Shown here: piece by piece, positions 1-64,000 of the stretch
Layout: the number at the start of each line of letters is the position of its first letter
How positions within the stretch are numbered: the stretch's first letter is position 1
DNA from: Narthecium ossifragum
Taxonomy: Eukaryota; Streptophyta; Magnoliopsida; Dioscoreales; Nartheciaceae
NCBI GenBank assembly: GCA_963920575.1
Contig: OY986969.1
Location: forward strand, 27,319,434 to 27,383,433
Direction: 5' to 3'
Length of the DNA stretch: 64,000 nucleotides
Position numbers and translations under genes: made by a program
The notes under the pieces: model-generated
Seen by the model: only the letters and a program-made list of their open reading frames with translations
Databases searched by the model: none
Told to the model about the DNA's origin: nothing

Positions 1-22
1 GCGCGCGCGAGAGAGAGACCAT
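1..22 (-). CDS. Branch 1 repeat protein, exon 1 and start of intron 1 only (gene runs off left edge)
   Basis: Only the start codon (22..20 on the minus strand) and 19 bases of intron are in the window. ATG is followed at once by GT and a CT-rich run, as in the gene at 3752-4452, whose start codon exon at 4450-4452 lies in an almost identical context. The sequence on the upstream side (23 to about 360) matches 4453 to about 4810, including the leader and a TATA-like box, so this is the first exon of a tandem duplicate whose body lies outside the window. The product is inferred from homology alone. Confidence 0.6.
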
Positions 23-59
23 CTCGTAAGGGATGCTGAGGAGATGATAGGATTCAGGA

Positions 60-130
60 GAAGAGTTTGGAGCTGTTATGCTTCACAAGAGCAGATCGCC
101 AGATCGATGAAGCTAGCTTATTTATACCGC
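60..130 (-). promoter_or_regulatory. Promoter and leader of the left-edge branch 1 gene
   Basis: On the minus strand a TATA-like box (TATAAATAA, about 118-126) is followed by a leader with the block GATCTGCTCTTGTGAAGCAT. The same TATA-plus-leader arrangement precedes the four complete branch 1 genes. Here the TATA box is degenerate and the leader has a short internal duplication (AGATCG). Confidence 0.5.
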
Positions 131-501
131 CACTTGCTAGCTGGTGAACGGCGGCAATTTGGTAATTTAACTATTGATGCATTTCTTTAATTCTTGCGTG
201 ATGACTTATTCTACTCAGAGATATTTGATGCAGGTTACTAGCTACTTGGAAAAGTTCCTATCTTTTGGAACCAAAAGGAATAGGAGTTTTCCGGTTTCTT
301 CTAAGCAGGCCGATGCTTGGACGGTTACCATTTTAGACATCATATGGATTTTTTTTTATATAGTTAATTGATGATAAAACCAAATTAGCATGACATATTA
401 ACCTATATCCCACGTATAATTTTTTTAAGACGATTAGTCCATTAATGAGGAGTTATGGTAGTTTTGATTTTATGATGGCCATATTATGCTATTATTCCAT
501 T

Positions 502-1066
502 GTGATCATGGGAGTGAATGACAATTGGGTAGAGTCGAATCTTATCCTCGAAATTATATTCTTAGGATAAGAACTATATATTCTCGATCGTCATCTCGTC
601 GGTTGAAAATATTATCACCATGAGCCAATATCAAAAATGCCCACCGGCCATTATAGCTAGGGTTGAACTCCCTTTTACATCGTCAAAAGAACACATATAT
701 GCCAATGGGTGGTCGAAATAATATACTCGCATGACAAGAAGGCTGGAATCGTATGCTCGAAATTATGTTGACATGTTCTGGTGAGAAAGATTGTGATCAT
801 GGGAGTAAATGACAATAGGATAGAGTCGAATCGTATTCTCGAAATCATAGTCTTAGGATAAGAACTATATATGCTCGATCGCCATCTCGTCGGTTGAAAA
901 TATTATCACCATGAGTCAATATATATCATAAATGCCCACCGGCCATTATAGGGTTGAACTCCTTTTTACATCGTCAAAAGAACACATATATGCCAATCAG
1001 CCAATGGGTGATCGAAATAATATACTCGCATGACAAAGAAAGCTGGAAACGTATGCTCGAAGTTAT
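502..1066. repeat. Tandem duplication, two units of about 291 bp
   Basis: The block beginning GTGATCATGGGAGT at 502 recurs at 793 with scattered substitutions and small indels. It includes the shared stretches CTCGTCGGTTGAAAATATTA and GCCCACCGGCCATTATAG. I see no gene in 370-2450; the rest is AT-rich intergenic DNA with a short CT microsatellite near 1470. Confidence 0.8.
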
Positions 1067-2460
1067 ATATTCATGATAGACTGGCGCGGCCATGATAGGG
1101 TCGAACTTGATTCCTTTACATCATAAAAAAGGGAATATATATACCACCGGCACGGGGGTACGTGGCCGATATATATGTTAAATTCCCATGCATGATAAGG
1201 CTGGAAGCCTGGAAGCATATACTTGAAACCCATTTCTATGACTGAACCAGATCGAACTATATACAGATATCATGCAGTCTGCTCTTGATAAGGTTCGTAT
1301 TCCACTGATGGGTCCAAAGCATATGTTCCCTCAGAAAATAATTAGTTATGGGAATGAATGACAGGGTTAAAAGAGAAATATGTAATCAGAGGTAGAGTCC
1401 GCTCCTTAAATTAAATGGTGCCTGCCTTGTATTACGCGGAACCTCCCGTATCATTGGTATTTGAATTTTGCTCTCTCTCTCTCTCTCTCTCTTATTTGAT
1501 TTCTTTGCAAACAAACCCATATCATTTAGTTCTTTTAAGAGATTCAATTAATCTTATTTCTTTAAACTCACTCAAGAAACAATGATCCAAATTATAATAA
1601 CCGATATCCACCAATCATGAGATCTCTTTCAAAGGAGCAAATCCATATCATGGAGCTACAAATACAGCTAAATCTCTATCAAGGGAAAAACGAGATTAAT
1701 GTTATCAATCACTGAGAATAAAATCCTCTGTATAAGACAATCTAGCCTTATTTAGTATCAATGCATAATAAGACATATTGTATAAATCTATATTTTTCTT
1801 ATCTACATGTATCATATATTTATTTAAACAATAGTAATACGTGACTTTGCTAAGGAGAAAAATTCCACGATCTCTATCTTTTTTTATTTTCTTCAAATTA
1901 CCCATGATTTGATGGTTGTGTACATTGGTCTAAAGAGAGTACTATTACAATAAGGACATTTTTGTCATTTAATTTTGATAATTATTTTAACTCACTCATG
2001 AACCAACCTCCAAATTACCCTTGAGGGATCAATTTATCCTTAATTGAACACTAATTTATTTAAAGTCAAATTGAGACTCGAGAAATAGGGCCGTTTATGT
2101 CTTTTAATATCTTTTCTAATATATATATATACTAGGTGGGACCCCTGCCACCTGACAGGGTAACCATTAGATTAATGGATGATTCGGTTATAAAAACCGA
2201 ATTTGATTAATGGATTAATATGGATATCATATAAGGTTAATGTATTAGATTAGTATACTATAACTATAGAATAGATATAATTGTATGAATTAAATCAACA
2301 TTATAAGGGGGCGATTATGTATAACCGTTTTTGCTCCTTATAAGGTTGATATGCTAAAGTTTTTTTCTTGAGTGGAAAATTAGTCTCTAAGGGGTTAATT
2401 GCAATGAAAATAAGCGAGTAGGTAAAATATAAATACCAACAAAATAGAGGTTTCTCACAT

Positions 2461-2742
2461 TGGCCCTGTTTGGTTCGAGGATAGGGGATTAAGCCCAATT
2501 TATCTCGGCATTGTAACCAAACACCTTCTAATCCCCATTTTTATGTTCATTCCTATTCTCACTTTATCCCCAATTTTTAATTTCAACCAATCATTACTAC
2601 TTTATCTCAGCTTTTTAACCAAACATTACTATTTTATCCTTACTTTTCAACTAAATACCACATATCCCATTGCTTATTTCAATATACCAATTCCTATCAT
2701 CTCTAATCCTGAAATTGCTTATGTTGTAACCAAACGGCACCA
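2461..2742. mobile_element. PIF/Harbinger-like MITE
   Basis: The left end TGGCCCTGTTTGGTT and the reverse complement of the right end (TGGTGCCGTTTGGTT) form 15-bp terminal inverted repeats with three mismatches. The interior is AT-rich, about 280 bp, without coding capacity. Ends of the G-rich plus TTTGGTT type are common in Tourist/PIF MITEs. I could not identify a clear 3-bp target duplication. Confidence 0.6.
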
Positions 2743-2744
2743 AT

Positions 2745-3750
2745 ATAGCTAAAAATGGTCATTTAGCCGGATTTATATGAAGGTATGGAGGTATTTGTAA
2801 AGAATGTAATTAAGTGATTCAGTCTGAGTCAGTCTTCGGATGAACAAAGCCCTCACAACCACCGCAACAAAGTCCCAAAGACTCGTACCCAAGATCACCA
2901 GCAGGAGACTGCAAGTCTTGGCCACTGCGTCATGCGCTCATATCCCGCTCACGTGATATATACTTACAGTCGAAATCATATATAAAGTCCCACAAGCACA
3001 ATTCAAGCCTATCAACATAGGACAGATCATGTTCCTATATATACATGGCGGGCTCCGTAGATCAATAATGGCGTCTTTTCACCATGAATTTTGTTCAATT
3101 CATATGATTGCTAGCTTCAACCTCTGTTGACCAGTCTTAAATCCTTTTGCTTGGAAACAGGTCCGTAATAATATCGGCAAACTGATTTTTCTAGCTAGCT
3201 AGGAAGAAAGCCAAAGCAAACATTCATGAACCTGTGCATGAAGTCCAATGTGATGACACTGGCGATGCCAATTTCTTCTTCTTTGAGAATACTCTCTAGC
3301 CAGTGGCCGGGTTGATTTGGACCACTCCGGCTCCTAGCTAGTTGGACGTGAAGTGACCTGTTGCCTGTTGGGTGAATTCTAGCTGCTTTAATTCTTACCA
3401 ATATGTGTTAATTAACCCTCTTGACGACGGATACAGATCATGTACGCCACATTCAATACGTATATATCTATTCCACACCAGTAACAAGTATTACGAACGA
3501 TACAAATAGGAAAACACACCCACCCCTTCTTCTGCATGCATGCCTAAACAGGATGCAAGAAGATGAAGCGAAATTATTCAATTGACACACGTAGAGTAGA
3601 AGCAGCAGCAGCGGTCGTAGTAGTTATTCAAGTCACACACGTAGAGTAGCAACAGCAGCAGTCGTAGTATAGTAGTAGTTGCAGCAGCAGCCAGCAGCAG
3701 TCCACCTATATATAAACCGATCGAAGCTAGCTAACATGGATCGAATCTTA
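2745..3750. other. Intergenic region, no gene seen
   Basis: No open frame with recognisable protein features. An AGCAGCAGC-type simple repeat lies at about 3600-3700, just downstream of the 3' end of the branch 1 gene at 3752, within what is probably its 3' untranslated region and flank. Confidence 0.5.
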
Positions 3751-3751
3751 A

Positions 3752-4385
3752 TTAACGGCGGTACACGTTGCCATAGATGCGGCCGTTGGTATCCTTCCCA
3801 GCTTCATTCCCCGATGCCATCCGCAATCCACCTCGAGCACCGATGATTTTGTTGCTGTACACTTGCATGTTGTTCTCTCTGCCTGCCTTGTTCCCGACGG
3901 CGAGATCCACTTCGTCCTCGGCGTCCTCCACGGTGTTGCCGAAGACCCGCATGTTGTTATCGCACATGGCTTCATTCGCCGCCGCGACGCGCACTCTCCC
4001 GTTCGCGCCGCCACTACCCAAGACGTCGTTGTTGTAGATGCGCATCCGGTTGTCGCGGTAGGCAGTGTTCCCGACGCCTAAGTCGACGGGATAGTCGGCG
4101 CCAACGATCCTGTTGTTGTAAATAGCGCTGCGATTGTCACGGCCTGCGTCGTTGCGGTGGGCCAGGCGAACCCTCCCAGTTCCACCGATGACATCGTTGT
4201 CGTAGATTTCGGCGTCCGAGTGTCGGCCAGCCCTGTTGTCAGTAGCGATTTCATCTCTGACGGAGGAGTAGGGGCAGCCGGCTCCCCGGCAGGGGCGGGA
4301 GTATCGGCACCATGACTGGCACTGTAAATGTTATAGATGTATATATAATACAGTTAGCCACGCTTCAAGCTAAAAGATATATGCA

Positions 4386-4450
<65 letters not shown>

Positions 4451-4452
4451 AT
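3752..4452 (-). CDS. Branch 1 Asn/Gly-rich 28-residue repeat protein
   Basis: Two exons: the start codon alone (4452..4450) and 4321..3752, split by a 128-bp phase-0 GT-AG intron that contains a (GA)n microsatellite. The predicted protein has 190 residues. Residues 1-20 are Cys-rich (C2, C6, C12, C17), one residue shorter than in the sister genes. The rest is about six imperfect 28-residue repeats. Each repeat has one half of type hydrophobic-x-hydrophobic-x-x-N-x-V/I (for example AEIYDNDVIGG, MRVFGNTVED) and one half of type VGNxAGRDN. The protein ends in RIYGNVYRR. It has no signal peptide and no membrane segment. The splice sites were chosen because the acceptor TTACAG gives the same reading frame and start position as in the paralogues at 31135, 37354 and 60617. 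I do not recognise a described family; beta-solenoid is inferred from periodicity. Confidence 0.8.
4396..4447. repeat. (GA)n microsatellite in intron 1
   Basis: About 25 GA units; on the gene strand this is a CT run directly after the start-codon exon. Similar CT runs occur at the same place in the genes at 31135 and 37354 and at the left edge. Confidence 0.9.
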
Positions 4453-4479
4453 CTCGGGATGCTGATGAGTTGATAGGAC

Positions 4480-4540
4480 TCAGGAGAAGGATTTGGAGTT
4501 GTGATGCTTCACAAGAGCAGATCGATGAAGCTTATATAGC
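4480..4540 (-). promoter_or_regulatory. TATA box and conserved leader of branch 1 gene 3752-4452
   Basis: On the minus strand TATATAAGCTTCATCGATCT begins at the TATA box (4538..4532), followed by GCTCTTGTGAAGCATCAC. The promoters at 31027, 37189 and 60765 carry nearly the same string. Confidence 0.7.
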
Positions 4541-4627
4541 CATTTGCAAGTTGGTGAACGATGGCGATTTCGTAATTTAACTCTTGGTACGACTTTTTAA
4601 TTCTAGGGTGATGACTAGCTTGTACTC

Positions 4628-4628
<1 letters not shown>

Positions 4629-4702
<74 letters not shown>
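4629..4702. repeat. (AT)n microsatellite
   Basis: An uninterrupted AT dinucleotide run of about 70 bp inside the duplicated promoter-flank module. The homologous module at 150-360 lacks it. Confidence 0.9.
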
Positions 4703-4706
<4 letters not shown>

Positions 4707-5154
4707 ATGCAGCTTACCAGCTACTTGGAAAAGTTCCTATCTTTTGCGTTCTCTTTTAAACTGTCCGATGCTTGGGCGGTGACCATCTTAGAAATCACAT
4801 GGTTTTTTTATAAGAAATAATTCCGTCGAACATTGGAATTATTCATGTTAAATCTGGGTTATATAGAACCGGAATTATAAATCGGATGCCACGTCTGATC
4901 TCGATAAGGTCCATATTCTAGTGATGGGCTCCAAAGCATATGTTCCCACACCACAGAAAATATTTCCATGGGATAGACAGATATATATTAGTTGGTCGTT
5001 AGTCTTTGTTTGATCCAAGACTTTCTATCCCAAGTTAATGATGAAAGTCCACAATTAGTGATCAATACCGCTTAGGTTAATGATTCAAGACTTTCTACTA
5101 TTAAGTCCATCTGAGTGGGCTATCCGTCCATTTGGACTTATTCATCCCAATAGC

Positions 5155-5886
5155 TTAAAGCCTTAACGCCCTTCGCTTCACATAACATGGCAAGGTCTGG
5201 CTGGGCTCAGGAGCCGTCTCCATATCGCGGCTACTCCCGTCACCACGACGAGAACCACCTCCCTCCAAGACGAGAGCCCACGTCCAGGCCAGCCCAGAGC
5301 TACAACCGGTTATTTGCCCGCCCGCCTGCGAGTGAGCAAGCTCGTCGAAACCCTTGTTATAATTCGCATGACTACTCGGCGCCGCGCCCTGGCACCACGC
5401 GTGGTCGCCGATTCGCAATCGACGCGTGGTCGGCACTGTCGGACCGGTGGACCACCCTGGTGCTCCCGTGCACCACGCCTCGCAGCGCGCAGATGGAGGC
5501 GCCGCATACGGCGGTGGGCCGGGGCTTGCAGGGGGGCTGAGGGGGCGGAGGGGTCGGGGACCTGGGAGGGAGTTGTTGTGCTGCGGGATGAGAGGAGGTT
5601 CTTGAGCTGCTCCCAGGAGGAGGACTTGGTGGGTCGCGGAGAGCAGGGAGGACGCGGCGGTGTCGGAGGAGAGAGGCTCTTCGCCGGAGAGGAGAGAGGC
5701 CGGAGATGAAGGTGGGTGCGATGGAGGCGGGTGGAAGCGACGGAGGGGGTACCGGCGGCCGGAAGGGGGGCTGGAGGTTGGATCGCGAGTCGCGACGTCC
5801 ATGTGCAGTGCATGGCTGTGGGCCATGTACACAAAACATGCTGAAGTCATGTGCTTTAAATCAAAACTCCAATCCCAATCATCCAA
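5155..5886 (-). other. GC-rich open frame of unknown nature beside the GT47 fragment
   Basis: A 243-codon frame is open on the minus strand, but several frames are open at once on both strands, as expected in GC-rich sequence. The translation is Pro/Ser/Arg-rich and has no motif I recognise. I do not call it a gene. It may belong to the same captured GC-rich segment as the GT47 fragment (about 5155-6600). Confidence 0.3.
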
Positions 5887-6515
5887 TCAGAACTCACCTT
5901 TCTCTCCCCCGGTGAACGAGTCGTCCGAGAAGAACACCGGCACGCAGCCGGCCAGGACCGAGTCGAAGGTGGACCGCCGGGTGAACGAGTCTGCCGGCGG
6001 CTGCATGCAGAACTCGGCGGTGAGCATGACCCTTAGTACCCGGCCTGGCTCGTGGCAGTCCTTGGAGCCCGGCGCGCATTGGGCCTGGAGGCACCGGCTC
6101 GATGAGCCGCACTGGAGGAGGATCTCCGCGCGCACCGTCGCCTTCTCCAGCGTCGGTGGCCGGGGCCCACCGACGAAGGCGAAGAGGTGGGTCGCTTTGA
6201 ACGGCGAGCCGTGTCTTGCCACGTGGCGGCGGAGGTTGGGTAGAAGTAGGAGGGGCAGGGGATGTCAAACTGGTGGCGCGCGCGGCCTTGCCGAGGGTGG
6301 TGCTCGACGGTGATGAGCACGGACATGTTAGAGAGCTCCGGGAGGAGGAGGAGGCGGTTGGCGCCGAAGTCAGGGTTGGGGTCGTTGCGCATGAAGTCCC
6401 ACGTGGTGCAGCCAATGGCGAGGAAGTGGTCACGGCCGCCGCGGCGGAGGAAGACGCTATGGTCGAAGAGGTGGGCGGTGAGGTCGAGGGCGAGGGTGCC
6501 GCGACGGCCGTGACC
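5887..6515 (-). pseudogene. GT47 exostosin fragment, MUR3-like xyloglucan galactosyltransferase
   Basis: Two minus-strand frames together match the C-terminal half of plant MUR3-type exostosin proteins. About 6512-6290 reads through DHFLAIGCTTWDF and LLLLPELSNMSVL. About 6160-5890 reads through EILLQCG, CMQPPADSFTRRSTFDSVLAGC and PVFF. A frame change lies between them, the protein ends abruptly after the PVFF segment, and no N-terminal half or membrane anchor is present. Intact members are Golgi type II membrane enzymes that add galactose to xyloglucan. This copy cannot encode one; it looks like a captured or decayed gene fragment. Confidence 0.75.
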
Positions 6516-6599
6516 ATTTCCTCGCCATTGGCTGCATGCAGCGACGGATGGGTGATGTCACAGAGAGGAGGTGGGCGGCAAGGTCGAGTGCATTAAATG

Positions 6600-8480
6600 C
6601 GAAGGGTACATTGGTCTCGAAAATATGATTTTGGCCGGAATTGTAAGAGAAAACGAAAGTGTACCTGATCTGTAAAATCGATAATCAAATGGATTTAATA
6701 TAAAAATATTCCTGGTGATGGAGTACTAGTGTTAATTACTGAGTGCTTGCTAATGGTTCTGTACTTGCTGCGCTATCGATCGTTTGCTGTTTTGGATATA
6801 TAAGTCTGTTGTTTGTCTGCTCTTTATAATTCATTAATTTAAGGTTATGCCTGTCCCTTATCTATCTAGCTAATGGCATTTTGGTGTACAATTATTCATT
6901 TCACCAACAAAAGCAGAAAGACAGTACTCGTGGGTGTGCATTATGCAAACATGATGGGGAGACCCAAGTGGCATAGTGTGGTGGTGGTGAGCCACATCAG
7001 CCTAAGCGGGTCTTAGACATTCAAAACCCGAATTTATTCAAATTCCATTCAAAACCACCTGCAGATGATCTGTTTTGAAAGTAAATAATTTAAAAATGGC
7101 AGTAAGGAACAAAATTTTTGAGTGAGCACCACATTAGTTGACATGGCAGTACCACCTCGCCATGTCAACTGTGCATAATGCACCGTCTATATATCTGATG
7201 CGAAAGGATAGAATGGGTCTGAAGGTTTGGATGAGTTTGATGTTTTGGATTGGATGAAGTAAACTAGTCCTTGGACTCAACTAATTAAAAGAAGAAGGAA
7301 AAAAAAATCTAATGTGGTAAGATGGCCACCCAGGTACATGTTAGGATCTATAAGAGAGGAAGAAGAAGAATGCACTGACATAAAGTTTTTACGTGGTTCA
7401 CCCCAGAACAGGGCTACGTTTACGGAGTCGCTGGAGGTTTTTCACTATCTCAGAGCCAAAGAGCTAAATTATAGAATACAATGACGGCCGCCTATATACA
7501 CCCTTATATCCTAGGGTTTCGACACATAGGGTATAGAAAATTACATAAACTATCCCTATCAACACATCTCAAATCCATTTTTCTCACCGGGGCGTTGCCT
7601 CGGGCCCCATCAGCTCTGCGTAGTGCGTCATAGTCAGGTCCGGAACAATCAAGCTCCACAAATTCAATAGTATAGGGTTGCATTCTGCATATTATAGCTA
7701 GATGTTGTGTGTGTGCTTTTCTTTCTTTATTTAAAAAAAACATGTATTCCGATGAAAAGAATTCATGGTTGAGTGTAACAGACTCCTTCATCACATGCAC
7801 CTTTTTCATGAGAATATATGGTTGCCCCGATCATGGGCCGGGTATACTTCACTTTGAGAGAGATCGATGCTCCATGCCTAAAGTACGAATACCTTGCCTG
7901 ATAGCTCTGTCAGAACATAATTTGAATAGCTAATTAAACTCACCTTTTTCACATCAGTTTATTCCGATAATAAATTAGTTTTGTCCCATTTACCACACAA
8001 TATGACAGAGGGGATCGATAGATATATTGGCATATAATTCGCAGGATGGAACACGCTATTTAATTTCTTCTTGTCCTAGCTAGCTATTTACTCAGAACAT
8101 GCAAATCATACAATACTATATATATATAACAACCTACGAGCTAGGTTAATTTATTTAGAAGCATTGCTCAGACGAAATTTACAATAATCTTCAAATTCAC
8201 TAATCAAACGCTCAAAGTCATCTTCTTGGTAATTTAATACCTTATCAATACGTACCACTATGGGAGTTATACTAGACAAATTTAAAGTGGATTCTCTAGT
8301 TTATGCTGCACCAATTAATATAACCTTTTTCATGTGAGGTTGCTTTTGATTGTTCCGGTCCTACTCATTCCCTGCTTTTGCCTTTTTTTCAACAGCTGAG
8401 AAGATCCTCAATAAAATGGCTAACAATCTCCCCTCTTTAGTTTGCACACAATTAAAACCCTCCCAGATTAATCAGCTCAT
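6600..8480. other. Intergenic region; LTR-like segment at about 7339-7565
   Basis: No gene seen. A segment beginning TGTTAGGATC (7339) and ending TATCAACA (about 7565) includes TTTTTACGTGGTTCACCCC, a phrase common in plant LTR or TRIM repeats, but I found no flanking target duplication or second LTR. Confidence 0.35.
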
Positions 8481-8482
8481 GA

Positions 8483-9663
8483 ATGGTTAGTCCTGTTAAA
8501 TATCAAAACTATGAGACTTGGGTATCTGTTCTTTTTGACTGATCACGTACTGCGTCTTTCTATATAATTCTCATCGTGATTAATAACATCAGGGTGCTCG
8601 CCAGCCAGTTGGACGCCTCAACTCCACCGGAGCAGATCACCACCTACCAGCGCTGCAGCCCAATGCCCTAGGCATCAAGTCTGAAGCTTCACCAGCCAGT
8701 GGAGCAATGGGATGGCCACCTAGAACCGCATCAAGTAGAAAGCAGGTAAAACAGCAACCTGATCTCCTGCTGCTCTTCTTCTTCTTCTTCTTGTTTTTTT
8801 CTTTTTTTTTTTACCAAGTAAGTCCGGAGGCTAGAAACAGAGCCGGATACAAGGTGGGCCAGCCGTTAAAGATGGATAGTTTTCTTTAATTAAAGATCTC
8901 ACTCTAGCAGCTGGGCCAGCCTCCTAGCTTTTCCAATATTGGTATGTACTTTCCAACCAAAGCCCCAGCCATTGCACATCCGGCAAGATCGTTCAAGATG
9001 GATGGGCTTCCTCCGGCGCCCTCCATCCCTACGCCGCCCACAGCACCAGGTCCAGAGATGGGCGGCCTAAGAGACCAACTCTATGTCGTCCCGGATGACA
9101 GCAACATGGTATACGTACCAATAAGATCAGACTTAGAGGCATACGCACATGCCGCATATGTTACCCCGATGATGATAACTTTAACAACATGCCTCGTTAT
9201 CTAAAAGTGGATCGTCGCCATGTAGGCGACTTGAGCGATAGATCCACCTGCTGCTGCTCCTGGACCTGGACAGCAGAGATGGCAACAGACCAATGCTAAC
9301 AATTACAATGATGGTTTATTCCGACAGGGGATTTTCTCCGGTGTTGCGAACTGGGTCCGCAAGGCGTTCTTCGTAGTATGGAAGCATGGTGCGGCTGATC
9401 ATCATCGAGCACCAAATGAAGGCCGTGGTGATCTTCGAGAACCCTACGTAGAACCAGGTAAAGGGCTTGGTCAAGGAGATCTATATGGAGGCCGTGGTCA
9501 TCCAGCAGGCCAATATGAAGACCGAAGTGATAGGGCCGGCAGAGGTGGTACACTCGTCTATGGTAACACCATCAGTGATCCGGCGAGAGTGAGGTTCGCA
9601 GAAGGGAATTGGGGAGGTCGGTCTACTGGTGGCCGGATCAGCGGCAACCGCGTGATACGCTAG
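8483..9663 (+). pseudogene. Branch 2 Pro-rich protein with terminal repeat unit, frameshifted
   Basis: Exons: start codon alone (8483-8485), 8593-8745, and 8911 onward; both introns are phase 0 and GT-AG. Exon 3 reads through the branch 2 box DDSNMVYVPIRSD, then shifts frame by +2 relative to the gene at 13458, near 9130-9158. That gives a stop at 9202-9204 after 149 residues. The conserved continuation (PRYLKVDRRHVGDL) is in a second frame at 9159-9230. A second shift (apparent GATA duplication near 9231) restores the first frame, which stays open to the terminal unit GTLVYGNTIS...GNRVIR and a stop at 9661-9663. Intron 2 holds a T-rich tract resembling a LINE tail. It is a pseudogene, or an allele with two compensating indels; sequencing error is a third possibility. 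Confidence 0.7.
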
Positions 9664-10179
9664 AGTGGCGTCCAGTTTGCTTTCAAGGATGTACACTTTG
9701 TATGTAATACAGAGTGATGTGTTCACCGGCACCGCCGGCAGTGTGGCCTAACTTTTATTGTTGGTGTAGCAGTTCCCGACGTCAGTCTGAAATTAAATTA
9801 CCACTATTAAAGTGCTTGATGCACATAGATTAGATTCGGAGAGTAAGTCTGTAAATTCTGTCATATTTGCACGATACATGTTCTTAGCTTGCTTGACGCC
9901 TTGTTCTGGCACTTTCAGGTTCTCTGTAGCCAATAATCGATCGAATTGGTAGATATATTTGGATTGGTTAATCGAATTCATCGGTATTGTTCTACCGATG
10001 AAATAGATTAATCAATCAGTAAATAACTATCGATTAAAGAACATGTGCGATTCATCGTGTGATCATGTATGTGAATCTTTATTATTTTTTAAATAATCTC
10101 GGTATTAATTAACGCGTGCATATGTAACATTTAACTATGTAACATTTAACTATTTAGACGTGGGACCAGCGCAGTCTCT

Positions 10180-10845
10180 CTAGTCGTACTCCCGGCCTCT
10201 GCGTTTATCCTTGTTGGTCCAAGTCCAGCTCCCAATCTTGTTACCCTTCACATTGAGATGCAGGTCCTTTACGTAGATGACTTGAGGGGGCTGGCCATTG
10301 CTGCAGCCGTTGGCCGGAACGATGCGACGATCACTGGAGGATAGCCTCAGCTGACCCAGGAGCCCAGATGCGTTGATGTCAATCTCCTCTCTGTCATCTC
10401 TCCAGCTGCTGCTATATGTACTAGACTGCCTTCGACTCTCTACACTTGGAGGCCTTGTAAAGCGCTCCTGATGATGTGATGGAGGTCTTGCACTGGGCAC
10501 ATGATACGCAGCACCGGATCTTGGATACCTGTTTTGGGGCATGGGATATAATTCCTCTTCCTCCTCCTCGTCGTCGTCGTCCTCGTGGCATTCACAGTCG
10601 CAGTCGCTATGGCAGTCGGAGTCGCAATCGCAGTCGTCACTGTTCTCATCGCTCTCTTCTTCTTCGGAGACTGAAGTGCGGTCTGTGAAGTCGTCGGAGT
10701 CTGGCTGGTATGGCCGGCTCGGCCTGTATGGATTGTGAGGTTGGTAGGGTGAACGATTGCCGCGGTAAGAAGAGCTGTGACCAGGCCACACGTTCACATG
10801 TCCGCTGGCGCTAAAGTTGTAACCACATCTCTGGCTTTCTGCCAT
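10180..10845 (-). CDS. Branch 3 acidic protein with Cys/Asp cluster
   Basis: A single exon of 221 residues. I chose the ATG at 10845..10843 (MAESQRCGYN); the frame is open further upstream but has no earlier ATG. Order: Tyr/Pro/Ser-rich N-terminus (1-50); acidic stretch (50-98) containing six Cys between residues 72 and 86 alternating with Asp, Ser, His and Glu, then a run of Asp/Glu; Ser/Arg/Pro-rich linker; a short helix-like SGLLGQLRL; and a C-terminal motif VIYVKDLHLNVKGNKIGSW, then a basic tail. The C-terminal motif is shared with the genes at 47881 and 50261. The Cys/Asp block could bind metal; that is inference. No known family recognised. Confidence 0.7.
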   Translation of the reverse strand: MAESQRCGYNFSASGHVNVWPGHSSSYRGNRSPYQPHNPYRPSRPYQPDSDDFTDRTSVSEEEESDENSDDCDCDSDCHSDCDCECHEDDDDEEEEEELYPMPQNRYPRSGAAYHVPSARPPSHHQERFTRPPSVESRRQSSTYSSSWRDDREEIDINASGLLGQLRLSSSDRRIVPANGCSNGQPPQVIYVKDLHLNVKGNKIGSWTWTNKDKRRGREYD

Positions 10846-11573
10846 ATATTGCTCAAAGAAAATTTGCTTTTCCACGCTTAAAGTGGGAATATTTAGAGCC
10901 CAAGCTTCAAGCCTGAATCCTGAGTAGGTAAACCGATTGTTTGATGTTAGACTATATATATATAATATATGGAAGTGTTCATGAAAATCACCAAATAAAC
11001 CAAGATTTCAGATGAAAAAATAAAAGGTAGACAACCAAATAAATGCGTTCTATCATGAATTAGTACTATACCTGCAGCAAGCTCCCGCTATAGCAATTTT
11101 TTCGCTTAGGGGACTATATAGGACAGTGGTCGAAATCGAATATTCCGATGAAAGAGTCCAATTATTATATTCCCCATTACAAAAATTTGTGATGATGGGA
11201 ATTAGTGGACGACAGGTTCCAATTCATGTGGCGGATAAATGTATTACCATTCAAATGGTCGAAATAATACGGTCAAATTATGAGATCGAAATCATATATT
11301 CTCATGATAGGGTTCGAAATATAATCGCTAAGACAAGATTGGTATGAATATATTCCAGGATAAGGTCCGGGAGTATATGATAAGGTTGGAATCCTACTTT
11401 TGACATCATAGTTCAGACAGCAAAATCGAATGCGTTTTATGAAGTACTTGTTAGCACAGTGTTTTAGTCGTGAAGTACTTTAATCACTCAAATTAAAAGC
11501 TAAAGGTAAATTTATATTAATATATTTTAACATATTTTCATTATAATATCAAGATTCATATAATCATATTATG

Positions 11574-12000
11574 GGTTTTTTTTTATTAATTGAGCCCAAA
11601 GACTAGGCACCTATATATATAAGGGTTAAGTACAAAATTGCTCAAGGGGAATGAGGACATGCCCCTCAGTCCCCTCCATGCCTGCAAAAACAAAGCGTAA
11701 TCTCAGCGCTTCGCGTGCCAGCCAATCCGCGTGCATGTTGTTTTTCACGGGGGATGTAGGAGACGTGGAACTCACTGAAGTTGCGAGAAAGCCACTACAT
11801 GTCCTGCACAATGCTCCTGCATTCCTCCAGTAGTGGCATCCTACCCTCTTATCATTCTCGTCGTATGAAGAGAGTCAGTCTCGATGAGGACCTGCATGTT
11901 GCCTCGCTATTGCGCATTAAAAACTGCTAAATGGATGCCAAAGAGCTCTCCCATTAGGATGGAGCTAACACTCTACGTGGTGCTCTCAGCCAAGAGGAGT
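11574..12000 (-). mobile_element. L1-type LINE 3' fragment with RNase H remnant
   Basis: On the minus strand the fragment encodes pieces of the plant LINE C-terminal RNase H domain, with ETDSLHTT (about 11870) and NNMHADWLAREALR (about 11715), interrupted by stops. It ends towards 11574 in the tail AGTCTTTGGGCTCAATTAAT followed by A residues. The upstream part is missing, as in 5'-truncated insertions. Confidence 0.75.
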
Positions 12001-12429
12001 AGATCGTCATATCTTCCAGCTGTTTTGGAAGCTTGATCGAAGGATGCGTCAGTTTGGGGTCTAACCCCTTTAGCTGCAATTGTGGCTACACGCTGCTTAC
12101 GATGGTTGAAAATATGTATACTTGCATAAATAGTTTTTGGTCGATTGCAGGGAATATATTTCCAAGATGGGGTCCAGATAATATATGACAACGGTTGGAG
12201 TAATATTTTTCCTCTATCGTTTTGTTTTCACTTCAAGGGAGAATCGTATGATCTTCCTTATAAAGTGTTGGAATCACATATTTGCTTTATCACAATTTTC
12301 TTAAAGTGAAATAATATTCTTGGAAGATATGACATAGATTCTATAGAAAACACTATCATAATAGGGGTTGAAATCAAACACTCTCAAAGGCCAGAACAAA
12401 ATCTTGTCATGAGAAATCATATATTCCAC

Positions 12430-12560
12430 GGTCCTTGTCTAGCTTAAGTAGTCAAGACCTTGTGGTGGTATTGAGTTTTAGTCTTGGTGTCTCAAGCCAC
12501 CAAATTTGTAAAAAATGTTTCCATTTGCCCCAGGATAAAAGGCTTAGTTAAGAAAAAAGA
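12430..12560 (+). mobile_element. SINE-like repeat with A-rich tail
   Basis: The stretch GCCACCAAATTTGT ... CATTTGCCCC ... GATAAAA followed by an A-rich end resembles 58910-59050. Both look like short non-coding retroposons with A-rich 3' ends. A tRNA-like box B is only suggested in the other copy. Confidence 0.35.
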
Positions 12561-12623
12561 AAATAAAAAAACATATATTCCATGAGAATTGGGATCATCG
12601 AGATATGGATTTCGTGGCCTGCA

Positions 12624-12898
12624 TTTTTTTTTTTTTTTGATGAGATGGGCCCTCAGGCTAAAAAAGAGTTACAGATACAAGGTCCTAGCCCAGGCTATTA
12701 AGTAGCGCCGACCCACAATCGCTGGACCAAACAACATCTCTCCCTAATTGACGACAGCCCCGAGCAACGGCATCGGCTATTACATTGCAATCTCTAGAAA
12801 TATAAAGGAACAAAACCGAATCGAAATTAAGAACAGCTAACCATATTTCTCTAGCTATGCCTTCCACACTTAATGGCCATCCTCTCAATCCCTAATTG
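12624..12898 (-). mobile_element. 5'-truncated L1-type LINE insertion with target duplication
   Basis: A 17-bp direct repeat, ATTTCGTGGCCTGCATT, flanks the insert on both sides (copies at about 12609-12625 and 12899-12916). The insert has a poly-T tract on its left, so it lies on the minus strand with its poly-A tail at the left. It encodes the end of a LINE RNase H domain, including ISRDCNVIADAVARGCRQ. This is a clean product of target-primed reverse transcription. Confidence 0.85.
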
Positions 12899-13457
12899 AT
12901 TTCGTGGCCTGCATTGATCCTGCAGTGAAGTGATGAATGTTAACCGTGGGATCAAAACTCAACGGTTGAGATCAAATCATCTTTACGTGGTTAAGCAGAT
13001 AAGTAATAAATAAGAAAGAGAAGAAAAGTGAGAAAAATAATAAATAGAAAAGAGAAGAAATAATGTTGATTTTGACATCAACTGTCGGACTTGCAATGGA
13101 GCTGCTGCAGGCCCCCAATTCCATGGATACATACTATTTGGACCGGACCTCACGTTGAAAATTTGGGCCTAGGTGTTTTAACCAACCATAGCCCAAAATT
13201 GGGTCCAGAAAGGCTATAGCTATAAACGGTCAATCGCTGTGGTTTGTGCCGCGAGAGAATGCATTTCGCTGCTTTACTCTAAAAGGTCAAAAAGGAAATG
13301 TTAAAGTCGATTCTTCGCCTATAAGTTATGTATCTGATGGCTTCTTTTATCAATCCCTCGCCTGCTTTCCTTGGGCAGTGGCGATCCTCAGTAAGATTGC
13401 TTTCAATCTCCACTCCACTCTTCCACTGAGCCGCGCCAACAACTCTTCAGTCCGTCA

Positions 13458-14457
13458 ATGGTCGGTATAGTTAATTAGCAGCCTTCCATGGCAAAACATA
13501 AGTGTGTGGGGCGCGCGGTGTATCTTTTTTTGTTCTGTTTTTGTGTGGGTGTGCGGAACTCATTGTTCGATCCATAACCCTTTTCAATTTTTCATTGTGT
13601 CCATCCAGGGTGGTGGCAATAAGCCACCTGCAGATCACCAGCCGCCTTTATCAGCACAGCTGCCTGACACTTTGCCAGCCGTCGAGGCGTCGGAAGGGCC
13701 ACTTGGGAATGCACCTAGTGAAGAACAGGTAAACGGCAACCGGCCTCTCTTTTTCCTCTGAACTCTTTCACCTCCTCCACTGCATAGTTTACTCTTAAGG
13801 ATTTCTCTCGAGCAGCTGGCCCAGCCACCACCGGCACCAGGCCCACGAGCAGTCGAAATAGGCTCAGGCCCTCCTCCTCCGCAAGGCCCGCCGCCACATG
13901 TCGAAGAGTACCCTCCTCCAGGGCACCACCCGGTGGGTGGAGAAGATGGAGATGATCCAACAGGAAGAGGCGGCCTAAGCGAGGAACCCTTTGTGGATCC
14001 AGATGACAGCAACATGGTCTATGTACCAATAAGATCAGAGATGGGCATAGCTATATGCCGCCTATGTTACCCCCATGATGATAACTTGAACAATATGCCT
14101 CGTTACCTCAGAGTGGATCGTCGCTATGTAACTGGCTTAAGAGATCCAGCTCATTCTCCTGGAAAGAAGAAACTAGCTCACCGGCGCAACCATAACGGTA
14201 AACAGTGCAACCATAAAAGTCATGGTGTCGATGACCAGATGCCTTCGAAGGAATACAGGACGATACCCATAAGCGGCCCGGAAGCATCCGCAGGTCATAA
14301 TGATGACGGAGGATCAACTGAAGGCCGGGATGAACCGGGCACCCTCGTCTATGACAACGTCGTCACTGGGGATCCAAGCAGAGTGAGGTTTGGAGAAGGG
14401 AATCGTGGCGGTCGGTCGACCGGAGGCCGCATCAGTGGTAACCGCGTGCTACGCTAG
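13458..14457 (+). CDS. Branch 2 Pro-rich protein with terminal repeat unit
   Basis: Three exons: start codon alone (13458-13460), 13609-13728 and 13816-14457, all phase 0 with GT-AG introns; 254 residues. Residues 2-41 are a low-complexity Gly/Pro/Glu segment that lacks the Cys motif seen in the paralogue at 25587. Exon 3 has a Pro-rich part, then the branch 2 box DDSNMVYVPIRSEMGI and CYPHDDNLNNMPRYLRVDRR, a Lys/His/Asn-rich linker, and the terminal unit beginning GTLVYDNVVTGDPS and ending GNRVLR. This unit matches one and a half repeats of the branch 1 proteins. The start was chosen because CAGTCCGTCA-ATG-GTCGG corresponds to CAGCTCATCA-ATG-GTCAG at 26955. This is the most intact short branch 2 gene in the window. 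Function unknown. Confidence 0.75.
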
Positions 14458-14459
14458 CT

Positions 14460-15197
14460 AGAGCTAAAGACCACCTATTTGAAGTCAAGAGTGAAGTTCA
14501 CGGCCGGCCCTACCCGGCCGAAGTCTATCACCGCCGGCGACTTGGCCTAGTCATTGAGGGTGAAGCGAATTCCTGATGGTTGATAGCAGTTTCAATTCCT
14601 ACCCAGCTAGTGTGGTGCTTGATGTATTATTATATAAAGTCGAATTTGCAGTATACAGAGGATAGGATTCGCACCTCGGATATCTTATCTGTGGCTTGGA
14701 CTCAATTTTGTTCCGGTACTGCTTTCTCAGTTCTTGGGCTTGATTTTCCGAAAAAAAGTAAAGAACTAAACAAAAAAATCTCTCTGAGGACTGGCATCTT
14801 ATTTTATGAGATTATAACTTATAAAGCTACAACAATCCCCTTCGAGAAACTAGGTTTGAAACGATATAACAATAACAAAGTAGGTCCAGCTCGATCTCGC
14901 AGGTAGACAGCCCTATATGTGAGCGCGCTAATCTTTGTGGAGGAAGGTGATTGTAAGAGATTTTTTGCAATTGCCCGTCCTAAATTAGCTAGGTTTAAAG
15001 ACTCAAACTGTCCTCATGAAATGAGAAAACATATTATCATTACTAAACAAAAAAAGCGATTAAACGGGAATGAATGCCCCAACGTCAGTGCTACTAGATA
15101 TGACAAAAACAAGCTCATGGACCCAACTAGGAAACAGTCGCTTTGGAAAACAGAACCACCTGATTCCGTGATCTCCTCTTGCAACCATGGATCGAAC
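14460..15197. other. Intergenic region between branch 2 gene and actin pseudogene
   Basis: Short open frames here show no recognisable protein features. The first 100 bases are probably the 3' untranslated region of the gene ending at 14457. Confidence 0.4.
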
Positions 15198-16333
15198 TCA
15201 GAAGCACTTCTTGTGAACAATGGTAGGACCTGACTCGTCATATTCTTCCTTGGAAATCCACATCTGTGAATTATAACGACAGTATGTAAGCTGCACCAGT
15301 CATCCACTTAACATATGAAGGAGAAAATGTAAAGCTTTTGGCTGATTATTTCAGCAAGCAATGACTTGACACCTTAATCTCCACAGTGTTTCTAACGGAG
15401 GCGAAGCATTGAAATTTCATGAAATAGGTTCTTGTTACCAAGAAAACGGAACTGTGAGTTGAAAATTTCGTACCGTTTGGAAGGCGCTAAGTGAGGCAAG
15501 GACGGAGCCCCCAATCCAGGCACCATACTTGCGACCATTGGCGGGAACCACATCAACCTTGGTTCTGTGCAAACAAAGAGCTGCGACTTCCTCTCTCAAT
15601 CGGTCCTCAATCCCAGGGAAGATGGTCGAGCCTCCGCTTATAACGATGTTAGCAAAGAGGTCACTCCTAGTATCTGTATCGCATTTCATGACACAGTTGT
15701 AAGCGTCCACATGGATGCCACGAGCTTCAACGCCGATCAGGGATGGCCGGAAGAGGACCTCTGGGCACCTAAATCTCTCTGCCCCAATATTTGTCACCTG
15801 TCCATCAGGTAGCTCGTAATGCTTCTCTATCGAAGTAGACATGCTCCTGGACAGCTCTTGATCGTAGTTATGAGCAACATAGGCAAGCTTTTCTTTCATG
15901 TCCCGGACAACCTCCCGTTCAGCACTTGTGGTGAAGGGATAGCCGCTCTCCGCAAGGAACATCATCAAGGCGTCAGTGAGATCACGGCCGGCAAGATCCC
16001 AGCTATGGATGGCATGAGAGAGGACATAGCCTTCGTAAATAGGGACAGTGTGGGTCACACCATCGCCACATTCCAGCACAAGACCTGTCGATCGAACACA
16101 ACAATTAATATCTTACCCAGTTGATCGATGCATGTCAAATATATACGTTTCTAGAGAAACTTGGAAAGATGACTGGGTTGATCGCCGACATGAATACTAA
16201 CTAACCAGTTGTACGTCCACTGGCATAGAGAGCAAGAGTGGATGGAACAGAGATATATAAGGCAGGGACGTTAAAGGTTTCAAATAAGGATTGAGTCATT
16301 ACTCATTAGCTCCCTGGTTGCGTGGGGGTTGAA

Positions 16334-16354
16334 GGGGGGGGGGGGGGGGGGGGG
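16334..16354. repeat. Poly-G tract inside actin exon 2
   Basis: Twenty-one G on the plus strand, C on the coding strand. It is the site of frame loss in actin exon 2. Homopolymers of this length are also prone to assembly error. Confidence 0.85.
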
Positions 16355-16759
16355 TGGTCCGTCAGCAGCACAGGGTGTTCCTCAGGGGCGACACGCAGTT
16401 CATTGTAGAAGGTCTCATGCCAGATCTTCTCCATGCTATCCATGTCGACAACCATCCCATGCTCAATGGGGTACTTCAAGTTTAGGATTTGTCTTCTGGA
16501 CTGGGCTTCGTTGCCTACGTAAGCATCCTTCCAGTAAGTTCCGGGCATGCCACCAGTGCGGCGAGCTCGGCCGACGACTGTTGGGAACACAGAAATTGGT
16601 ACATCATCGCCAGCAAATCCAGCCTGCAGGGTAACGAAAAGGTCCTATGATCTGCGGTAGGTAGGCGCATACAGAAGTTGGAAAAGGAATGATTTGCCAA
16701 CCTTGATCAGTCCGGTACCGTTGTCACAAACAATCGGCTGGTTAGACTCACCATCGGCC

Positions 16760-17036
16760 CCGGGCGACTGGCCTGGCCGCGTGAACTAATTAGCACCTTG
16801 TCTCCTCTCTGGAGATTAGCTTCCCAATTTAGCAAGCTTCTTTTTGTCCACGTCCCCCGTGAGTTTAACTGACATGCGGACGCCCTTACTAGAGCTGTCT
16901 GGGTGAATCCTTGGGTACCTCAGTCCTGAGTGACTCGCCCAGCTCCTCGGCTTCCCTTTTACCGTTGCTTTTGTATCTTGTATCTTTCTTTTTTCCTTTT
17001 GGCTACCAGCCCCTTGGCTCAACTAATCAAAAAAAA
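16760..17036 (+). mobile_element. Retroposon inserted in actin exon 1
   Basis: The 15-16 bp string AGACTCACCATCGGCC occurs at 16744-16759 and again at 17036-17051. Between the copies lies a 277-bp insert ending in CTTGGCTCAACTAATC plus an A run on the plus strand. Removing it rejoins actin exon 1 exactly. The tail is of the GGCT(T/C)AA(T/C)TAATC-A(n) type shared by the LINE fragments in this window, so it is probably a 5'-truncated LINE or a LINE-tailed SINE. Confidence 0.85.
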
Positions 17037-17059
17037 GACTCACCATCGGCCATCTTCTA

Positions 17060-17690
17060 GTGAAGATCTGCAAACAGATATAGCATGCCGACCTCATGAG
17101 AGCTTAAAAACATTTACTTGAACAAAGTTTCGATCTCTTCTTCCTCAACAGAAAAATGTAAACTAAATATGCTCAAGGTCTTGATTTGGTCTTTGTATTG
17201 ATGATGATAACTTTCTAAATTTATAACACCGTAGAATAACAGATCATGCAAAGCAATACACCATGAACGTACCTTGAATCCGAATCGGAGTCGAAGAAGA
17301 AGAGGCTGAAGAAGGTAAAAGAAGAGATGAGGAGAAGAAGACAGAGTCCCCTGTTATAATGATAGGAAATAATGCTAGGTCGTGGAAGTCTTTCTTATTA
17401 TCCATAATGCTAGGTTGTGCAATAATAATGTCTTATGGTAACTAGATGAAGTGCACACCACACTGTTTTATCAAATATCCGAGAGTTAAATAAGACCTCC
17501 TCGCTCCTCCTATTGACTTGACCTGCACAATTATTGAGAAATTAAATCAAAACTCCTTTACCGCGTAAACAACACAGCCAACTCCCTCCTGGCTTCCTTA
17601 GAACAGGTGGATGTAACGATCCGATATATGACTATGCTGCCAAAGAAGCTAATTCCCAACTCCTTCTTCCTCTTTCCACGCTGCCCATTT
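17060..17690. other. Upstream flank of actin pseudogene and of the 17695 gene
   Basis: No separate gene. The stretch 17590-17690 (TTCCTTAGAACAGGTGGATG, CTTCTTCCTCTTTCCAC) matches 41870-41960 upstream of the branch 2 gene at 41973, so it is the duplicated promoter of this subfamily. Confidence 0.45.
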
Positions 17691-17694
17691 AATC

Positions 17695-18703
17695 ACGGTC
17701 CTCTCTTTTGTCTCGGTAATCTCCCTCTCTCCCTTCCTCTCTCATCGATGGATTGATCGATTGAAGGCAAACTCTGATCACTTTTTGCTTGAAAATACTT
17801 GTTGCAGGGTCTATTCTTTTTCTCGATTAATTAAGCCCATAGGCTAAAACAGAGCAGGTACAACCGTACAAGGATAAGAAAAGACAGGGAGAAGAACAGC
17901 CGGAGAGAATACAAGAAAATAAAAACGAAATGGGGCTGTTTCCAAGCAAGCCCAAGACCGATGATGCTGCTAACTCGGCTCCGGAACGCCCTGATGATGC
18001 CGGCCAAACCGGGGGTCCGCCAGCCTCCCGAGAGGACAATCAGGTAAACCCATGTCCATATTTTGTTGTAGCGAGAACAAAGATCACATGCAAAGCTGGG
18101 AAATACCTGTTGCTCAATGGGTCCTAGAGTGGCAGTTAAAAGCTAGGAATTCTTGGTAACAAGTCCATCCATATTCTATCAGCAAGCAGCTCAGAGAGGA
18201 TTTTTTTTTATTTTTTTTTCTTTAATCTCTGATATGGGCCCTGAGATCTTTATACTGTCCAGGATATATGCTATTGATCTATCAATACTTTCTATTTCCT
18301 TCCTCTTTAAAGCTTTTTGATACTCGAGAGTACCCAATGTCAAAGTTTTGATTTGTTGTTGTATTCTACTTAGAATTTCAAAAGTCAACTTGAGTTTGAC
18401 TAAATATTCACTAAACCGCCACTGCAGCATTCATCACTGCCACCAGAGTCCGGGCAACATCCATACGTTAGTGGGCCTGGGTGGCAGGATGACGATCCTC
18501 AGCCCGGGCGTAATGGGACTGGGTGGCAGGATTACCCTGGCGACCCACGAGCATCCGGAGGTCGCGGTGGCCGCCCAACTGATGGCACCCTTGTCTATGA
18601 TAACGTCGTCACTGGAGATCCATCAAAGGTTGTTATAGGACACGGAAATCGTGGAGGGGGAAGCACCGGTGGCCGAGTCTCCGGGAACCGTGTCAGCCGA
18701 TAG
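17695..18703 (+). CDS. Branch 2 protein, short form with replaced start
   Basis: Likely translated part: 17930-18043 and 18428-18703, phase-0 intron, 129 residues, starting MGLFPSKPK. The second exon has a GWQDD/GWQDY-containing Gly/Pro-rich linker and ends in GTLVYDNVVTGDPSKV and GNRVSR. Compared with the gene at 41973, the original exon 1 (17695-17715, seven codons) begins ACG instead of ATG and is followed by a GT donor. The original exon 2 acceptor (TTGTTGCAG before GGTCTATTC at 17809) is followed by a retroposon tail. The ATG at 17930 lies exactly where the ATG-GLF junction would be in spliced mRNA. The intron 18044-18427 is homologous to 42207-42638. Transcription and start choice need RNA evidence. 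Confidence 0.6.
17816..17926 (-). mobile_element. LINE-type 3' tail fragment in exon 2 of branch 2 gene
   Basis: It begins on the plus strand with TTTTTCTCGATTAATTAAGC, the reverse complement of the tail shared by the LINE fragments here, and runs about 110 bp up to the ATG at 17930. A possible diverged target duplication is GGGTCTATTC against GGGGCTGTTT (three differences in ten). Confidence 0.5.
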
Positions 18704-18981
18704 ATTGCAGAAATGCTACTAGGCATGTGAAGGCCACGGGGATTGATGTTGTTGGAATATGAAGAATCGAGCTATTTTACATCTTTTATTGTTTTGTGTG
18801 TTTGATTTCCTACGTTTGTACTGTATCCCTCAAATTTGTGTTGTTATGTACTTCTTCCGTTGAGTTTCTATTATTTGTATGGATGGCTCTTTGTTTGATG
18901 TCAATGGTTGCGAGCAACATGAAGCAATTTGTGAACTTTGAAATCCTTTTTAACTAATGGGACAGTAAGCATCTCCAATTG

Positions 18982-19029
18982 TAGATCTCATGGTTGTAGC
19001 TTAGCCTACGGGCTTACCTAATGAAAAAA
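18982..19029 (+). mobile_element. Tiny retroposon (about 48 bp) with 18-bp target duplication
   Basis: AGTAAGCAT-C/G-TCCAATTG flanks the insert at 18964-18981 and 19030-19047 with one mismatch. The insert ends GCCTACGGGCTTACCTAATG plus an A run, the same tail type as the LINE fragments. Confidence 0.75.
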
Positions 19030-19161
19030 AGTAAGCATGTCCAATTGCTCACTCCGTTCATCGGGCCATAGCCCATGGGTCCTGTACAAAGCATGAGTTC
19101 CCAGCTTAAGCTCATGACAGAGTATCTAAAGATATATTTTAACAGTCTGCGGTGTCAGAAG

Positions 19162-19260
19162 GCCTAGCCAATATATGTACCGAGTAATATGAAAGCCTAG
19201 CCAATATATGTACCGAGTAATATGAAAGCCTAGCCAATATATGTACCGAGTAATATGAAG
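19162..19260. repeat. 33-bp tandem repeat, three units
   Basis: Three nearly identical copies of a unit starting GCCTAGCCAATATATG and ending GAGTAATATGAAA. The length is a multiple of three, so a minus-strand frame reads as a repeated peptide, but I see no gene around it. Confidence 0.85.
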
Positions 19261-19399
19261 TGCTATGTAAGCTTCACCTTTTGTTTTGTTCTGTATATAA
19301 TTCTGCGTATATTTTTTATACATATAACATGATAATTATAAGTTAATCATTCTATAGTATTAGACGTTTGGAAGCCTCTGTTAAAAGGGTGGATTTACA

Positions 19400-19810
19400 T
19401 TAGCGTAAGAGGTTATATTTCGTGAGACCGAGAGAACGAGAAAGAGCACTTTCACATGAGAGAGAGATCGGGAGGAGAGAGGGAGCTCGAGGCGGCGTTC
19501 TAGCGAATGTAGACCGGCGACTCGGGGGAAGGAGGCGGAAGAGAGGTCGGGCCAACGACGCGTCAGGTGAGGAATTAGATGGGGGGCGGGAGGATGGAGG
19601 GACAACGGGGTGGTCTTGGAAGAGGAGAAAGACAATGGAGGGGAGGAAAAGAGGGGGTCGGCGTGGTTTGGGTGAAACGAGGTCGGGGTCTGGCTTAGGG
19701 GGCGGCAAGGTGGACGGCCGTCGGGTTGCTCGGTCGTTATTGAGAGAGTGGGCGAAGGGAATATAGTGAGGGGAGGAGGGGGGCGAGAGAGGAGATGACG
19801 TGGGAAGAGC
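19400..19810. other. GC-rich low-complexity block
   Basis: Purine-rich on the plus strand, with several overlapping open frames on both strands and Pro/Ser/Arg-rich translations without motifs. It resembles the GC-rich interiors at 22500-24300 and 39720-40900 and is probably part of a non-autonomous DNA element. Confidence 0.35.
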
Positions 19811-19829
19811 AGATCTAAGATTGGCCATT

Positions 19830-21420
19830 ATTATTCACCCATAGAATAAAAATAAAAATGGCAAAACCACCGAGAAGCACCATCACCGACCCCATATATA
19901 TATGATATACCCATAAAATTACAAAAGAACTGATGAACCTCCCTGGCGAACCATTGAGCTTGCGATATAGACAGGGTTTTGTTTTATGAATATGGTACGC
20001 AAGTTGAGGGAGTCGATGTCTCGATGACATTTCTGGGAGAAAATTGATTGTCCAGGTTTCCTACCCGATAGATGAAAAAGAGAGGCTTCTTGGGTATAGG
20101 CAATTATTCTCTAATCTGGTTTTAATTATACTATTGCTGCACGCGTATGAATCTTTTTCATATGGCAATTATTCTTTCAGGCAATTATTGCAAGGTGACC
20201 ATAATTTTCCATTCATTCTGGCCACATGCATCGCATTCACATTGTATGTCTTCAGCTACATGCATAATGGTGGCCTTAATCTATATAAGTCTTCTCTATT
20301 CCCGGTCTTATATTATGCGTCTTGATGCTTTTGTTTATGGGACATGCCAACTTGTCAAAGGCCCGCTAAAACGATAGATGGGATTTAAATGCCGACTTAG
20401 TTATATGGTATAGTATAGTATAGTATAGTTCTCCTCGAGTCCTTCTCTGGTTTTTGTTTATGGCCTTGGCAAGATAAAGGAGTAGATAAATAGTTCTTGT
20501 ACTGGACTTGCTAGCTTATTAGCCTGGTGAGACTTTGTTCAACACCTTATTACTGATTATTTTAGGACCAACGCCGGCCAGGAAGTAGAGGCAACCACCC
20601 AATGAATTAAGTAGCAAAGGAGACGTGTTCTGATAGAGGCATTGTCCTTTCTCTCATTTCCATTGTCATTAACTCGCATTGTCCAAGTCAAGCTAGTTGG
20701 TTGCAGGTCTTATTTAATCTGAGTCTTTTGTCTTTGGTCTTTGTTTATGCACTTGGAGGATTATATATGCTAGTCGATGAGTGCTATTCTCCCAGGTCAT
20801 TGTCATGATTATATTTTAGTCTATTGGTGTAACCTTGCTAGTGTGGTTATCTGTCTGGATAGTCTTTAATTGCGGATGGGTTTTAAACCATGCCTACTAG
20901 ATGTTCGTATTTTTGATCCAACAACGCTACTTCTTGCAGGTCTTATTTAATATGAGGCTTTTGTCTTTGGTCTTTGTTTATGTAGTTGGAGGATTTATAT
21001 ATGCTAGTCGATGGGTGCTATTCTCCCATGTCATTGTCATGATTATATTTTAGTCTAATGGTGTAACCCTACTACTCTACTAGTGTGGTTATCTGTCCGG
21101 GTAGTCTTTAATTGTGGATGGGTTTTAAAGCATGCCTGCTAGATGTTTGTATTTTTGATCCAGCAACGTTACTTCTTGCAGGTCTTATTTAATCTGAGTC
21201 TTTTGCCTTTGGTCTTTGTTTATGCACTTGGAGGATTATACATGCTAGTCGATGAGTGCTATTCTTCCAGGTCATTGTCATGATTATATTTTAGTCTAAT
21301 GGTGTAACCCTACTAATGTGGTTATCTGTCCGGTTAGTCTTTAATTGTGGATGGGTTTTAAACCATGCCTGCTAGATGTTTGTATTTTTGATCCAGCAAC
21401 GTTACCTCTTGCATGTTGTC
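19830..21420. repeat. Segmental duplication, copy 1 (partner 61315-62345)
   Basis: Long near-identity with 61315-62345, for example AAACCACCGAGAAGCACCAT and GAATATGGTACGCAAGTTGA, in the same orientation. Copy 1 has an extra segment at about 20187-20450. The tail of the unit (about 235 bp, starting TTGCAGGTCTTATTTAAT) is present three times in tandem here (20701, 20934 and 21176) and once in copy 2. A short frame (MIVQVSYPIDEKERLLGYRQ) is conserved in both copies, but I do not recognise it. Confidence 0.85.
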
Positions 21421-21429
21421 ATATAATAC

Positions 21430-22490
21430 AACGATCAAGTTTACTCTTCGAACTAAAAACGCTTCCCGATAGGTCATCGATTCCGGAACCGCTCCAAAAA
21501 ACAAGCACATTTAACCTGAAGTTTTCTGACACAATCACTGTCATCACGGTTTTAAAATATGTTGTGTTATAAAAGGTGATTAACATATATATAGATATAT
21601 CCCCAATGTACATCCAGGTGTTGTGGGATTGATTACTTAGCCAGCCGCCCCCAAGACGAATACCACTGTTAAGACGTTGAATCCACACAATCCACCCCAT
21701 CAGGTGGCCCAGCTACTGGGTACCGATACTATTTATAACGCCCCCATCCTTCTCACATAATACCGTCTGCTTTTGACTTATCCTCAGAAACCGAGAACAC
21801 TTCTCAAATTCTGTCCATGAATGCATTAGATCATTCATATGGTTTATTAAAGACATATCTATGGCCAACCATTTCTCCTTTCAACGAACACAAAAAGATA
21901 GCATATGTTGAACATAACATACAAGCATATTTGATATCAACACAATATACATCATAAATAGCAAAATATTTCATATATTCACACAAATACTAGTAGTCCA
22001 TCCTTATCGCCGATCGAGTTCTTTAATTTCGGTTGACCATGGATTAAAAGGTTAGCCCCAACAGCACCCCAAGGCGCTGAAACTTCCTCCAATGGAGACA
22101 CGGAAGTTCCATCAACTCAGGGTGATTGGTGACACAAAGGGTTGTTGGCAGGCCAGGTTATTTCATCTTATATTCTTGTGTATTAGAAATGACTTAGCTT
22201 AGTCTCCTGTTGGAGTCTTCGTATCATCTTGTATTATTCAAATACTCCATTATCCTAATCTAGTATGAAAACAGACACCTACGGTTTAGAATACTAAACA
22301 AAAGCATGTACATCAGTCTGTATGATTGAATAGCTATGACTGAATTAATCATTTTAGCATATATATCACAGTGAATAAGCCTAGCTTTTTTTTTTTAAGG
22401 GATAATTGTTGTTTAGTCTACTTGGCAGATCTTATTTGATATGTAGTCCTCGTACTAAGTTGTTAAGCCATTTAGTCTTTTTTTTCTAAC
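21430..22490. other. Intergenic region, no gene seen
   Basis: AT-rich. The part near 22000-22140 (GAGTTCTTTAATTTCGGTTG) is similar to 33530-33610, a diverged copy of a flank module that recurs beside the clustered genes. Confidence 0.4.
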
Positions 22491-22499
22491 AGCTGTAAA

Positions 22500-24480
22500 T
22501 TTTAATGTCTAAAATGTCATTATATCATCCTCTCTCTTGGAGGTGCGGATCCACGGCGAATGGGAGGGCGGCGGAGGTGTGGATCCCGGCGACGGAGACA
22601 TAGGGAGATGATCCGCGACGGACGGGATGGCGAGGAACGGACGACGAGATCTGGAGGTGAGAAGGAGGGCGAGCGGAGGGATCTCGGAGGATGGGAGGGG
22701 GACAGAACGGCGACGGACAGAAGGAGAGGGTGGCGGAGGTGCGGATCCGCGGTGAAGGAGCTTGGAGGAGGTGTGGATCTCGGCGACGGAGACGTAGGGA
22801 GATGAACCGCAACGGATGGGATGGCGAGGAACGGACGGCAAGGAACAGACGGCGAGATCTGGAGGTGAGAAGGAGGGGGCGTCGAGGGAAGGGGACGCCG
22901 AGATCGGGGGTGAGGAGCTCCGGGGTGTCAAGGATCGAGACGGGGCGACGGGGGAAGAGGATGATGAGATTGGGGACGAGGAGCTCTGGGATCGACGACG
23001 GACGGAAGCTCGGGATTAGTGACAGCGAGGAAGGAGGAGATTGAGGACGACGAGGAGGGAGGAGATCGGGGTGGTGATGGAGGTGGCGGTGGAGGTGGTG
23101 GCGGGGAAGGAGGAGATCAGTGAAGGCCGTGGGAAGAGGTGAGAGGAGAGAGAAAGAGCAGGGGAAAATAGGAAAAATGTAGAAAAACATGGGAAAATAA
23201 TAGAAAAATGGGAAAAATGTTGGAAAATAGGAAAATATGCTGAGAAAATAAGTGAAAAATATCAAAATTATGGTGAAAAGTAACTACCAAAATTGTGGAA
23301 AGTAATTATCAAAATCGTGAAGAGTAACTAATAAAATTGTGGAAAGTAACTACCACTTAAGTCAGCCCTAATTTTTTGAAAAGTAACTACTGTGAAGGAG
23401 GGGTCTCATTATTTTTTCAGCTATTATTTGTGGAAAGTAACTACCGTATTTTCTCAATATTGAAAAATAACTACAAATATTGAAAAGTAACTACAAATAT
23501 TGAAATTCTATTTTCCCCAACAAAAATTGAAAAATTTGAAAACTAACTACAAATATTGGTAAGTAACTGCAAAAATTGAAAAAATCTGAAAGTAACTTCC
23601 ATATTTCATGAAAATAACTATCATATTGTATGAAAAGTAAGTTTCATATTTTTCACAATATTTTCCATTATTTTCACTATTTTTTCTAACATTTTCCTAT
23701 ATTTAAAAATGTCTTTTCTCTTTCCTATTTTTTCTACCATTTTCCTCGATCGCCACTCCATCACCACCTCACGATCCTCCTTCCCTGGCGCCACTCCATC
23801 CCCCCCCCCCCCCCCCCCCCCCCCCGCGTCGTGTTCCTTTCCACTGCCACCGGATTTCCTCGATCCGCCGAACCATCGGCCTCATCCTCCGTCGGACGGG
23901 ATCGTGACGGGCTAGATTAGAAGGAGGAGGAGATCGTCGGACGGCATCGCGACTGATGAGGAGCTCCGGGATCGACGACGGACAACTCGGGATTGGTGAC
24001 TGCAAGATCATGATCGACGACGAACGGTGAGATCTCGGACGGGGACTACTTTTCACAAAAAATCCTTGTCCAGAGCTCCCCGTCCCCTTCCCCGGCTCCC
24101 CGTCGAGATCGGGATCGGTGACGGGGAACGGGGGAAGGAGGCGGTGGCGGGGATGGCGCCGGGGAAGGAGGTGGTGACGACGAGCTTGGGATCAATGACG
24201 GATGGTGACAGGGGCGTCGGGGATTGACGACGGACAGCGACAACGAGCTCGGGATCGGCGACGACGAGCGAGCTCAGGATCAGCGACTGACGAAATCAAA
24301 GACGGTGAGCTCGGGATCTGCGACGGATGCGGGGGGAGGGGGGATAGGGGGTATTAATACATATAGATACATAGTAGGGGCATTTTAGTCTTTTATCACT
24401 AATAGAGGTAGTAAGCGACTTAAGGTCTCTTATAGGAGACCAATTGTCAAGTTAGTCTCTAATAAGAGACTATTTGACAA
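22500..24480. mobile_element. Possible non-autonomous DNA element with GC-rich low-complexity interior
   Basis: A GC-rich block (22540-23110) of imperfect repeats around GGAGATGATCCGCGACGG, an AT-rich middle with many copies of GAAAAGTAACTAC (23270-23640), a poly-C run (about 23800-23825) and a second GC-rich block (23830-24330). Edges show only weak inverted similarity (TTGTTGTTTAGTCT against TTGTCAAATAGTCT). Open frames on both strands are Pro/Arg-rich shadows of the composition. Confidence 0.35.
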
Positions 24481-24483
24481 GTC

Positions 24484-24815
24484 GCCCTTTTTTTATGAGT
24501 TGAGCTGATCGGCTATATTAGTGAAAAGACTCCACTTCCATCAAGTCCCAAATTGGAGGGCCGTGGCCTCCCTCTCAGGACTAATTCAAGACAGAATTAG
24601 TCTCCCTATATGACTAAGCCACCGCATCGGCCTTCACATTACAAGATCTAAGTACATGGAAAAAATAGAATAGTACCCAAACCCAAAACCTCGGACCAAA
24701 CCATACGGGCACAGTGCTCGACCTCCGGCGGTCATAATCTACATCCATTGAGTATCTCCACCACCTAATGTGAGTCGGTCTCCACCATGCATCTTGTCAA
24801 ACCTTGATGACGATT
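24484..24815 (-). mobile_element. L1-type LINE 3' fragment
   Basis: Poly-T and TTTATGAGTTGAGCTGATCG at the left mark the tail on the minus strand. The minus strand encodes FHVLRSCNVKADAVA near 24640-24600, the LINE RNase H C-terminal motif. It is 5' truncated and broken. Confidence 0.7.
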
Positions 24816-25302
24816 AGTGAATTAGCCTAGCTGCTTTTTTGATAAATCACTATATTTTCATGTAATTTTTCCTCTGATAATAAAAGCAAATAAACAAAGG
24901 AGGGAAAGGTGTTATGTCAGCAATGAAGAAAGATAATTAGTCGCTAATCTGATTGCACACCACCCACATTCATTGAGGGGGAAAAGCAGAGAAAGTTCAG
25001 TGCTACTTGTTCTAGACGCACATGACAACGATTGCTGCGGAGTAACCTTATATTCTTGTAAGATCCTTTCTATTGAAGGATATCAGCTGACTGTGGCCAA
25101 TACAAACTTCTTTCATAAGTTACTTTGAATGATTTTTTTCTCAATGACCAATAATAACATCTTTTAGGAAGAACAGGAGCAATGGGCTGCACAATAATAA
25201 CAGTGAAGTGATTTAGAGGAGCGTTGTGATACTTTCTTAGAGGATTGAGTATGGAATGGATTGGCAGTAAAAACTAAAAACTTCTCAAACAACATAGAAT
25301 CA

Positions 25303-25420
25303 ATTTTTTTTTGATTAATTAAGCCAAAGGCTAAGAGATGGTCAAAAGAGGGGGAAATCTAAGGGATGCTAGATCCAGAGCAAAAACTCAGGTTCTTTGC
25401 TAGCCGTGCACCGTACAAAG
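25303..25420 (-). mobile_element. LINE-type 3' tail fragment
   Basis: TTTTTTTTGATTAATTAAGC CAAAGGCTAA at the left is the reverse complement of the LINE tail found elsewhere in the window. No coding remnant is recognisable in the short piece. Confidence 0.5.
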
Positions 25421-25586
25421 TCTAGAAGTCAAGATCCTAAATTGCCATCAGGAATTGGCTATATCGTAACTGGAAATCAACATACATCAAGCAGCACCAT
25501 AGGAACTGAAATTGCCATCAGGAATTGCTATATCAGCAATCACCAGGCCAGACTACAAACACTCGATAGATAGCAAGAAGGCACCT

Positions 25587-26955
25587 CTAACGTACCACAA
25601 TGTTGCCACTGACCCGGCCCCCTGTCTTTCGTCCGCCACGGTTCCCTTCTCCAATCCTCACTCTTGTTGGATCACCGATGATAACGTTATCATAGACAAG
25701 AGTTCCGGGTTCTTGACGGCCTTCGTTTGGTCCAGCTGGGTGCTCAGCACCGCCTTCATTTGGTCCACCAGCTGGGTGCTCAGCACCGCCTTCATTTGGT
25801 CCACCAGCTGGGTGATCATCACGGCGGCCTTCATTTGGTTCCGGGTGATCACGACGGCGACGTTCATTTGGTCCACCAGCTGGGTGATCATCACGGCGGC
25901 GTTCGATTGGTCCACCTGGGTGATCACGACGGCGACGTTCATTTGGTTCTGGATGATCATCATGGCGGCGTTCATTTGGTATTGGATGGTCATCACGGCG
26001 CCAGAATCCTGCCCGCGCCCTCGACGGTAAGCTGTGCCATCTCGTGAAGGGGCCCAAGCGGGAGTTGAAACGGTCACTGTCGGTGTCACAGCGTCGCACT
26101 CTCCGGCGCCCCGGAGGAGGAGGAGGGGCTGGATCGTTGAAGTCGCCCACATAGCGACGATTTACTCGTAGGTGAGTAGGGGAATTGTTCAAGTAATCAT
26201 CATCAGGATAACACTCGCGGCTTGCTTTTATGCCCATCTCTGATCTTATGGGTATATAGATCATGTTAGAGTCAAGTGGGTCGCAATAGCGTCCGTCCCC
26301 TAGATCTTCTCCAGCGTATGGGCGGTGGCCTGGAGGAGGGTAGTCTTCGACATGCGGCGCTCGGCCTGATCCTTGCTGCGGGCCTTGTGGTGGAGGAGGG
26401 CCTGAGCCTGTTTCCACTACCTGTGGATATGGTGGTGGTGGTGGTGGTGGTGGTGGCACATCCATCTGGGACGACGATGGTGTTATCTCCGGTGCCTGAG
26501 CGAACTGCGGCACTGTGGGTTGGACAAACACCGGAGAGCTTTGTAGTTGGCCCATCTGCTTGAGAGAGATCTTTAATATAGAAAACCACACACAATAGGA
26601 AGTGAAGTTGATCAAAAGAGAACAGAGAAGCATGCATGAGAGGTTGCACGTCACCTGTTCGTCAATTGGTGCAGTGGGTGCAGTGGGTGCAGTGGGGGGC
26701 TGCTCCCTTCCTGATGCTCCGATGGCTGGCGTAGTTTCAGACAGGACGGCAAGTCCACTGGGCGGCGGCAGTTCTGATGGGAATGTTGACTGTTGATCTG
26801 TGGAGGCAGAGTTGGGGCATCCAAGCGTCCCGCACGGGAAGTGCTCACAGCACGGTAGCTGGCAACCACCCTGGATGGACACGATCGAGAATCAGAGAGA
26901 TATAGAGAGGGATCGGTTATAAAATAGCTGCTAGCTAATTGAGGAGACTGACCAT
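25587..26955 (-). CDS. Branch 2 protein with Cys motif, His/Pro repeats and terminal unit
   Basis: Exons: start codon alone (26955..26953), 26870..26655 and 26555..25587; phase-0 introns; 395 residues. Residues 2-20 carry C-x3-C-x4-P-C-x3-G-C-P, the N-terminal motif of branch 1. Exon 3 has a poly-Pro run, the box DSNMIYIPIRSEMGI, a CYPDDD segment, and a region of about eight units of type DDHPxPNERR/AEHPAGGPNEGG. It ends in GTLVYDNVIIGDPT and GNIVVR. Intron 2 (26654..26556, 99 nt) has no stop and is in frame, so a retained-intron form of 428 residues is possible. The start codon follows CAGCTCATCA, as in the genes at 8483 and 13458. It links the two branches and is probably intact. Function unknown. 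Confidence 0.8.
25770..26030 (-). repeat. Coding tandem repeats of His-Pro-Asn-Glu type
   Basis: About eight imperfect units of 30-39 bases encoding DDHPEPNERR-like and AEHPAGGPNEGG-like decapeptides to dodecapeptides inside the branch 2 gene. The two 36-base units near 25735-25806 are almost identical, so the array is still evolving by unequal exchange or slippage. Confidence 0.8.
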
Positions 26956-27220
26956 TGATGAGCTGATGATCGAGTTGCTGAAGCTGATTAGCTTAGGGAT
27001 GGAGGAGAGAGTGGTGACGGTAACTTGGCTAGCAATCTTACTTTAGGTGGGAAGTAAATGGAAGGAGAGGGAGCACTTAAAAAAGGAACTCACATGGGAA
27101 AGATTGCTTATCGACGAAGGAATCCAACAGCTAACATTGACTTTTATGATATATATGATATGATATGATGAATAGGATGAGAGTATGAGACAGAGTCATG
27201 GTCTTTTTATATCATCTAAC

Positions 27221-27456
27221 TCTCGTTTGCTACCGGGTTAACTTATTCCATAATAAAGGATTTTAGTGTAAGTAAAAATGGAAATAAAATATTAATGATT
27301 ATTTAAAATAAGGAAAAGTAGAGTGATAATAGTAGGTGGAATGTGAATAAATGAGTCATGATTATTTGAAATCAAGAAAAGATGTTTGGGGATAAACATG
27401 GGAATAAGGGGGTTAGGGGGTTATTCCACCATTATTCCTATACCAAATGAGGCCTT
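27221..27456. mobile_element. MITE-like element
   Basis: The right end (CATTATTCCTATACCAAATG AGGCC) and the left end (CTCTCGTTTGCTACCGGGTT) show weak inverted similarity around TTTGxTA. The AT-rich interior resembles the reverse of the MITE at 2461-2742. Confidence 0.4.
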
Positions 27457-27539
27457 AAAAGGAAAAGTTTTATGACAAGCTATATGAGTCATATACACTA
27501 TATACACCTGGTACATATGTGATGGAGGGGGGAGAGAGG

Positions 27540-27745
27540 GAGAGAAAAAGTGGGGGCAGTGGCCGGGTGGTTATCGTGTCAGGTTGCACGGGGGGCCACC
27601 TAATCTATTATATAAAGCAAGGTGAATTGTGTTCTTAGTCTCAATCATATACATCTTATGCACACGTGGCGGGGGAGGAAAATAAGGGGTAGTGGCCAGG
27701 TGATTATCGTGCCAGGTGACACGGGGGCTCGCCTATATCTATCTA
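27540..27745. repeat. Dispersed repeat with CACCTGGCACGGTAACCACC-like core, two units
   Basis: Two units around AGTGGCC(G/A)GGTG(G/A)TTATCGTG and the following CAGGT...ACGGGGG are spaced about 135 bp. They match, on the other strand, cores at 2130, 33766-34358, 44528 and 44730. Nature unknown; probably a short non-coding transposon. Confidence 0.45.
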
Positions 27746-28575
27746 TATAAGACAGGGTTTTACTTACATCGGATGGCCTATAAGAGTTTAAAAGATTTAT
27801 ATCTGGTGGTTTAGAATCACCCCCATCACACAAATTTAGTTATTTTTAAAAATAATTGAATTCATTCGTATATGAAGAGTTGGGTGTGGTGGGGGTGGTT
27901 ACGGAAAAGAGATAATGAGAGAGGTGGGTGTGATTGGCAAACCGTGCAATTTGTACGGGGATCCGTTAGTTATATATATAAGTTAACCATTTTGTTACAT
28001 CAGATGGTCATGATCTCTTCAATCCAAGGGTGGCAAAACACCCAACACATGAGTTCGATTAGTTATAAAATAACCGACTATAACGTGGAGATCATTCAAT
28101 CCAATGCTAAATAAACTTCGCCTCAACTTTGCCATGGGCGCTTCCACAGTACCCCCTTATCACCTCCCCAGCTTGCCAATATTGATTGCTCCGGGATCGG
28201 CATCCCAACAAGCATAGAGCTTTGTGGACCTCGACGATGAATCTTGGGTTTCTCAGAGATTTTAATTTGTTTGGTGGGTTTTAATCGGATGTTAGCACGT
28301 TGGGCACTCTCAAAATCGCAGCTTTGCTTGATTTTTTGATGGATTCAGGATATTGGTACATGTGGTTTTATTGGAAAGAGATGAATTTGATGTTTGGTTG
28401 TGGATGTGTTAAGATGGGATTGGAATTTGAGGTCGCAAGTGACAGATTAAATACTACTAATTAGATAGATTGTGGGTGAGTTTTTAGGGTTGTTATAGTG
28501 ATAGAAACATTAGTGAGGAGATGGGAAAAGGGAGTATGTCTGTTTTGGATCAGAAGCTCGACCAGCCCATGGAGG

Positions 28576-28964
28576 TAGGGGTGAGCAGAACCGAACTGAA
28601 CCCGAAAAACTGAACCGAACCGAATTAGTTCAGTCCATTCGGTTCGGTTTTTTTGGTTTTTTCGGTTTTTCGATTCGGTTCGGTTTTGGGATGTATGAAA
28701 AGTTCGGGTTCGGTTCTTTAAAAAAAATTCGGTTCGGTTCGGGTCAGAACCGAAGTTTTCATACACGCCTTAGCCTATGAACCCATGGTCTAAAAAGTTC
28801 GGTTCGGTTCGGAACCAAACAAAAGTTCGGTTCGGTTCGGTTCCAATTGATTTGGAACCGAACAATTTCGGTTCGGTTCAGTTCTCTAAAAATAAGATAA
28901 AAAAAAAATTCGATTATTCGGTTCTGGACCGAGAACCGAACCGAGAACCGAATACTCACCCCTA
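28576..28964. mobile_element. hAT-type MITE filled with AACCGAACCGAA-like repeats
   Basis: Perfect 8-bp target duplication CATGGAGG at 28568-28575 and 28965-28972. Terminal inverted repeats start TAGGGGTGAG. The interior consists largely of AACCGAA/TTCGGTT motifs on both arms, so it can fold back. The second copy is at 63164-63580 in the opposite orientation. Confidence 0.9.
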
Positions 28965-29189
28965 CATGGAGGATGATGAAAACCTGACTGGCGGCATTGC
29001 ATCACAAGACAAGCAGTTTTCTTGACTGACGGTTTCCACCGTGCTAGAGGCATGAGAGAAAAACTAGCCTCTTATATGTAGCATGATGATTATAAATTAA
29101 CCATCTTTCTATGTCCTGCGTGGAGTCAACATAGAGCTTACGTTGAGGGGGTTATCTTACGTGTGGAATAGTGCGAAAGGGGGAAGTTA

Positions 29190-29221
29190 GGGGGGGGAGG
29201 GGGGGGGGGGGGGGGGGGGGG
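29190..29221. repeat. Poly-G tract
   Basis: An almost pure G run of about 32 bases, broken by one A, in AT-rich intergenic DNA. Confidence 0.9.
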
Positions 29222-29599
29222 TTATTATGGGAGGGAGAAAGAGACGGGGGATAGTGGGTGGTTACCTTACCATGTGATAGGGAGTCCCACTAATATACAT
29301 ATATTACGTAAAATGTGTTGTCTTTGGTTTATTCTTATCCTTCCTCCATATACGACTTCTTTCTATCTGATCAAGCACTTGGTGTGGGGTTAATCGATGA
29401 ACTTTTAAAAAGTCCCGAGTCATATGCAAACTCCTTTAAATCTCAAAGAGAGAGGAATATGTAATTATGAAGATCTTAAAAGGAAATGTGTAATTTTTGG
29501 AAGAGGCAATTTTAATTGGTCCTAAAATTATCGGCAGAGCGATGTGAAGCTCGAGAATCCTTTAGAGGAAGCCCATATATCTACAATATGTACTTCAAT

Positions 29600-30800
29600 T
29601 ATATATCACATCAAGCTGTTACCGATGATTGGTTTGATATCACATAATATTAATCATAAATATAATAATATTTTAAAGTCATTTAGACGATTAACAAGAT
29701 TAATGATAATTTTATAAATATTGTCATTAAATAGTCATCATCTTTAGCTTTGACATAGCTGAAGTATTTTAACCATAACGTTTACATCAAATATCCAAAT
29801 TGGTCGATTCTTGAATCATTGAAAAGAGAACGAAAATATCTACAACTTTCATGTTTACGAGATTTTCAGATTCTATCGTTTAATGTGTCAAACTGACAGC
29901 CAAAGTGTCAAGTGGAAAAATAGTAAATAATAACTGAATTTTCAAATGTCATCGTCCAAAGAATGGCCGATTTCATCAACCAAATTCCAATCGGCCAATA
30001 TGCATCTGTCATATTTTGGCTGATTATTTTAATAATCGCCGTCGACGTGATTTTTGGTCATAACTTTATCATAAGATGTCCAAATGAATTGATTTTTTGG
30101 ACCGATGAAAAGAGAATTTGAAGAACTACAACTTTTGTGTTCAGAGGTTTTCCAAATTCGAAGGTTATCATCGGCCAAATTACAGTGGAAGACAAAACGC
30201 TCTATCTTAAGCAGGTTCATAAATAACTGAAGATGTCGACCAGTTATACAGTTCCGACAGTTTCAGATTCAATTTTGACAGTTTAAGAGCAGTTCCAAGA
30301 CAGTTCTTGAGCAGTTCCAAGATAGTTTCAGAGCAGTTCAAACGGTTCCAAAGTGATTATGTCAGAAACTATAAAAGACAGGAAAATGAAGAAGAACTCT
30401 CTCTCCCGAAATCAAGAGCAAACCATCTTTTATCTTTATTTTCAATATAGCCTTATTTATCTTAATGAAGCCTTTTTCTTTCATTTAATTTCCTACAATA
30501 AAGTCTTTCATTCATAGGAGTAGTGCTAGCATAGTTCCATTCATAGGAGTAGTTCTAGCATAGTTCTATCACTCATAGGAGTAGATCTATCACTCATATG
30601 AGTAGTTCTAACATAATTCATCACCCACATTTCCCATTTATTCACTTCTCATTATTTTTATTTCTCATTCACTTTTTTGTAGCTTCAACACCTCCGTTCG
30701 AACTGAGTGTTTGAAAGAATTATACCTTATTACGTCCTGATTTTAACTATTTTGACTTTGTCAGTCAACGACAAGATTTCCTTCGTCAACACATAACAAT
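29600..30800. other. Intergenic repeat-like region; LTR-like features, short tandem repeat
   Basis: No gene. Contains internal repeats of CAGTTCCAAGACAGTT (30245-30345) and of CATAGGAGTAGTxCTAGCAT (30515-30610). The segment from TGTTACCG (29616) to CGTCAACA (about 30791) has TG...CA ends like an LTR, but I found no target duplication and no second copy. Confidence 0.35.
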
Positions 30801-31026
30801 CTGGTCACATGATGCGGGCAATGGTTGTTGAGCGGTGGAAAGTAATATGCAAGAACTTATCGAGTTCGAAATAAGGCTCACAAACTTCGGAGAACTTTAT
30901 TAGTTACCGTGGTTTTTGTTGCGCGGTGGATGCGTGGGTTGACTTGCATTAGTCTTTTTCTAATTCTATTGGTTGGTAAATGATAGTTGTAATATTATTG
31001 GGCACCCGTTCACACTTGCAAATGAC

Positions 31027-31080
31027 TATATAAGCATCATCCATCTGCTCTTCTGAAGCATCCCAATTAGAATAACCTTC
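31027..31080 (+). promoter_or_regulatory. TATA box and conserved leader of branch 1 gene 31135
   Basis: TATATAA at 31027-31033, followed by GCATCATCCATCTGCTCTTC and TGAAGCATCCCAATTAGAAT. The same block precedes the genes at 60617 (minus) and, with small changes, at 37354 and 4452. Confidence 0.8.
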
Positions 31081-31134
31081 TCATCTGCAAGCTTCTCTCT
31101 GTTTTCCCTACACTCCTCACATCCCTCGACAAAA

Positions 31135-31204
31135 ATGGTACCCTCTCACCCTCCCTGCCTCCCTCCCTCAGTCCCTCCCTGCCTCCCTCCCTCCCTCCCT
31201 CCCT

Positions 31205-31272
<68 letters not shown>

Positions 31273-31893
31273 CGAGCGCACAAAATGGCTAACCGTGTTC
31301 TGATTGTCTAACTTTTGCAGAATTGCCTACCAACATGCCGGCCCGCCCGCCCCTGCTGCGTCCGTGGCTGCCCCTACTACGGTGAAGTCCAAATCGGAAG
31401 CGGCGGCTATGCCGGGCAAGACATGAACGATCTAACCTATAACAACGGCGTCTACGGTGGGGCTGGGAGGACACGCGTCGCCGTCGACGGCTATGCCGGC
31501 CGTGATAGCAATAACATTGTCCGTAACAACCGCATCGCAGACGCCTACGGGGACGTCGACGTAGCCGCCAGGAACTATGCCGGCAACGACAGCAACATGG
31601 ATGTCTATGGCATCAACGTGAGAGGCACCGCTCGCGGTACTCGCGTGCGCGTTGCGGCGGACAACGGTGCGACCTATGGCAACAACAACATGAGGGTGGC
31701 ATGCAACGATATCGACGATGCCTACGGCGACGTGGATATGGCCGTTGGAAACTGGGCAGGTAGAAACAACAACATGGACATGGTGAACAATCGTGTGAGA
31801 GGTGCTCGTGGCGGAGTTGGGATGGGAGTTGGGAACAGGGCTGGGAGGGACAACAACGCTGGCTTGTACAACAACGAGGTTTACCGTAACTAA
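31135..31893 (+). CDS. Branch 1 Asn/Gly-rich 28-residue repeat protein
   Basis: Two exons: start codon alone (31135-31137) and 31321-31893; 191 residues. Intron 1 (31138-31320) is phase 0, GT-AG, and holds (CCCT)n and (CT)n microsatellites. The N-terminus MNCLPTCRPARPCC continues to GCPYYG and matches C-x3-C-x4-P-C-x3-G-C-x-Y. Then come about six 28-residue repeats with NNxVxG and VGNxAGRxxN halves, ending LYNNEVYRN instead of the basic end of its sisters. An open frame extends a few codons into the acceptor side but has no ATG, and the exon 1 solution reproduces the paralogues. No signal peptide or membrane segment. Not a family I recognise; solenoid fold is inferred. Confidence 0.85.
31141..31270. 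repeat. (CCCT)n and (CT)n microsatellites in intron 1
   Basis: About 70 bp of CCCT-like units followed by about 58 bp of pure CT, immediately after the start-codon exon. Confidence 0.9.
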
Positions 31894-32465
31894 TCTCGAT
31901 CTATTGGGTTCAAACGTTATAAGTTGTTATATTTCCGTACGTGCTTGGGTCGAATAATTTAGTTGTATCTTCTTGTGGCCGGCCTACCTCCTGGCATCAT
32001 GCGTGGGATGGGATGGGATCATGGGATGGTGGTCGGGCAAAAGAGGAAGAGCTGGTTGGGTTTAATTACTTTCCTTTCTGCAATTCCTTTATTTCAATTA
32101 CGCACTGTCGTCCAGTATGGGATTATGTAAAAGAAATCTATGTCGAGTACGTGTTACGTCACGTCTCGTCTTTATTTGGCAATAAAAATTGGGTTTGAGA
32201 CAAAAAAAAAAAAAAGCTGTATAATATACTCTTATGTTGGTGGTTGGCTTTCCCCAGAACACGAGAGCCTAACATGGTGTAATTGGCATATGTAATTGGA
32301 TTAGAAGGACATCAACAACGAACGGTCTAGATAGTCAACATCGAATGTATCAGAGGTCGATCACTTTGGCTCAACTAATAAAAACCCATACACACGAACT
32401 CGTACTATCCACTCAAACTCGATGATCACTATAGTCGATCGAATAATATATAAGCATCAATAATA

Positions 32466-32507
32466 TATTTTGAGGATATATATATATATATATATATCCT
32501 CAAAATA
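32466..32507. repeat. 42-bp near-perfect palindrome
   Basis: Arms TATTTTGAGGA and TCCTCAAAATA flank an alternating AT core, so the whole stretch can form a hairpin or cruciform. No gene lies in 31900-33750 beyond the 3' region of the preceding gene. Confidence 0.8.
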
Positions 32508-33765
32508 GCATTCTTACATGAAGAGAGTTTGTAAAAGTAATAAGGATAGTGTATAAAGCTAAAGGTTTGAAGGATATATATGTAACTTGAAGTTTTTCAG
32601 CGATATACATAATTTTGCTTGCTGATGGTCTCGTGGTTTTTCTTTCAGATATTTAAAAGATTTTCTAATCAAAACTTCTCCAATACACAACTGTGTCATA
32701 AGAACTATTACCATTCATGATTGAGGCTGCTGTCTTCAATTAATCTGTGCATAAGCAAAAACTGGAAGACTGATCTGCCAATCATCTCGACTCTTGACAC
32801 AGACAAAACTTAATTAAGTAAAGGTTTTCTAATCAAGTAAATTTCTCCAATACACCGCTAGTGTGTTTTTTTTTTTTCCCTTCATTCGCTTAGATACGTA
32901 ATACCGCTCGCGTTGCCAAGATGGCTGTGGGGCAGGGAGAATATATTTGAATGTGATCCAAAGCGCAAAGCCATAAAAAATAAGAATGATTGAAGCTATT
33001 TACATAAATGAATACATTAGTTGTTTGAGTCAACTTTCAATACGATTATCAACAAGGAACTAGCCATCGGAAGATGGCCAGAAATAATACCACGGTTGGC
33101 AGTCTGTAGCTTTTTTATAAAGGCCACCATTGTATTGAATCAAATTTATTAGTATAATTGTGACATTGTCCTTGTGTTTCTTTAATTTTTATCACTAACT
33201 AGCCACTAAAATAAGACCTAGCTCCCATTGACTTGCATATAGAGTTATTCAAACATCAAGTACCACTCTAATCGTGTACAAATCACAGCCAACTACCTCT
33301 CAGCTGCCAGCCTAGGCCTAGATACCACATGAACAAATTAATGGACCTAAAGGTGATATAGTTCAGCAAGATCATATACACTTGATTACTCGGGGACCAT
33401 GGATAAGAGAAATCGATCGACCACTCACCTAATAAGTTAGCTAGCTAGGCAATAATTAAGCATGCTCGAGTCAAGCTTAATTGGGTGCAGGTCTTTTCTA
33501 ATCTACATATTAATATTCATCCTTATCATTGAGTTCTTTAATTTCCATTGGCCATGATTTAAAAAGACTGCACCTACAAGACTTGAAGCCGTTGAAAAAT
33601 TCTTCCAATCAAGAAACTAATCAAAGCTCCATCAGCCTGATGCAGTCGAGGGTGGTTAAGACTAGCTTCAAAAATTCTTAACGTGCCTATCATCTTGCGC
33701 ATACAAAATTTCTCAACTTATCCGCTGCCACCCGGAATTTTCTTACCCACTGGTTATATATATAT

Positions 33766-34356
33766 ACTAGTGGTGCCCCTACCACCTGGTAGGGTAACCA
33801 CCCACCTACTACTCCTAACCATCCACCCACCCACTACCTCTAACCAATCACCCAGGTCACATAGGATGCCATGTAGAATGTCAGGTGCCACATAGGATGC
33901 CACGTAGGATAAAGGAGTGACAATAGGACAATAGAATAACTACCTTGCTATCATATAAGGATGACTAGTGGTGCCCCCTACCACCTGGTAGGGTAATCAC
34001 CCACCTACTACTCCTAACCAACCACCCATCCACTACCTCTAACCAATCACCCAGGCCACATAGGATGCCATGTAGAATGTCAGGTGCCACATAGAATGCC
34101 ACATAGGATAAAGGAATGACAATAGGACAATGGAATAACTGCCGTTCTATCAGATAAGGATGATATATATACTAGTGGTGTCCCCTGTCACCTGACAGGT
34201 AACCACCAACCCTACCCCAATAACCACCCAATAACTCCCTCCCACTAAACCCCTCTCAACCTAGGATTATCATGTCACATAGACACCACATAGGACATTC
34301 TCCCGCCACGTAGGACAACAGGATGGTTAACTTATAACCATCTTGTCATATAAAGA

Positions 34357-34358
<2 letters not shown>
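33766..34358. repeat. Three tandem copies of a dispersed element of about 200 bp
   Basis: Units start at ACTAGTGGTG in 33766, 33964 and 34171. Each carries CACCTGGTAGGGTAACCACC (or CACCTGACAGG) at the front and ATCATATAAGGATG-like ends. Related cores lie at 2130, 27560 and 44530-44940. Confidence 0.8.
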
Positions 34359-34398
<40 letters not shown>

Positions 34399-34415
34399 TC
34401 TTTATATACTGATAA
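34350..34415. repeat. AT-rich inverted repeat
   Basis: ATATAAAGATGATATATA is followed, after an AT run, by its reverse complement TATATATCATCTTTATAT. Confidence 0.75.
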
Positions 34416-34419
34416 TAAT

Positions 34420-35330
34420 TCGACATGCTTAATCTTGGATGAACTTAGACACCCAAGATTTAATATCATAAAAATGTATAGAGACATAATTGACTAAACA
34501 AAACAAGCAGATGTATTAGCTGAAAAACAAGCACTGTTGTTAAGTCATTTTATTAGAGTCGAGTGGCCAAAGTTTTAAAATCATTGCTTGCAAAACTGAA
34601 TTAGCTTTTAATTAAGTAATTGTTTATGGCGTGTGTGACCATTTAATTTTTACTTCCTCAAATGAAAGCCCAAAATAAGAGAGCCATTAATTTTATTAAG
34701 AACGTTCTGATTCCATAACATGCACCCAAACCCAAAATAAGAGAACCATTAATTTTGGAATTACTCGAGTCTTGTCACGTACAAAACTTGTAGTATTATT
34801 TTCTTTTTAAATCCACTTATCTTTTGATTTGTCAATCAATGTACATTTTTGTGTTTCTTTGCAAAACATGCCAAATTCATAAATTGGGGACTAAAATAGC
34901 CCTTGCCAACTCTCTCTTATCAGTTAATGCCACCTGACATTAGTATGAGAGAGAGAAAGGAGAAAATTCCTTACTTATGCGAGGAATTTTTTAATGCCAC
35001 ATGACATAGATCTGTCAATTTTATTCTTCCATAAATGAGAAATCCTTGTCAATTTCAAAGAATCATTGGTTCTTAGTTAGGAATCTTTAGTTATTAGTTA
35101 TTACTTAGAAGATACCGTTCACATGTAGAACAAAAAAACAGAGTGTCGAGGTTCTCTCTCCTCCCGCCTCTCTCTCTCTCCTCCTGTCTCTCTCTCCACA
35201 TTGTCTTCTCTCTCCATCGACTCTCTCTCTCTCTCCATATGGTCTTCTCTCTCTCCTCCCGCCTCTCTCTCCTCGACCTCTCTCTCTCTCCCCCGTTGCC
35301 ATCCCTACTGGTGTGGTGGTCCTTCAATCG
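34420..35330. other. Intergenic region with CT-rich simple repeat
   Basis: No gene. A TCTC-rich block at about 35150-35300 gives long artificial open frames of Ser/Leu or Arg/Glu on the two strands. Confidence 0.5.
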
Positions 35331-35481
35331 CTGATTGTCCCATCTGGGTACCGCCCAACGGTTTCTTTGGCTGCCATACGACACGTGGCCGGCTCCTATC
35401 GGTAGACAATTTCTGACACACAGCGTCGCCCTGCTCTGTACCTCCAGTCTGTGTCGTACTCGCATCGTCTGGTTGGCGTGG

Positions 35482-36466
35482 TCATCCTCTCAAGCTCCGG
35501 CGAACTCGACGCACCGTGTGCCACGCAGTCGCCGCTGCTGCAATGATTGCAAGCGGGAAGGGCGTAGGCCGATCTTCGGCGACCTCACTGTGAGTATCCA
35601 TCTTCTCAAAGCCTGGTTCCTCCTCCACCATCTCTAGATCCCTATCTCTTTTGTCTGACGCTGCCCTTTCCTTCACCTTAGATTCCTCCAATTCCTTGCA
35701 AGACCCAGCCCCATGGCCTATTTTAGCACAGAACTCACAAATCTTAACGTTCTCATAGATGAATTGTACCAATCTCGTACCGCACCTAGTCATGACTGGG
35801 ACTCCAAATTTCACGACCCGACTGATATCCATCTCCACACACACCCGGGCATACCTGCCCCTTTCAGCATCCTCAGTGATTAGGTCCACTTGCAGCGGGA
35901 GCCCAATCGATGAGACTATTCTCATCACTGCCTTTCTATCAAATAACTCCATCGGCAGTTCTGGGAGCCTCAACCATACCGGGGTCTTTGAGAAGGCCTC
36001 AGGAACAGGGCAAAAATCCTCCCTCCATCTCAGAAGAGATTGCATCTTCCCATTTACAGACCAAGGTCCCCGAGTGAGGACGTTGTGGAAATCATCCTCG
36101 TTGGTAAACTAGAAAACCAGCACCCCTTGAGCCATGTCTATCACCTTAAAGTTGTCCGTGGTATTCCAAAGTAGGGATAACTTCTGCTTCAAAATGGTGA
36201 GCGCAACCTCCGACCTAGGAATCTCCCAAAAAGGAATATCTCTATTTCCGACAACAACGATCGAGGAGTTCATCCTCCAAGACGACCTCGACAACATACA
36301 AAGGGCCAAGTCTAGCCAACTCCTCCTCCGTTACCCTGGTGGACTTAGGTTTCAAACCGGCCGCAGCCGCATAGGTGGCCTTGCCTCCCCACCCCTTACC
36401 ACCACCAGGGAGTTTGGAGGCCCCTCGCGCACCCAGTTGGCCTGTGTCGAGGTCTGGCGACTTCAC
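35482..36466 (-). pseudogene. LINE ORF1 relic (DUF4283-like plus zinc knuckle)
   Basis: Minus-strand frames read as a plant L1-type ORF1: an N-terminal segment at 36466-36242, then a frame change, then PFWEIPRSEVALTIL and DNFKVIDMAQGVLVF, then (from 36045) WREDFCPVPEAFSKTPVWLR, a DUF4283-type core, and the zinc knuckle CEFCAKIGHGAGSC of form C-x2-C-x4-H-x4-C. The ORF2 (endonuclease and reverse transcriptase) is absent. In intact LINEs this protein binds the element RNA. At least one frameshift makes it non-functional. Confidence 0.75.
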
Positions 36467-36494
36467 CGGCTATGGACTCCCCGTGGGTTCCCAG

Positions 36495-36655
36495 CTAGTC
36501 TCTCTCTCACTCATTTTCTACCAACTCTTTTAAACCCGTAGTTGTCTTCGTGCAGCGCAGACGGTCTCTGTTTCACCTAGTCTCTCTCTCACTCATTTTC
36601 TACCAACTCTTTTAAACCCGTAGTTGTCTTCGTGCAGCGCAGACGGTCTCTGTTT
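36495..36655. repeat. 82-bp tandem duplication upstream of the LINE ORF1 relic
   Basis: Two almost identical units starting CTAGTCTCTCTCTCACTC at 36495 and 36577. They precede ORF1 on its own strand, where L1 elements carry a repeated 5' untranslated region that acts as promoter. Confidence 0.8.
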
Positions 36656-36775
36656 CCTTCTGCTGTAATACCCGATGCTTGGGATTTTGTCCCTAGTGAC
36701 GGGTGTTTGAACCCCATGAAACGTGGGATTGTAGTCTTATGAGGCTTGACTTATCAAAAAGAAAAAGAAAAAAAA
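36656..36775 (+). mobile_element. SINE-like or LINE-tail repeat
   Basis: Has GGGTGTTTGAACCCCATG, which resembles a tRNA-type box B, and ends in TGAGGCTTGACTTATC plus an A-rich tail. It may be a tRNA-derived SINE. Confidence 0.4.
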
Positions 36776-37188
36776 GAAGCCATTGCCCTCGTGTTTCTTT
36801 TCACCATTAGCTAGCCCTAAAATAAGACCTAGCTCCCATTAATTGACTTGTATATAGTTAAGTTATTCATTTGATCAGGATTTGGTATTAGGTAGGGTAA
36901 GAATAATTGAGAACTTGGGCCATTGCCCTGATCATGAGTAAGTGCATGCTGCCCCTCCGCGTGGTAGTTGAAAGGAGGAAGCAGGGACTTATCTGGGTAT
37001 TTATTAGCGATAGCAAATTAATATCGATGTGAGTGAGGACTCGGCTACTGCATAAAAAATAAAAAAGGACTTGTCTGCGTTGACTTGATATGTATGTGTA
37101 GATAGATATAGGGAATATATATAGGGAGATATAAGTTATGGACCACATAACATTTTGACCCCCGCGTTCAAACTAGCTACCAAATGGC

Positions 37189-37306
37189 TATATAAGCTTC
37201 ATCCATCCATCTCTTCTGAAGCATCATCAATCCCAATTCGAAAACCTTTTCCTCCATTTCCTCTGAAGCATCAATCCCAATTCGAAAACCTTTTCCTCTA
37301 CAGGAC
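37189..37306 (+). promoter_or_regulatory. TATA box and duplicated leader of branch 1 gene 37354
   Basis: TATATAA at 37189-37195, then the conserved leader. The part TCTGAAGCATCA...CCCAATTCGAAAACCTTTTC is duplicated in tandem within the leader, unlike in the sister genes. Confidence 0.75.
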
Positions 37307-37353
37307 AGGCCTCTTTCTGCAGCTTTATTTGCTACTCACCTAGCTATAACAAA

Positions 37354-37357
37354 ATGG

Positions 37358-37389
<32 letters not shown>

Positions 37390-38039
37390 GTACTTGCATA
37401 AAAATAATAGTGGCTAACTGTCTTCTCTCTAATTCTCTCTAATTTGTGCAGAGGTGCCAACCAACATGCCGACCCAATCGCCCCTGCTGCATCCCGGGCT
37501 GCCGCTATAATTATGATGATGATCTTCCTGCAGGTGAAGTCCAAGTCGGCAATGACAACTACGCTGCGCGAGACTCTGATGATTTAATATGTGGCAACGA
37601 GGTCACCGGGGGTGTTGGGAGGGCACGCGTCGCTGTCGGCGGCCAAGCCGGCCGTGACTCCTCCAATTACTTCCGAAACAACCGCATCAGAGATGCCAAT
37701 GCGGACGTCGACGTAGGCGTCGGGAACACTGCCGGTCGGGATGCCAATATGGATATCTCCAACAACAACGTGCGGGGCGGCGTACGCGGTGCTCGCGTGC
37801 GCGTTGGGGCAGCGAACGATGCTTGTTTCGATAACAATATGCGGGTCTCGCGCAACAGCGTGGTGGGTGCCAGTGACGATGTCGACATCGCCACTGGTAA
37901 CAAGGCAGGCAGGAACAACAACATGGATGTGTCCGACAACTGCGTCGAAGGTGGTCGAGGAGGAGTGCGGATGGGAGCCAGGAATGCTGCTGGAAGGGAC
38001 AACAATGCTCGTGTCCGCGGCAACGTGGTCCACCGTTGA
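37354..38039 (+). CDS. Branch 1 Asn/Gly-rich 28-residue repeat protein
   Basis: Two exons: start codon alone (37354-37356) and 37452-38039; 196 residues. The 95-bp phase-0 intron starts GTCTCTCTCT and contains CT and CA runs. The N-terminus MRCQPTCRPNRPCC with GC after three more residues fits C-x3-C-x4-P-C-x3-G-C. A six-residue Asp-rich insertion (YDDDLP) follows, then about six repeats of the 28-residue unit. Examples are MDISNNNVRGG, MRVSRNSVVGA and VGNTAGRDAN. It ends VRGNVVHR. High third-position GC. It is intact, with no signal peptide or membrane segment. Its neighbour in the same orientation is the paralogue at 31135. Function unknown. Confidence 0.85.
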
Positions 38040-38149
38040 TTATAAGTACTCCTTCCAAGTTTCAGTACCATGACTACAGTAGCTGCTGCTGCTGGCGCAG
38101 CCATTTATATGTATGTGTTTGTCTCCTTAGTTCTATGCTGTCAATTGAA

Positions 38150-38402
38150 TAAGTTTGCTCCATCTTATTACTGCCGCCGCCATCGCCGCCTGTCATAGGC
38201 ACAGTGCTTCGGCAGAAGAAAGAAGGGGTACATGGTTGAGTTTAATTTCCTTCCTGTACTGTACGTTTGCTTGATTTTCCTAGTCATTTGCTCCAATTGA
38301 ATAAGTTTTGTTCCATCTTATTGCTGCCCGGCATCGCCTCCTTTCATGGGCGTGGTGCTTCGGTAGAACAAGAAGGGGGTGCTTGTGTTTAATTTCCTTA
38401 GG
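38150..38402. repeat. Tandem duplication in the 3' flank of the branch 1 gene
   Basis: TCCATCTTATT(A/G)CTGCC ... GTGCTTCGG(C/T)AGAA ... TTTAATTTCCTT occurs at about 38158-38258 and again at 38308-38400. The 3' flank of the gene at 31135 (32040-32090) is weakly similar, so this is probably 3' untranslated sequence. Confidence 0.65.
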
Positions 38403-39068
38403 TTTTCTGTTTGAGGTTGCGTGAATAAAAAAAATTATGTTGAATGTCGAAAGAGTGAACAATGTGTTATACTTATTAGCCTACAATATTATTTAGATGG
38501 GAAGTTGAGTTTCAACTAGAACTCTATGCCGCTAAAATACTCATGCAAGCACAAATTTCTTAGAAAAAAAGATTCCAAGACCTCTCACATGATACTACAA
38601 CTACATCACCGCACTGGAACAGGGCGTTTCAGAGTATATGTATTTGTATGTGTATGTGGGCGCGGGCGCACCAATTGAATGGAATCGGGCGCTGCAATAA
38701 TTCATCAACTGTAGGCCCTGCAGTAATTAACTTTTTCTCTCTATTATCATTATTACATCCAATGGTTAAGATGAATTACTGCCGCGCCTTGCAGTTGACA
38801 AATTACTGATAGACCCTAGGAATCGGAACTAATTAATTAAATTAAAGTTCCATCATCAGCTGATGCTGTCAATTAAGGGTAGTTGAGTGCTTCGAAAAAT
38901 CCTAATGTGCCTATCATCTTGTGCATAAAAAATTCACTCAAGCTTATCATGAAATCCTCTTGTCCATGGGTATTATAGGTAGAACTACTGGTGATCATTA
39001 TCCAAGATGCCGAAGACGTAGTTATATCATTATAAAGTCCGAGGGCAAGGTTTTCAAACCAATGTTTT

Positions 39069-39187
39069 CAGTTTTTTTTTTTTTAAATAGTTAAGCAAGG
39101 CAGTGGGGAGAATACCAGCTGGGGGTGAGAGAGGGTACCAACCTTCGAACCCGGGTCCTTCACAGGACACCCAAGCTATCATACCAG
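39069..39187 (-). mobile_element. tRNA-related SINE-like element
   Basis: On the minus strand ATGATAGCTTGGGTGTCC (box A-like) is followed by CCGGGTTCGAAGGTTGG (box B-like) and, after about 50 bp, by a poly-A tail (poly-T at 39069-39085 on the plus strand). Confidence 0.55.
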
Positions 39188-39559
39188 ACAAGCTAGGGGA
39201 GGTTGGTGATAGATTAGCCTGTATATTCATTTAGCTTTTCTTATGAAAATAAAAGCCCAACTGCATGTGCATATATATACACATAAACAACGACAAAAGA
39301 TATATACTTAATCTCCATCAGATTCCAAAACAAGAAAATGAAAATCTTAGTGCTCGTCATCGATCGTAGGCCTGCATGACCACAATTGCTCTGGAGTAAG
39401 CTAGCTATATATCCACCTAAATAATTTTCCGAATGTCAACTGCGTGATGTGAATGATCCTCTGAAACCAGGGAATTGTGAGTCTATAATAATTATTGTAT
39501 TTATATGGAAAGATTCTGGTGCTATCAGCCTATCACTACTAGCTAGCAAGAAGGTTAGG

Positions 39560-41067
39560 AGGAAATCTTTTGGTTGCCTGCATCAACAGATGCAGGCATC
39601 AGTTGATGCAGCATCATGGTTCAAACATGTGTTTGGTTGATCAGATGCATCAATTGATGCTGTATCTAGAGATGCAAAAAAGTGACTTCATGCTGCATCT
39701 GGAGAAGCAGCCAAATTGGCTGCATCTGCTGATGCATCTCACGTGATACCACGTGACTTCTTCCCCTCATCTCTTCCCTCCTTCCCCTCTCTCCCTCTAA
39801 CCGATGCTCTCTTCCGCTGCTCTCTCTCTCTCACCCAAGCTCCTCTCTTTCGCTGCTCTCTCTCTCACCCGAGCACCAACCCCCTTCCCCTCTCCTTCCC
39901 CAAGCTCCTCTCTTCCGCTGCTCACCGACCTCCTTCGATCCCCTCTCCTTCCCCAAGCTCGGCGGCGTTCCTTCCCCGAGCTCCTCTCTTCCTCTGCTCT
40001 CTCTCGCTGCTCTCTCTCTCTCACCCGATCACCGACCTCCTTCCCCTCTCCTTCCCCAAGCTCCGCGGAGAGCTCTGGTCACCCATTAACCTCCTTCCGC
40101 TTTCTCCTTCCCCAAGCTCGGCGGCGTTCCTTCCCCAAGCTCCTCTCTTCCTCTGCTCTCTCTCGCTGCTCTCTCTCTCTCACCCGATCACCGACCTCCT
40201 TCCCCAAGCTCCGCGGCGAGCTCTGGTCACCCATTCGCCTCCTTCCGCTTTCTCCTTCCCCAAGCTCAGCGGCGATCCTTCCTTGAGCTCCTCCTTCCCC
40301 TCTTCCACAGAGGCCTTTTTCCGATAATGGGTTGTCGTAGGCGGTTCCGGGGACGACGTTGGAGGCCTTTTTCTGGCTTCTGCGGCATCGGAGGAAGCTC
40401 TCCAATGCTCCTGACCCCGACGTCGAGCTCCTCTGTGACCTCCGTCGAGCTTCTCTGTGACCTCCGTCGAGCTCCTCTCCTGGTCCTGACATCAAGCGAC
40501 GCCGAGCGTGGGAGAAGCAGAGGAGATGGAGAGGAGGGAGGAGAGGGGAGTGGGACGGGGTGGGGGTCCGGGTGGGAGAAGCAGAGGAGATGGAGAGGAG
40601 GGAGGAGATGGCTCCGGCGTCTTCTCCAGCATTCCTCTCCATCTTCGCCGGAGGGAGGCGATGCCGCGGGTAGCACAACCGCAGTGAGCGCGGTGGAGGC
40701 GGTGGGGTGGCGCGGACGAAGGCCGCGGGTGGCCCAAGGGGCGCTGGCGGTGGCCGTTAGGGAGGAGAGGGCGCCGGAGGAAAGAGCAGAGGAGATGGAG
40801 AGGAGGGAGGAGGGATGAGGGGAGAGGGGAGTGGGACGGGGTGGGGGTCGGGTGGAAGAAGCAGAGGAGATGGAGAGGAGGGATGAGGGGAGAGGGGAGT
40901 GGTGGCCTGCATCAACTGAAGCAATACATACTAACCAAACACAAAACTAGCTAATACTGCATCAGTTGATACAAGCAACCAAACAAACAGATGATGCTAA
41001 TACTGCATCAACTGATGCTGCATCAGCTGATGTCTTGCATCAACTGATGCAAGCAACCAAACGCCCC
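39560..41067. mobile_element. Non-autonomous TIR element with GC-rich low-complexity interior
   Basis: The left end TTTGGTTGCCTGCATCA and the reverse complement of the right end (GTTTGGTTGCTTGCATCA) form long imperfect inverted repeats, each with several palindromic GCATCA-xx-TGATGC units. The right terminus is CGCCCC before TAA, like PIF/Harbinger. The interior (39760-40900) is CT-rich then GA-rich, with several long open frames that are composition shadows. No transposase. Confidence 0.65.
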
Positions 41068-41069
41068 TA

Positions 41070-41860
41070 AATGAAGTTTTCCAGAGACAGGCTTGGGAAA
41101 GATGTATAGTAGCATTCGTAGAGGGTTCATGAATTTCGACTTAGTCAAGTCTCGGAATATTAGTTCTCATATATTGCCTGCCAATTAATCGTCTGTACGT
41201 GCATATAAAATGACCCGGATCCCAGAAGAAACTCAAACAATAAGACGTATAGCTCCCATTGACTCATACGTCAAGTACCACTCTCATCGTTTACAAATCA
41301 CAACCACCTACCTCTACCTCCCAGCTAGCCAACCTAGCTAACCTCACAACAAAGTTATATTTAGTCGGTATAGGGGGCCTGCATGAGAACGATTGCTATG
41401 CAATAATTTAGCTAGCTAGCTAGTACAGTAATTTTTCAAACGTCAACTATGCGATGTGACCAGGGAATTGTGATTCTATATTGCCAGCTGCCAAATGTAT
41501 GTGCATATAAAAAGACCTGGAAGAAGACTCGTAATACATGGATTGGAAGTCCTGCCAATCACGCTGGACAAACCTACCTAGCAAGCATACATACTTCTTG
41601 ATCTTCTGTTTCTTTGGTATTTCTTCGGTTAGAAGGTGTGAAACCATGCATATGTTAATATGAATGATTGATGGCCAAAATACATAAAGAAAGACCGATC
41701 AGTTTAGTCCACTTTGCGGACTATTATTTAAGGCCACTGGAATTGAAGATTGATGACTAATGCGTTTGCATTGCGTGCGGCGATCAACTTGGCTGAGTTT
41801 TTTCATGATCAACCAAAGGAAATTAAAAACTCCGTACGTAAACTTCACAACCAACTCGAT
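41070..41860. other. Intergenic region with duplicated flank modules
   Basis: No gene. 41225-41345 (TAGCTCCCATTGACT, AAGTACCACTCT, TTTACAAATCACA) matches 33215-33310, and partly 36810-36860, showing that whole gene-plus-flank units were duplicated. Confidence 0.5.
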
Positions 41861-41972
41861 CTCTCCCGGCTTCCTCAAAGCACAGAGCAGGTCTCTATAT
41901 ATATGACCATTCTGCTCAAGAAGCTTACCACAATTGTCTTCTTCCTCTTTCCACTCAGTCCATTATAACATC

Positions 41973-41996
41973 ATGATCCACTCCTTCCTAACAGTA

Positions 41997-42041
<45 letters not shown>

Positions 42042-43916
42042 CATCTCTGCGACTCTTTACTGAATTGCAAATGCTTATTATTGCAGAGTCTATTCACGAC
42101 GAAGCACGATGCTGCTGCCAATTCCGCTCAGGATGAAGTTCCTCATGATGGCGGTGGCGGCGGCCAATCCGTGGGTCCGCCCGCAGCCTCCCAGGAGAGC
42201 AATCAGGTAAACCTTCCGCCATGACGTCATGTGTTGTAGTGAGAACATAGACCCAAAGCTGGGGAATTCTTATTGCTTTAAGATGTGCCTAACTAGAGTA
42301 GCAGTGAGGAAAAACCTGGGAATTCTTGGTAACAGGTCCATCTTTTTTATTGTTAGCAAGCAGCTCAAGGAGGACCTTTCTCTTATTAATTACTTCTTTT
42401 TTCGTTTTAAATCGTCGATATGGGCCCCTGAGATTTTTGTACTGTAAACAATATATGCTATTGATCTGTGCCAAAACCGAGTTTTCTCTATTGTTAGTCA
42501 TTACCTTATATTTCCTTTGTTTTTTTCCAAGCTTGTTAATCGTTTCAACTTGTCCAAAACCGAGTTTTCTCTATTGTTGGATTTAAGAGTTAGAAGTCGC
42601 CTTGAGTTCCACTAACGTTCACTGAATTGCCACTGCAGCATTCAGCACCGCCACCAGAGAAGTCATCCTGCGATAACGTCACTGAAGATCCATCAAAGGT
42701 GGTTATAGGAGAAGGAAATTATGAAGGTAAGAGTACTGATCGCCATGTTATTGGCAACTATGTAAGCATATTTCCATCACTTCAGTCTCAGCCCCAGCCT
42801 CAATTCCAAACTCAGCTACAGCCTCAGGCCCAATCTCAACCCCATCCTCAAGTCCAACCTCAACCCGAGGCTCAGGCCCAATCTCAAATCCAACCTCAAC
42901 CCCAGCCTCGACAACAATCTCAGCCTCAGTCTCAATCCCAAACTCACCCTCAGCCTCAACATAGGGAAGATCTATATGTTAATGGGGATGAGAGGCAAGA
43001 ATACCATGGCAATTGCGACTCACATCTACAGGAGACGTTGATAGGTGAATATGGAGGCGAGGGTAGTCACCCAACTGAATCCAACATCCTTGTCTACGAT
43101 AACATCGTCATTGGAGATCCATCAAAGGTGGTTATAGGACAAGGGAATCATGGTGGTAGGAGCACCGGTGGTCGAGTCACAGGCAATCGTGTAAGCAGAT
43201 ATCCATCATCTCAGCCTCAGTCCCAGTCTCAGCCCGAGCCCCAGCTTCAACCTCAATCTCAGCCTCAACCTAAACCTCAGTTTCGGTATCAGCTGCTTGA
43301 ACCTCATCTTCAGTCTCAGCCTTCACCTCAGCTCCAGCCACACCCTCAGTCTCAGCCTCAACCCCAGTCACCGATAAGGGGATACGAATGTGAGGGTGGT
43401 CACCCAACTGAATGCGGAACCCTCGTCTACGATAACATCGTCACTGGAGATCCATCAAAGGTGGTTATAGGACAAGAGAATCGTGGAGGTAGGACCACCG
43501 GTGGTCGAGTCACTGGCAATTGTGTAAGCAGGTATCGATCACCTCTGCCTGAACCACAGTCTCAAACCCAGCCCCAGACTCAGTCTCAGATTCAGCCTCA
43601 GCCTCAGCCCCAGCTCCAGCCTCACCCTCAGCCTCAGCCTCAGCCTCAGCCTCAGCCTCAGTCTCAACCCCAATCTAGACAAGATACATACGTTAATGGG
43701 GCTGGGTGGCGGGGCTATTATGGCAATTGCAATCCATATCAACAACAAATGCCGATAAGTGGATTCAAAAGTGAGAGCGGTCACCCAACTGAACACGAGA
43801 CCCTTGTCTACGATAACATCGTCACTGGAGATCCCTCAAAGATAGTTATAGGACAAGGGAACCGTGGAGGTAGGAGCACCGGTGGTCAGGTCAGTGGGAA
43901 CCGTGTAAGCAGATGA
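41973..43916 (+). CDS. Branch 2 protein with four repeat units and Pro-Gln linkers
   Basis: Proposed exons: 41973-41993 (MIHSFLT), 42087-42206 and 42639-43916, all phase 0; 472 residues. Exon 2 is Gly/Ala-rich. Exon 3 begins HSAPPPEKSS and contains four repeat units. The first is degenerate (CDNVTEDPSKVVIGEGN). The others start LVYDNIVIGDPSK or LVYDNIVTGDPSK and end GNRVSR or GNCVSR. They are joined by Gln/Pro/Ser linkers of about 50-90 residues, with YVNG- and YYGNC-containing stretches. The donor ACA-GTACTC is weak, but it lines up with TCG-GTAATC in the paralogue at 17695. Without it, the frame is open from the ATG across a TA microsatellite. The terminal unit matches branch 1 repeats. Intact; function unknown; likely an extended chain with folded beads. 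Confidence 0.75.
42009..42040. repeat. (TA)n microsatellite in intron 1
   Basis: About 16 TA units between exon 1 and the acceptor TTATTGCAG at 42086. It is in frame and encodes alternating Ile-Tyr if not spliced. Confidence 0.85.
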
Positions 43917-44149
43917 AATTCCAGAAATGCTATATAATGTGGAAGACAACATGGTTCAATAATCTTGATGTTTAATTATATTGTAATCTTCTATCAAATT
44001 TTATGTTTCAGTTTCCCAGAATATATACAAGTGTGTTTAATGAATAAGGAATTGAAAATGACCTGGAACTAATTCTTGCCCAAAATTATTGTGATGCCTG
44101 ATCCATCGTAAACAAGATGGAAATCAAGCTATACGAGAGCACATATAAT

Positions 44150-44300
44150 ATTGTGGCTAAGACCTACCTCTTTGGTTAAGACCCCATGTGCGAGATGATC
44201 TTTGGTTCGAATCTCTTAGGATTTTATGGTGTTTGTAAGATTATAAGGGCAAGGTGCATCCTAAGTCTGATTAAAACTCAAGTTTTTTAAGAAAAAATGA
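44150..44300 (+). mobile_element. tRNA-related SINE-like element
   Basis: ATCTTTGGTTCGAATCTCTT is a good box B, preceded by GGTTAAGACCCCATGTGCGA; the element ends in AAGTTTTTTAAGAAAAAA. No target duplication was found. Confidence 0.45.
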
Positions 44301-44306
44301 TACTCT

Positions 44307-44462
44307 AGGGGCACATTTGGATGCGGATCCGCGGGATGGGGAAGCGCGGATCCGGTCCTCGTGTTTGGATCTCACGGGGGATCCAGGAAAATGGGATCCG
44401 CTATTCCTACGGACGCCGCGCGCAAGATTCGCTCCCGTGGATTCCACGCCAAACAGACCCTA
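44307..44462. mobile_element. GC-rich MITE
   Basis: TAGGGGCACATTTGGATG at the left and the reverse complement of CACGCCAAACAGACCCTA at the right form terminal inverted repeats with several mismatches. The interior holds repeated GGATCC-like words. Confidence 0.55.
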
Positions 44463-44524
44463 GTTATACCAACAACCTAAAATTAATTGTTTTATATAGC
44501 TTATGAATCACAATATTATGTATA

Positions 44525-44940
44525 TATTATGTGAGCCCTCGTGCTACCTAGCACGGGTAACCACCAACCCCCACTACTCCTCTTTCTCTCTCTCCTAATC
44601 ACCCGGTAACTACCACCCCAACTACTCTTTTCCACGTGGTTTCATCTTGATTGCATAATATATCATAACATAACTTAAATCGGGTATCGTCAGTCGTGTA
44701 ATAGGACGCACCTGATCTTATATAATAGACTAGGTGGGCCCCTCCGTGCCACCTGGTATGGGTAACCACCACCCCCACTACTCCTCTTTTTCTCTCATAA
44801 CCACCCAATAACCACCACCCCTACTACTCTTTTTCACGTGGCTTCATCTCTATCGCATGATATATCCAGGCTTAATTTAGATTAGACATCCTCAGTCGCA
44901 TGATAGAATGCACATTATCTTATATAATAGATATACTCTT
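44525..44940. repeat. Two tandem copies of the dispersed CACCTGGTANGGGTAACCACC element
   Basis: Units at about 44528 and 44731, each with ACC(T/A)...GGGTAACCACC, a CCACTACTCCTCTTT stretch and TCTTATATAATAGA at the end. Related to the array at 33766-34358. Confidence 0.65.
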
Positions 44941-44944
44941 CTTA

Positions 44945-46800
44945 TCTATCTTGTTATTTGCAATGATAAGATAGATTTGTTTCAGTGATCGATGAACGAA
45001 TGTGACATCTTGATAGCTCTTTGTTTTTATAATTTTCTCATCTTTCTGGCTCTATAATTAGGAGCATGAGTTGACTACTTTAGATACGATACTCATGCAC
45101 AAATTAAAGGATTGTCCAAGTCTTTTAGCTAGTATTCACATTGTCTTTCTTGTCAGTGGTGCATGCAAGGTTTGATCAAACTATCAAAGCCGTCTTGGAG
45201 AGTGAAAAGTGGTTGGAAGGTCTTCATCCGTAAGTCTTCTATTCCTGGTCTTTAAATAATTATGCATATTTTCAATCCCTGCTTTTTATGTACGCATGCA
45301 AAATTGGCAGGGCTGAGCTAATTAATATAATGAGAACCTCAGAGGCTTCTGATCGGCTGGGTTTTGTTTAGGGAACTTGCTGGCTTGAGCTGGATCGAGT
45401 TCCTCCAATGCCTTACAGATAGATTATTTTAAGACCAATATACCCAATTAATAAAACAGACAATAGACGTGTTCTGATTTCTCAAAGAGGCATTATACAT
45501 CCTCCCAATCCCCGTTATTAATTAATAATTAAGCAAGGTGGTAGATATATTGATAGATGGATAGCCACCAACTATATATAGTATGTTGGCTGCGTTGTTC
45601 GAATGAAGCTAATTGTTTGTTTGCAGGTCAAGGTCTCATCGGATGGATGAAAACTCAACCATCGGGGATGAGTGCTCTTGCAGGCCAATAATTATTAGAG
45701 TCAATTAAAGGTGTAATGCTGGTGGGTGGGATTGTTTGATAGGATATAGCCTGCAGGTACTTGTCTGATATATATGGGTGACTGGTGCGTGTAGACCCAT
45801 GCGATAATGCGACCAAGTCATTGTATTCCATCCTCCATCCCCTCCTTTGCAGCGCCAGCTTGGTTTGATTTGTCATCAACGCGTAGGTAACGCGTACGGT
45901 GTGACAGGGTTGCCACTACGTGATGACCATCTTTACTAATATAACAACAGGTTGTACCTTATCCATTGAATTCCAAAGCCTATTGAGTTCTTTTCTGTTG
46001 TTCTCCAGGCTCCAAGATATCAAAAGATTGCCACCAAAATTATGAAACTTCCTCCAACGCGCGCAGAAGTGAATATTATGAGCTGCAAGACATTGTTTAC
46101 GTACTCCATTTTCATTTTTAGACTTTCTTCTGAAAATGAAAGCAAATAAACAAAGATGGCGAGAGGCCACCATTACCAATGTCCAACTAAAAGGCTAAGC
46201 CGTTGGGATACCATATTTCCTCTAGCCATTAAGAGAAGACGAGTCATTTTACATATTGTCCAACAATCATTAATCGCAAAAGCACAAGCTCTGTCATTGG
46301 CATTTTTGGAATGTCAACAATTAATGCCATCTTGTTGCTTATACCGTTCCATGGGATTGTGATTATTTACCTAGATTTAGTGACTTGCTCATAACCACAA
46401 ACACCCAAACACTAACCCATTCACGTGATAGGTTATTTTGAATTTAGAGATTTTGGGGTTAGAAAAATTAAAATAATAAATGAATTTAGATCAAAATATT
46501 TTTTTAACAAAAAAATAAAATCAGAGATACAATCTGAATGGAGTTAAATGGAGATAGGATAAATAATATCCTCATTTTTTTTTGGAATGGCCGACTTTAA
46601 CCTACGTTCTTATTTTACTAAACCCATTCTATTTAGAGATAAGGTGGGGATATACCAAACAACGACTAGGAGTTCTCCAGGGAAGGGCAAATACAAGCAG
46701 CCAAAAATCTACAAAGCTTCTGGCCAGATTACAGACATATATTATAATTCGATCCATAATGAGTAATTAAGCAGCTTTAAAATTAAAGCACGAGAACAAA
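44945..46800. other. Intergenic region, no gene seen
   Basis: AT-rich, without a recognisable coding frame. 46090-46150 (TTTCTTCTGAAAATGAAAGC AAATAAACAAAG) resembles 24870-24900 and 39235-39260, another duplicated flank word. Confidence 0.4.
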
Positions 46801-46813
46801 CCACAGCCTCCAG

Positions 46814-47260
46814 CTAGCGCATAACACGGTTGCCACTGACACGGCCTCCAGTCTTTCGACCACCACGGTTCCCCTCTCCGATCCTCACTCTTGTTTGATC
46901 ACCCACGACAACGTTATCGTGAACCAGAGTTTCGGATTCGTCATGGGCCTTCATTAGTTCATTTGGTTCGCCACGGCCTTCGTTTGGTCCCCGTGAATGA
47001 TCACCACGGCGCCTAAATGCTGATTCCAGCGCCCTCGATGCATTAATCATGCTAGAATCATGCGGATCGCAATAGCGTTTGTTCCTGAGGTCGCCTTTCC
47101 GCTTCGGCTTTCGCTTTCGCTTTGGCCGCCCCAGATCTACTCCACCGCATGGGCGGTAGCCTGGAGGAGGGTAGTCCTCGACAAGTGGTGGCAGAGGAGG
47201 GCCTGAGCCTGTTTCCACTACCTGCATTGTACCATGTGGGGATGATGTTATATACGGCAT
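46814..47260 (-). CDS. Branch 2 protein, 5'-truncated copy
   Basis: A single open frame of 148 residues from the ATG at 47260. It is homologous to exon 3 of the gene at 25587: VVETGSGP, VEDYPPPGYRP, a Lys/Arg-rich insertion (residues about 45-60), CDPHDSSM, a shortened linker, and the terminal unit VHDNVVVGDQTRVRIGEGN with end GNRVMR. Upstream bases (47261-47310) still match the start of exon 3, but in another frame and with a stop. Exons 1 and 2 are not found, and a T-run plus LINE tail (47348-47400) interrupts the region where they should be. Either a pseudogene or a shortened gene starting at the internal ATG. Confidence 0.55.
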   Translation of the reverse strand: MPYITSSPHGTMQVVETGSGPPLPPLVEDYPPPGYRPCGGVDLGRPKRKRKPKRKGDLRNKRYCDPHDSSMINASRALESAFRRRGDHSRGPNEGRGEPNELMKAHDESETLVHDNVVVGDQTRVRIGEGNRGGRKTGGRVSGNRVMR

Positions 47261-47347
47261 TGGACAAACAACGGAGAGTCTTGTGTCTGTGCTATCTATT
47301 TAGAAGAGAGGTCTTTAATTGATAAAGAGAACAACATAACATCTTGT

Positions 47348-47400
47348 TCGAGTTTTTTTTTTTTTTTTTTTGATTAATTGAGCCCGGAGGCTAATACAAA
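47348..47400 (-). mobile_element. LINE-type 3' tail fragment upstream of truncated branch 2 gene
   Basis: A poly-T run followed by GATTAATTGAGCCCGGAGGC is the reverse complement of the LINE tail. It sits among three copies of CATCTTGTTCGAGTT-like words (47341, 47409 and 47494). Confidence 0.55.
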
Positions 47401-47880
47401 GTTTCTAACTCGAACAACATCTTATTCGAGTTAGAAACTTAGAAATAATATATCCCTTTTTTAGTTTTGGAAAGACCATAAAAAGGATGTATCTCATCTT
47501 GTTCGAGTTAAAAATGGTAAAATCCTTTTCTAGTTCTGGAAATATTTCTGGGAAGAACATTAAAAGTGACTGCAGACGCATGAAACAGAGAAAATATATT
47601 CTTTGTTTGGGTTAATTTGGATGCCAAAACATTACAGAAGAAGTAAAAAATCAAAGAGCGGAGCAAACATAAATACATCATTAATTCATGCGGGAGCCCT
47701 CATTATTGAAATTTCACAACTGAAGATTTAGATGTTGGAAGCCTGCTCATAAGATACATAAAAGCAACAGATTCATCATAATTGACCACTTGATTACAAC
47801 AGTGAGATGAGAAAGAAATTAAAACATGAGCAATTAATACCAAAACTAAACATGCACGATAGGTTTCAGATCTACTAGTA

Positions 47881-48276
47881 TTATTTCCCAGTAACTTTCT
47901 TTTGTTTATTCACGGCCAAGTTCTCGATCTTGTTGTCTTCGACGATGATGCACAATTCCTCGATGACCACCTTCCCCCCATTTCCATGGATTGGGCCCTT
48001 GTCACCTTGATTAGCTTTACCAAGAAGTCCATTTACCTGCTTCAGGATATTCATATCTTCGCTGCCGCCACTGCCAGCGCCTCCTCCCCTCCGTTGCTCC
48101 ACAGCTCGCGCCCTGCTGCGATCATGGTTGTAAACTAGAGGGATGGGACGTCGATTAGGCCGTCTTGGCGGTGGAGCTCCGTCATCCTCATCGCTGTCAT
48201 CGCCTCCCGTCCACGGCACCACCGGTGGCGGCTTTCGTACATAATCTTCTTCATCGTCATAGCCGTTCCGTGCCAT
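47881..48276 (-). CDS. Branch 3 acidic small protein
   Basis: A single exon of 131 residues; ATG at 48276. The N-terminus is acidic and Pro-rich (DDEEDYV, GGDDSDEDDGAPPP), then Arg-rich, then a helix-like stretch NILKQVNGLLGKANQG, then the branch 3 motif KVVIEELCIIVEDNKIENL and a basic tail ending VTGK. The same order (acidic disordered part, short amphipathic helix, strand motif with N/G-K-I) is seen at 10180 and 50261. No signal peptide or membrane segment. Unknown family. Confidence 0.7.
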   Translation of the reverse strand: MARNGYDDEEDYVRKPPPVVPWTGGDDSDEDDGAPPPRRPNRRPIPLVYNHDRSRARAVEQRRGGGAGSGGSEDMNILKQVNGLLGKANQGDKGPIHGNGGKVVIEELCIIVEDNKIENLAVNKQKKVTGK

Positions 48277-48289
48277 AATTAGATTGTAT

Positions 48290-50240
48290 GAAAGCTGGCT
48301 AGCAAGTAGCTATATAGATCGATGGGAAGAAGGGGTTTGGATTTGAGAAAGCAGCTAGCTAATATGTCGGGCCGGTATGATATTTGGTCTCGAGCTCCAA
48401 TGGGATCCATATATAAATTAGGAGCCGAATCGATACCCGCGCGCGGGCCGGCCTTGAGAGTGCTAATAGAGATCAATGCAGAGGTTAATTGTTGTGCATT
48501 AGGATTAGATCGAATGACTCTTACTCCAGATAATTAAGAACGACTAGGCTTGCAGGAAGACTTGGAATTAATTAAGGTGACCATGACGATGATGAAGCGT
48601 GGATTCCATTATGGTGTGAATGAGTTGTACGCTGTAGGATGATGCTAATTAATTAATGGGTCTTACAATAAACTGAGAAAAGAGAAGGGAACGACTTCTA
48701 GAGGCTCTGAACTATATATTATTCTCTCGCTCTTGGAAAGCCTGATCAACATCGATCAATTTTCAAAACTAGCTAGCGCGTACGTTGCTGACCAATGTAT
48801 CTGTTAAAACACTTGTGAGCAAATATTAACTCTGGTGTCCGGTCACACGGCATGCAGAAGGGTCCAATGATGTTTGATGGCTACTGATTACCGTGTTGAC
48901 AATAGTAGCTTTTTTTATAGATTACTGCGTATATGGTGCATGTGATTGTTTTGTGAGAGTAAAGTCATGGGCCTTCTTCTTCGTTCATCCTTGAGTTCAT
49001 TAACTCTTGACATGAGAGATCGAGGATGACAGGATTAAGTGGGATATATGGTTTAATTGCAACAACCCTGTAAAGATGACGAGTATTGATGCGCTCTGTT
49101 TATTAATGCAGGAGGAACTATCTATGGCACCTAGCAAGCTAGTTTCCTTCTTGATTATACCGGCTGGATTAATCATCAAACATCTTGCATTCATTATATA
49201 TTGTTCATCATCGATCTTGATCATACCGCGCGTGATGGCGAAAACTTATCAGTGTACGTGGTTCACCTGTACGTGCAAAAGAGCATGTGGGGCAGCTACT
49301 AGCTGGCTTCGCTGCCTCATACCAGACTTCCACTCACGCCTTGTTAAAAATAGTCTCTGAAAATTCCTACCACGCATACAAATTTGGAACGGCGTTATGA
49401 AATTACCAGAGTAAGAAAGAAATAAAAAAATAAAAGGAGGGAGAGATAGAGAGGGAGACAGGGTAAAGAGATAAGTGTGATAGGGAGAAAAAAGAATGTG
49501 AAGGCGAGGATAGATTAATGTTTTTTTATTAACCATGACGCAAATCTTCGGTACATGCTTCATATATATTATGAAAATCAGTATCTAAATATGTATTTCG
49601 GAATATTATTCTGTGCAGTCTAAGGTATTTTGAAATTTTCTGAATATCATGATGCATGCATGAATGATATTAATTTTGGATTATCCAAGCAGGAGTCTGT
49701 ACGTGTTTCGAGCGCCAATAATCCATATATAACCTAAATTGCCTGTAAGCTTACAGGGGAGTGGATGTTACTATGTAAATTAGGTTTCATGGATTAATTG
49801 CCATATATACAAGAGAATTCAATCAGTGGTCAGCATGGTAACAATATTAATTCTACCCTTTTTGCCTTGGAACTTGACTAAGTAGCTAGAGAGATTGATC
49901 ACTCTGTACGTTGTTGTGTATTACCAGAAACTCATACATATTTGATCGCATTCGTAGTCGTATTCACACAACTGAACAGCAAATTAAGGATGGATGCGGT
50001 ATATATAACATGTAAGAAAAGCAAAATATGCATATATGCAGTAGCTCCTGGCTAAACAGGATCCCAATTACAATTCATGACCAAGCGAGAAAAGAAGTAC
50101 ACAATACAAGAATACAAGATTACTTGGCAAGGAAAGCAGCTACAGATGAACCATAGATCTAGCTAGGTTCGATGATTCTTCAAAGCACAATATAGAACAC
50201 ACCACCACCCCAAGGACGATGACGACCACGACGATTATAA
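48290..50240. other. Intergenic region, no gene seen
   Basis: Upstream of the gene at 47881 and downstream of the gene at 50261. Short frames at 49076-49360 and elsewhere have no recognisable features. Confidence 0.4.
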
Positions 50241-50260
50241 GTTAATATTATTATTATTAT

Positions 50261-51058
50261 TTAGTTTGCAGATGGAGCAGCTGACGGATGCTTGGAATTT
50301 TTCCCTCTCCTTCCCTGCATCCTGCCTAAATTCTCAATCTTGCCGCCTAGCACATTAACATGCAGGTTTATATTGTAAGGAGTATGGTCATCACTGCTAG
50401 TTCCTGCACCACCTGCACCTGCACCGCGGGGAGGTAATTTCAATTCTTTTATGACATTGCGGCAGAGTTGATCTAAGCCATCTTCATCATCATCATCATC
50501 ATTATCATCATCCTTTTGCCACCTGCGAGGGTTTTCCGTTGGTTTGGGCTTCACCAGATAATCGGCGTCCTCCTCATCCTTCCCAGCGGCAGCATTTTTG
50601 TACTTTGGTGCAGGAGAATAACGACCAAACTGCATCGGCGGGTTCCTCCAGTCGTCATGTTTCTCGTCTTTCTCCTTTGAATCATCATCATAGGTATTTC
50701 TAGATTGATAGTTGTTACCCTGCCATTGTGGACGTGCTGCTGCTGATGGCTTGGAATTAGAATAGCCATGCCGAGCTGCTGAAGCGGCCGGAGCCGGTGG
50801 ATCAGACGAAGGCTTAGGCTCTAACTTCGGTTTCCCTGCAGGCTGCTCCTGTGGAGCTCGAGATGGTGCAGCTTGAGCGGATGAACCCTTTGGCATGCCA
50901 TACGGCACATCCTCATCATCCCTTGCCGCAGTGTCTTGCTGCCGTCGTCCATTGGATGGCCAGCCGTTGTTCCTTGCCGCCGGTCGTCTGAATCCATACT
51001 GATCATCATTGTCGCTGCCGTAGTTGCGTCCACCTCGGCGGTTCCAGCGGTCCGACAT
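50261..51058 (-). CDS. Branch 3 acidic protein with Arg/Gly/Asn N-terminus
   Basis: A single exon of 265 residues; ATG at 51058. The N-terminus is Arg/Gly/Asn-rich (MSDRWNRRGGRNYG), then a long Ala/Pro/Ser/Lys disordered region, an acidic run (DDDNDDDDDEDG), a helix-like DQLCRNVIKELKLPP, a Gly/Ala hinge and the branch 3 motif YNINLHVNVLGGKIENL, then a basic Ser/Ala tail. A TATA-like stretch (TATATATATTATAGCC on the minus strand, about 51180-51195) lies upstream. Unknown function. RGG-like and acidic composition would allow nucleic-acid or cation binding, but that is inference. Confidence 0.7.
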   Translation of the reverse strand: MSDRWNRRGGRNYGSDNDDQYGFRRPAARNNGWPSNGRRQQDTAARDDEDVPYGMPKGSSAQAAPSRAPQEQPAGKPKLEPKPSSDPPAPAASAARHGYSNSKPSAAARPQWQGNNYQSRNTYDDDSKEKDEKHDDWRNPPMQFGRYSPAPKYKNAAAGKDEEDADYLVKPKPTENPRRWQKDDDNDDDDDEDGLDQLCRNVIKELKLPPRGAGAGGAGTSSDDHTPYNINLHVNVLGGKIENLGRMQGRRGKNSKHPSAAPSAN

Positions 51059-51589
51059 GATTGGATCGATGAACGAGTTGATGAGAATTAAGCTAGGTAC
51101 GTAGCTTAATTAGCTTTCGGGGGCCAGGAGTGCTAGCTTAGCTTAGCTTCTTGTGTTGTTCCCGACTCTTGCAACCTGGCTATAATATATATATAAAAGA
51201 AGGGCCAAAGACTTTGAAGGATATGAAGGAAGGTGCCGGAGGAGGGTAAGAATTAAGTAGGAACATGGTGATGCTTCAATTGGTATCAATTGGATTTAAA
51301 CAAAGACCATCTTTTGAATCAGTGTTTTATTTTTTTCCCCCTTTAATTTTAAGACTTTGCTTTGGGTATACTTCTATCTAGGGATAAAATTGTAATTTCA
51401 GGCGACCCCTTCTCCTTCTGAATAGTGAATAGTTCAATTTTAATTTACTAAGAATTAATTGAAGCATAGATGATTGAAGGGGCCATGATGTGCTGCAGGG
51501 GAAAGTCTTGTATTATTGGGAGCTACAGTATGAAGAAAAATAAGATATATACAACATTGACTTGCATATGAAAAGACCTGGATTAATTA

Positions 51590-52590
51590 GGACAGACCAA
51601 TTAGGGGGAAGTCTTGTATATAATATGAAGAAAGATAAGATATATATATACAAGAGTGACTTGCATATAAAAAAGACCCTGCATTAGGAGAGACCAATAA
51701 TGAGCTGTCTCTAACACTCAACTAACACGCCTTCGTGTACTGTATTGATGTTGATGTCTTCCTTTCCACTACGTAACTACCATGTAATTATCAGTGGTTG
51801 ACTCAACCAAATCCTTCAATTAATCTAGGTCTTTGTTTATAGAATAAGAAAGAATGATCCATATCATGTACCTCTCCCAGGAGGGCACCGTTTAATTAAT
51901 GTGCAAGTTACTGTACAGTATAGATCGATGGTGCCTAGCAAGTATGGATGTCGTGGGGTGGAAGATTAATTAATTAATACTTGATGCGTGTCGTTTTTGC
52001 CAAAACTTTGCAGTCTAGTTCTTTATGCAGCTGGTCTATGCAACTGCTCAGTATTAGTGATGTATTAGGAGTGGATCAGAATGAAGCCCTTGCTTATGTA
52101 TAGTCTTCAATCATTCATAGATACATAGAGCTCCATCCATCTAACCAAATAAATAAAGAAAAAAGCATACCGAGAGGTATGAAAGGTAGCTGCGTTGACG
52201 AAGACATTTTTGTGTGTTTTCTCTTTCTTAGTTATAAACGTGGTTGGCATGACTTAAATAAAAATCTATGGATGTTCTTCTAGTACGTTGATGGTTAATT
52301 TTATCAGTAGATCACCTAAAAAAGAGGGGGGAAAAGATAATAATGGCCAAGTACATTTAAGGGCAACTTAATTATGAAATAAATGACATCTAGCATTGAC
52401 TTTATAAGACCTCATATACAAAAAGACCTGAATTAGGAACGACCAATAAGGGAGCGGTCTCCGTCAGCAGCTACTAACACATCATGTGGATGTGTTCCTT
52501 CCACTACCTACCCATCCGTGTTTGACTTAACCAATATTAATGCACCACCAATTGCTCGATCAGATCTTTGTTTATAGACTAATTGATGAA
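51590..52590. repeat. Diverged direct copies of an upstream flank module
   Basis: 51665-51850 and 52425-52580 share GACC(C)TG(A/C)ATTAGGA(G/A)(A/C)GACCAATAA, GTCTCxxxCAxCAxCTxACA, CCTTTCCACTACxTA and CTTTGTTTATAGA. A third copy lies upstream of the branch 1 gene at 60840-61150. These are remnants of duplicated promoter-side DNA, with no gene now attached to the first two. Confidence 0.6.
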
Positions 52591-52901
52591 TAATACTTGT
52601 GTGGTAGCAAAGGCCAGGAGAGAGAAAGAAAGAAATCAACACATATATAAGAGAAATTGGGTGGGTTTTCTGAGTTCTTAATGAATGCTCCAATCTTTGC
52701 TGTTTCTTGGAACTTGTTATTCAGATACAAAATACTGTTAACTATATTAGTAGGCAATGACCCAATTAAATGAAGTCTTTAATTATGCACTTGGGTCCAA
52801 TCATTCTATGCTCTAAACATAATTTAGGAAAGGGGCCAAGCTAGCCAAGAAGTATTAATGCAAACTATTTCTGTCAATGAAGTTTGATTGGGAGGATTCT
52901 T

Positions 52902-53288
52902 TGATAGGCAGCCACGACCAGTTCGGTCGCGCAAGCCTAATCCACGCTATCTTTAGCTTGTTGTTAAGAGTCCTAGTTGATCATTAATGCTAGTAGTAAG
53001 AAAAGGGCTGGATTAGTATGTGGTAGTTATCTTGATTGGGTAAGGCCTATGCTGCTTGTAGCGTACGGCTTAGGAGTGATCAGCCGGACTAGTGGACGGT
53101 TGTGATTTAGGAGGTCATGGAGTCATTAGGGTTTGGGTATTTAAGAGTTGAAGTCCTGTAATTCATTATCTTCTTCATAATAGAAAAGACAGGGGTTTCC
53201 AGCCATTAATTGGATCAGGGGTGTGCCTCCACCATTAAGAGAGGCCGATCTTGTGCTGCAGACGTCTGCTGCGGCCTCGATCTTATCA
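52902..53288 (+). repeat. Left LTR
   Basis: 387 bp, TG...CA ends. Differs from the right LTR at three positions that I compared by eye, about 0.8 percent. Confidence 0.95.
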
Positions 53289-53290
53289 AG

Positions 53291-53302
53291 TGGTATCAGA
53301 GC
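53291..53302 (+). promoter_or_regulatory. Primer binding site, initiator tRNA-Met
   Basis: TGGTATCAGAGC, two bases after the left LTR, is the standard complement of the initiator methionine tRNA 3' end in plant LTR elements. Confidence 0.9.
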
Positions 53303-53319
53303 AGTTCGTTCCTGTAGCT

Positions 53320-54519
53320 ATGGCGCCACCAGCAAATAAGGAGCGCCTTGACCTGTTGGAGCAGAACATGCAAGGGATGCAGGACGAGTTCGGAGGGATG
53401 CAAGAGGCTTTGCAGCGCCTGGAAGAGGAACACAAGGCAGCCCGGCTTGAGGCTGACGTTAGATCCAAAAAAATAGATGGGGTCTTGCGGCGTCTGGAGG
53501 AGGAAAATCAAACATCACGACAGGAAGCAGAAGCCAGATCTAGGAAAACGGATGGGTTACTGAGTGAGTTGCTGAAGATGCAAGGAAAGAAACCTACGGC
53601 AGAGGGAGCGGGTGGAAAGGAGGAAAAAGAGAAAGATTTCAAGTATAAAGCCGCTTACCATGAAGAAGAGGAGGGTGAAGGATCTGGACGACGGGGAGGT
53701 CCTTCAGTGAAACTTGAGTTTCCTCGGTTCTCAGGCGAGGATCTCTTGATATGGATGAATCGGGTGGAGCAATTCTTCCGGATGCATAGAACACCAGAGG
53801 ATGAGAAGATTCAGTGGGCTTCATTCCATCTGGAGGGCGAAGCCAATCAGTGGTGGCAATGGATCCAGAGCAGTAATCAAGAGGAACCATCGGAGATGTC
53901 TTGGGAAGAATTTCAAAAAGAAATATCGGCGTGCTTTGGGTCGGTACGTTATATCAATCAGAATGAGGCTTTATCACATATTAGACAGACGGGTCTTCTG
54001 CGAGACTACCTACAGGAGTTTGAGATACTCGCTACACGAGTAAGGGGATGGCCGCAATCTGCACTGATCGGAGCATTTCTAGGAGGGTTACAGGAGGAAG
54101 TGGCTGACGAAGTAAGAGTGTTTAGGCCACGGACACTGCGGGAAACTATTGAATATGCACAGTTGTTGGATGATAAGATACAGAAGTCGTGGCGTCGGGG
54201 GCGATCCGAGGCAAGCCGGCCGGCCAATAGGGGCGGATTTAGTCCGTTTCCTCCAAGCCGACTAGGACCCACAACGGTGGCACTACCGGCACCTGGCCGG
54301 AACCGACCAACCTCTAACCCCATTCCAAATAGCCGAGCGCCACCACCAGGAGTTCGACGGCTGTCTGTGGAAGAGATGCGGCAGCGAAGGGAGAAGGGAA
54401 TGTGTTTCAACTGTGACGAGAGGTTCACACCGGGGCACAGGTGCCAGAGACCGCAGTCTTTTTGGGTCGAGGTAGAAGAACCGGGGACAGCAGAAGAGGA
54501 TCCGGATGGCGGCGAGTAG
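53320..54519 (+). CDS. gag: Retrotransposon gag
   Basis: 399 residues from the ATG at 53320 (MAPPANKERL). Predicted coiled coil at residues about 5-90, then the Retrotrans_gag domain (VKLEFPRFSGEDLLIWMNRV, WASFHLEGEANQWW) and, near residue 360, the zinc knuckle CFNCDERFTPGHRC of the chromovirus type. It ends at a TAG stop in the same frame as the following pol part; whether readthrough occurs is unknown. Confidence 0.9.
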   Translation: MAPPANKERLDLLEQNMQGMQDEFGGMQEALQRLEEEHKAARLEADVRSKKIDGVLRRLEEENQTSRQEAEARSRKTDGLLSELLKMQGKKPTAEGAGGKEEKEKDFKYKAAYHEEEEGEGSGRRGGPSVKLEFPRFSGEDLLIWMNRVEQFFRMHRTPEDEKIQWASFHLEGEANQWWQWIQSSNQEEPSEMSWEEFQKEISACFGSVRYINQNEALSHIRQTGLLRDYLQEFEILATRVRGWPQSALIGAFLGGLQEEVADEVRVFRPRTLRETIEYAQLLDDKIQKSWRRGRSEASRPANRGGFSPFPPSRLGPTTVALPAPGRNRPTSNPIPNSRAPPPGVRRLSVEEMRQRREKGMCFNCDERFTPGHRCQRPQSFWVEVEEPGTAEEDPDGGE

Positions 54520-54546
54520 TCTTGGGGAACAGAGGAGGAAGGGCCG

Positions 54547-56667
54547 ATGGAGGAATCCAGGGGGGAGGAGAAGCCCACTATCTCATTACATGCGTTGACT
54601 GGCTATTCAGGGCCAAGGACAATGCGGGTGGTGGCTACTATTAGCAGAAAACAGATGACAGTGCTAATCGATAGTGGGTCAACCCATAACTTTATCGACG
54701 AGGATGTGGCAGGCCGCCTGGGATTGCAGGTCACACCGATCGAAGAGTTCGCAGTACGGGTAGCTAATGGGGAGAGGTTATTCTGCAAGGAAAAATATGT
54801 GGAGGTGCCCATGGAGATTCAAGGCTACAGTTTCTCGACTAACCTGTACCTGATCCCACTGCAAGGCATCGAAGTGGTGCTAGGGATCCAATGGCTTGAG
54901 GAATTGGGCTGGGTGACGTGCAACTGGAAGAAGATGTGCATGAAGTTCAAAATCGGCAGCAAGGAACAGACAATCCAAGCAAGCCAAATATTAGCAGCTA
55001 GCCGGACGGTTCCTTTACAGGTGTTGGAGCGGGAGTTTAGGGGAGGAGGGGAGCTCTTTGCTCTCCATGTAGCACCCAAGCACGAGGACGATTTCGAACC
55101 GGAGGTCCCGGAGGACGTGCGAAAAATATTGGAGGAGTTCGGGCATGTGATGGACGAACCAACCGGACTGCCACCAGAACGGGAATTCGTGCATCGGATT
55201 CCGTTGAGTGAGGGAGCAGGGCCTGTGAATATTCGACCCTACCGGTATGCCCATTTCCAGAAGAATGAGATCGAACGACAGGTTACTGATATGTTGAAGG
55301 CCGGATTGATTCGCCCCAGTTCAAGCCCATTCTCATCGCCGATTTTGTTAGTCAGGAAGAAGGATGGCACCTGGAGATTTTGTACGGATTTCAGGGGGCT
55401 CAATACCGTAACCGTGAAGGATCGGTTTCCTATCCCGACAGTGGATGACATGATAGATGAACTACACGGCCCCAGGTATTTCTCAAAGTTGGATCTGCGG
55501 GCGGGGTATCATCAGATACGGGTGCTGGAGGCGGACATCCATAAGACTGCTTTCCGTACACATAGCGGACACTACGAGTATGTAGTTATGCCGTTTGGAC
55601 TGTGCAATGCTCCATCGATGTTCCAGGCGGCTATGAACACCTTATTCAGGGCCCATCTTCGGCGCTTCATCCTGGTGTTCTTTGATGACATCTTGGTCTA
55701 CAGCAAGGAATGGAGCACCCACCTGGAACATCTAAGGTTAGTCCTCGACATCTTGTCTACTAACAAATTCTTTATCAAGCGCTCCAAGTGCGAATTTGCT
55801 AAGGAGGAAGTGGAGTATCTGGGCCATCTAATTTCACTAGAAGGTGTGAAGGCCGACCCCAAGAAAATTGAAGCAATGCAACAGTGGCCGACGCCCAAAA
55901 CGGTGACAGAGTTGCGAGGATTCCTGGGGTTGACGGGATACTACAGAAAATTTGTCAGGAACTACGGGATGATAGCTGTGCCCCTGACGAAACTACTGAA
56001 GAAAGGACAGTTTGCTTGGAACCCCGAAGCTGCCGCTGCTTTTGGAACCTTGAAGACAGCAATGTCGACGACGCCGGTGCTAGCTCTGCCCGACTTCTCA
56101 GATATCTTTGTGGTGGAAACAGACGCATCCGGGATGGGCATTGGGGCGGTCCTGATGCAACAAGGGCGGCCGATAGCATACCTCAGTAAGGCTATCGCAG
56201 CTTCTAAGAAGACTTGGTCGGCTTATGCTAAGGAGATGCTGGCGGTCTTGGAGGCGGTCCGGCTGTGGCGACCATACCTGATGGGACGAAGATTCATTAT
56301 CCAAACGGATCAACGAAGCCTAAAATACTTCCTGGAGCAGCGGGTGGTGACGCCTGAACAACAGAAGTGGGTGTCCAAGCTCCTGGGGTACGAGTATGAG
56401 ATCCGTTACAAGCCGGGCAAGGAAAACTCTGCGGCAGATGCCTTGTCTCGCCGCGAAGGGGCAGCAGAGGCGCTGGCTATGTCGGCCCCCACGGCCGGAA
56501 TCTGGGAAGAGCTGCAGACTGCCAACAAGGAAGATGATTATTTACTGGACCTGCATCAACGGAGGATAGCAGCAGAGGAAGGCCCGGGACACCGAGAGAC
56601 AGGAAAGGCACGCACAGCAATACTTGACGAAGCATTGTCAGTGAGAGGAGGATTCATCTGTTACTAA
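54547..56667 (+). CDS. pol: Retrotransposon pol, protease to RNase H part
   Basis: 706 residues, same frame as gag after the TAG at 54517-54519 and ten codons without an ATG. Protease with LIDSGSTHNFID; reverse transcriptase with RPSSSPFSSPILLVRKKDG and the active-site box FFDDILVYS; RNase H with VETDASGMGIGAVL. It stops at a TAA (56665-56667) exactly where family members continue into the integrase N-terminus (ICY-stop-GRVVVPP), so this is a nonsense change and not the natural end. Confidence 0.9.
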   Translation: MEESRGEEKPTISLHALTGYSGPRTMRVVATISRKQMTVLIDSGSTHNFIDEDVAGRLGLQVTPIEEFAVRVANGERLFCKEKYVEVPMEIQGYSFSTNLYLIPLQGIEVVLGIQWLEELGWVTCNWKKMCMKFKIGSKEQTIQASQILAASRTVPLQVLEREFRGGGELFALHVAPKHEDDFEPEVPEDVRKILEEFGHVMDEPTGLPPEREFVHRIPLSEGAGPVNIRPYRYAHFQKNEIERQVTDMLKAGLIRPSSSPFSSPILLVRKKDGTWRFCTDFRGLNTVTVKDRFPIPTVDDMIDELHGPRYFSKLDLRAGYHQIRVLEADIHKTAFRTHSGHYEYVVMPFGLCNAPSMFQAAMNTLFRAHLRRFILVFFDDILVYSKEWSTHLEHLRLVLDILSTNKFFIKRSKCEFAKEEVEYLGHLISLEGVKADPKKIEAMQQWPTPKTVTELRGFLGLTGYYRKFVRNYGMIAVPLTKLLKKGQFAWNPEAAAAFGTLKTAMSTTPVLALPDFSDIFVVETDASGMGIGAVLMQQGRPIAYLSKAIAASKKTWSAYAKEMLAVLEAVRLWRPYLMGRRFIIQTDQRSLKYFLEQRVVTPEQQKWVSKLLGYEYEIRYKPGKENSAADALSRREGAAEALAMSAPTAGIWEELQTANKEDDYLLDLHQRRIAAEEGPGHRETGKARTAILDEALSVRGGFICY

Positions 56668-58051
56668 GGGAGAGTGGTGGTGCCGCCGAGATCTGAGATT
56701 TGCCGTCAATTATTAGTGGAATACCACGATTTCACTATTGGGGGACACTCCGGGGTATTGAGAACCTACAGGAGGATCGCGCAGCAGTTTTTCTGGGAAC
56801 AAAATGCGCCGGGATGTCAAGGAGTATGTATCTACTTGTGAGGTGTGCCAGAGGAACAAACATGACACCAGGAGTCCCGCAGGGATGCTGCAACCCTTGC
56901 CGGTGCCAGCTCAAGTTTGGGAAGAAATTTCGATGGATTTCATTGAGGGATTGCCAAGGGCGGCAGGGGTGGACGTAGTGATGGTGGTAGTTGACAGACT
57001 AACCAAGTATGCTCACTTCATTCCCATGAGCCATCCATATACGGCAAACAAGGTGGCGACGGCATTCATACAGAATGTTGTCAAGTTACATGGCGTCCCT
57101 AGAAGCATTGTTAGTGATCGAGATAAGGTGTTTCTGAGCCATTTTTGGAAAGAATTCTTCAAGCAACAAGGAACCAGCCTGAAGATGAGTACAGCGTATC
57201 ACCCCCAGACGGATGGCCAGACAGAGGTTACTAACATGTCTCTTGAACGGTACCTCCGATGTTTCGCAAGCCAACAACCGAGGCGATGGATAGAATTTTT
57301 ACCATGGGCGGAATATTGGTATAACACCACATGCCATAGCTCGACTGGTATGACACCTTTTGAAGCAGTTTACGGCCGACCACCACCGGGAATTCCTCAT
57401 TACTTGGCTGGCGTGTCTCCGGTCGCGGAAGTGGATCGGGCTTTGGGTGAGCGGGATGAGGTGATCCGGCTTCTTAAAGATAACCTTCATAAATCAATCA
57501 ACCGTACCAAGCAACGAGCTGATGAGCACAGGCGGGAGGAAGTATTTGAAGCAGGCGACTGGGTGTACTTACGGCTTCAACCATATCGTCAAAGTACGGT
57601 TTTTCGCAGAGCACACCAAAAGTTGGCCAGCAGATTCTTCGGGCCGTACCAGATTGTTGCTCGACTCGGTGCAGTGGCGAACCGTTTGGCCATGCCTGAA
57701 ACAGCAAAAATTCACCCGGTGTTCCATGTTTCGCTGTTGAGGCGTCGATTGGGACGGGATGCACCAATAACTGTTGAAGCTCCACCGTGTACTGAGGATG
57801 GCGTTCCGGTCCTAGCTCCAGAGTTCATTCAAGACTATAGATGGGTGAAGCAAGGACGGCACTATATCACAGAAGCTCTCGTCAAATGGTCAAGCCTGGG
57901 ATCAGAAGACGCTACTTGGGAGGATGTGGAGGTCCTCCGACGCCAATTTCCTTCTTTAGTCCTTGAGGACAAGGACATTCTTCCAGGGGGGGTGAATGAT
58001 AGGCAGCCACGACCAGTTCGGTCGCGCAAGCCTAATCCACGCTATCTTTAG
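56668..58051 (+). CDS. pol: Retrotransposon integrase and chromodomain part, out of frame
   Basis: After the stop the frame continues through GGHSGVLRTYRRIAQQFFWE (zinc-finger part of integrase), then shifts by +1 near 56795-56803; the open part with ATG is 56804-58051. It contains CEVCQRNK, the core with MDFIEGLP and SDRDKVF and TDGQTE, a GPY/F module (RFFGPYQIV) and a chromodomain-like end (ALVKWSSLGSEDATWEDVE). The last 18 codons and the stop lie inside the right LTR. Confidence 0.85.
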
Positions 58052-58383
58052 CTTGTTGTTAAGAGTCCTAGTTGATCATTAATGCTAGTAGTAAGAAAAG
58101 GGCTGGATTAGTATGTGGTAGTTATCTTGATTGGGTAAGGCCTATGCTGCTTGTAGCGTACGGCTTAGGAGTGATCAGTCGGACTAGTGGACGGTTGTGA
58201 TTTAGGAGGTCATGGAGTCATTAGGGTTTGGGTATTTAAGAGTTGAAGTCCTGTAATTCATTATCTTCTTTATAATAGAAAAGACAGGGGTTTCCAGCCA
58301 TTAATTGGATCAGGGGTGTGCCTCCACCATTAAGAGAGGGCGATCTTGTGCTGCAGACGTCTGCTGCGGCCTCGATCTTATCA
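57997..58383 (+). repeat. Right LTR
   Basis: 387 bp, same ends as the left LTR. Its first 55 bases also encode the end of the pol frame. Confidence 0.95.
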
Positions 58384-59960
58384 ATCTTCTACTTCTTCTT
58401 CTCTTTTACACTAAATTTGATTTCATCACAAAGGTGATCTGTATAAACACTAGCTGTCAACGACTTCTTGGTATACTTTGTTTCTGGCCATTTTCTGATG
58501 GATGGCTACTTAATAATAACAGTATTGCAACAGTGGATGAAAGTGACGAAGTGCTTGTCTATGAATGTGGCTTCGAACTTTCCTAATTTTATATGTGGTT
58601 CTAGAGTTCCACAATTAAATATGGTAGTTGCGGAATTCTCGAGCGCACGTATTGGCCACCATACCAGATACATGTCGACTCATTGATCCAAAAGTAAACA
58701 TGTATACTCTATTTCTACTTTACGCATGTTAAGTAATCAATCGTTGGTGGCACTGCAACAGCGCTTTGTATACTGTAAGCAAATTAGAACCAAAAGGCCA
58801 AAGAAGAACTATGAACGCTGCACACAAGTGCCTGTCTAGGTACTTATATAGAATCGCTCTTTCGTTACCAGCCTAATTAAGCTAGGATGTATACAGCAGC
58901 CCTTGAGTATCTCAATGATTAACTGGTACCATGTGGTGGTGATGTGTGTTGGGCTTGGGGTCTAATCCCCAAGCCTCCAAATTTGTTGGAGATGCAGGGC
59001 ATTTGCCCCCTTAAGCCTGGATAAAACGTTTGATTAACTAATAAAACATCTAATTAAACTTCGATTAAAGACTCAATTATTTAAAAAGAAACATTCGAAA
59101 GAAGCATGAATGCTAGGTTGCATGTTTGTGTCAAGCACAATTGGCAGGGCTGGTACCATTATGTTTTATCTCTTTCTTCATTCTTGGAAAATGAGGTTGG
59201 GACTTGAGAGGAGTTCAAATCTCTGAACCTTGGAGGTTATCTTTGCACCATAGGGTATAGATTGATCGAGAATATCAGGTATGTACAGCAACAGAAACAA
59301 GTCATCAAGCAGTGAACTTCTCTCCTAGTGACAATCCACTAGCGCTGTAATATCCGCCAATAAATGAAATGAAAGGACAAACCAAGAAATACCTAAACTA
59401 AAATAAACTTTAATTTGCTAGCTAGATATCGGCTTTAGTAGAATGCTGCTGTAGACGGAGACTCATGTTAATTAATCAATTCTCTTCTGAATTAGTTAAA
59501 TATCATTTGACATTCCTTATGTAGCTTGTTACCACTTATTAATTAGCAAGTTCTTCAGATCTCACACTATGACTTTATTTATATGCTAGAAGTCAGGAAG
59601 CAATATATATGTGATCCGCATAGAGTGCCAATTCCAAACACAAGTTACACAATTATGTGTGTATATCTTTGGACCACACATTCTTCACTAAACGTTGAAG
59701 ACAAATTTTTTTACGCGTAGAAACCCATATAAATTAGCTGAAAGGAATTACAAGGAAAGCCAAGCAATGCAGACACAACAAACGTTACAAACCACATATA
59801 TATGCTCCTCTTCTTATGCCTAAACCCCATCACAAACATGACAGACGGCGGCGGCAATAAGATCGGACATACTTATTGAATTGAAAGCAAGCAAGCATGC
59901 ACACGTACGTAAATAAAGATCGATACACCTGCAGCAACTTTAGCCATAGTAGTACGTATA
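58384..59960. other. Intergenic region; SINE-like repeat at 58910-59050
   Basis: No gene. 58910-59050 has GGGGTCTAATCCCCAAGC and CCTCCAAATTTGTTGGAG and ends in GATTAACTAATAAAACA, similar to 12430-12560. Confidence 0.4.
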
Positions 59961-59963
59961 TAA

Positions 59964-60617
59964 TTAACGGCGAACCACGTTGCCGTAGATGCGGGCATTG
60001 TTATCCCTTCCAGCCTGATTTCCGGCTCCCATCCGGACACCGCCCCGACCACCACTGACATCGTTGTCGAAAACCTCCATGTTGTTGTTTCTGCCTGCCT
60101 TGTTACCAGTGGCAATGTCCACATCGTCACAGGCACCCACCACACGGTTGCGATAAACCGCCATATTGTTATCGTTGCAGGCATCATTCTCCGCACCAAT
60201 CCGCACGCGAGAACTGCCCGCGCCGCCCACCACGTCGTTGCAGAATACATCCATATTGCTGTCACGGCCGGCACTATTCCCGACGCCTATGTCGACGTTC
60301 CCGTTGGCATCTCTGATGCGATTGTTATAGATATTGTTCTGCGAATTACGGCCGGCACGCCCGCCGACGCCGATGCGTGCCCTCCCACGGCCCCCGATAA
60401 CGTCGTTGTCGTAGATTTCATCTCTAGAGTCTTGCCCGGCGTAGTTGTCGTTGCCAATTTGGACATCAGCATATGGGCAGCCCTCGCAGCAGCAGGGGCG
60501 GGCGCGTCGGCATGTTGGTAGGCAATCCTGCAAAACATATATACGGAATCTGCTTAGCCGGCCACCATTTTGTCAAACAAACTAGAGATTTGATCAGAGG
60601 AAAGGAGATTATACCAT
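59964..60617 (-). CDS. Branch 1 Asn/Gly-rich 28-residue repeat protein
   Basis: Two exons: start codon alone (60617..60615) and 60527..59964; 188 residues. The 87-bp phase-0 intron starts GTATAATCTC and ends GTTTTGCAG; unlike in the sisters it has no long CT run. The N-terminus MDCLPTCRRARPCCCEGC fits C-x3-C-x4-P-C-x3-G-C. The six 28-residue repeats are the clearest in the window: halves such as NNIYNNRIRDA, MDVFCNDVVGG, MAVYRNRVVGA and MEVFDNDVSGG alternate with VGNSAGRDSN and TGNKAGRNNN. It ends RIYGNVVRR. Intact, no signal peptide or membrane segment. Used here as the reference for the repeat. Function unknown; beta-solenoid inferred. Confidence 0.85.
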
Positions 60618-60714
60618 TTCGTACGTCAAACAAACAAGAGATGTGATCAGAGGAAATTAAGGAGATTATAGCTAGGTGATCAGTAACAAATTTAGCAGAA
60701 GGAGATAGATCGAA

Positions 60715-60765
60715 GGTTATTCGAATTGGGATGCTTCAGAAGAGCAGATGGATAATGCTTATATA
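60715..60765 (-). promoter_or_regulatory. TATA box and conserved leader of branch 1 gene 59964-60617
   Basis: On the minus strand TATATAA (60765..60759) is followed by GCATTATCCATCTGCTCTTC and TGAAGCATCCCAATTCGAAT, nearly identical to 31027-31077 although the genes are 29 kb apart and in opposite orientation. Confidence 0.8.
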
Positions 60766-61314
60766 ACCATTAGCTAGTCGCTAGTGTGAACGGGTGCTAG
60801 TTTGGTAATCAATTGCAGTATATCATAAGACTTGATAACAATATTGACTTGCATATATATAACAAGACCTGAATAAGGAGAGGCCATTCTGCTCAAAAAA
60901 TAAAAAATTAGCTAGGAGCGGTCAAAGTCTTTTAACGAATACGCCATAGCTAGCTGTATTCATGTCGATGTCTTCCTTTTCGATACTTACCTGCCAATTA
61001 TGAGTGTCTTACTTAACCAATATAATGCACCACCTAATCCCTTAAATTTAGGTCTGATTTTCTACAGAATTAATAAGAAAGTGTCACATCTTCCAGGAGA
61101 GCACCGGCACCGATTTAATTTTTACAAGTAATACCTCTGGTCTTTGTTTATATAGGATATTAACTGTCGCTTCATAATTGAGCTAGCCTTTTCCGTGTTG
61201 TTTTGAGCAAAACTAATTAAACTTCTTGTCTAGTTTCTTTAAATCTGGTTTATCACCACACTGGCACAAGATTAGTGGAGACGATGAGAGCTTACTTCCA
61301 TTGCTCATCATTGT

Positions 61315-62345
61315 TCACCCATAGAATAAAAATAAAAATGGCACGTTTTTCCTCTTTTCTTTATTCTTTTTTGTTTTGATAATTAAATCAAGGAATTATA
61401 ATAATAATTAGGAATTCTTTATTTTAATGACATGAGTTTAACTATTAAGATTTATGGAGAGAGAGGGAGGGGGGTGGCATTGGCTCCCAGTAACAAACAG
61501 TTCATGGGCATCAACACAAAACCACCGAGAAGCACCATCACCGACCCCATATATATATGATATACCCATAAAATTACAAAAGAGCTGATGAACCTCCCTG
61601 GAGATCCATTGAGCTTGCGATGTAGACAAGGTTTTGTTTTATGAATATGGTACGCAAGTTGAGGGAGGCGATGACATTTCTGGGAGAAAATTGATTGTCC
61701 AAGTGTCCTACCCGACAGATGAAAAAGAGAGGCTTCTTGGGTATAGGCAATTATTCTCTAATCTGGTTTTAATTATATTATTGCTGCACGCGTATGAATC
61801 TTTTTCATGTGGCAATTATTCTTTCAGGCAATTATTTTTGTTTATGGCCTTGGCAAGATAAAGGAGTAGATAGATATTTCTTGTACTGGACTTGCTAGCT
61901 TATTAGCCTGGTGAGACTTTGTTCAACACCTTATTACTGATTATTTTAGGACCAATGCAGGCCAGGAAGTAGAGGCAACCACCCAATGAACTAAGTAGCA
62001 AAGTAGACGTGTTCTGATAGAGGCATTGTCCTTCATTTCTCTTATTTCCATCGTCATTAACTTGCATTGTCCAAGTCAAGCTAATTGGTTGCAGGTCTTA
62101 TTTAATCTGAGTCTTTGCCTTTCGTCTTTGTTTATGCACTTGGGTCATATATATATGCTAGTCGATCGATGAGTGCTAATCTTCCAGGTCAGTGTCATGA
62201 TTATATTCTTTCTATTCTAATGGTGTAACCCTACTAGTGTGGTTATCGGTCCGAGTAGTCTTTAATTATGGGATGGATTTTAAACCATGCCTACTAGATG
62301 TTTGTAATGTTGATCCAGCAACGCTACTCGCTTGCATGTTGTCAT
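61315..62345. repeat. Segmental duplication, copy 2 (partner 19830-21420)
   Basis: Near-identical to 19830-21420. It carries an extra about 170 bp near 61345-61515 and lacks the 20187-20450 segment and two of the three tail units. The short conserved frame reads EYGTQVEGG...VSYPTDEKERLLGY. Confidence 0.85.
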
Positions 62346-62511
62346 AATACGACGACCAAGTCTGTGTTTTTTTCCCGTGTCTCATCGATTCTCCTTACAT
62401 AACAGCACCATCATAATAATCAACTTCGCCAAACACATCATCTTCTCCGTTCTCACAGACATGCGCGCGCGCGCACATGACATATGTTAGCTTGATGATA
62501 ATATAACATAA

Positions 62512-62890
62512 GTGTTGGGGATTAGGCGGGGATGAAACCAGGATGGAAAATCAAAAGGAAATAAGGAGAAAAGAGACGCCAGAATTTAACGTGGAAAAAA
62601 ACCTTCCGGCAAATCACCGCAAAGGAAAAAAAACCACGGAAAGAAGAGCTTCACTATATGATGAGACTTACAAGACTCAATCTCTCAACTCTCACATATA
62701 AAACTCTCTCATCCCTCCCATATACATTCACTTAAGGAATGCCCAAACCTTCTTCTTCTACGAAGAACTACCGAGAACTCTCTCTGCCTTCTTGCTTTCT
62801 CTCAAGCCCTAATACCTCTCTCTAGGCCTCCAAGATAAGAATTCACGTTCTCATCTATCTCCCCCTTAAACCCTAACATGTATCCTAACC
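62512..62890. repeat. Dispersed repeat, copy 1 (partner 63667-63905)
   Basis: TGTTGGGGATT, AATTTAACGTGGAAAAAAAC, CAAGACTCAATCTCTCAACTC and TCCCTCCCATATACATTCAC recur at 63667-63905 with substitutions. TGTTRGG starts and the phrase with AACGTGGAAAAA are common in plant LTR-type repeats, but ends were not resolved. Confidence 0.6.
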
Positions 62891-63163
62891 TTAAATAGCC
62901 TCAATCGGATTGATTTAAGCCGTTAGATCAAAGCCAGTTTTGCATCTCGTCGGTTTCGGATCGATCCGAGAGAGGTATGGATCGATCCACTTTGCCAGAC
63001 TGCAAATACGACTCTGGAAAGAACGTTCGTATCGATCCAGATAAGTATGGATCGATCCGGACTCACTTTGGATCGATCCAGCAAGACCTTGGATCGATCC
63101 AAGCTCCAGAATGAGCCCAAAAACAACAACCATCACTTTGTTCTCCGTTGAAGTCGCTGCCAG

Positions 63164-63580
63164 TAGGGGTGAGCATTCGGTTCTCGGTCCAGAACCGAAG
63201 AACCGAATTTTTTTCGGTTCTATTTTTAGAGAACCGAATCGAACTTATGAAGGAACCGAACCGAACCGAACTTATGAAGAAACCGAACCGAACCGAACTT
63301 TTTGGAACCAAACTTTTTGGAACCGAACCGAACCGAATTTTTGTTCGGTTCTGCACCGAACCGAACTTTTTAGATCATAGGTTCATAGGCTAAGACATGT
63401 ATGAAAACTTCGGTTCTGACCCAAACTTTTTTTAAAGAACCGAACCCGAACCGAAACCCGAACTTTTCATACATGCCAAAACCGAACCGAACCGAAAAAC
63501 CGAAAAAACCAAACCGAATGGACCGAACTAATTCGGTTCGGTTCGGTTCTTCGGGTTCGGTTCGGTTCTGCTCACCCCTA
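63164..63580. mobile_element. hAT-type MITE filled with AACCGAACCGAA-like repeats
   Basis: Perfect 8-bp target duplication GCTGCCAG at 63156-63163 and 63581-63588; ends TAGGGGTGAGC in inverted orientation. Second copy of the element at 28576-28964. The flanking sequence belongs to an intergenic region with several AGGATCGATCCA-like words (62960-63110). Confidence 0.9.
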
Positions 63581-63666
63581 GCTGCCAGCCTCATGAGGAG
63601 GGATTTTCCCAACAATAAGCACCCATAGCCTTTATAATTAGGTTGATCATCATACTGTCCATCGTG

Positions 63667-63905
63667 TTAGGAATTTGATGGTAAGGGATCCAAGATGGGA
63701 AAGCAAGAGAATAAGGAGAAGACACCATATTTAACGTGAAAAACCTTTCGACAAATTGCCGCAAAGGAAAAACCACGGAAAGAGAGAAAACTTCAATATA
63801 GGAGATTTACAAGACTCAATATCTCAACTCTCACATATAAATCTCTCTTATCCCTCCCATATATATTCACTCAAGGGAATGCCGAACATCTTCTTCTACT
63901 TCTAC
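63667..63905. repeat. Dispersed repeat, copy 2 (partner 62512-62890)
   Basis: See 62512-62890. The window ends in CT-rich sequence without a recognisable gene. Confidence 0.6.
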
Positions 63906-64000
63906 AGAGAGCTCTCTCTCTCTCTCTGCCTCTCTGCTTTCTCTCAAGCCTCTACATCCAACTTCTTCTTGGCCGCCACACGCTGCTTCCTATCAAGCCT

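What the first reader, a model, noticed from the sequence alone, without database searches (positions are those of the whole stretch)
1..60765. A 60-kb cluster of one undescribed repeat-protein superfamily in three branches
About 14 genes or relics in the window encode proteins I cannot match to a described family. Branch 1 is made of 28-residue Asn/Gly/Arg/Val repeats. Branch 2 has disordered Pro/Gln-rich arms plus one to four units of the same repeat. Branch 3 has acidic arms plus one strand-like motif. Co-location, shared gene structure and shared leaders suggest that the products act together, perhaps as a solenoid or fibre core with capped, disordered arms and acidic partners. The assembly model is inference.
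Basis: partly seen in the sequence, partly recalled or inferred. Interest (0 to 1): 0.88.

Follow-up and report, generated by a model that had tools for sequence, protein, structure and literature searches.

The report
Plant gene cluster of stacked-coil proteins
A gene cluster from a plant whose nearest named protein matches are yams encodes a protein family with no accepted match in the family libraries searched; its members share one 28-residue repeat unit, present six times in some and one to four times in others, that is predicted to fold as a stacked spiral and would likely let the proteins assemble on one another.

Summary
The core observation is real. Four intact genes (branch 1) and six genes or relics (branch 2) form one family. 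They share the C-terminal unit (profile E 2.5e-7). All four branch 1 genes and one branch 2 gene also share a cysteine signature absent from the window's other translations. Seven of nine loci looked at fit a first exon holding only the start codon.

Branch 3 is not supported as a member. One of its genes shares upstream DNA with a branch 1 gene.

No Pfam or NCBIfam match reached its curated cut-off, and no PDB sequence matched. Branch 2 has relatives in two named yams; branch 1 has none that the searches reached.

AlphaFold2 predicts branch 1 as a six-coil beta-solenoid (pLDDT 77, pTM 0.74). In 22 coils in clean register, eight positions read as inward carry no charge, and asparagine fills two of them in 18 and 21 coils; this argues against a known AlphaFold2 artefact. 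The four-unit branch 2 protein is not predicted to fold (pLDDT 43.5).

Best reading: a single-coil ancestor was amplified to six coils, and branch 2 likely docks by stacking. That function is inferred. A weak RHIM-like resemblance is not established.

The parts
3755..4452 (-). Branch 1 gene a: ATG-only exon at 4452-4450, 128-nt intron, exon 2 4321-3755; cysteine signature plus six coils
31135..31890 (+). Branch 1 gene b: ATG-only exon 31135-31137, 183-nt intron, exon 2 31321-31890
37354..38036 (+). Branch 1 gene c: ATG-only exon 37354-37356, 95-nt intron, exon 2 37452-38036
59967..60617 (-). Branch 1 gene d: ATG-only exon 60617-60615 (one of three candidates), 87-nt intron, exon 2 60527-59967; modelled by AlphaFold2 as a six-coil beta-solenoid
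9..206 (-). Promoter and ATG (22-20) of a further branch 1 gene, body outside the window; 77% over 198 alignment columns to the same part of gene a
25590..26955 (-). Branch 2 gene: ATG 26955-26953, 82-nt intron, exon 2 26870-26655 (cysteine signature), 99-nt intron, exon 3 26555-25590 with one terminal coil unit; 395 aa
13458..14454 (+). Branch 2 gene: ATG 13458-13460, exon 2 13609-13728, exon 3 from about 13816 to 14454; one terminal coil unit; no cysteine signature
8483..9660 (+). Branch 2 relic or broken gene: ATG 8483, exon 2 8593-8745; the conserved middle part is split between frames; terminal unit 9547-9660
18404..18700 (+). Branch 2 last exon with one terminal unit (18584-18700); start-codon exon not identified
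42639..43913 (+). Branch 2 last exon with Pro/Gln-rich arms and four units (the first degenerate; the others 43080-43199, 43413-43532, 43797-43913); start-codon exon not identified; no AlphaFold2 fold
46817..47299 (-). Branch 2 copy, seemingly truncated, with terminal unit 46817-46933
10183..10857 (-). So-called branch 3 gene (acidic, Cys/Asp-rich); homology to branches 1 and 2 not supported
47884..48276 (-). So-called branch 3 gene; homology not supported
50264..51058 (-). So-called branch 3 gene; homology not supported, but its upstream DNA (within 51551-52549) matches that of branch 1 gene d

Best explanation
Branches 1 and 2 are one plant protein family sharing a C-terminal 28-residue unit; branch 1 carries six such units, predicted to stack into a beta-helix, and branch 2 carries one to four on Pro-rich arms predicted to be disordered, and the two would likely dock by coil-on-coil stacking. 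Shown: the shared unit; the cysteine signature C-x3-C-x4-P-C-x3-G-C in four branch 1 genes, one branch 2 gene, a D. alata protein and two unnamed proteins; splice-site sequence that fits a lone-ATG first exon in seven loci; relatives of branch 2 in Dioscorea. Predicted: the branch 1 fold, with strands at coil positions of about 1-9, 12-18 and 21-23. Inferred: right-handedness (from structural neighbours); branch 2 is the older form and branch 1 arose by amplifying the terminal coil; branch 1 acts as the ordered core; a single branch 2 coil, disordered alone, orders on the open end of that core or on other branch 2 coils; the cysteine start binds metal or is lipid-anchored.
Confidence: 0.4

Rival explanations
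1. Branch 1 is a stand-alone soluble beta-helix whose Arg/Asp/Asn-rich outer face binds a ligand (a polysaccharide, mineral or ice surface), and branch 2 works separately; the shared unit is only common descent.
For: Charged positions 2, 11, 12, 16 and 21 (13-18 of 22 coils each); the structural neighbours include carbohydrate-active beta-helices.
Against: Read by eye, the proteins start with the cysteine motif and show no hydrophobic secretion signal (no predictor was run), so an apoplastic role is unlikely; no sequence match to any solved structure. Clustering with branch 2 is left unexplained.
Confidence: 0.25
2. A plant amyloid-signalling system: the units work like RHIM or HET-s-related motifs, branch 1 as a multi-copy template and branch 2 as single-copy partners converted by templating.
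For: A (I,V)Q(I,V)G core, which PMC7885112 gives as the heart of RHIM (passages), opens the first coil in 3 of 4 branch 1 proteins; the looser [IV]Q[IVL]G pattern occurs 6 times in 78,500 window-translated residues, 3 of them these. Pfam RHIM is the only family reported for any of 10 short queries (12.5 bits, cut-off 20, E 0.11). Six of 9 window branch 2 units satisfy most of the HET-s-related positional rule of PMC4518210 (passages). A review asks whether amyloid signalling extends to plants (PMC7889193, passages).
Against: The RHIM score is below the cut-off, and the full-length proteins gave no RHIM hit at E <= 1. I left position 3 (N, Q or H) out of the HET-s-type rule, and the branch 2 unit does not meet it; the rest of the rule fails in both Dioscorea-type units tested, in 46817 and in 9235, and has four other hits in the window. 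The branch 2 profile finds no PDB chain at E <= 10. No receptor or cell-death domain was seen in the proteins scanned; the whole window was not scanned. The resemblance was noticed after the fact, and such strands are generic in beta-arches.
Confidence: 0.08
3. The repeats are low-complexity, disordered orphan proteins, and the AlphaFold2 solenoid is an artefact.
For: The documented AlphaFold2 bias towards solenoids on perfect repeats; no significant Foldseek match; moderate pLDDT; branch 2 arms and units unfolded.
Against: The repeats are imperfect (lag-28 self-identity 0.28-0.30), eight positions carry no charge in 22 coils, and NG86 dN/dS is below 1 in six of six pairs.
Confidence: 0.2

Closest known systems
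Dioscorea hypothetical proteins J5N97_012240 (D. zingiberensis) and IHE45_05G003300 (D. alata)
   Same: Same layout as branch 2: Pro-rich middle with YPPPGHRPFGGEDL and the terminal unit; E 8.8e-16 and 1.6e-8 to 13762. The D. alata protein also has the cysteine signature
   Different: One unit only; the D. zingiberensis protein has a degenerate cysteine start; no six-coil member found
Right-handed parallel beta-helix proteins (SufBCD-complex chains, family 3 pectate lyase, tailspikes; handedness recalled)
FapC and curli CsgA functional amyloids
   Same: Repeat solenoids; ranks 1 and 3 in Foldseek
RHIM and HET-s-related amyloid motifs
   Same: (I,V)Q(I,V)G core in the first coil of three branch 1 proteins; part of a positional rule met by 6 of 9 window branch 2 units
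   Different: Below the Pfam cut-off; rule not kept in the Dioscorea-type units; no receptor or effector partner seen
Grass ice recrystallisation inhibition proteins
   Same: Asn/Val/Gly-rich short repeats that form a beta-roll (recalled)
   Different: No PDB chain matched branch 1 at E <= 10; no secretion signal seen by eye in branch 1
Dirigent-like proteins (PF03018)
   Same: Weak Pfam hit to branch 1 gene a alone: 16.9 bits, E 0.0053
   Different: Cut-off is 29.1; no stretch passes on its own; not seen for the other three branch 1 proteins

Membership tests
Parallel beta-helix fold | Predicted coils with stacked strands | tested here: met
   AlphaFold2 model; fold neighbours, (prediction only; handedness not seen)
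Parallel beta-helix fold | Uncharged inward positions and an asparagine ladder | tested here: met
   22 of 24 coils in clean register; inward positions read from alternation; position 15 charged in 3 of 22
Pectate-lyase and related Pfam families | Profile match above the curated cut-off | tested here: not met
   none above cut-off
Dirigent (PF03018) | Profile match above the curated cut-off | tested here: not met
   16.9 bits against 29.1, gene a only
RHIM (PF12721) | Profile match above the curated cut-off | tested here: not met
   12.5 bits against 20
RHIM (PF12721) | G-(I,V)-Q-(I,V)-G core | tested here: inconclusive
   (I,V)Q(I,V)G in 3 of 4 branch 1 proteins, preceded by E, E and D instead of G
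RHIM (PF12721) | Forms hetero-amyloid fibres | not testable with these tools
   needs an experiment
HET-s-related amyloid motif (HRAM) | Positional rule: N/Q/H 3; hydrophobic 5, 8, 10 (or T), 16, 18; R/K 15; G19 | tested here: inconclusive
   Without position 3, 6 of 9 window units pass; 46817, 9235 and both Dioscorea-type units fail
HET-s-related amyloid motif (HRAM) | Adjacent receptor and HeLo-type effector | not tested
   no such domain in the proteins given to Pfam; the whole window was not scanned
Curli / Fap amyloid | Significant structural match | tested here: inconclusive
Grass ice-binding (IRI) proteins | Secreted, with N-terminal signal | tested here: not met
   cysteine-rich starts read by eye; no predictor run
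Grass ice-binding (IRI) proteins | Sequence match to a solved member | tested here: inconclusive
   no PDB chain at E <= 10; presence of the Lolium entry in the file is recalled, not checked
Branch 1 + branch 2 family | Shared terminal unit | tested here: met
Branch 1 + branch 2 family | Cysteine signature C-x3-C-x4-P-C-x3-G-C | tested here: met
   5 of 1573 stop-to-stop pieces of 25 aa or more, being all 4 of branch 1 and 1 of 6 branch 2 loci; 3 of 4 proteins
Branch 1 + branch 2 family | Detectable homology of branch 3 | tested here: not met
   hhalign probability about 0.2%, (three short rows, low power)

The most novel reading that the evidence does not exclude
The first amyloid-type signalling or scaffolding system in plants: one-coil proteins with disordered arms and a six-coil template sibling, encoded in one cluster, polymerise by homotypic beta-coil stacking, as RHIM and HET-s motifs do in animals and fungi.
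Probability: 0.07. Interest if true: 0.92.

Novelty: new variant of a known kind. Interest (0 to 1): 0.55.

Why it matters
The cluster shows what looks like a beta-solenoid in the making: a single coil at the end of disordered proteins, present in yams, and a sibling in which the coil was multiplied to six. That would give a natural test of how repeat folds arise. The family has no accepted match in the libraries searched, and its one-coil/six-coil pairing makes a direct, cheap test of homotypic stacking in a plant possible. A 2021 review asks whether amyloid signalling extends to plants (PMC7889193, passages).

Tried and rejected
Branch 3 as a family member: rejected on profile comparison. 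Pfam PARP and NCBIfam TonB/ClfB-type hits to 42606: Pro/Gln low complexity, below cut-off. Weak sub-cut-off Pfam hits to single branch 1 proteins: Dirigent to gene a (E 0.0053), FeThRed_A to gene b (E 0.071). A first branch 1/branch 2 profile comparison held one branch 1 row on the branch 2 side and was circular, so it was redone without it. BLASTP of the proteins to window exons was run without low-complexity or composition correction and is not relied on. Bacterial and viral relatives of branch 1: 81 and 44 pattern matches, none confirmed. PDB by sequence: none for branch 1 or the branch 2 unit at E <= 10, none for 25590 exon 3 at E <= 1. In one search the grass ice-binding proteins were not among the 50 rows listed, which excludes nothing. 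Papers: '28-residue repeat + plant + monocot' gave 0 papers, 'Dioscorea + amyloid + solenoid' 0. Searches on plant + functional amyloid + curli (8 of 14 listed), on RHIM/amyloid signalling/NLR (10 of 306 listed) and on plants with RHIM (5 of 5 listed) showed no such plant system in the titles and abstract starts listed. The ice-binding idea was followed by a listing only (10 of 14).
Full report
What is there. Six-frame searches of the window with one branch 1 protein find three further intact members, all at E below 1e-56. The four genes lie at 3755-4324 (-), 31318-31890 (+), 37449-38036 (+) and 59967-60530 (-). A unit typical of branch 2 is found in six loci, one of which (42606-43913) carries four copies. 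The same searches link the two branches in both directions (best E 1e-6 and 4e-7 among the window's 1573 pieces). A profile of ten branch 2 units, with no branch 1 row in it, aligns to the last coil of branch 1 at E 2.5e-7. Ungapped scores put the branch 2 unit best on the last coil in 4 of 4 branch 1 proteins.

Gene structure. Nine loci were looked at. In the seven run (four branch 1, branch 2 25590, 13762 and 9235) the sequence fits a first exon that contains only ATG, followed at once by a GT...AG intron of 82-183 bases; acceptor sites were chosen by eye, and for gene d three ATG|GT candidates exist, of which the 87-base intron was preferred by position. For 18404 and 42606 no such exon was identified. 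The four branch 1 genes share a TATATAAG box and a leader stretch. A further promoter and ATG of this type sits at the window's left edge, so the array continues outside. Branch 1 and branch 2 25590 share a cysteine signature with exact spacing, C-x3-C-x4-P-C-x3-G-C, near the start. Among 1573 stop-to-stop pieces of 25 residues or more it occurs in these five ORFs alone. It is in 3 of the 4 proteins found outside (D. alata and the two unnamed ones), not in that of D. zingiberensis, and not in window loci 13762 and 9235.

Relatives. Two searches with branch 1 found nothing (626 candidates at E <= 0.01; the 7991 candidates sharing most words at E <= 10); both see only proteins of similar length. 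A search with branch 2 13762 found four proteins among 1983 candidates: hypothetical proteins of D. zingiberensis and D. alata and two without a name. The unnamed P0002 reads from M straight into the cysteine motif on a 1291-base contig, while P0001 carries extra residues just before it; the simplest reading is spliced against unspliced sequence, but this is inference. The window is therefore probably from Dioscoreales or near; the species was not identified. dN/dS over six branch 1 pairs is 0.40-0.60 by NG86, and 0.41-0.82 by YN00 in five pairs with one failing.

Family libraries. No Pfam match reached its cut-off for the four branch 1 proteins or the branch 2 loci. The strongest below it were Pro/Gln-driven PARP on 42606 (44.7 bits of 100) and Dirigent on gene a (16.9 of 29.1). 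NCBIfam gave nothing for the four branch 1 proteins and only sub-cut-off, Pro/Gln-driven hits for 42606. PDB chains gave nothing by sequence.

Branch 3. Profiles of its motif do not align to branch 1 or branch 2, and its members barely find each other. Only 50264 shares anything: pieces of 25-76 bases at 74-88% identity between its upstream DNA and that of branch 1 gene d, not seen elsewhere in the window. This may be a shared regulatory piece or a local duplication.

How it may work. The parts common to both branches are the terminal coil and, in several members, the cysteine start, with a variable middle (Pro/Gln-rich arms or extra coils); these are probably the functional parts. Branch 2 is found in yams and branch 1 was not, so the likely order is one coil first, then amplification to six. 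A helix with an open end and free partners that carry that very coil would likely assemble by stacking. Whether this builds a scaffold, a signalling nucleus or neither is not shown.

Amyloid signalling. The (I,V)Q(I,V)G core, the weak Pfam RHIM hit and the HET-s-type rule were noticed after the fact. The rule was applied without its position 3, which the units do not meet, and it fails in the Dioscorea-type units. I keep this as the boldest reading that is not excluded, at 7%.

Noticed in passing
52902-58384 (+): A Ty3-type LTR retroelement with chromodomain; 388-base ends 99.2% identical, so recently inserted; pol lies in two separate ORFs, the integrase part apart from the reverse transcriptase and RNase H part.
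   Followed up: partly
15435-16079 (-): A divergent actin piece (Pfam Actin E 3e-57) with an unusual C-terminal end, possibly a retrocopy or pseudogene.
   Followed up: partly
35482-36045 (-): A DUF4283 fragment, probably of a LINE-type element (the LINE link is recalled).
   Followed up: no
19862-21416 and 61517-62361: Two copies of a repeat element, 82-94% identical piece by piece, the first partly tandem.
   Followed up: no
51551-52549 and 60820-61050: Upstream DNA shared by branch 3 gene 50264 (more than one copy) and branch 1 gene d, found nowhere else in the window.
   Followed up: partly
28573-28883 and 63281-63583: Inverted copies of a sequence at 82% identity.
   Followed up: no
3755-4324 (-): Branch 1 gene a alone gives a weak, sub-cut-off Pfam Dirigent hit (E 0.0053, residues 93-132), not seen in its paralogues.
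   Followed up: no
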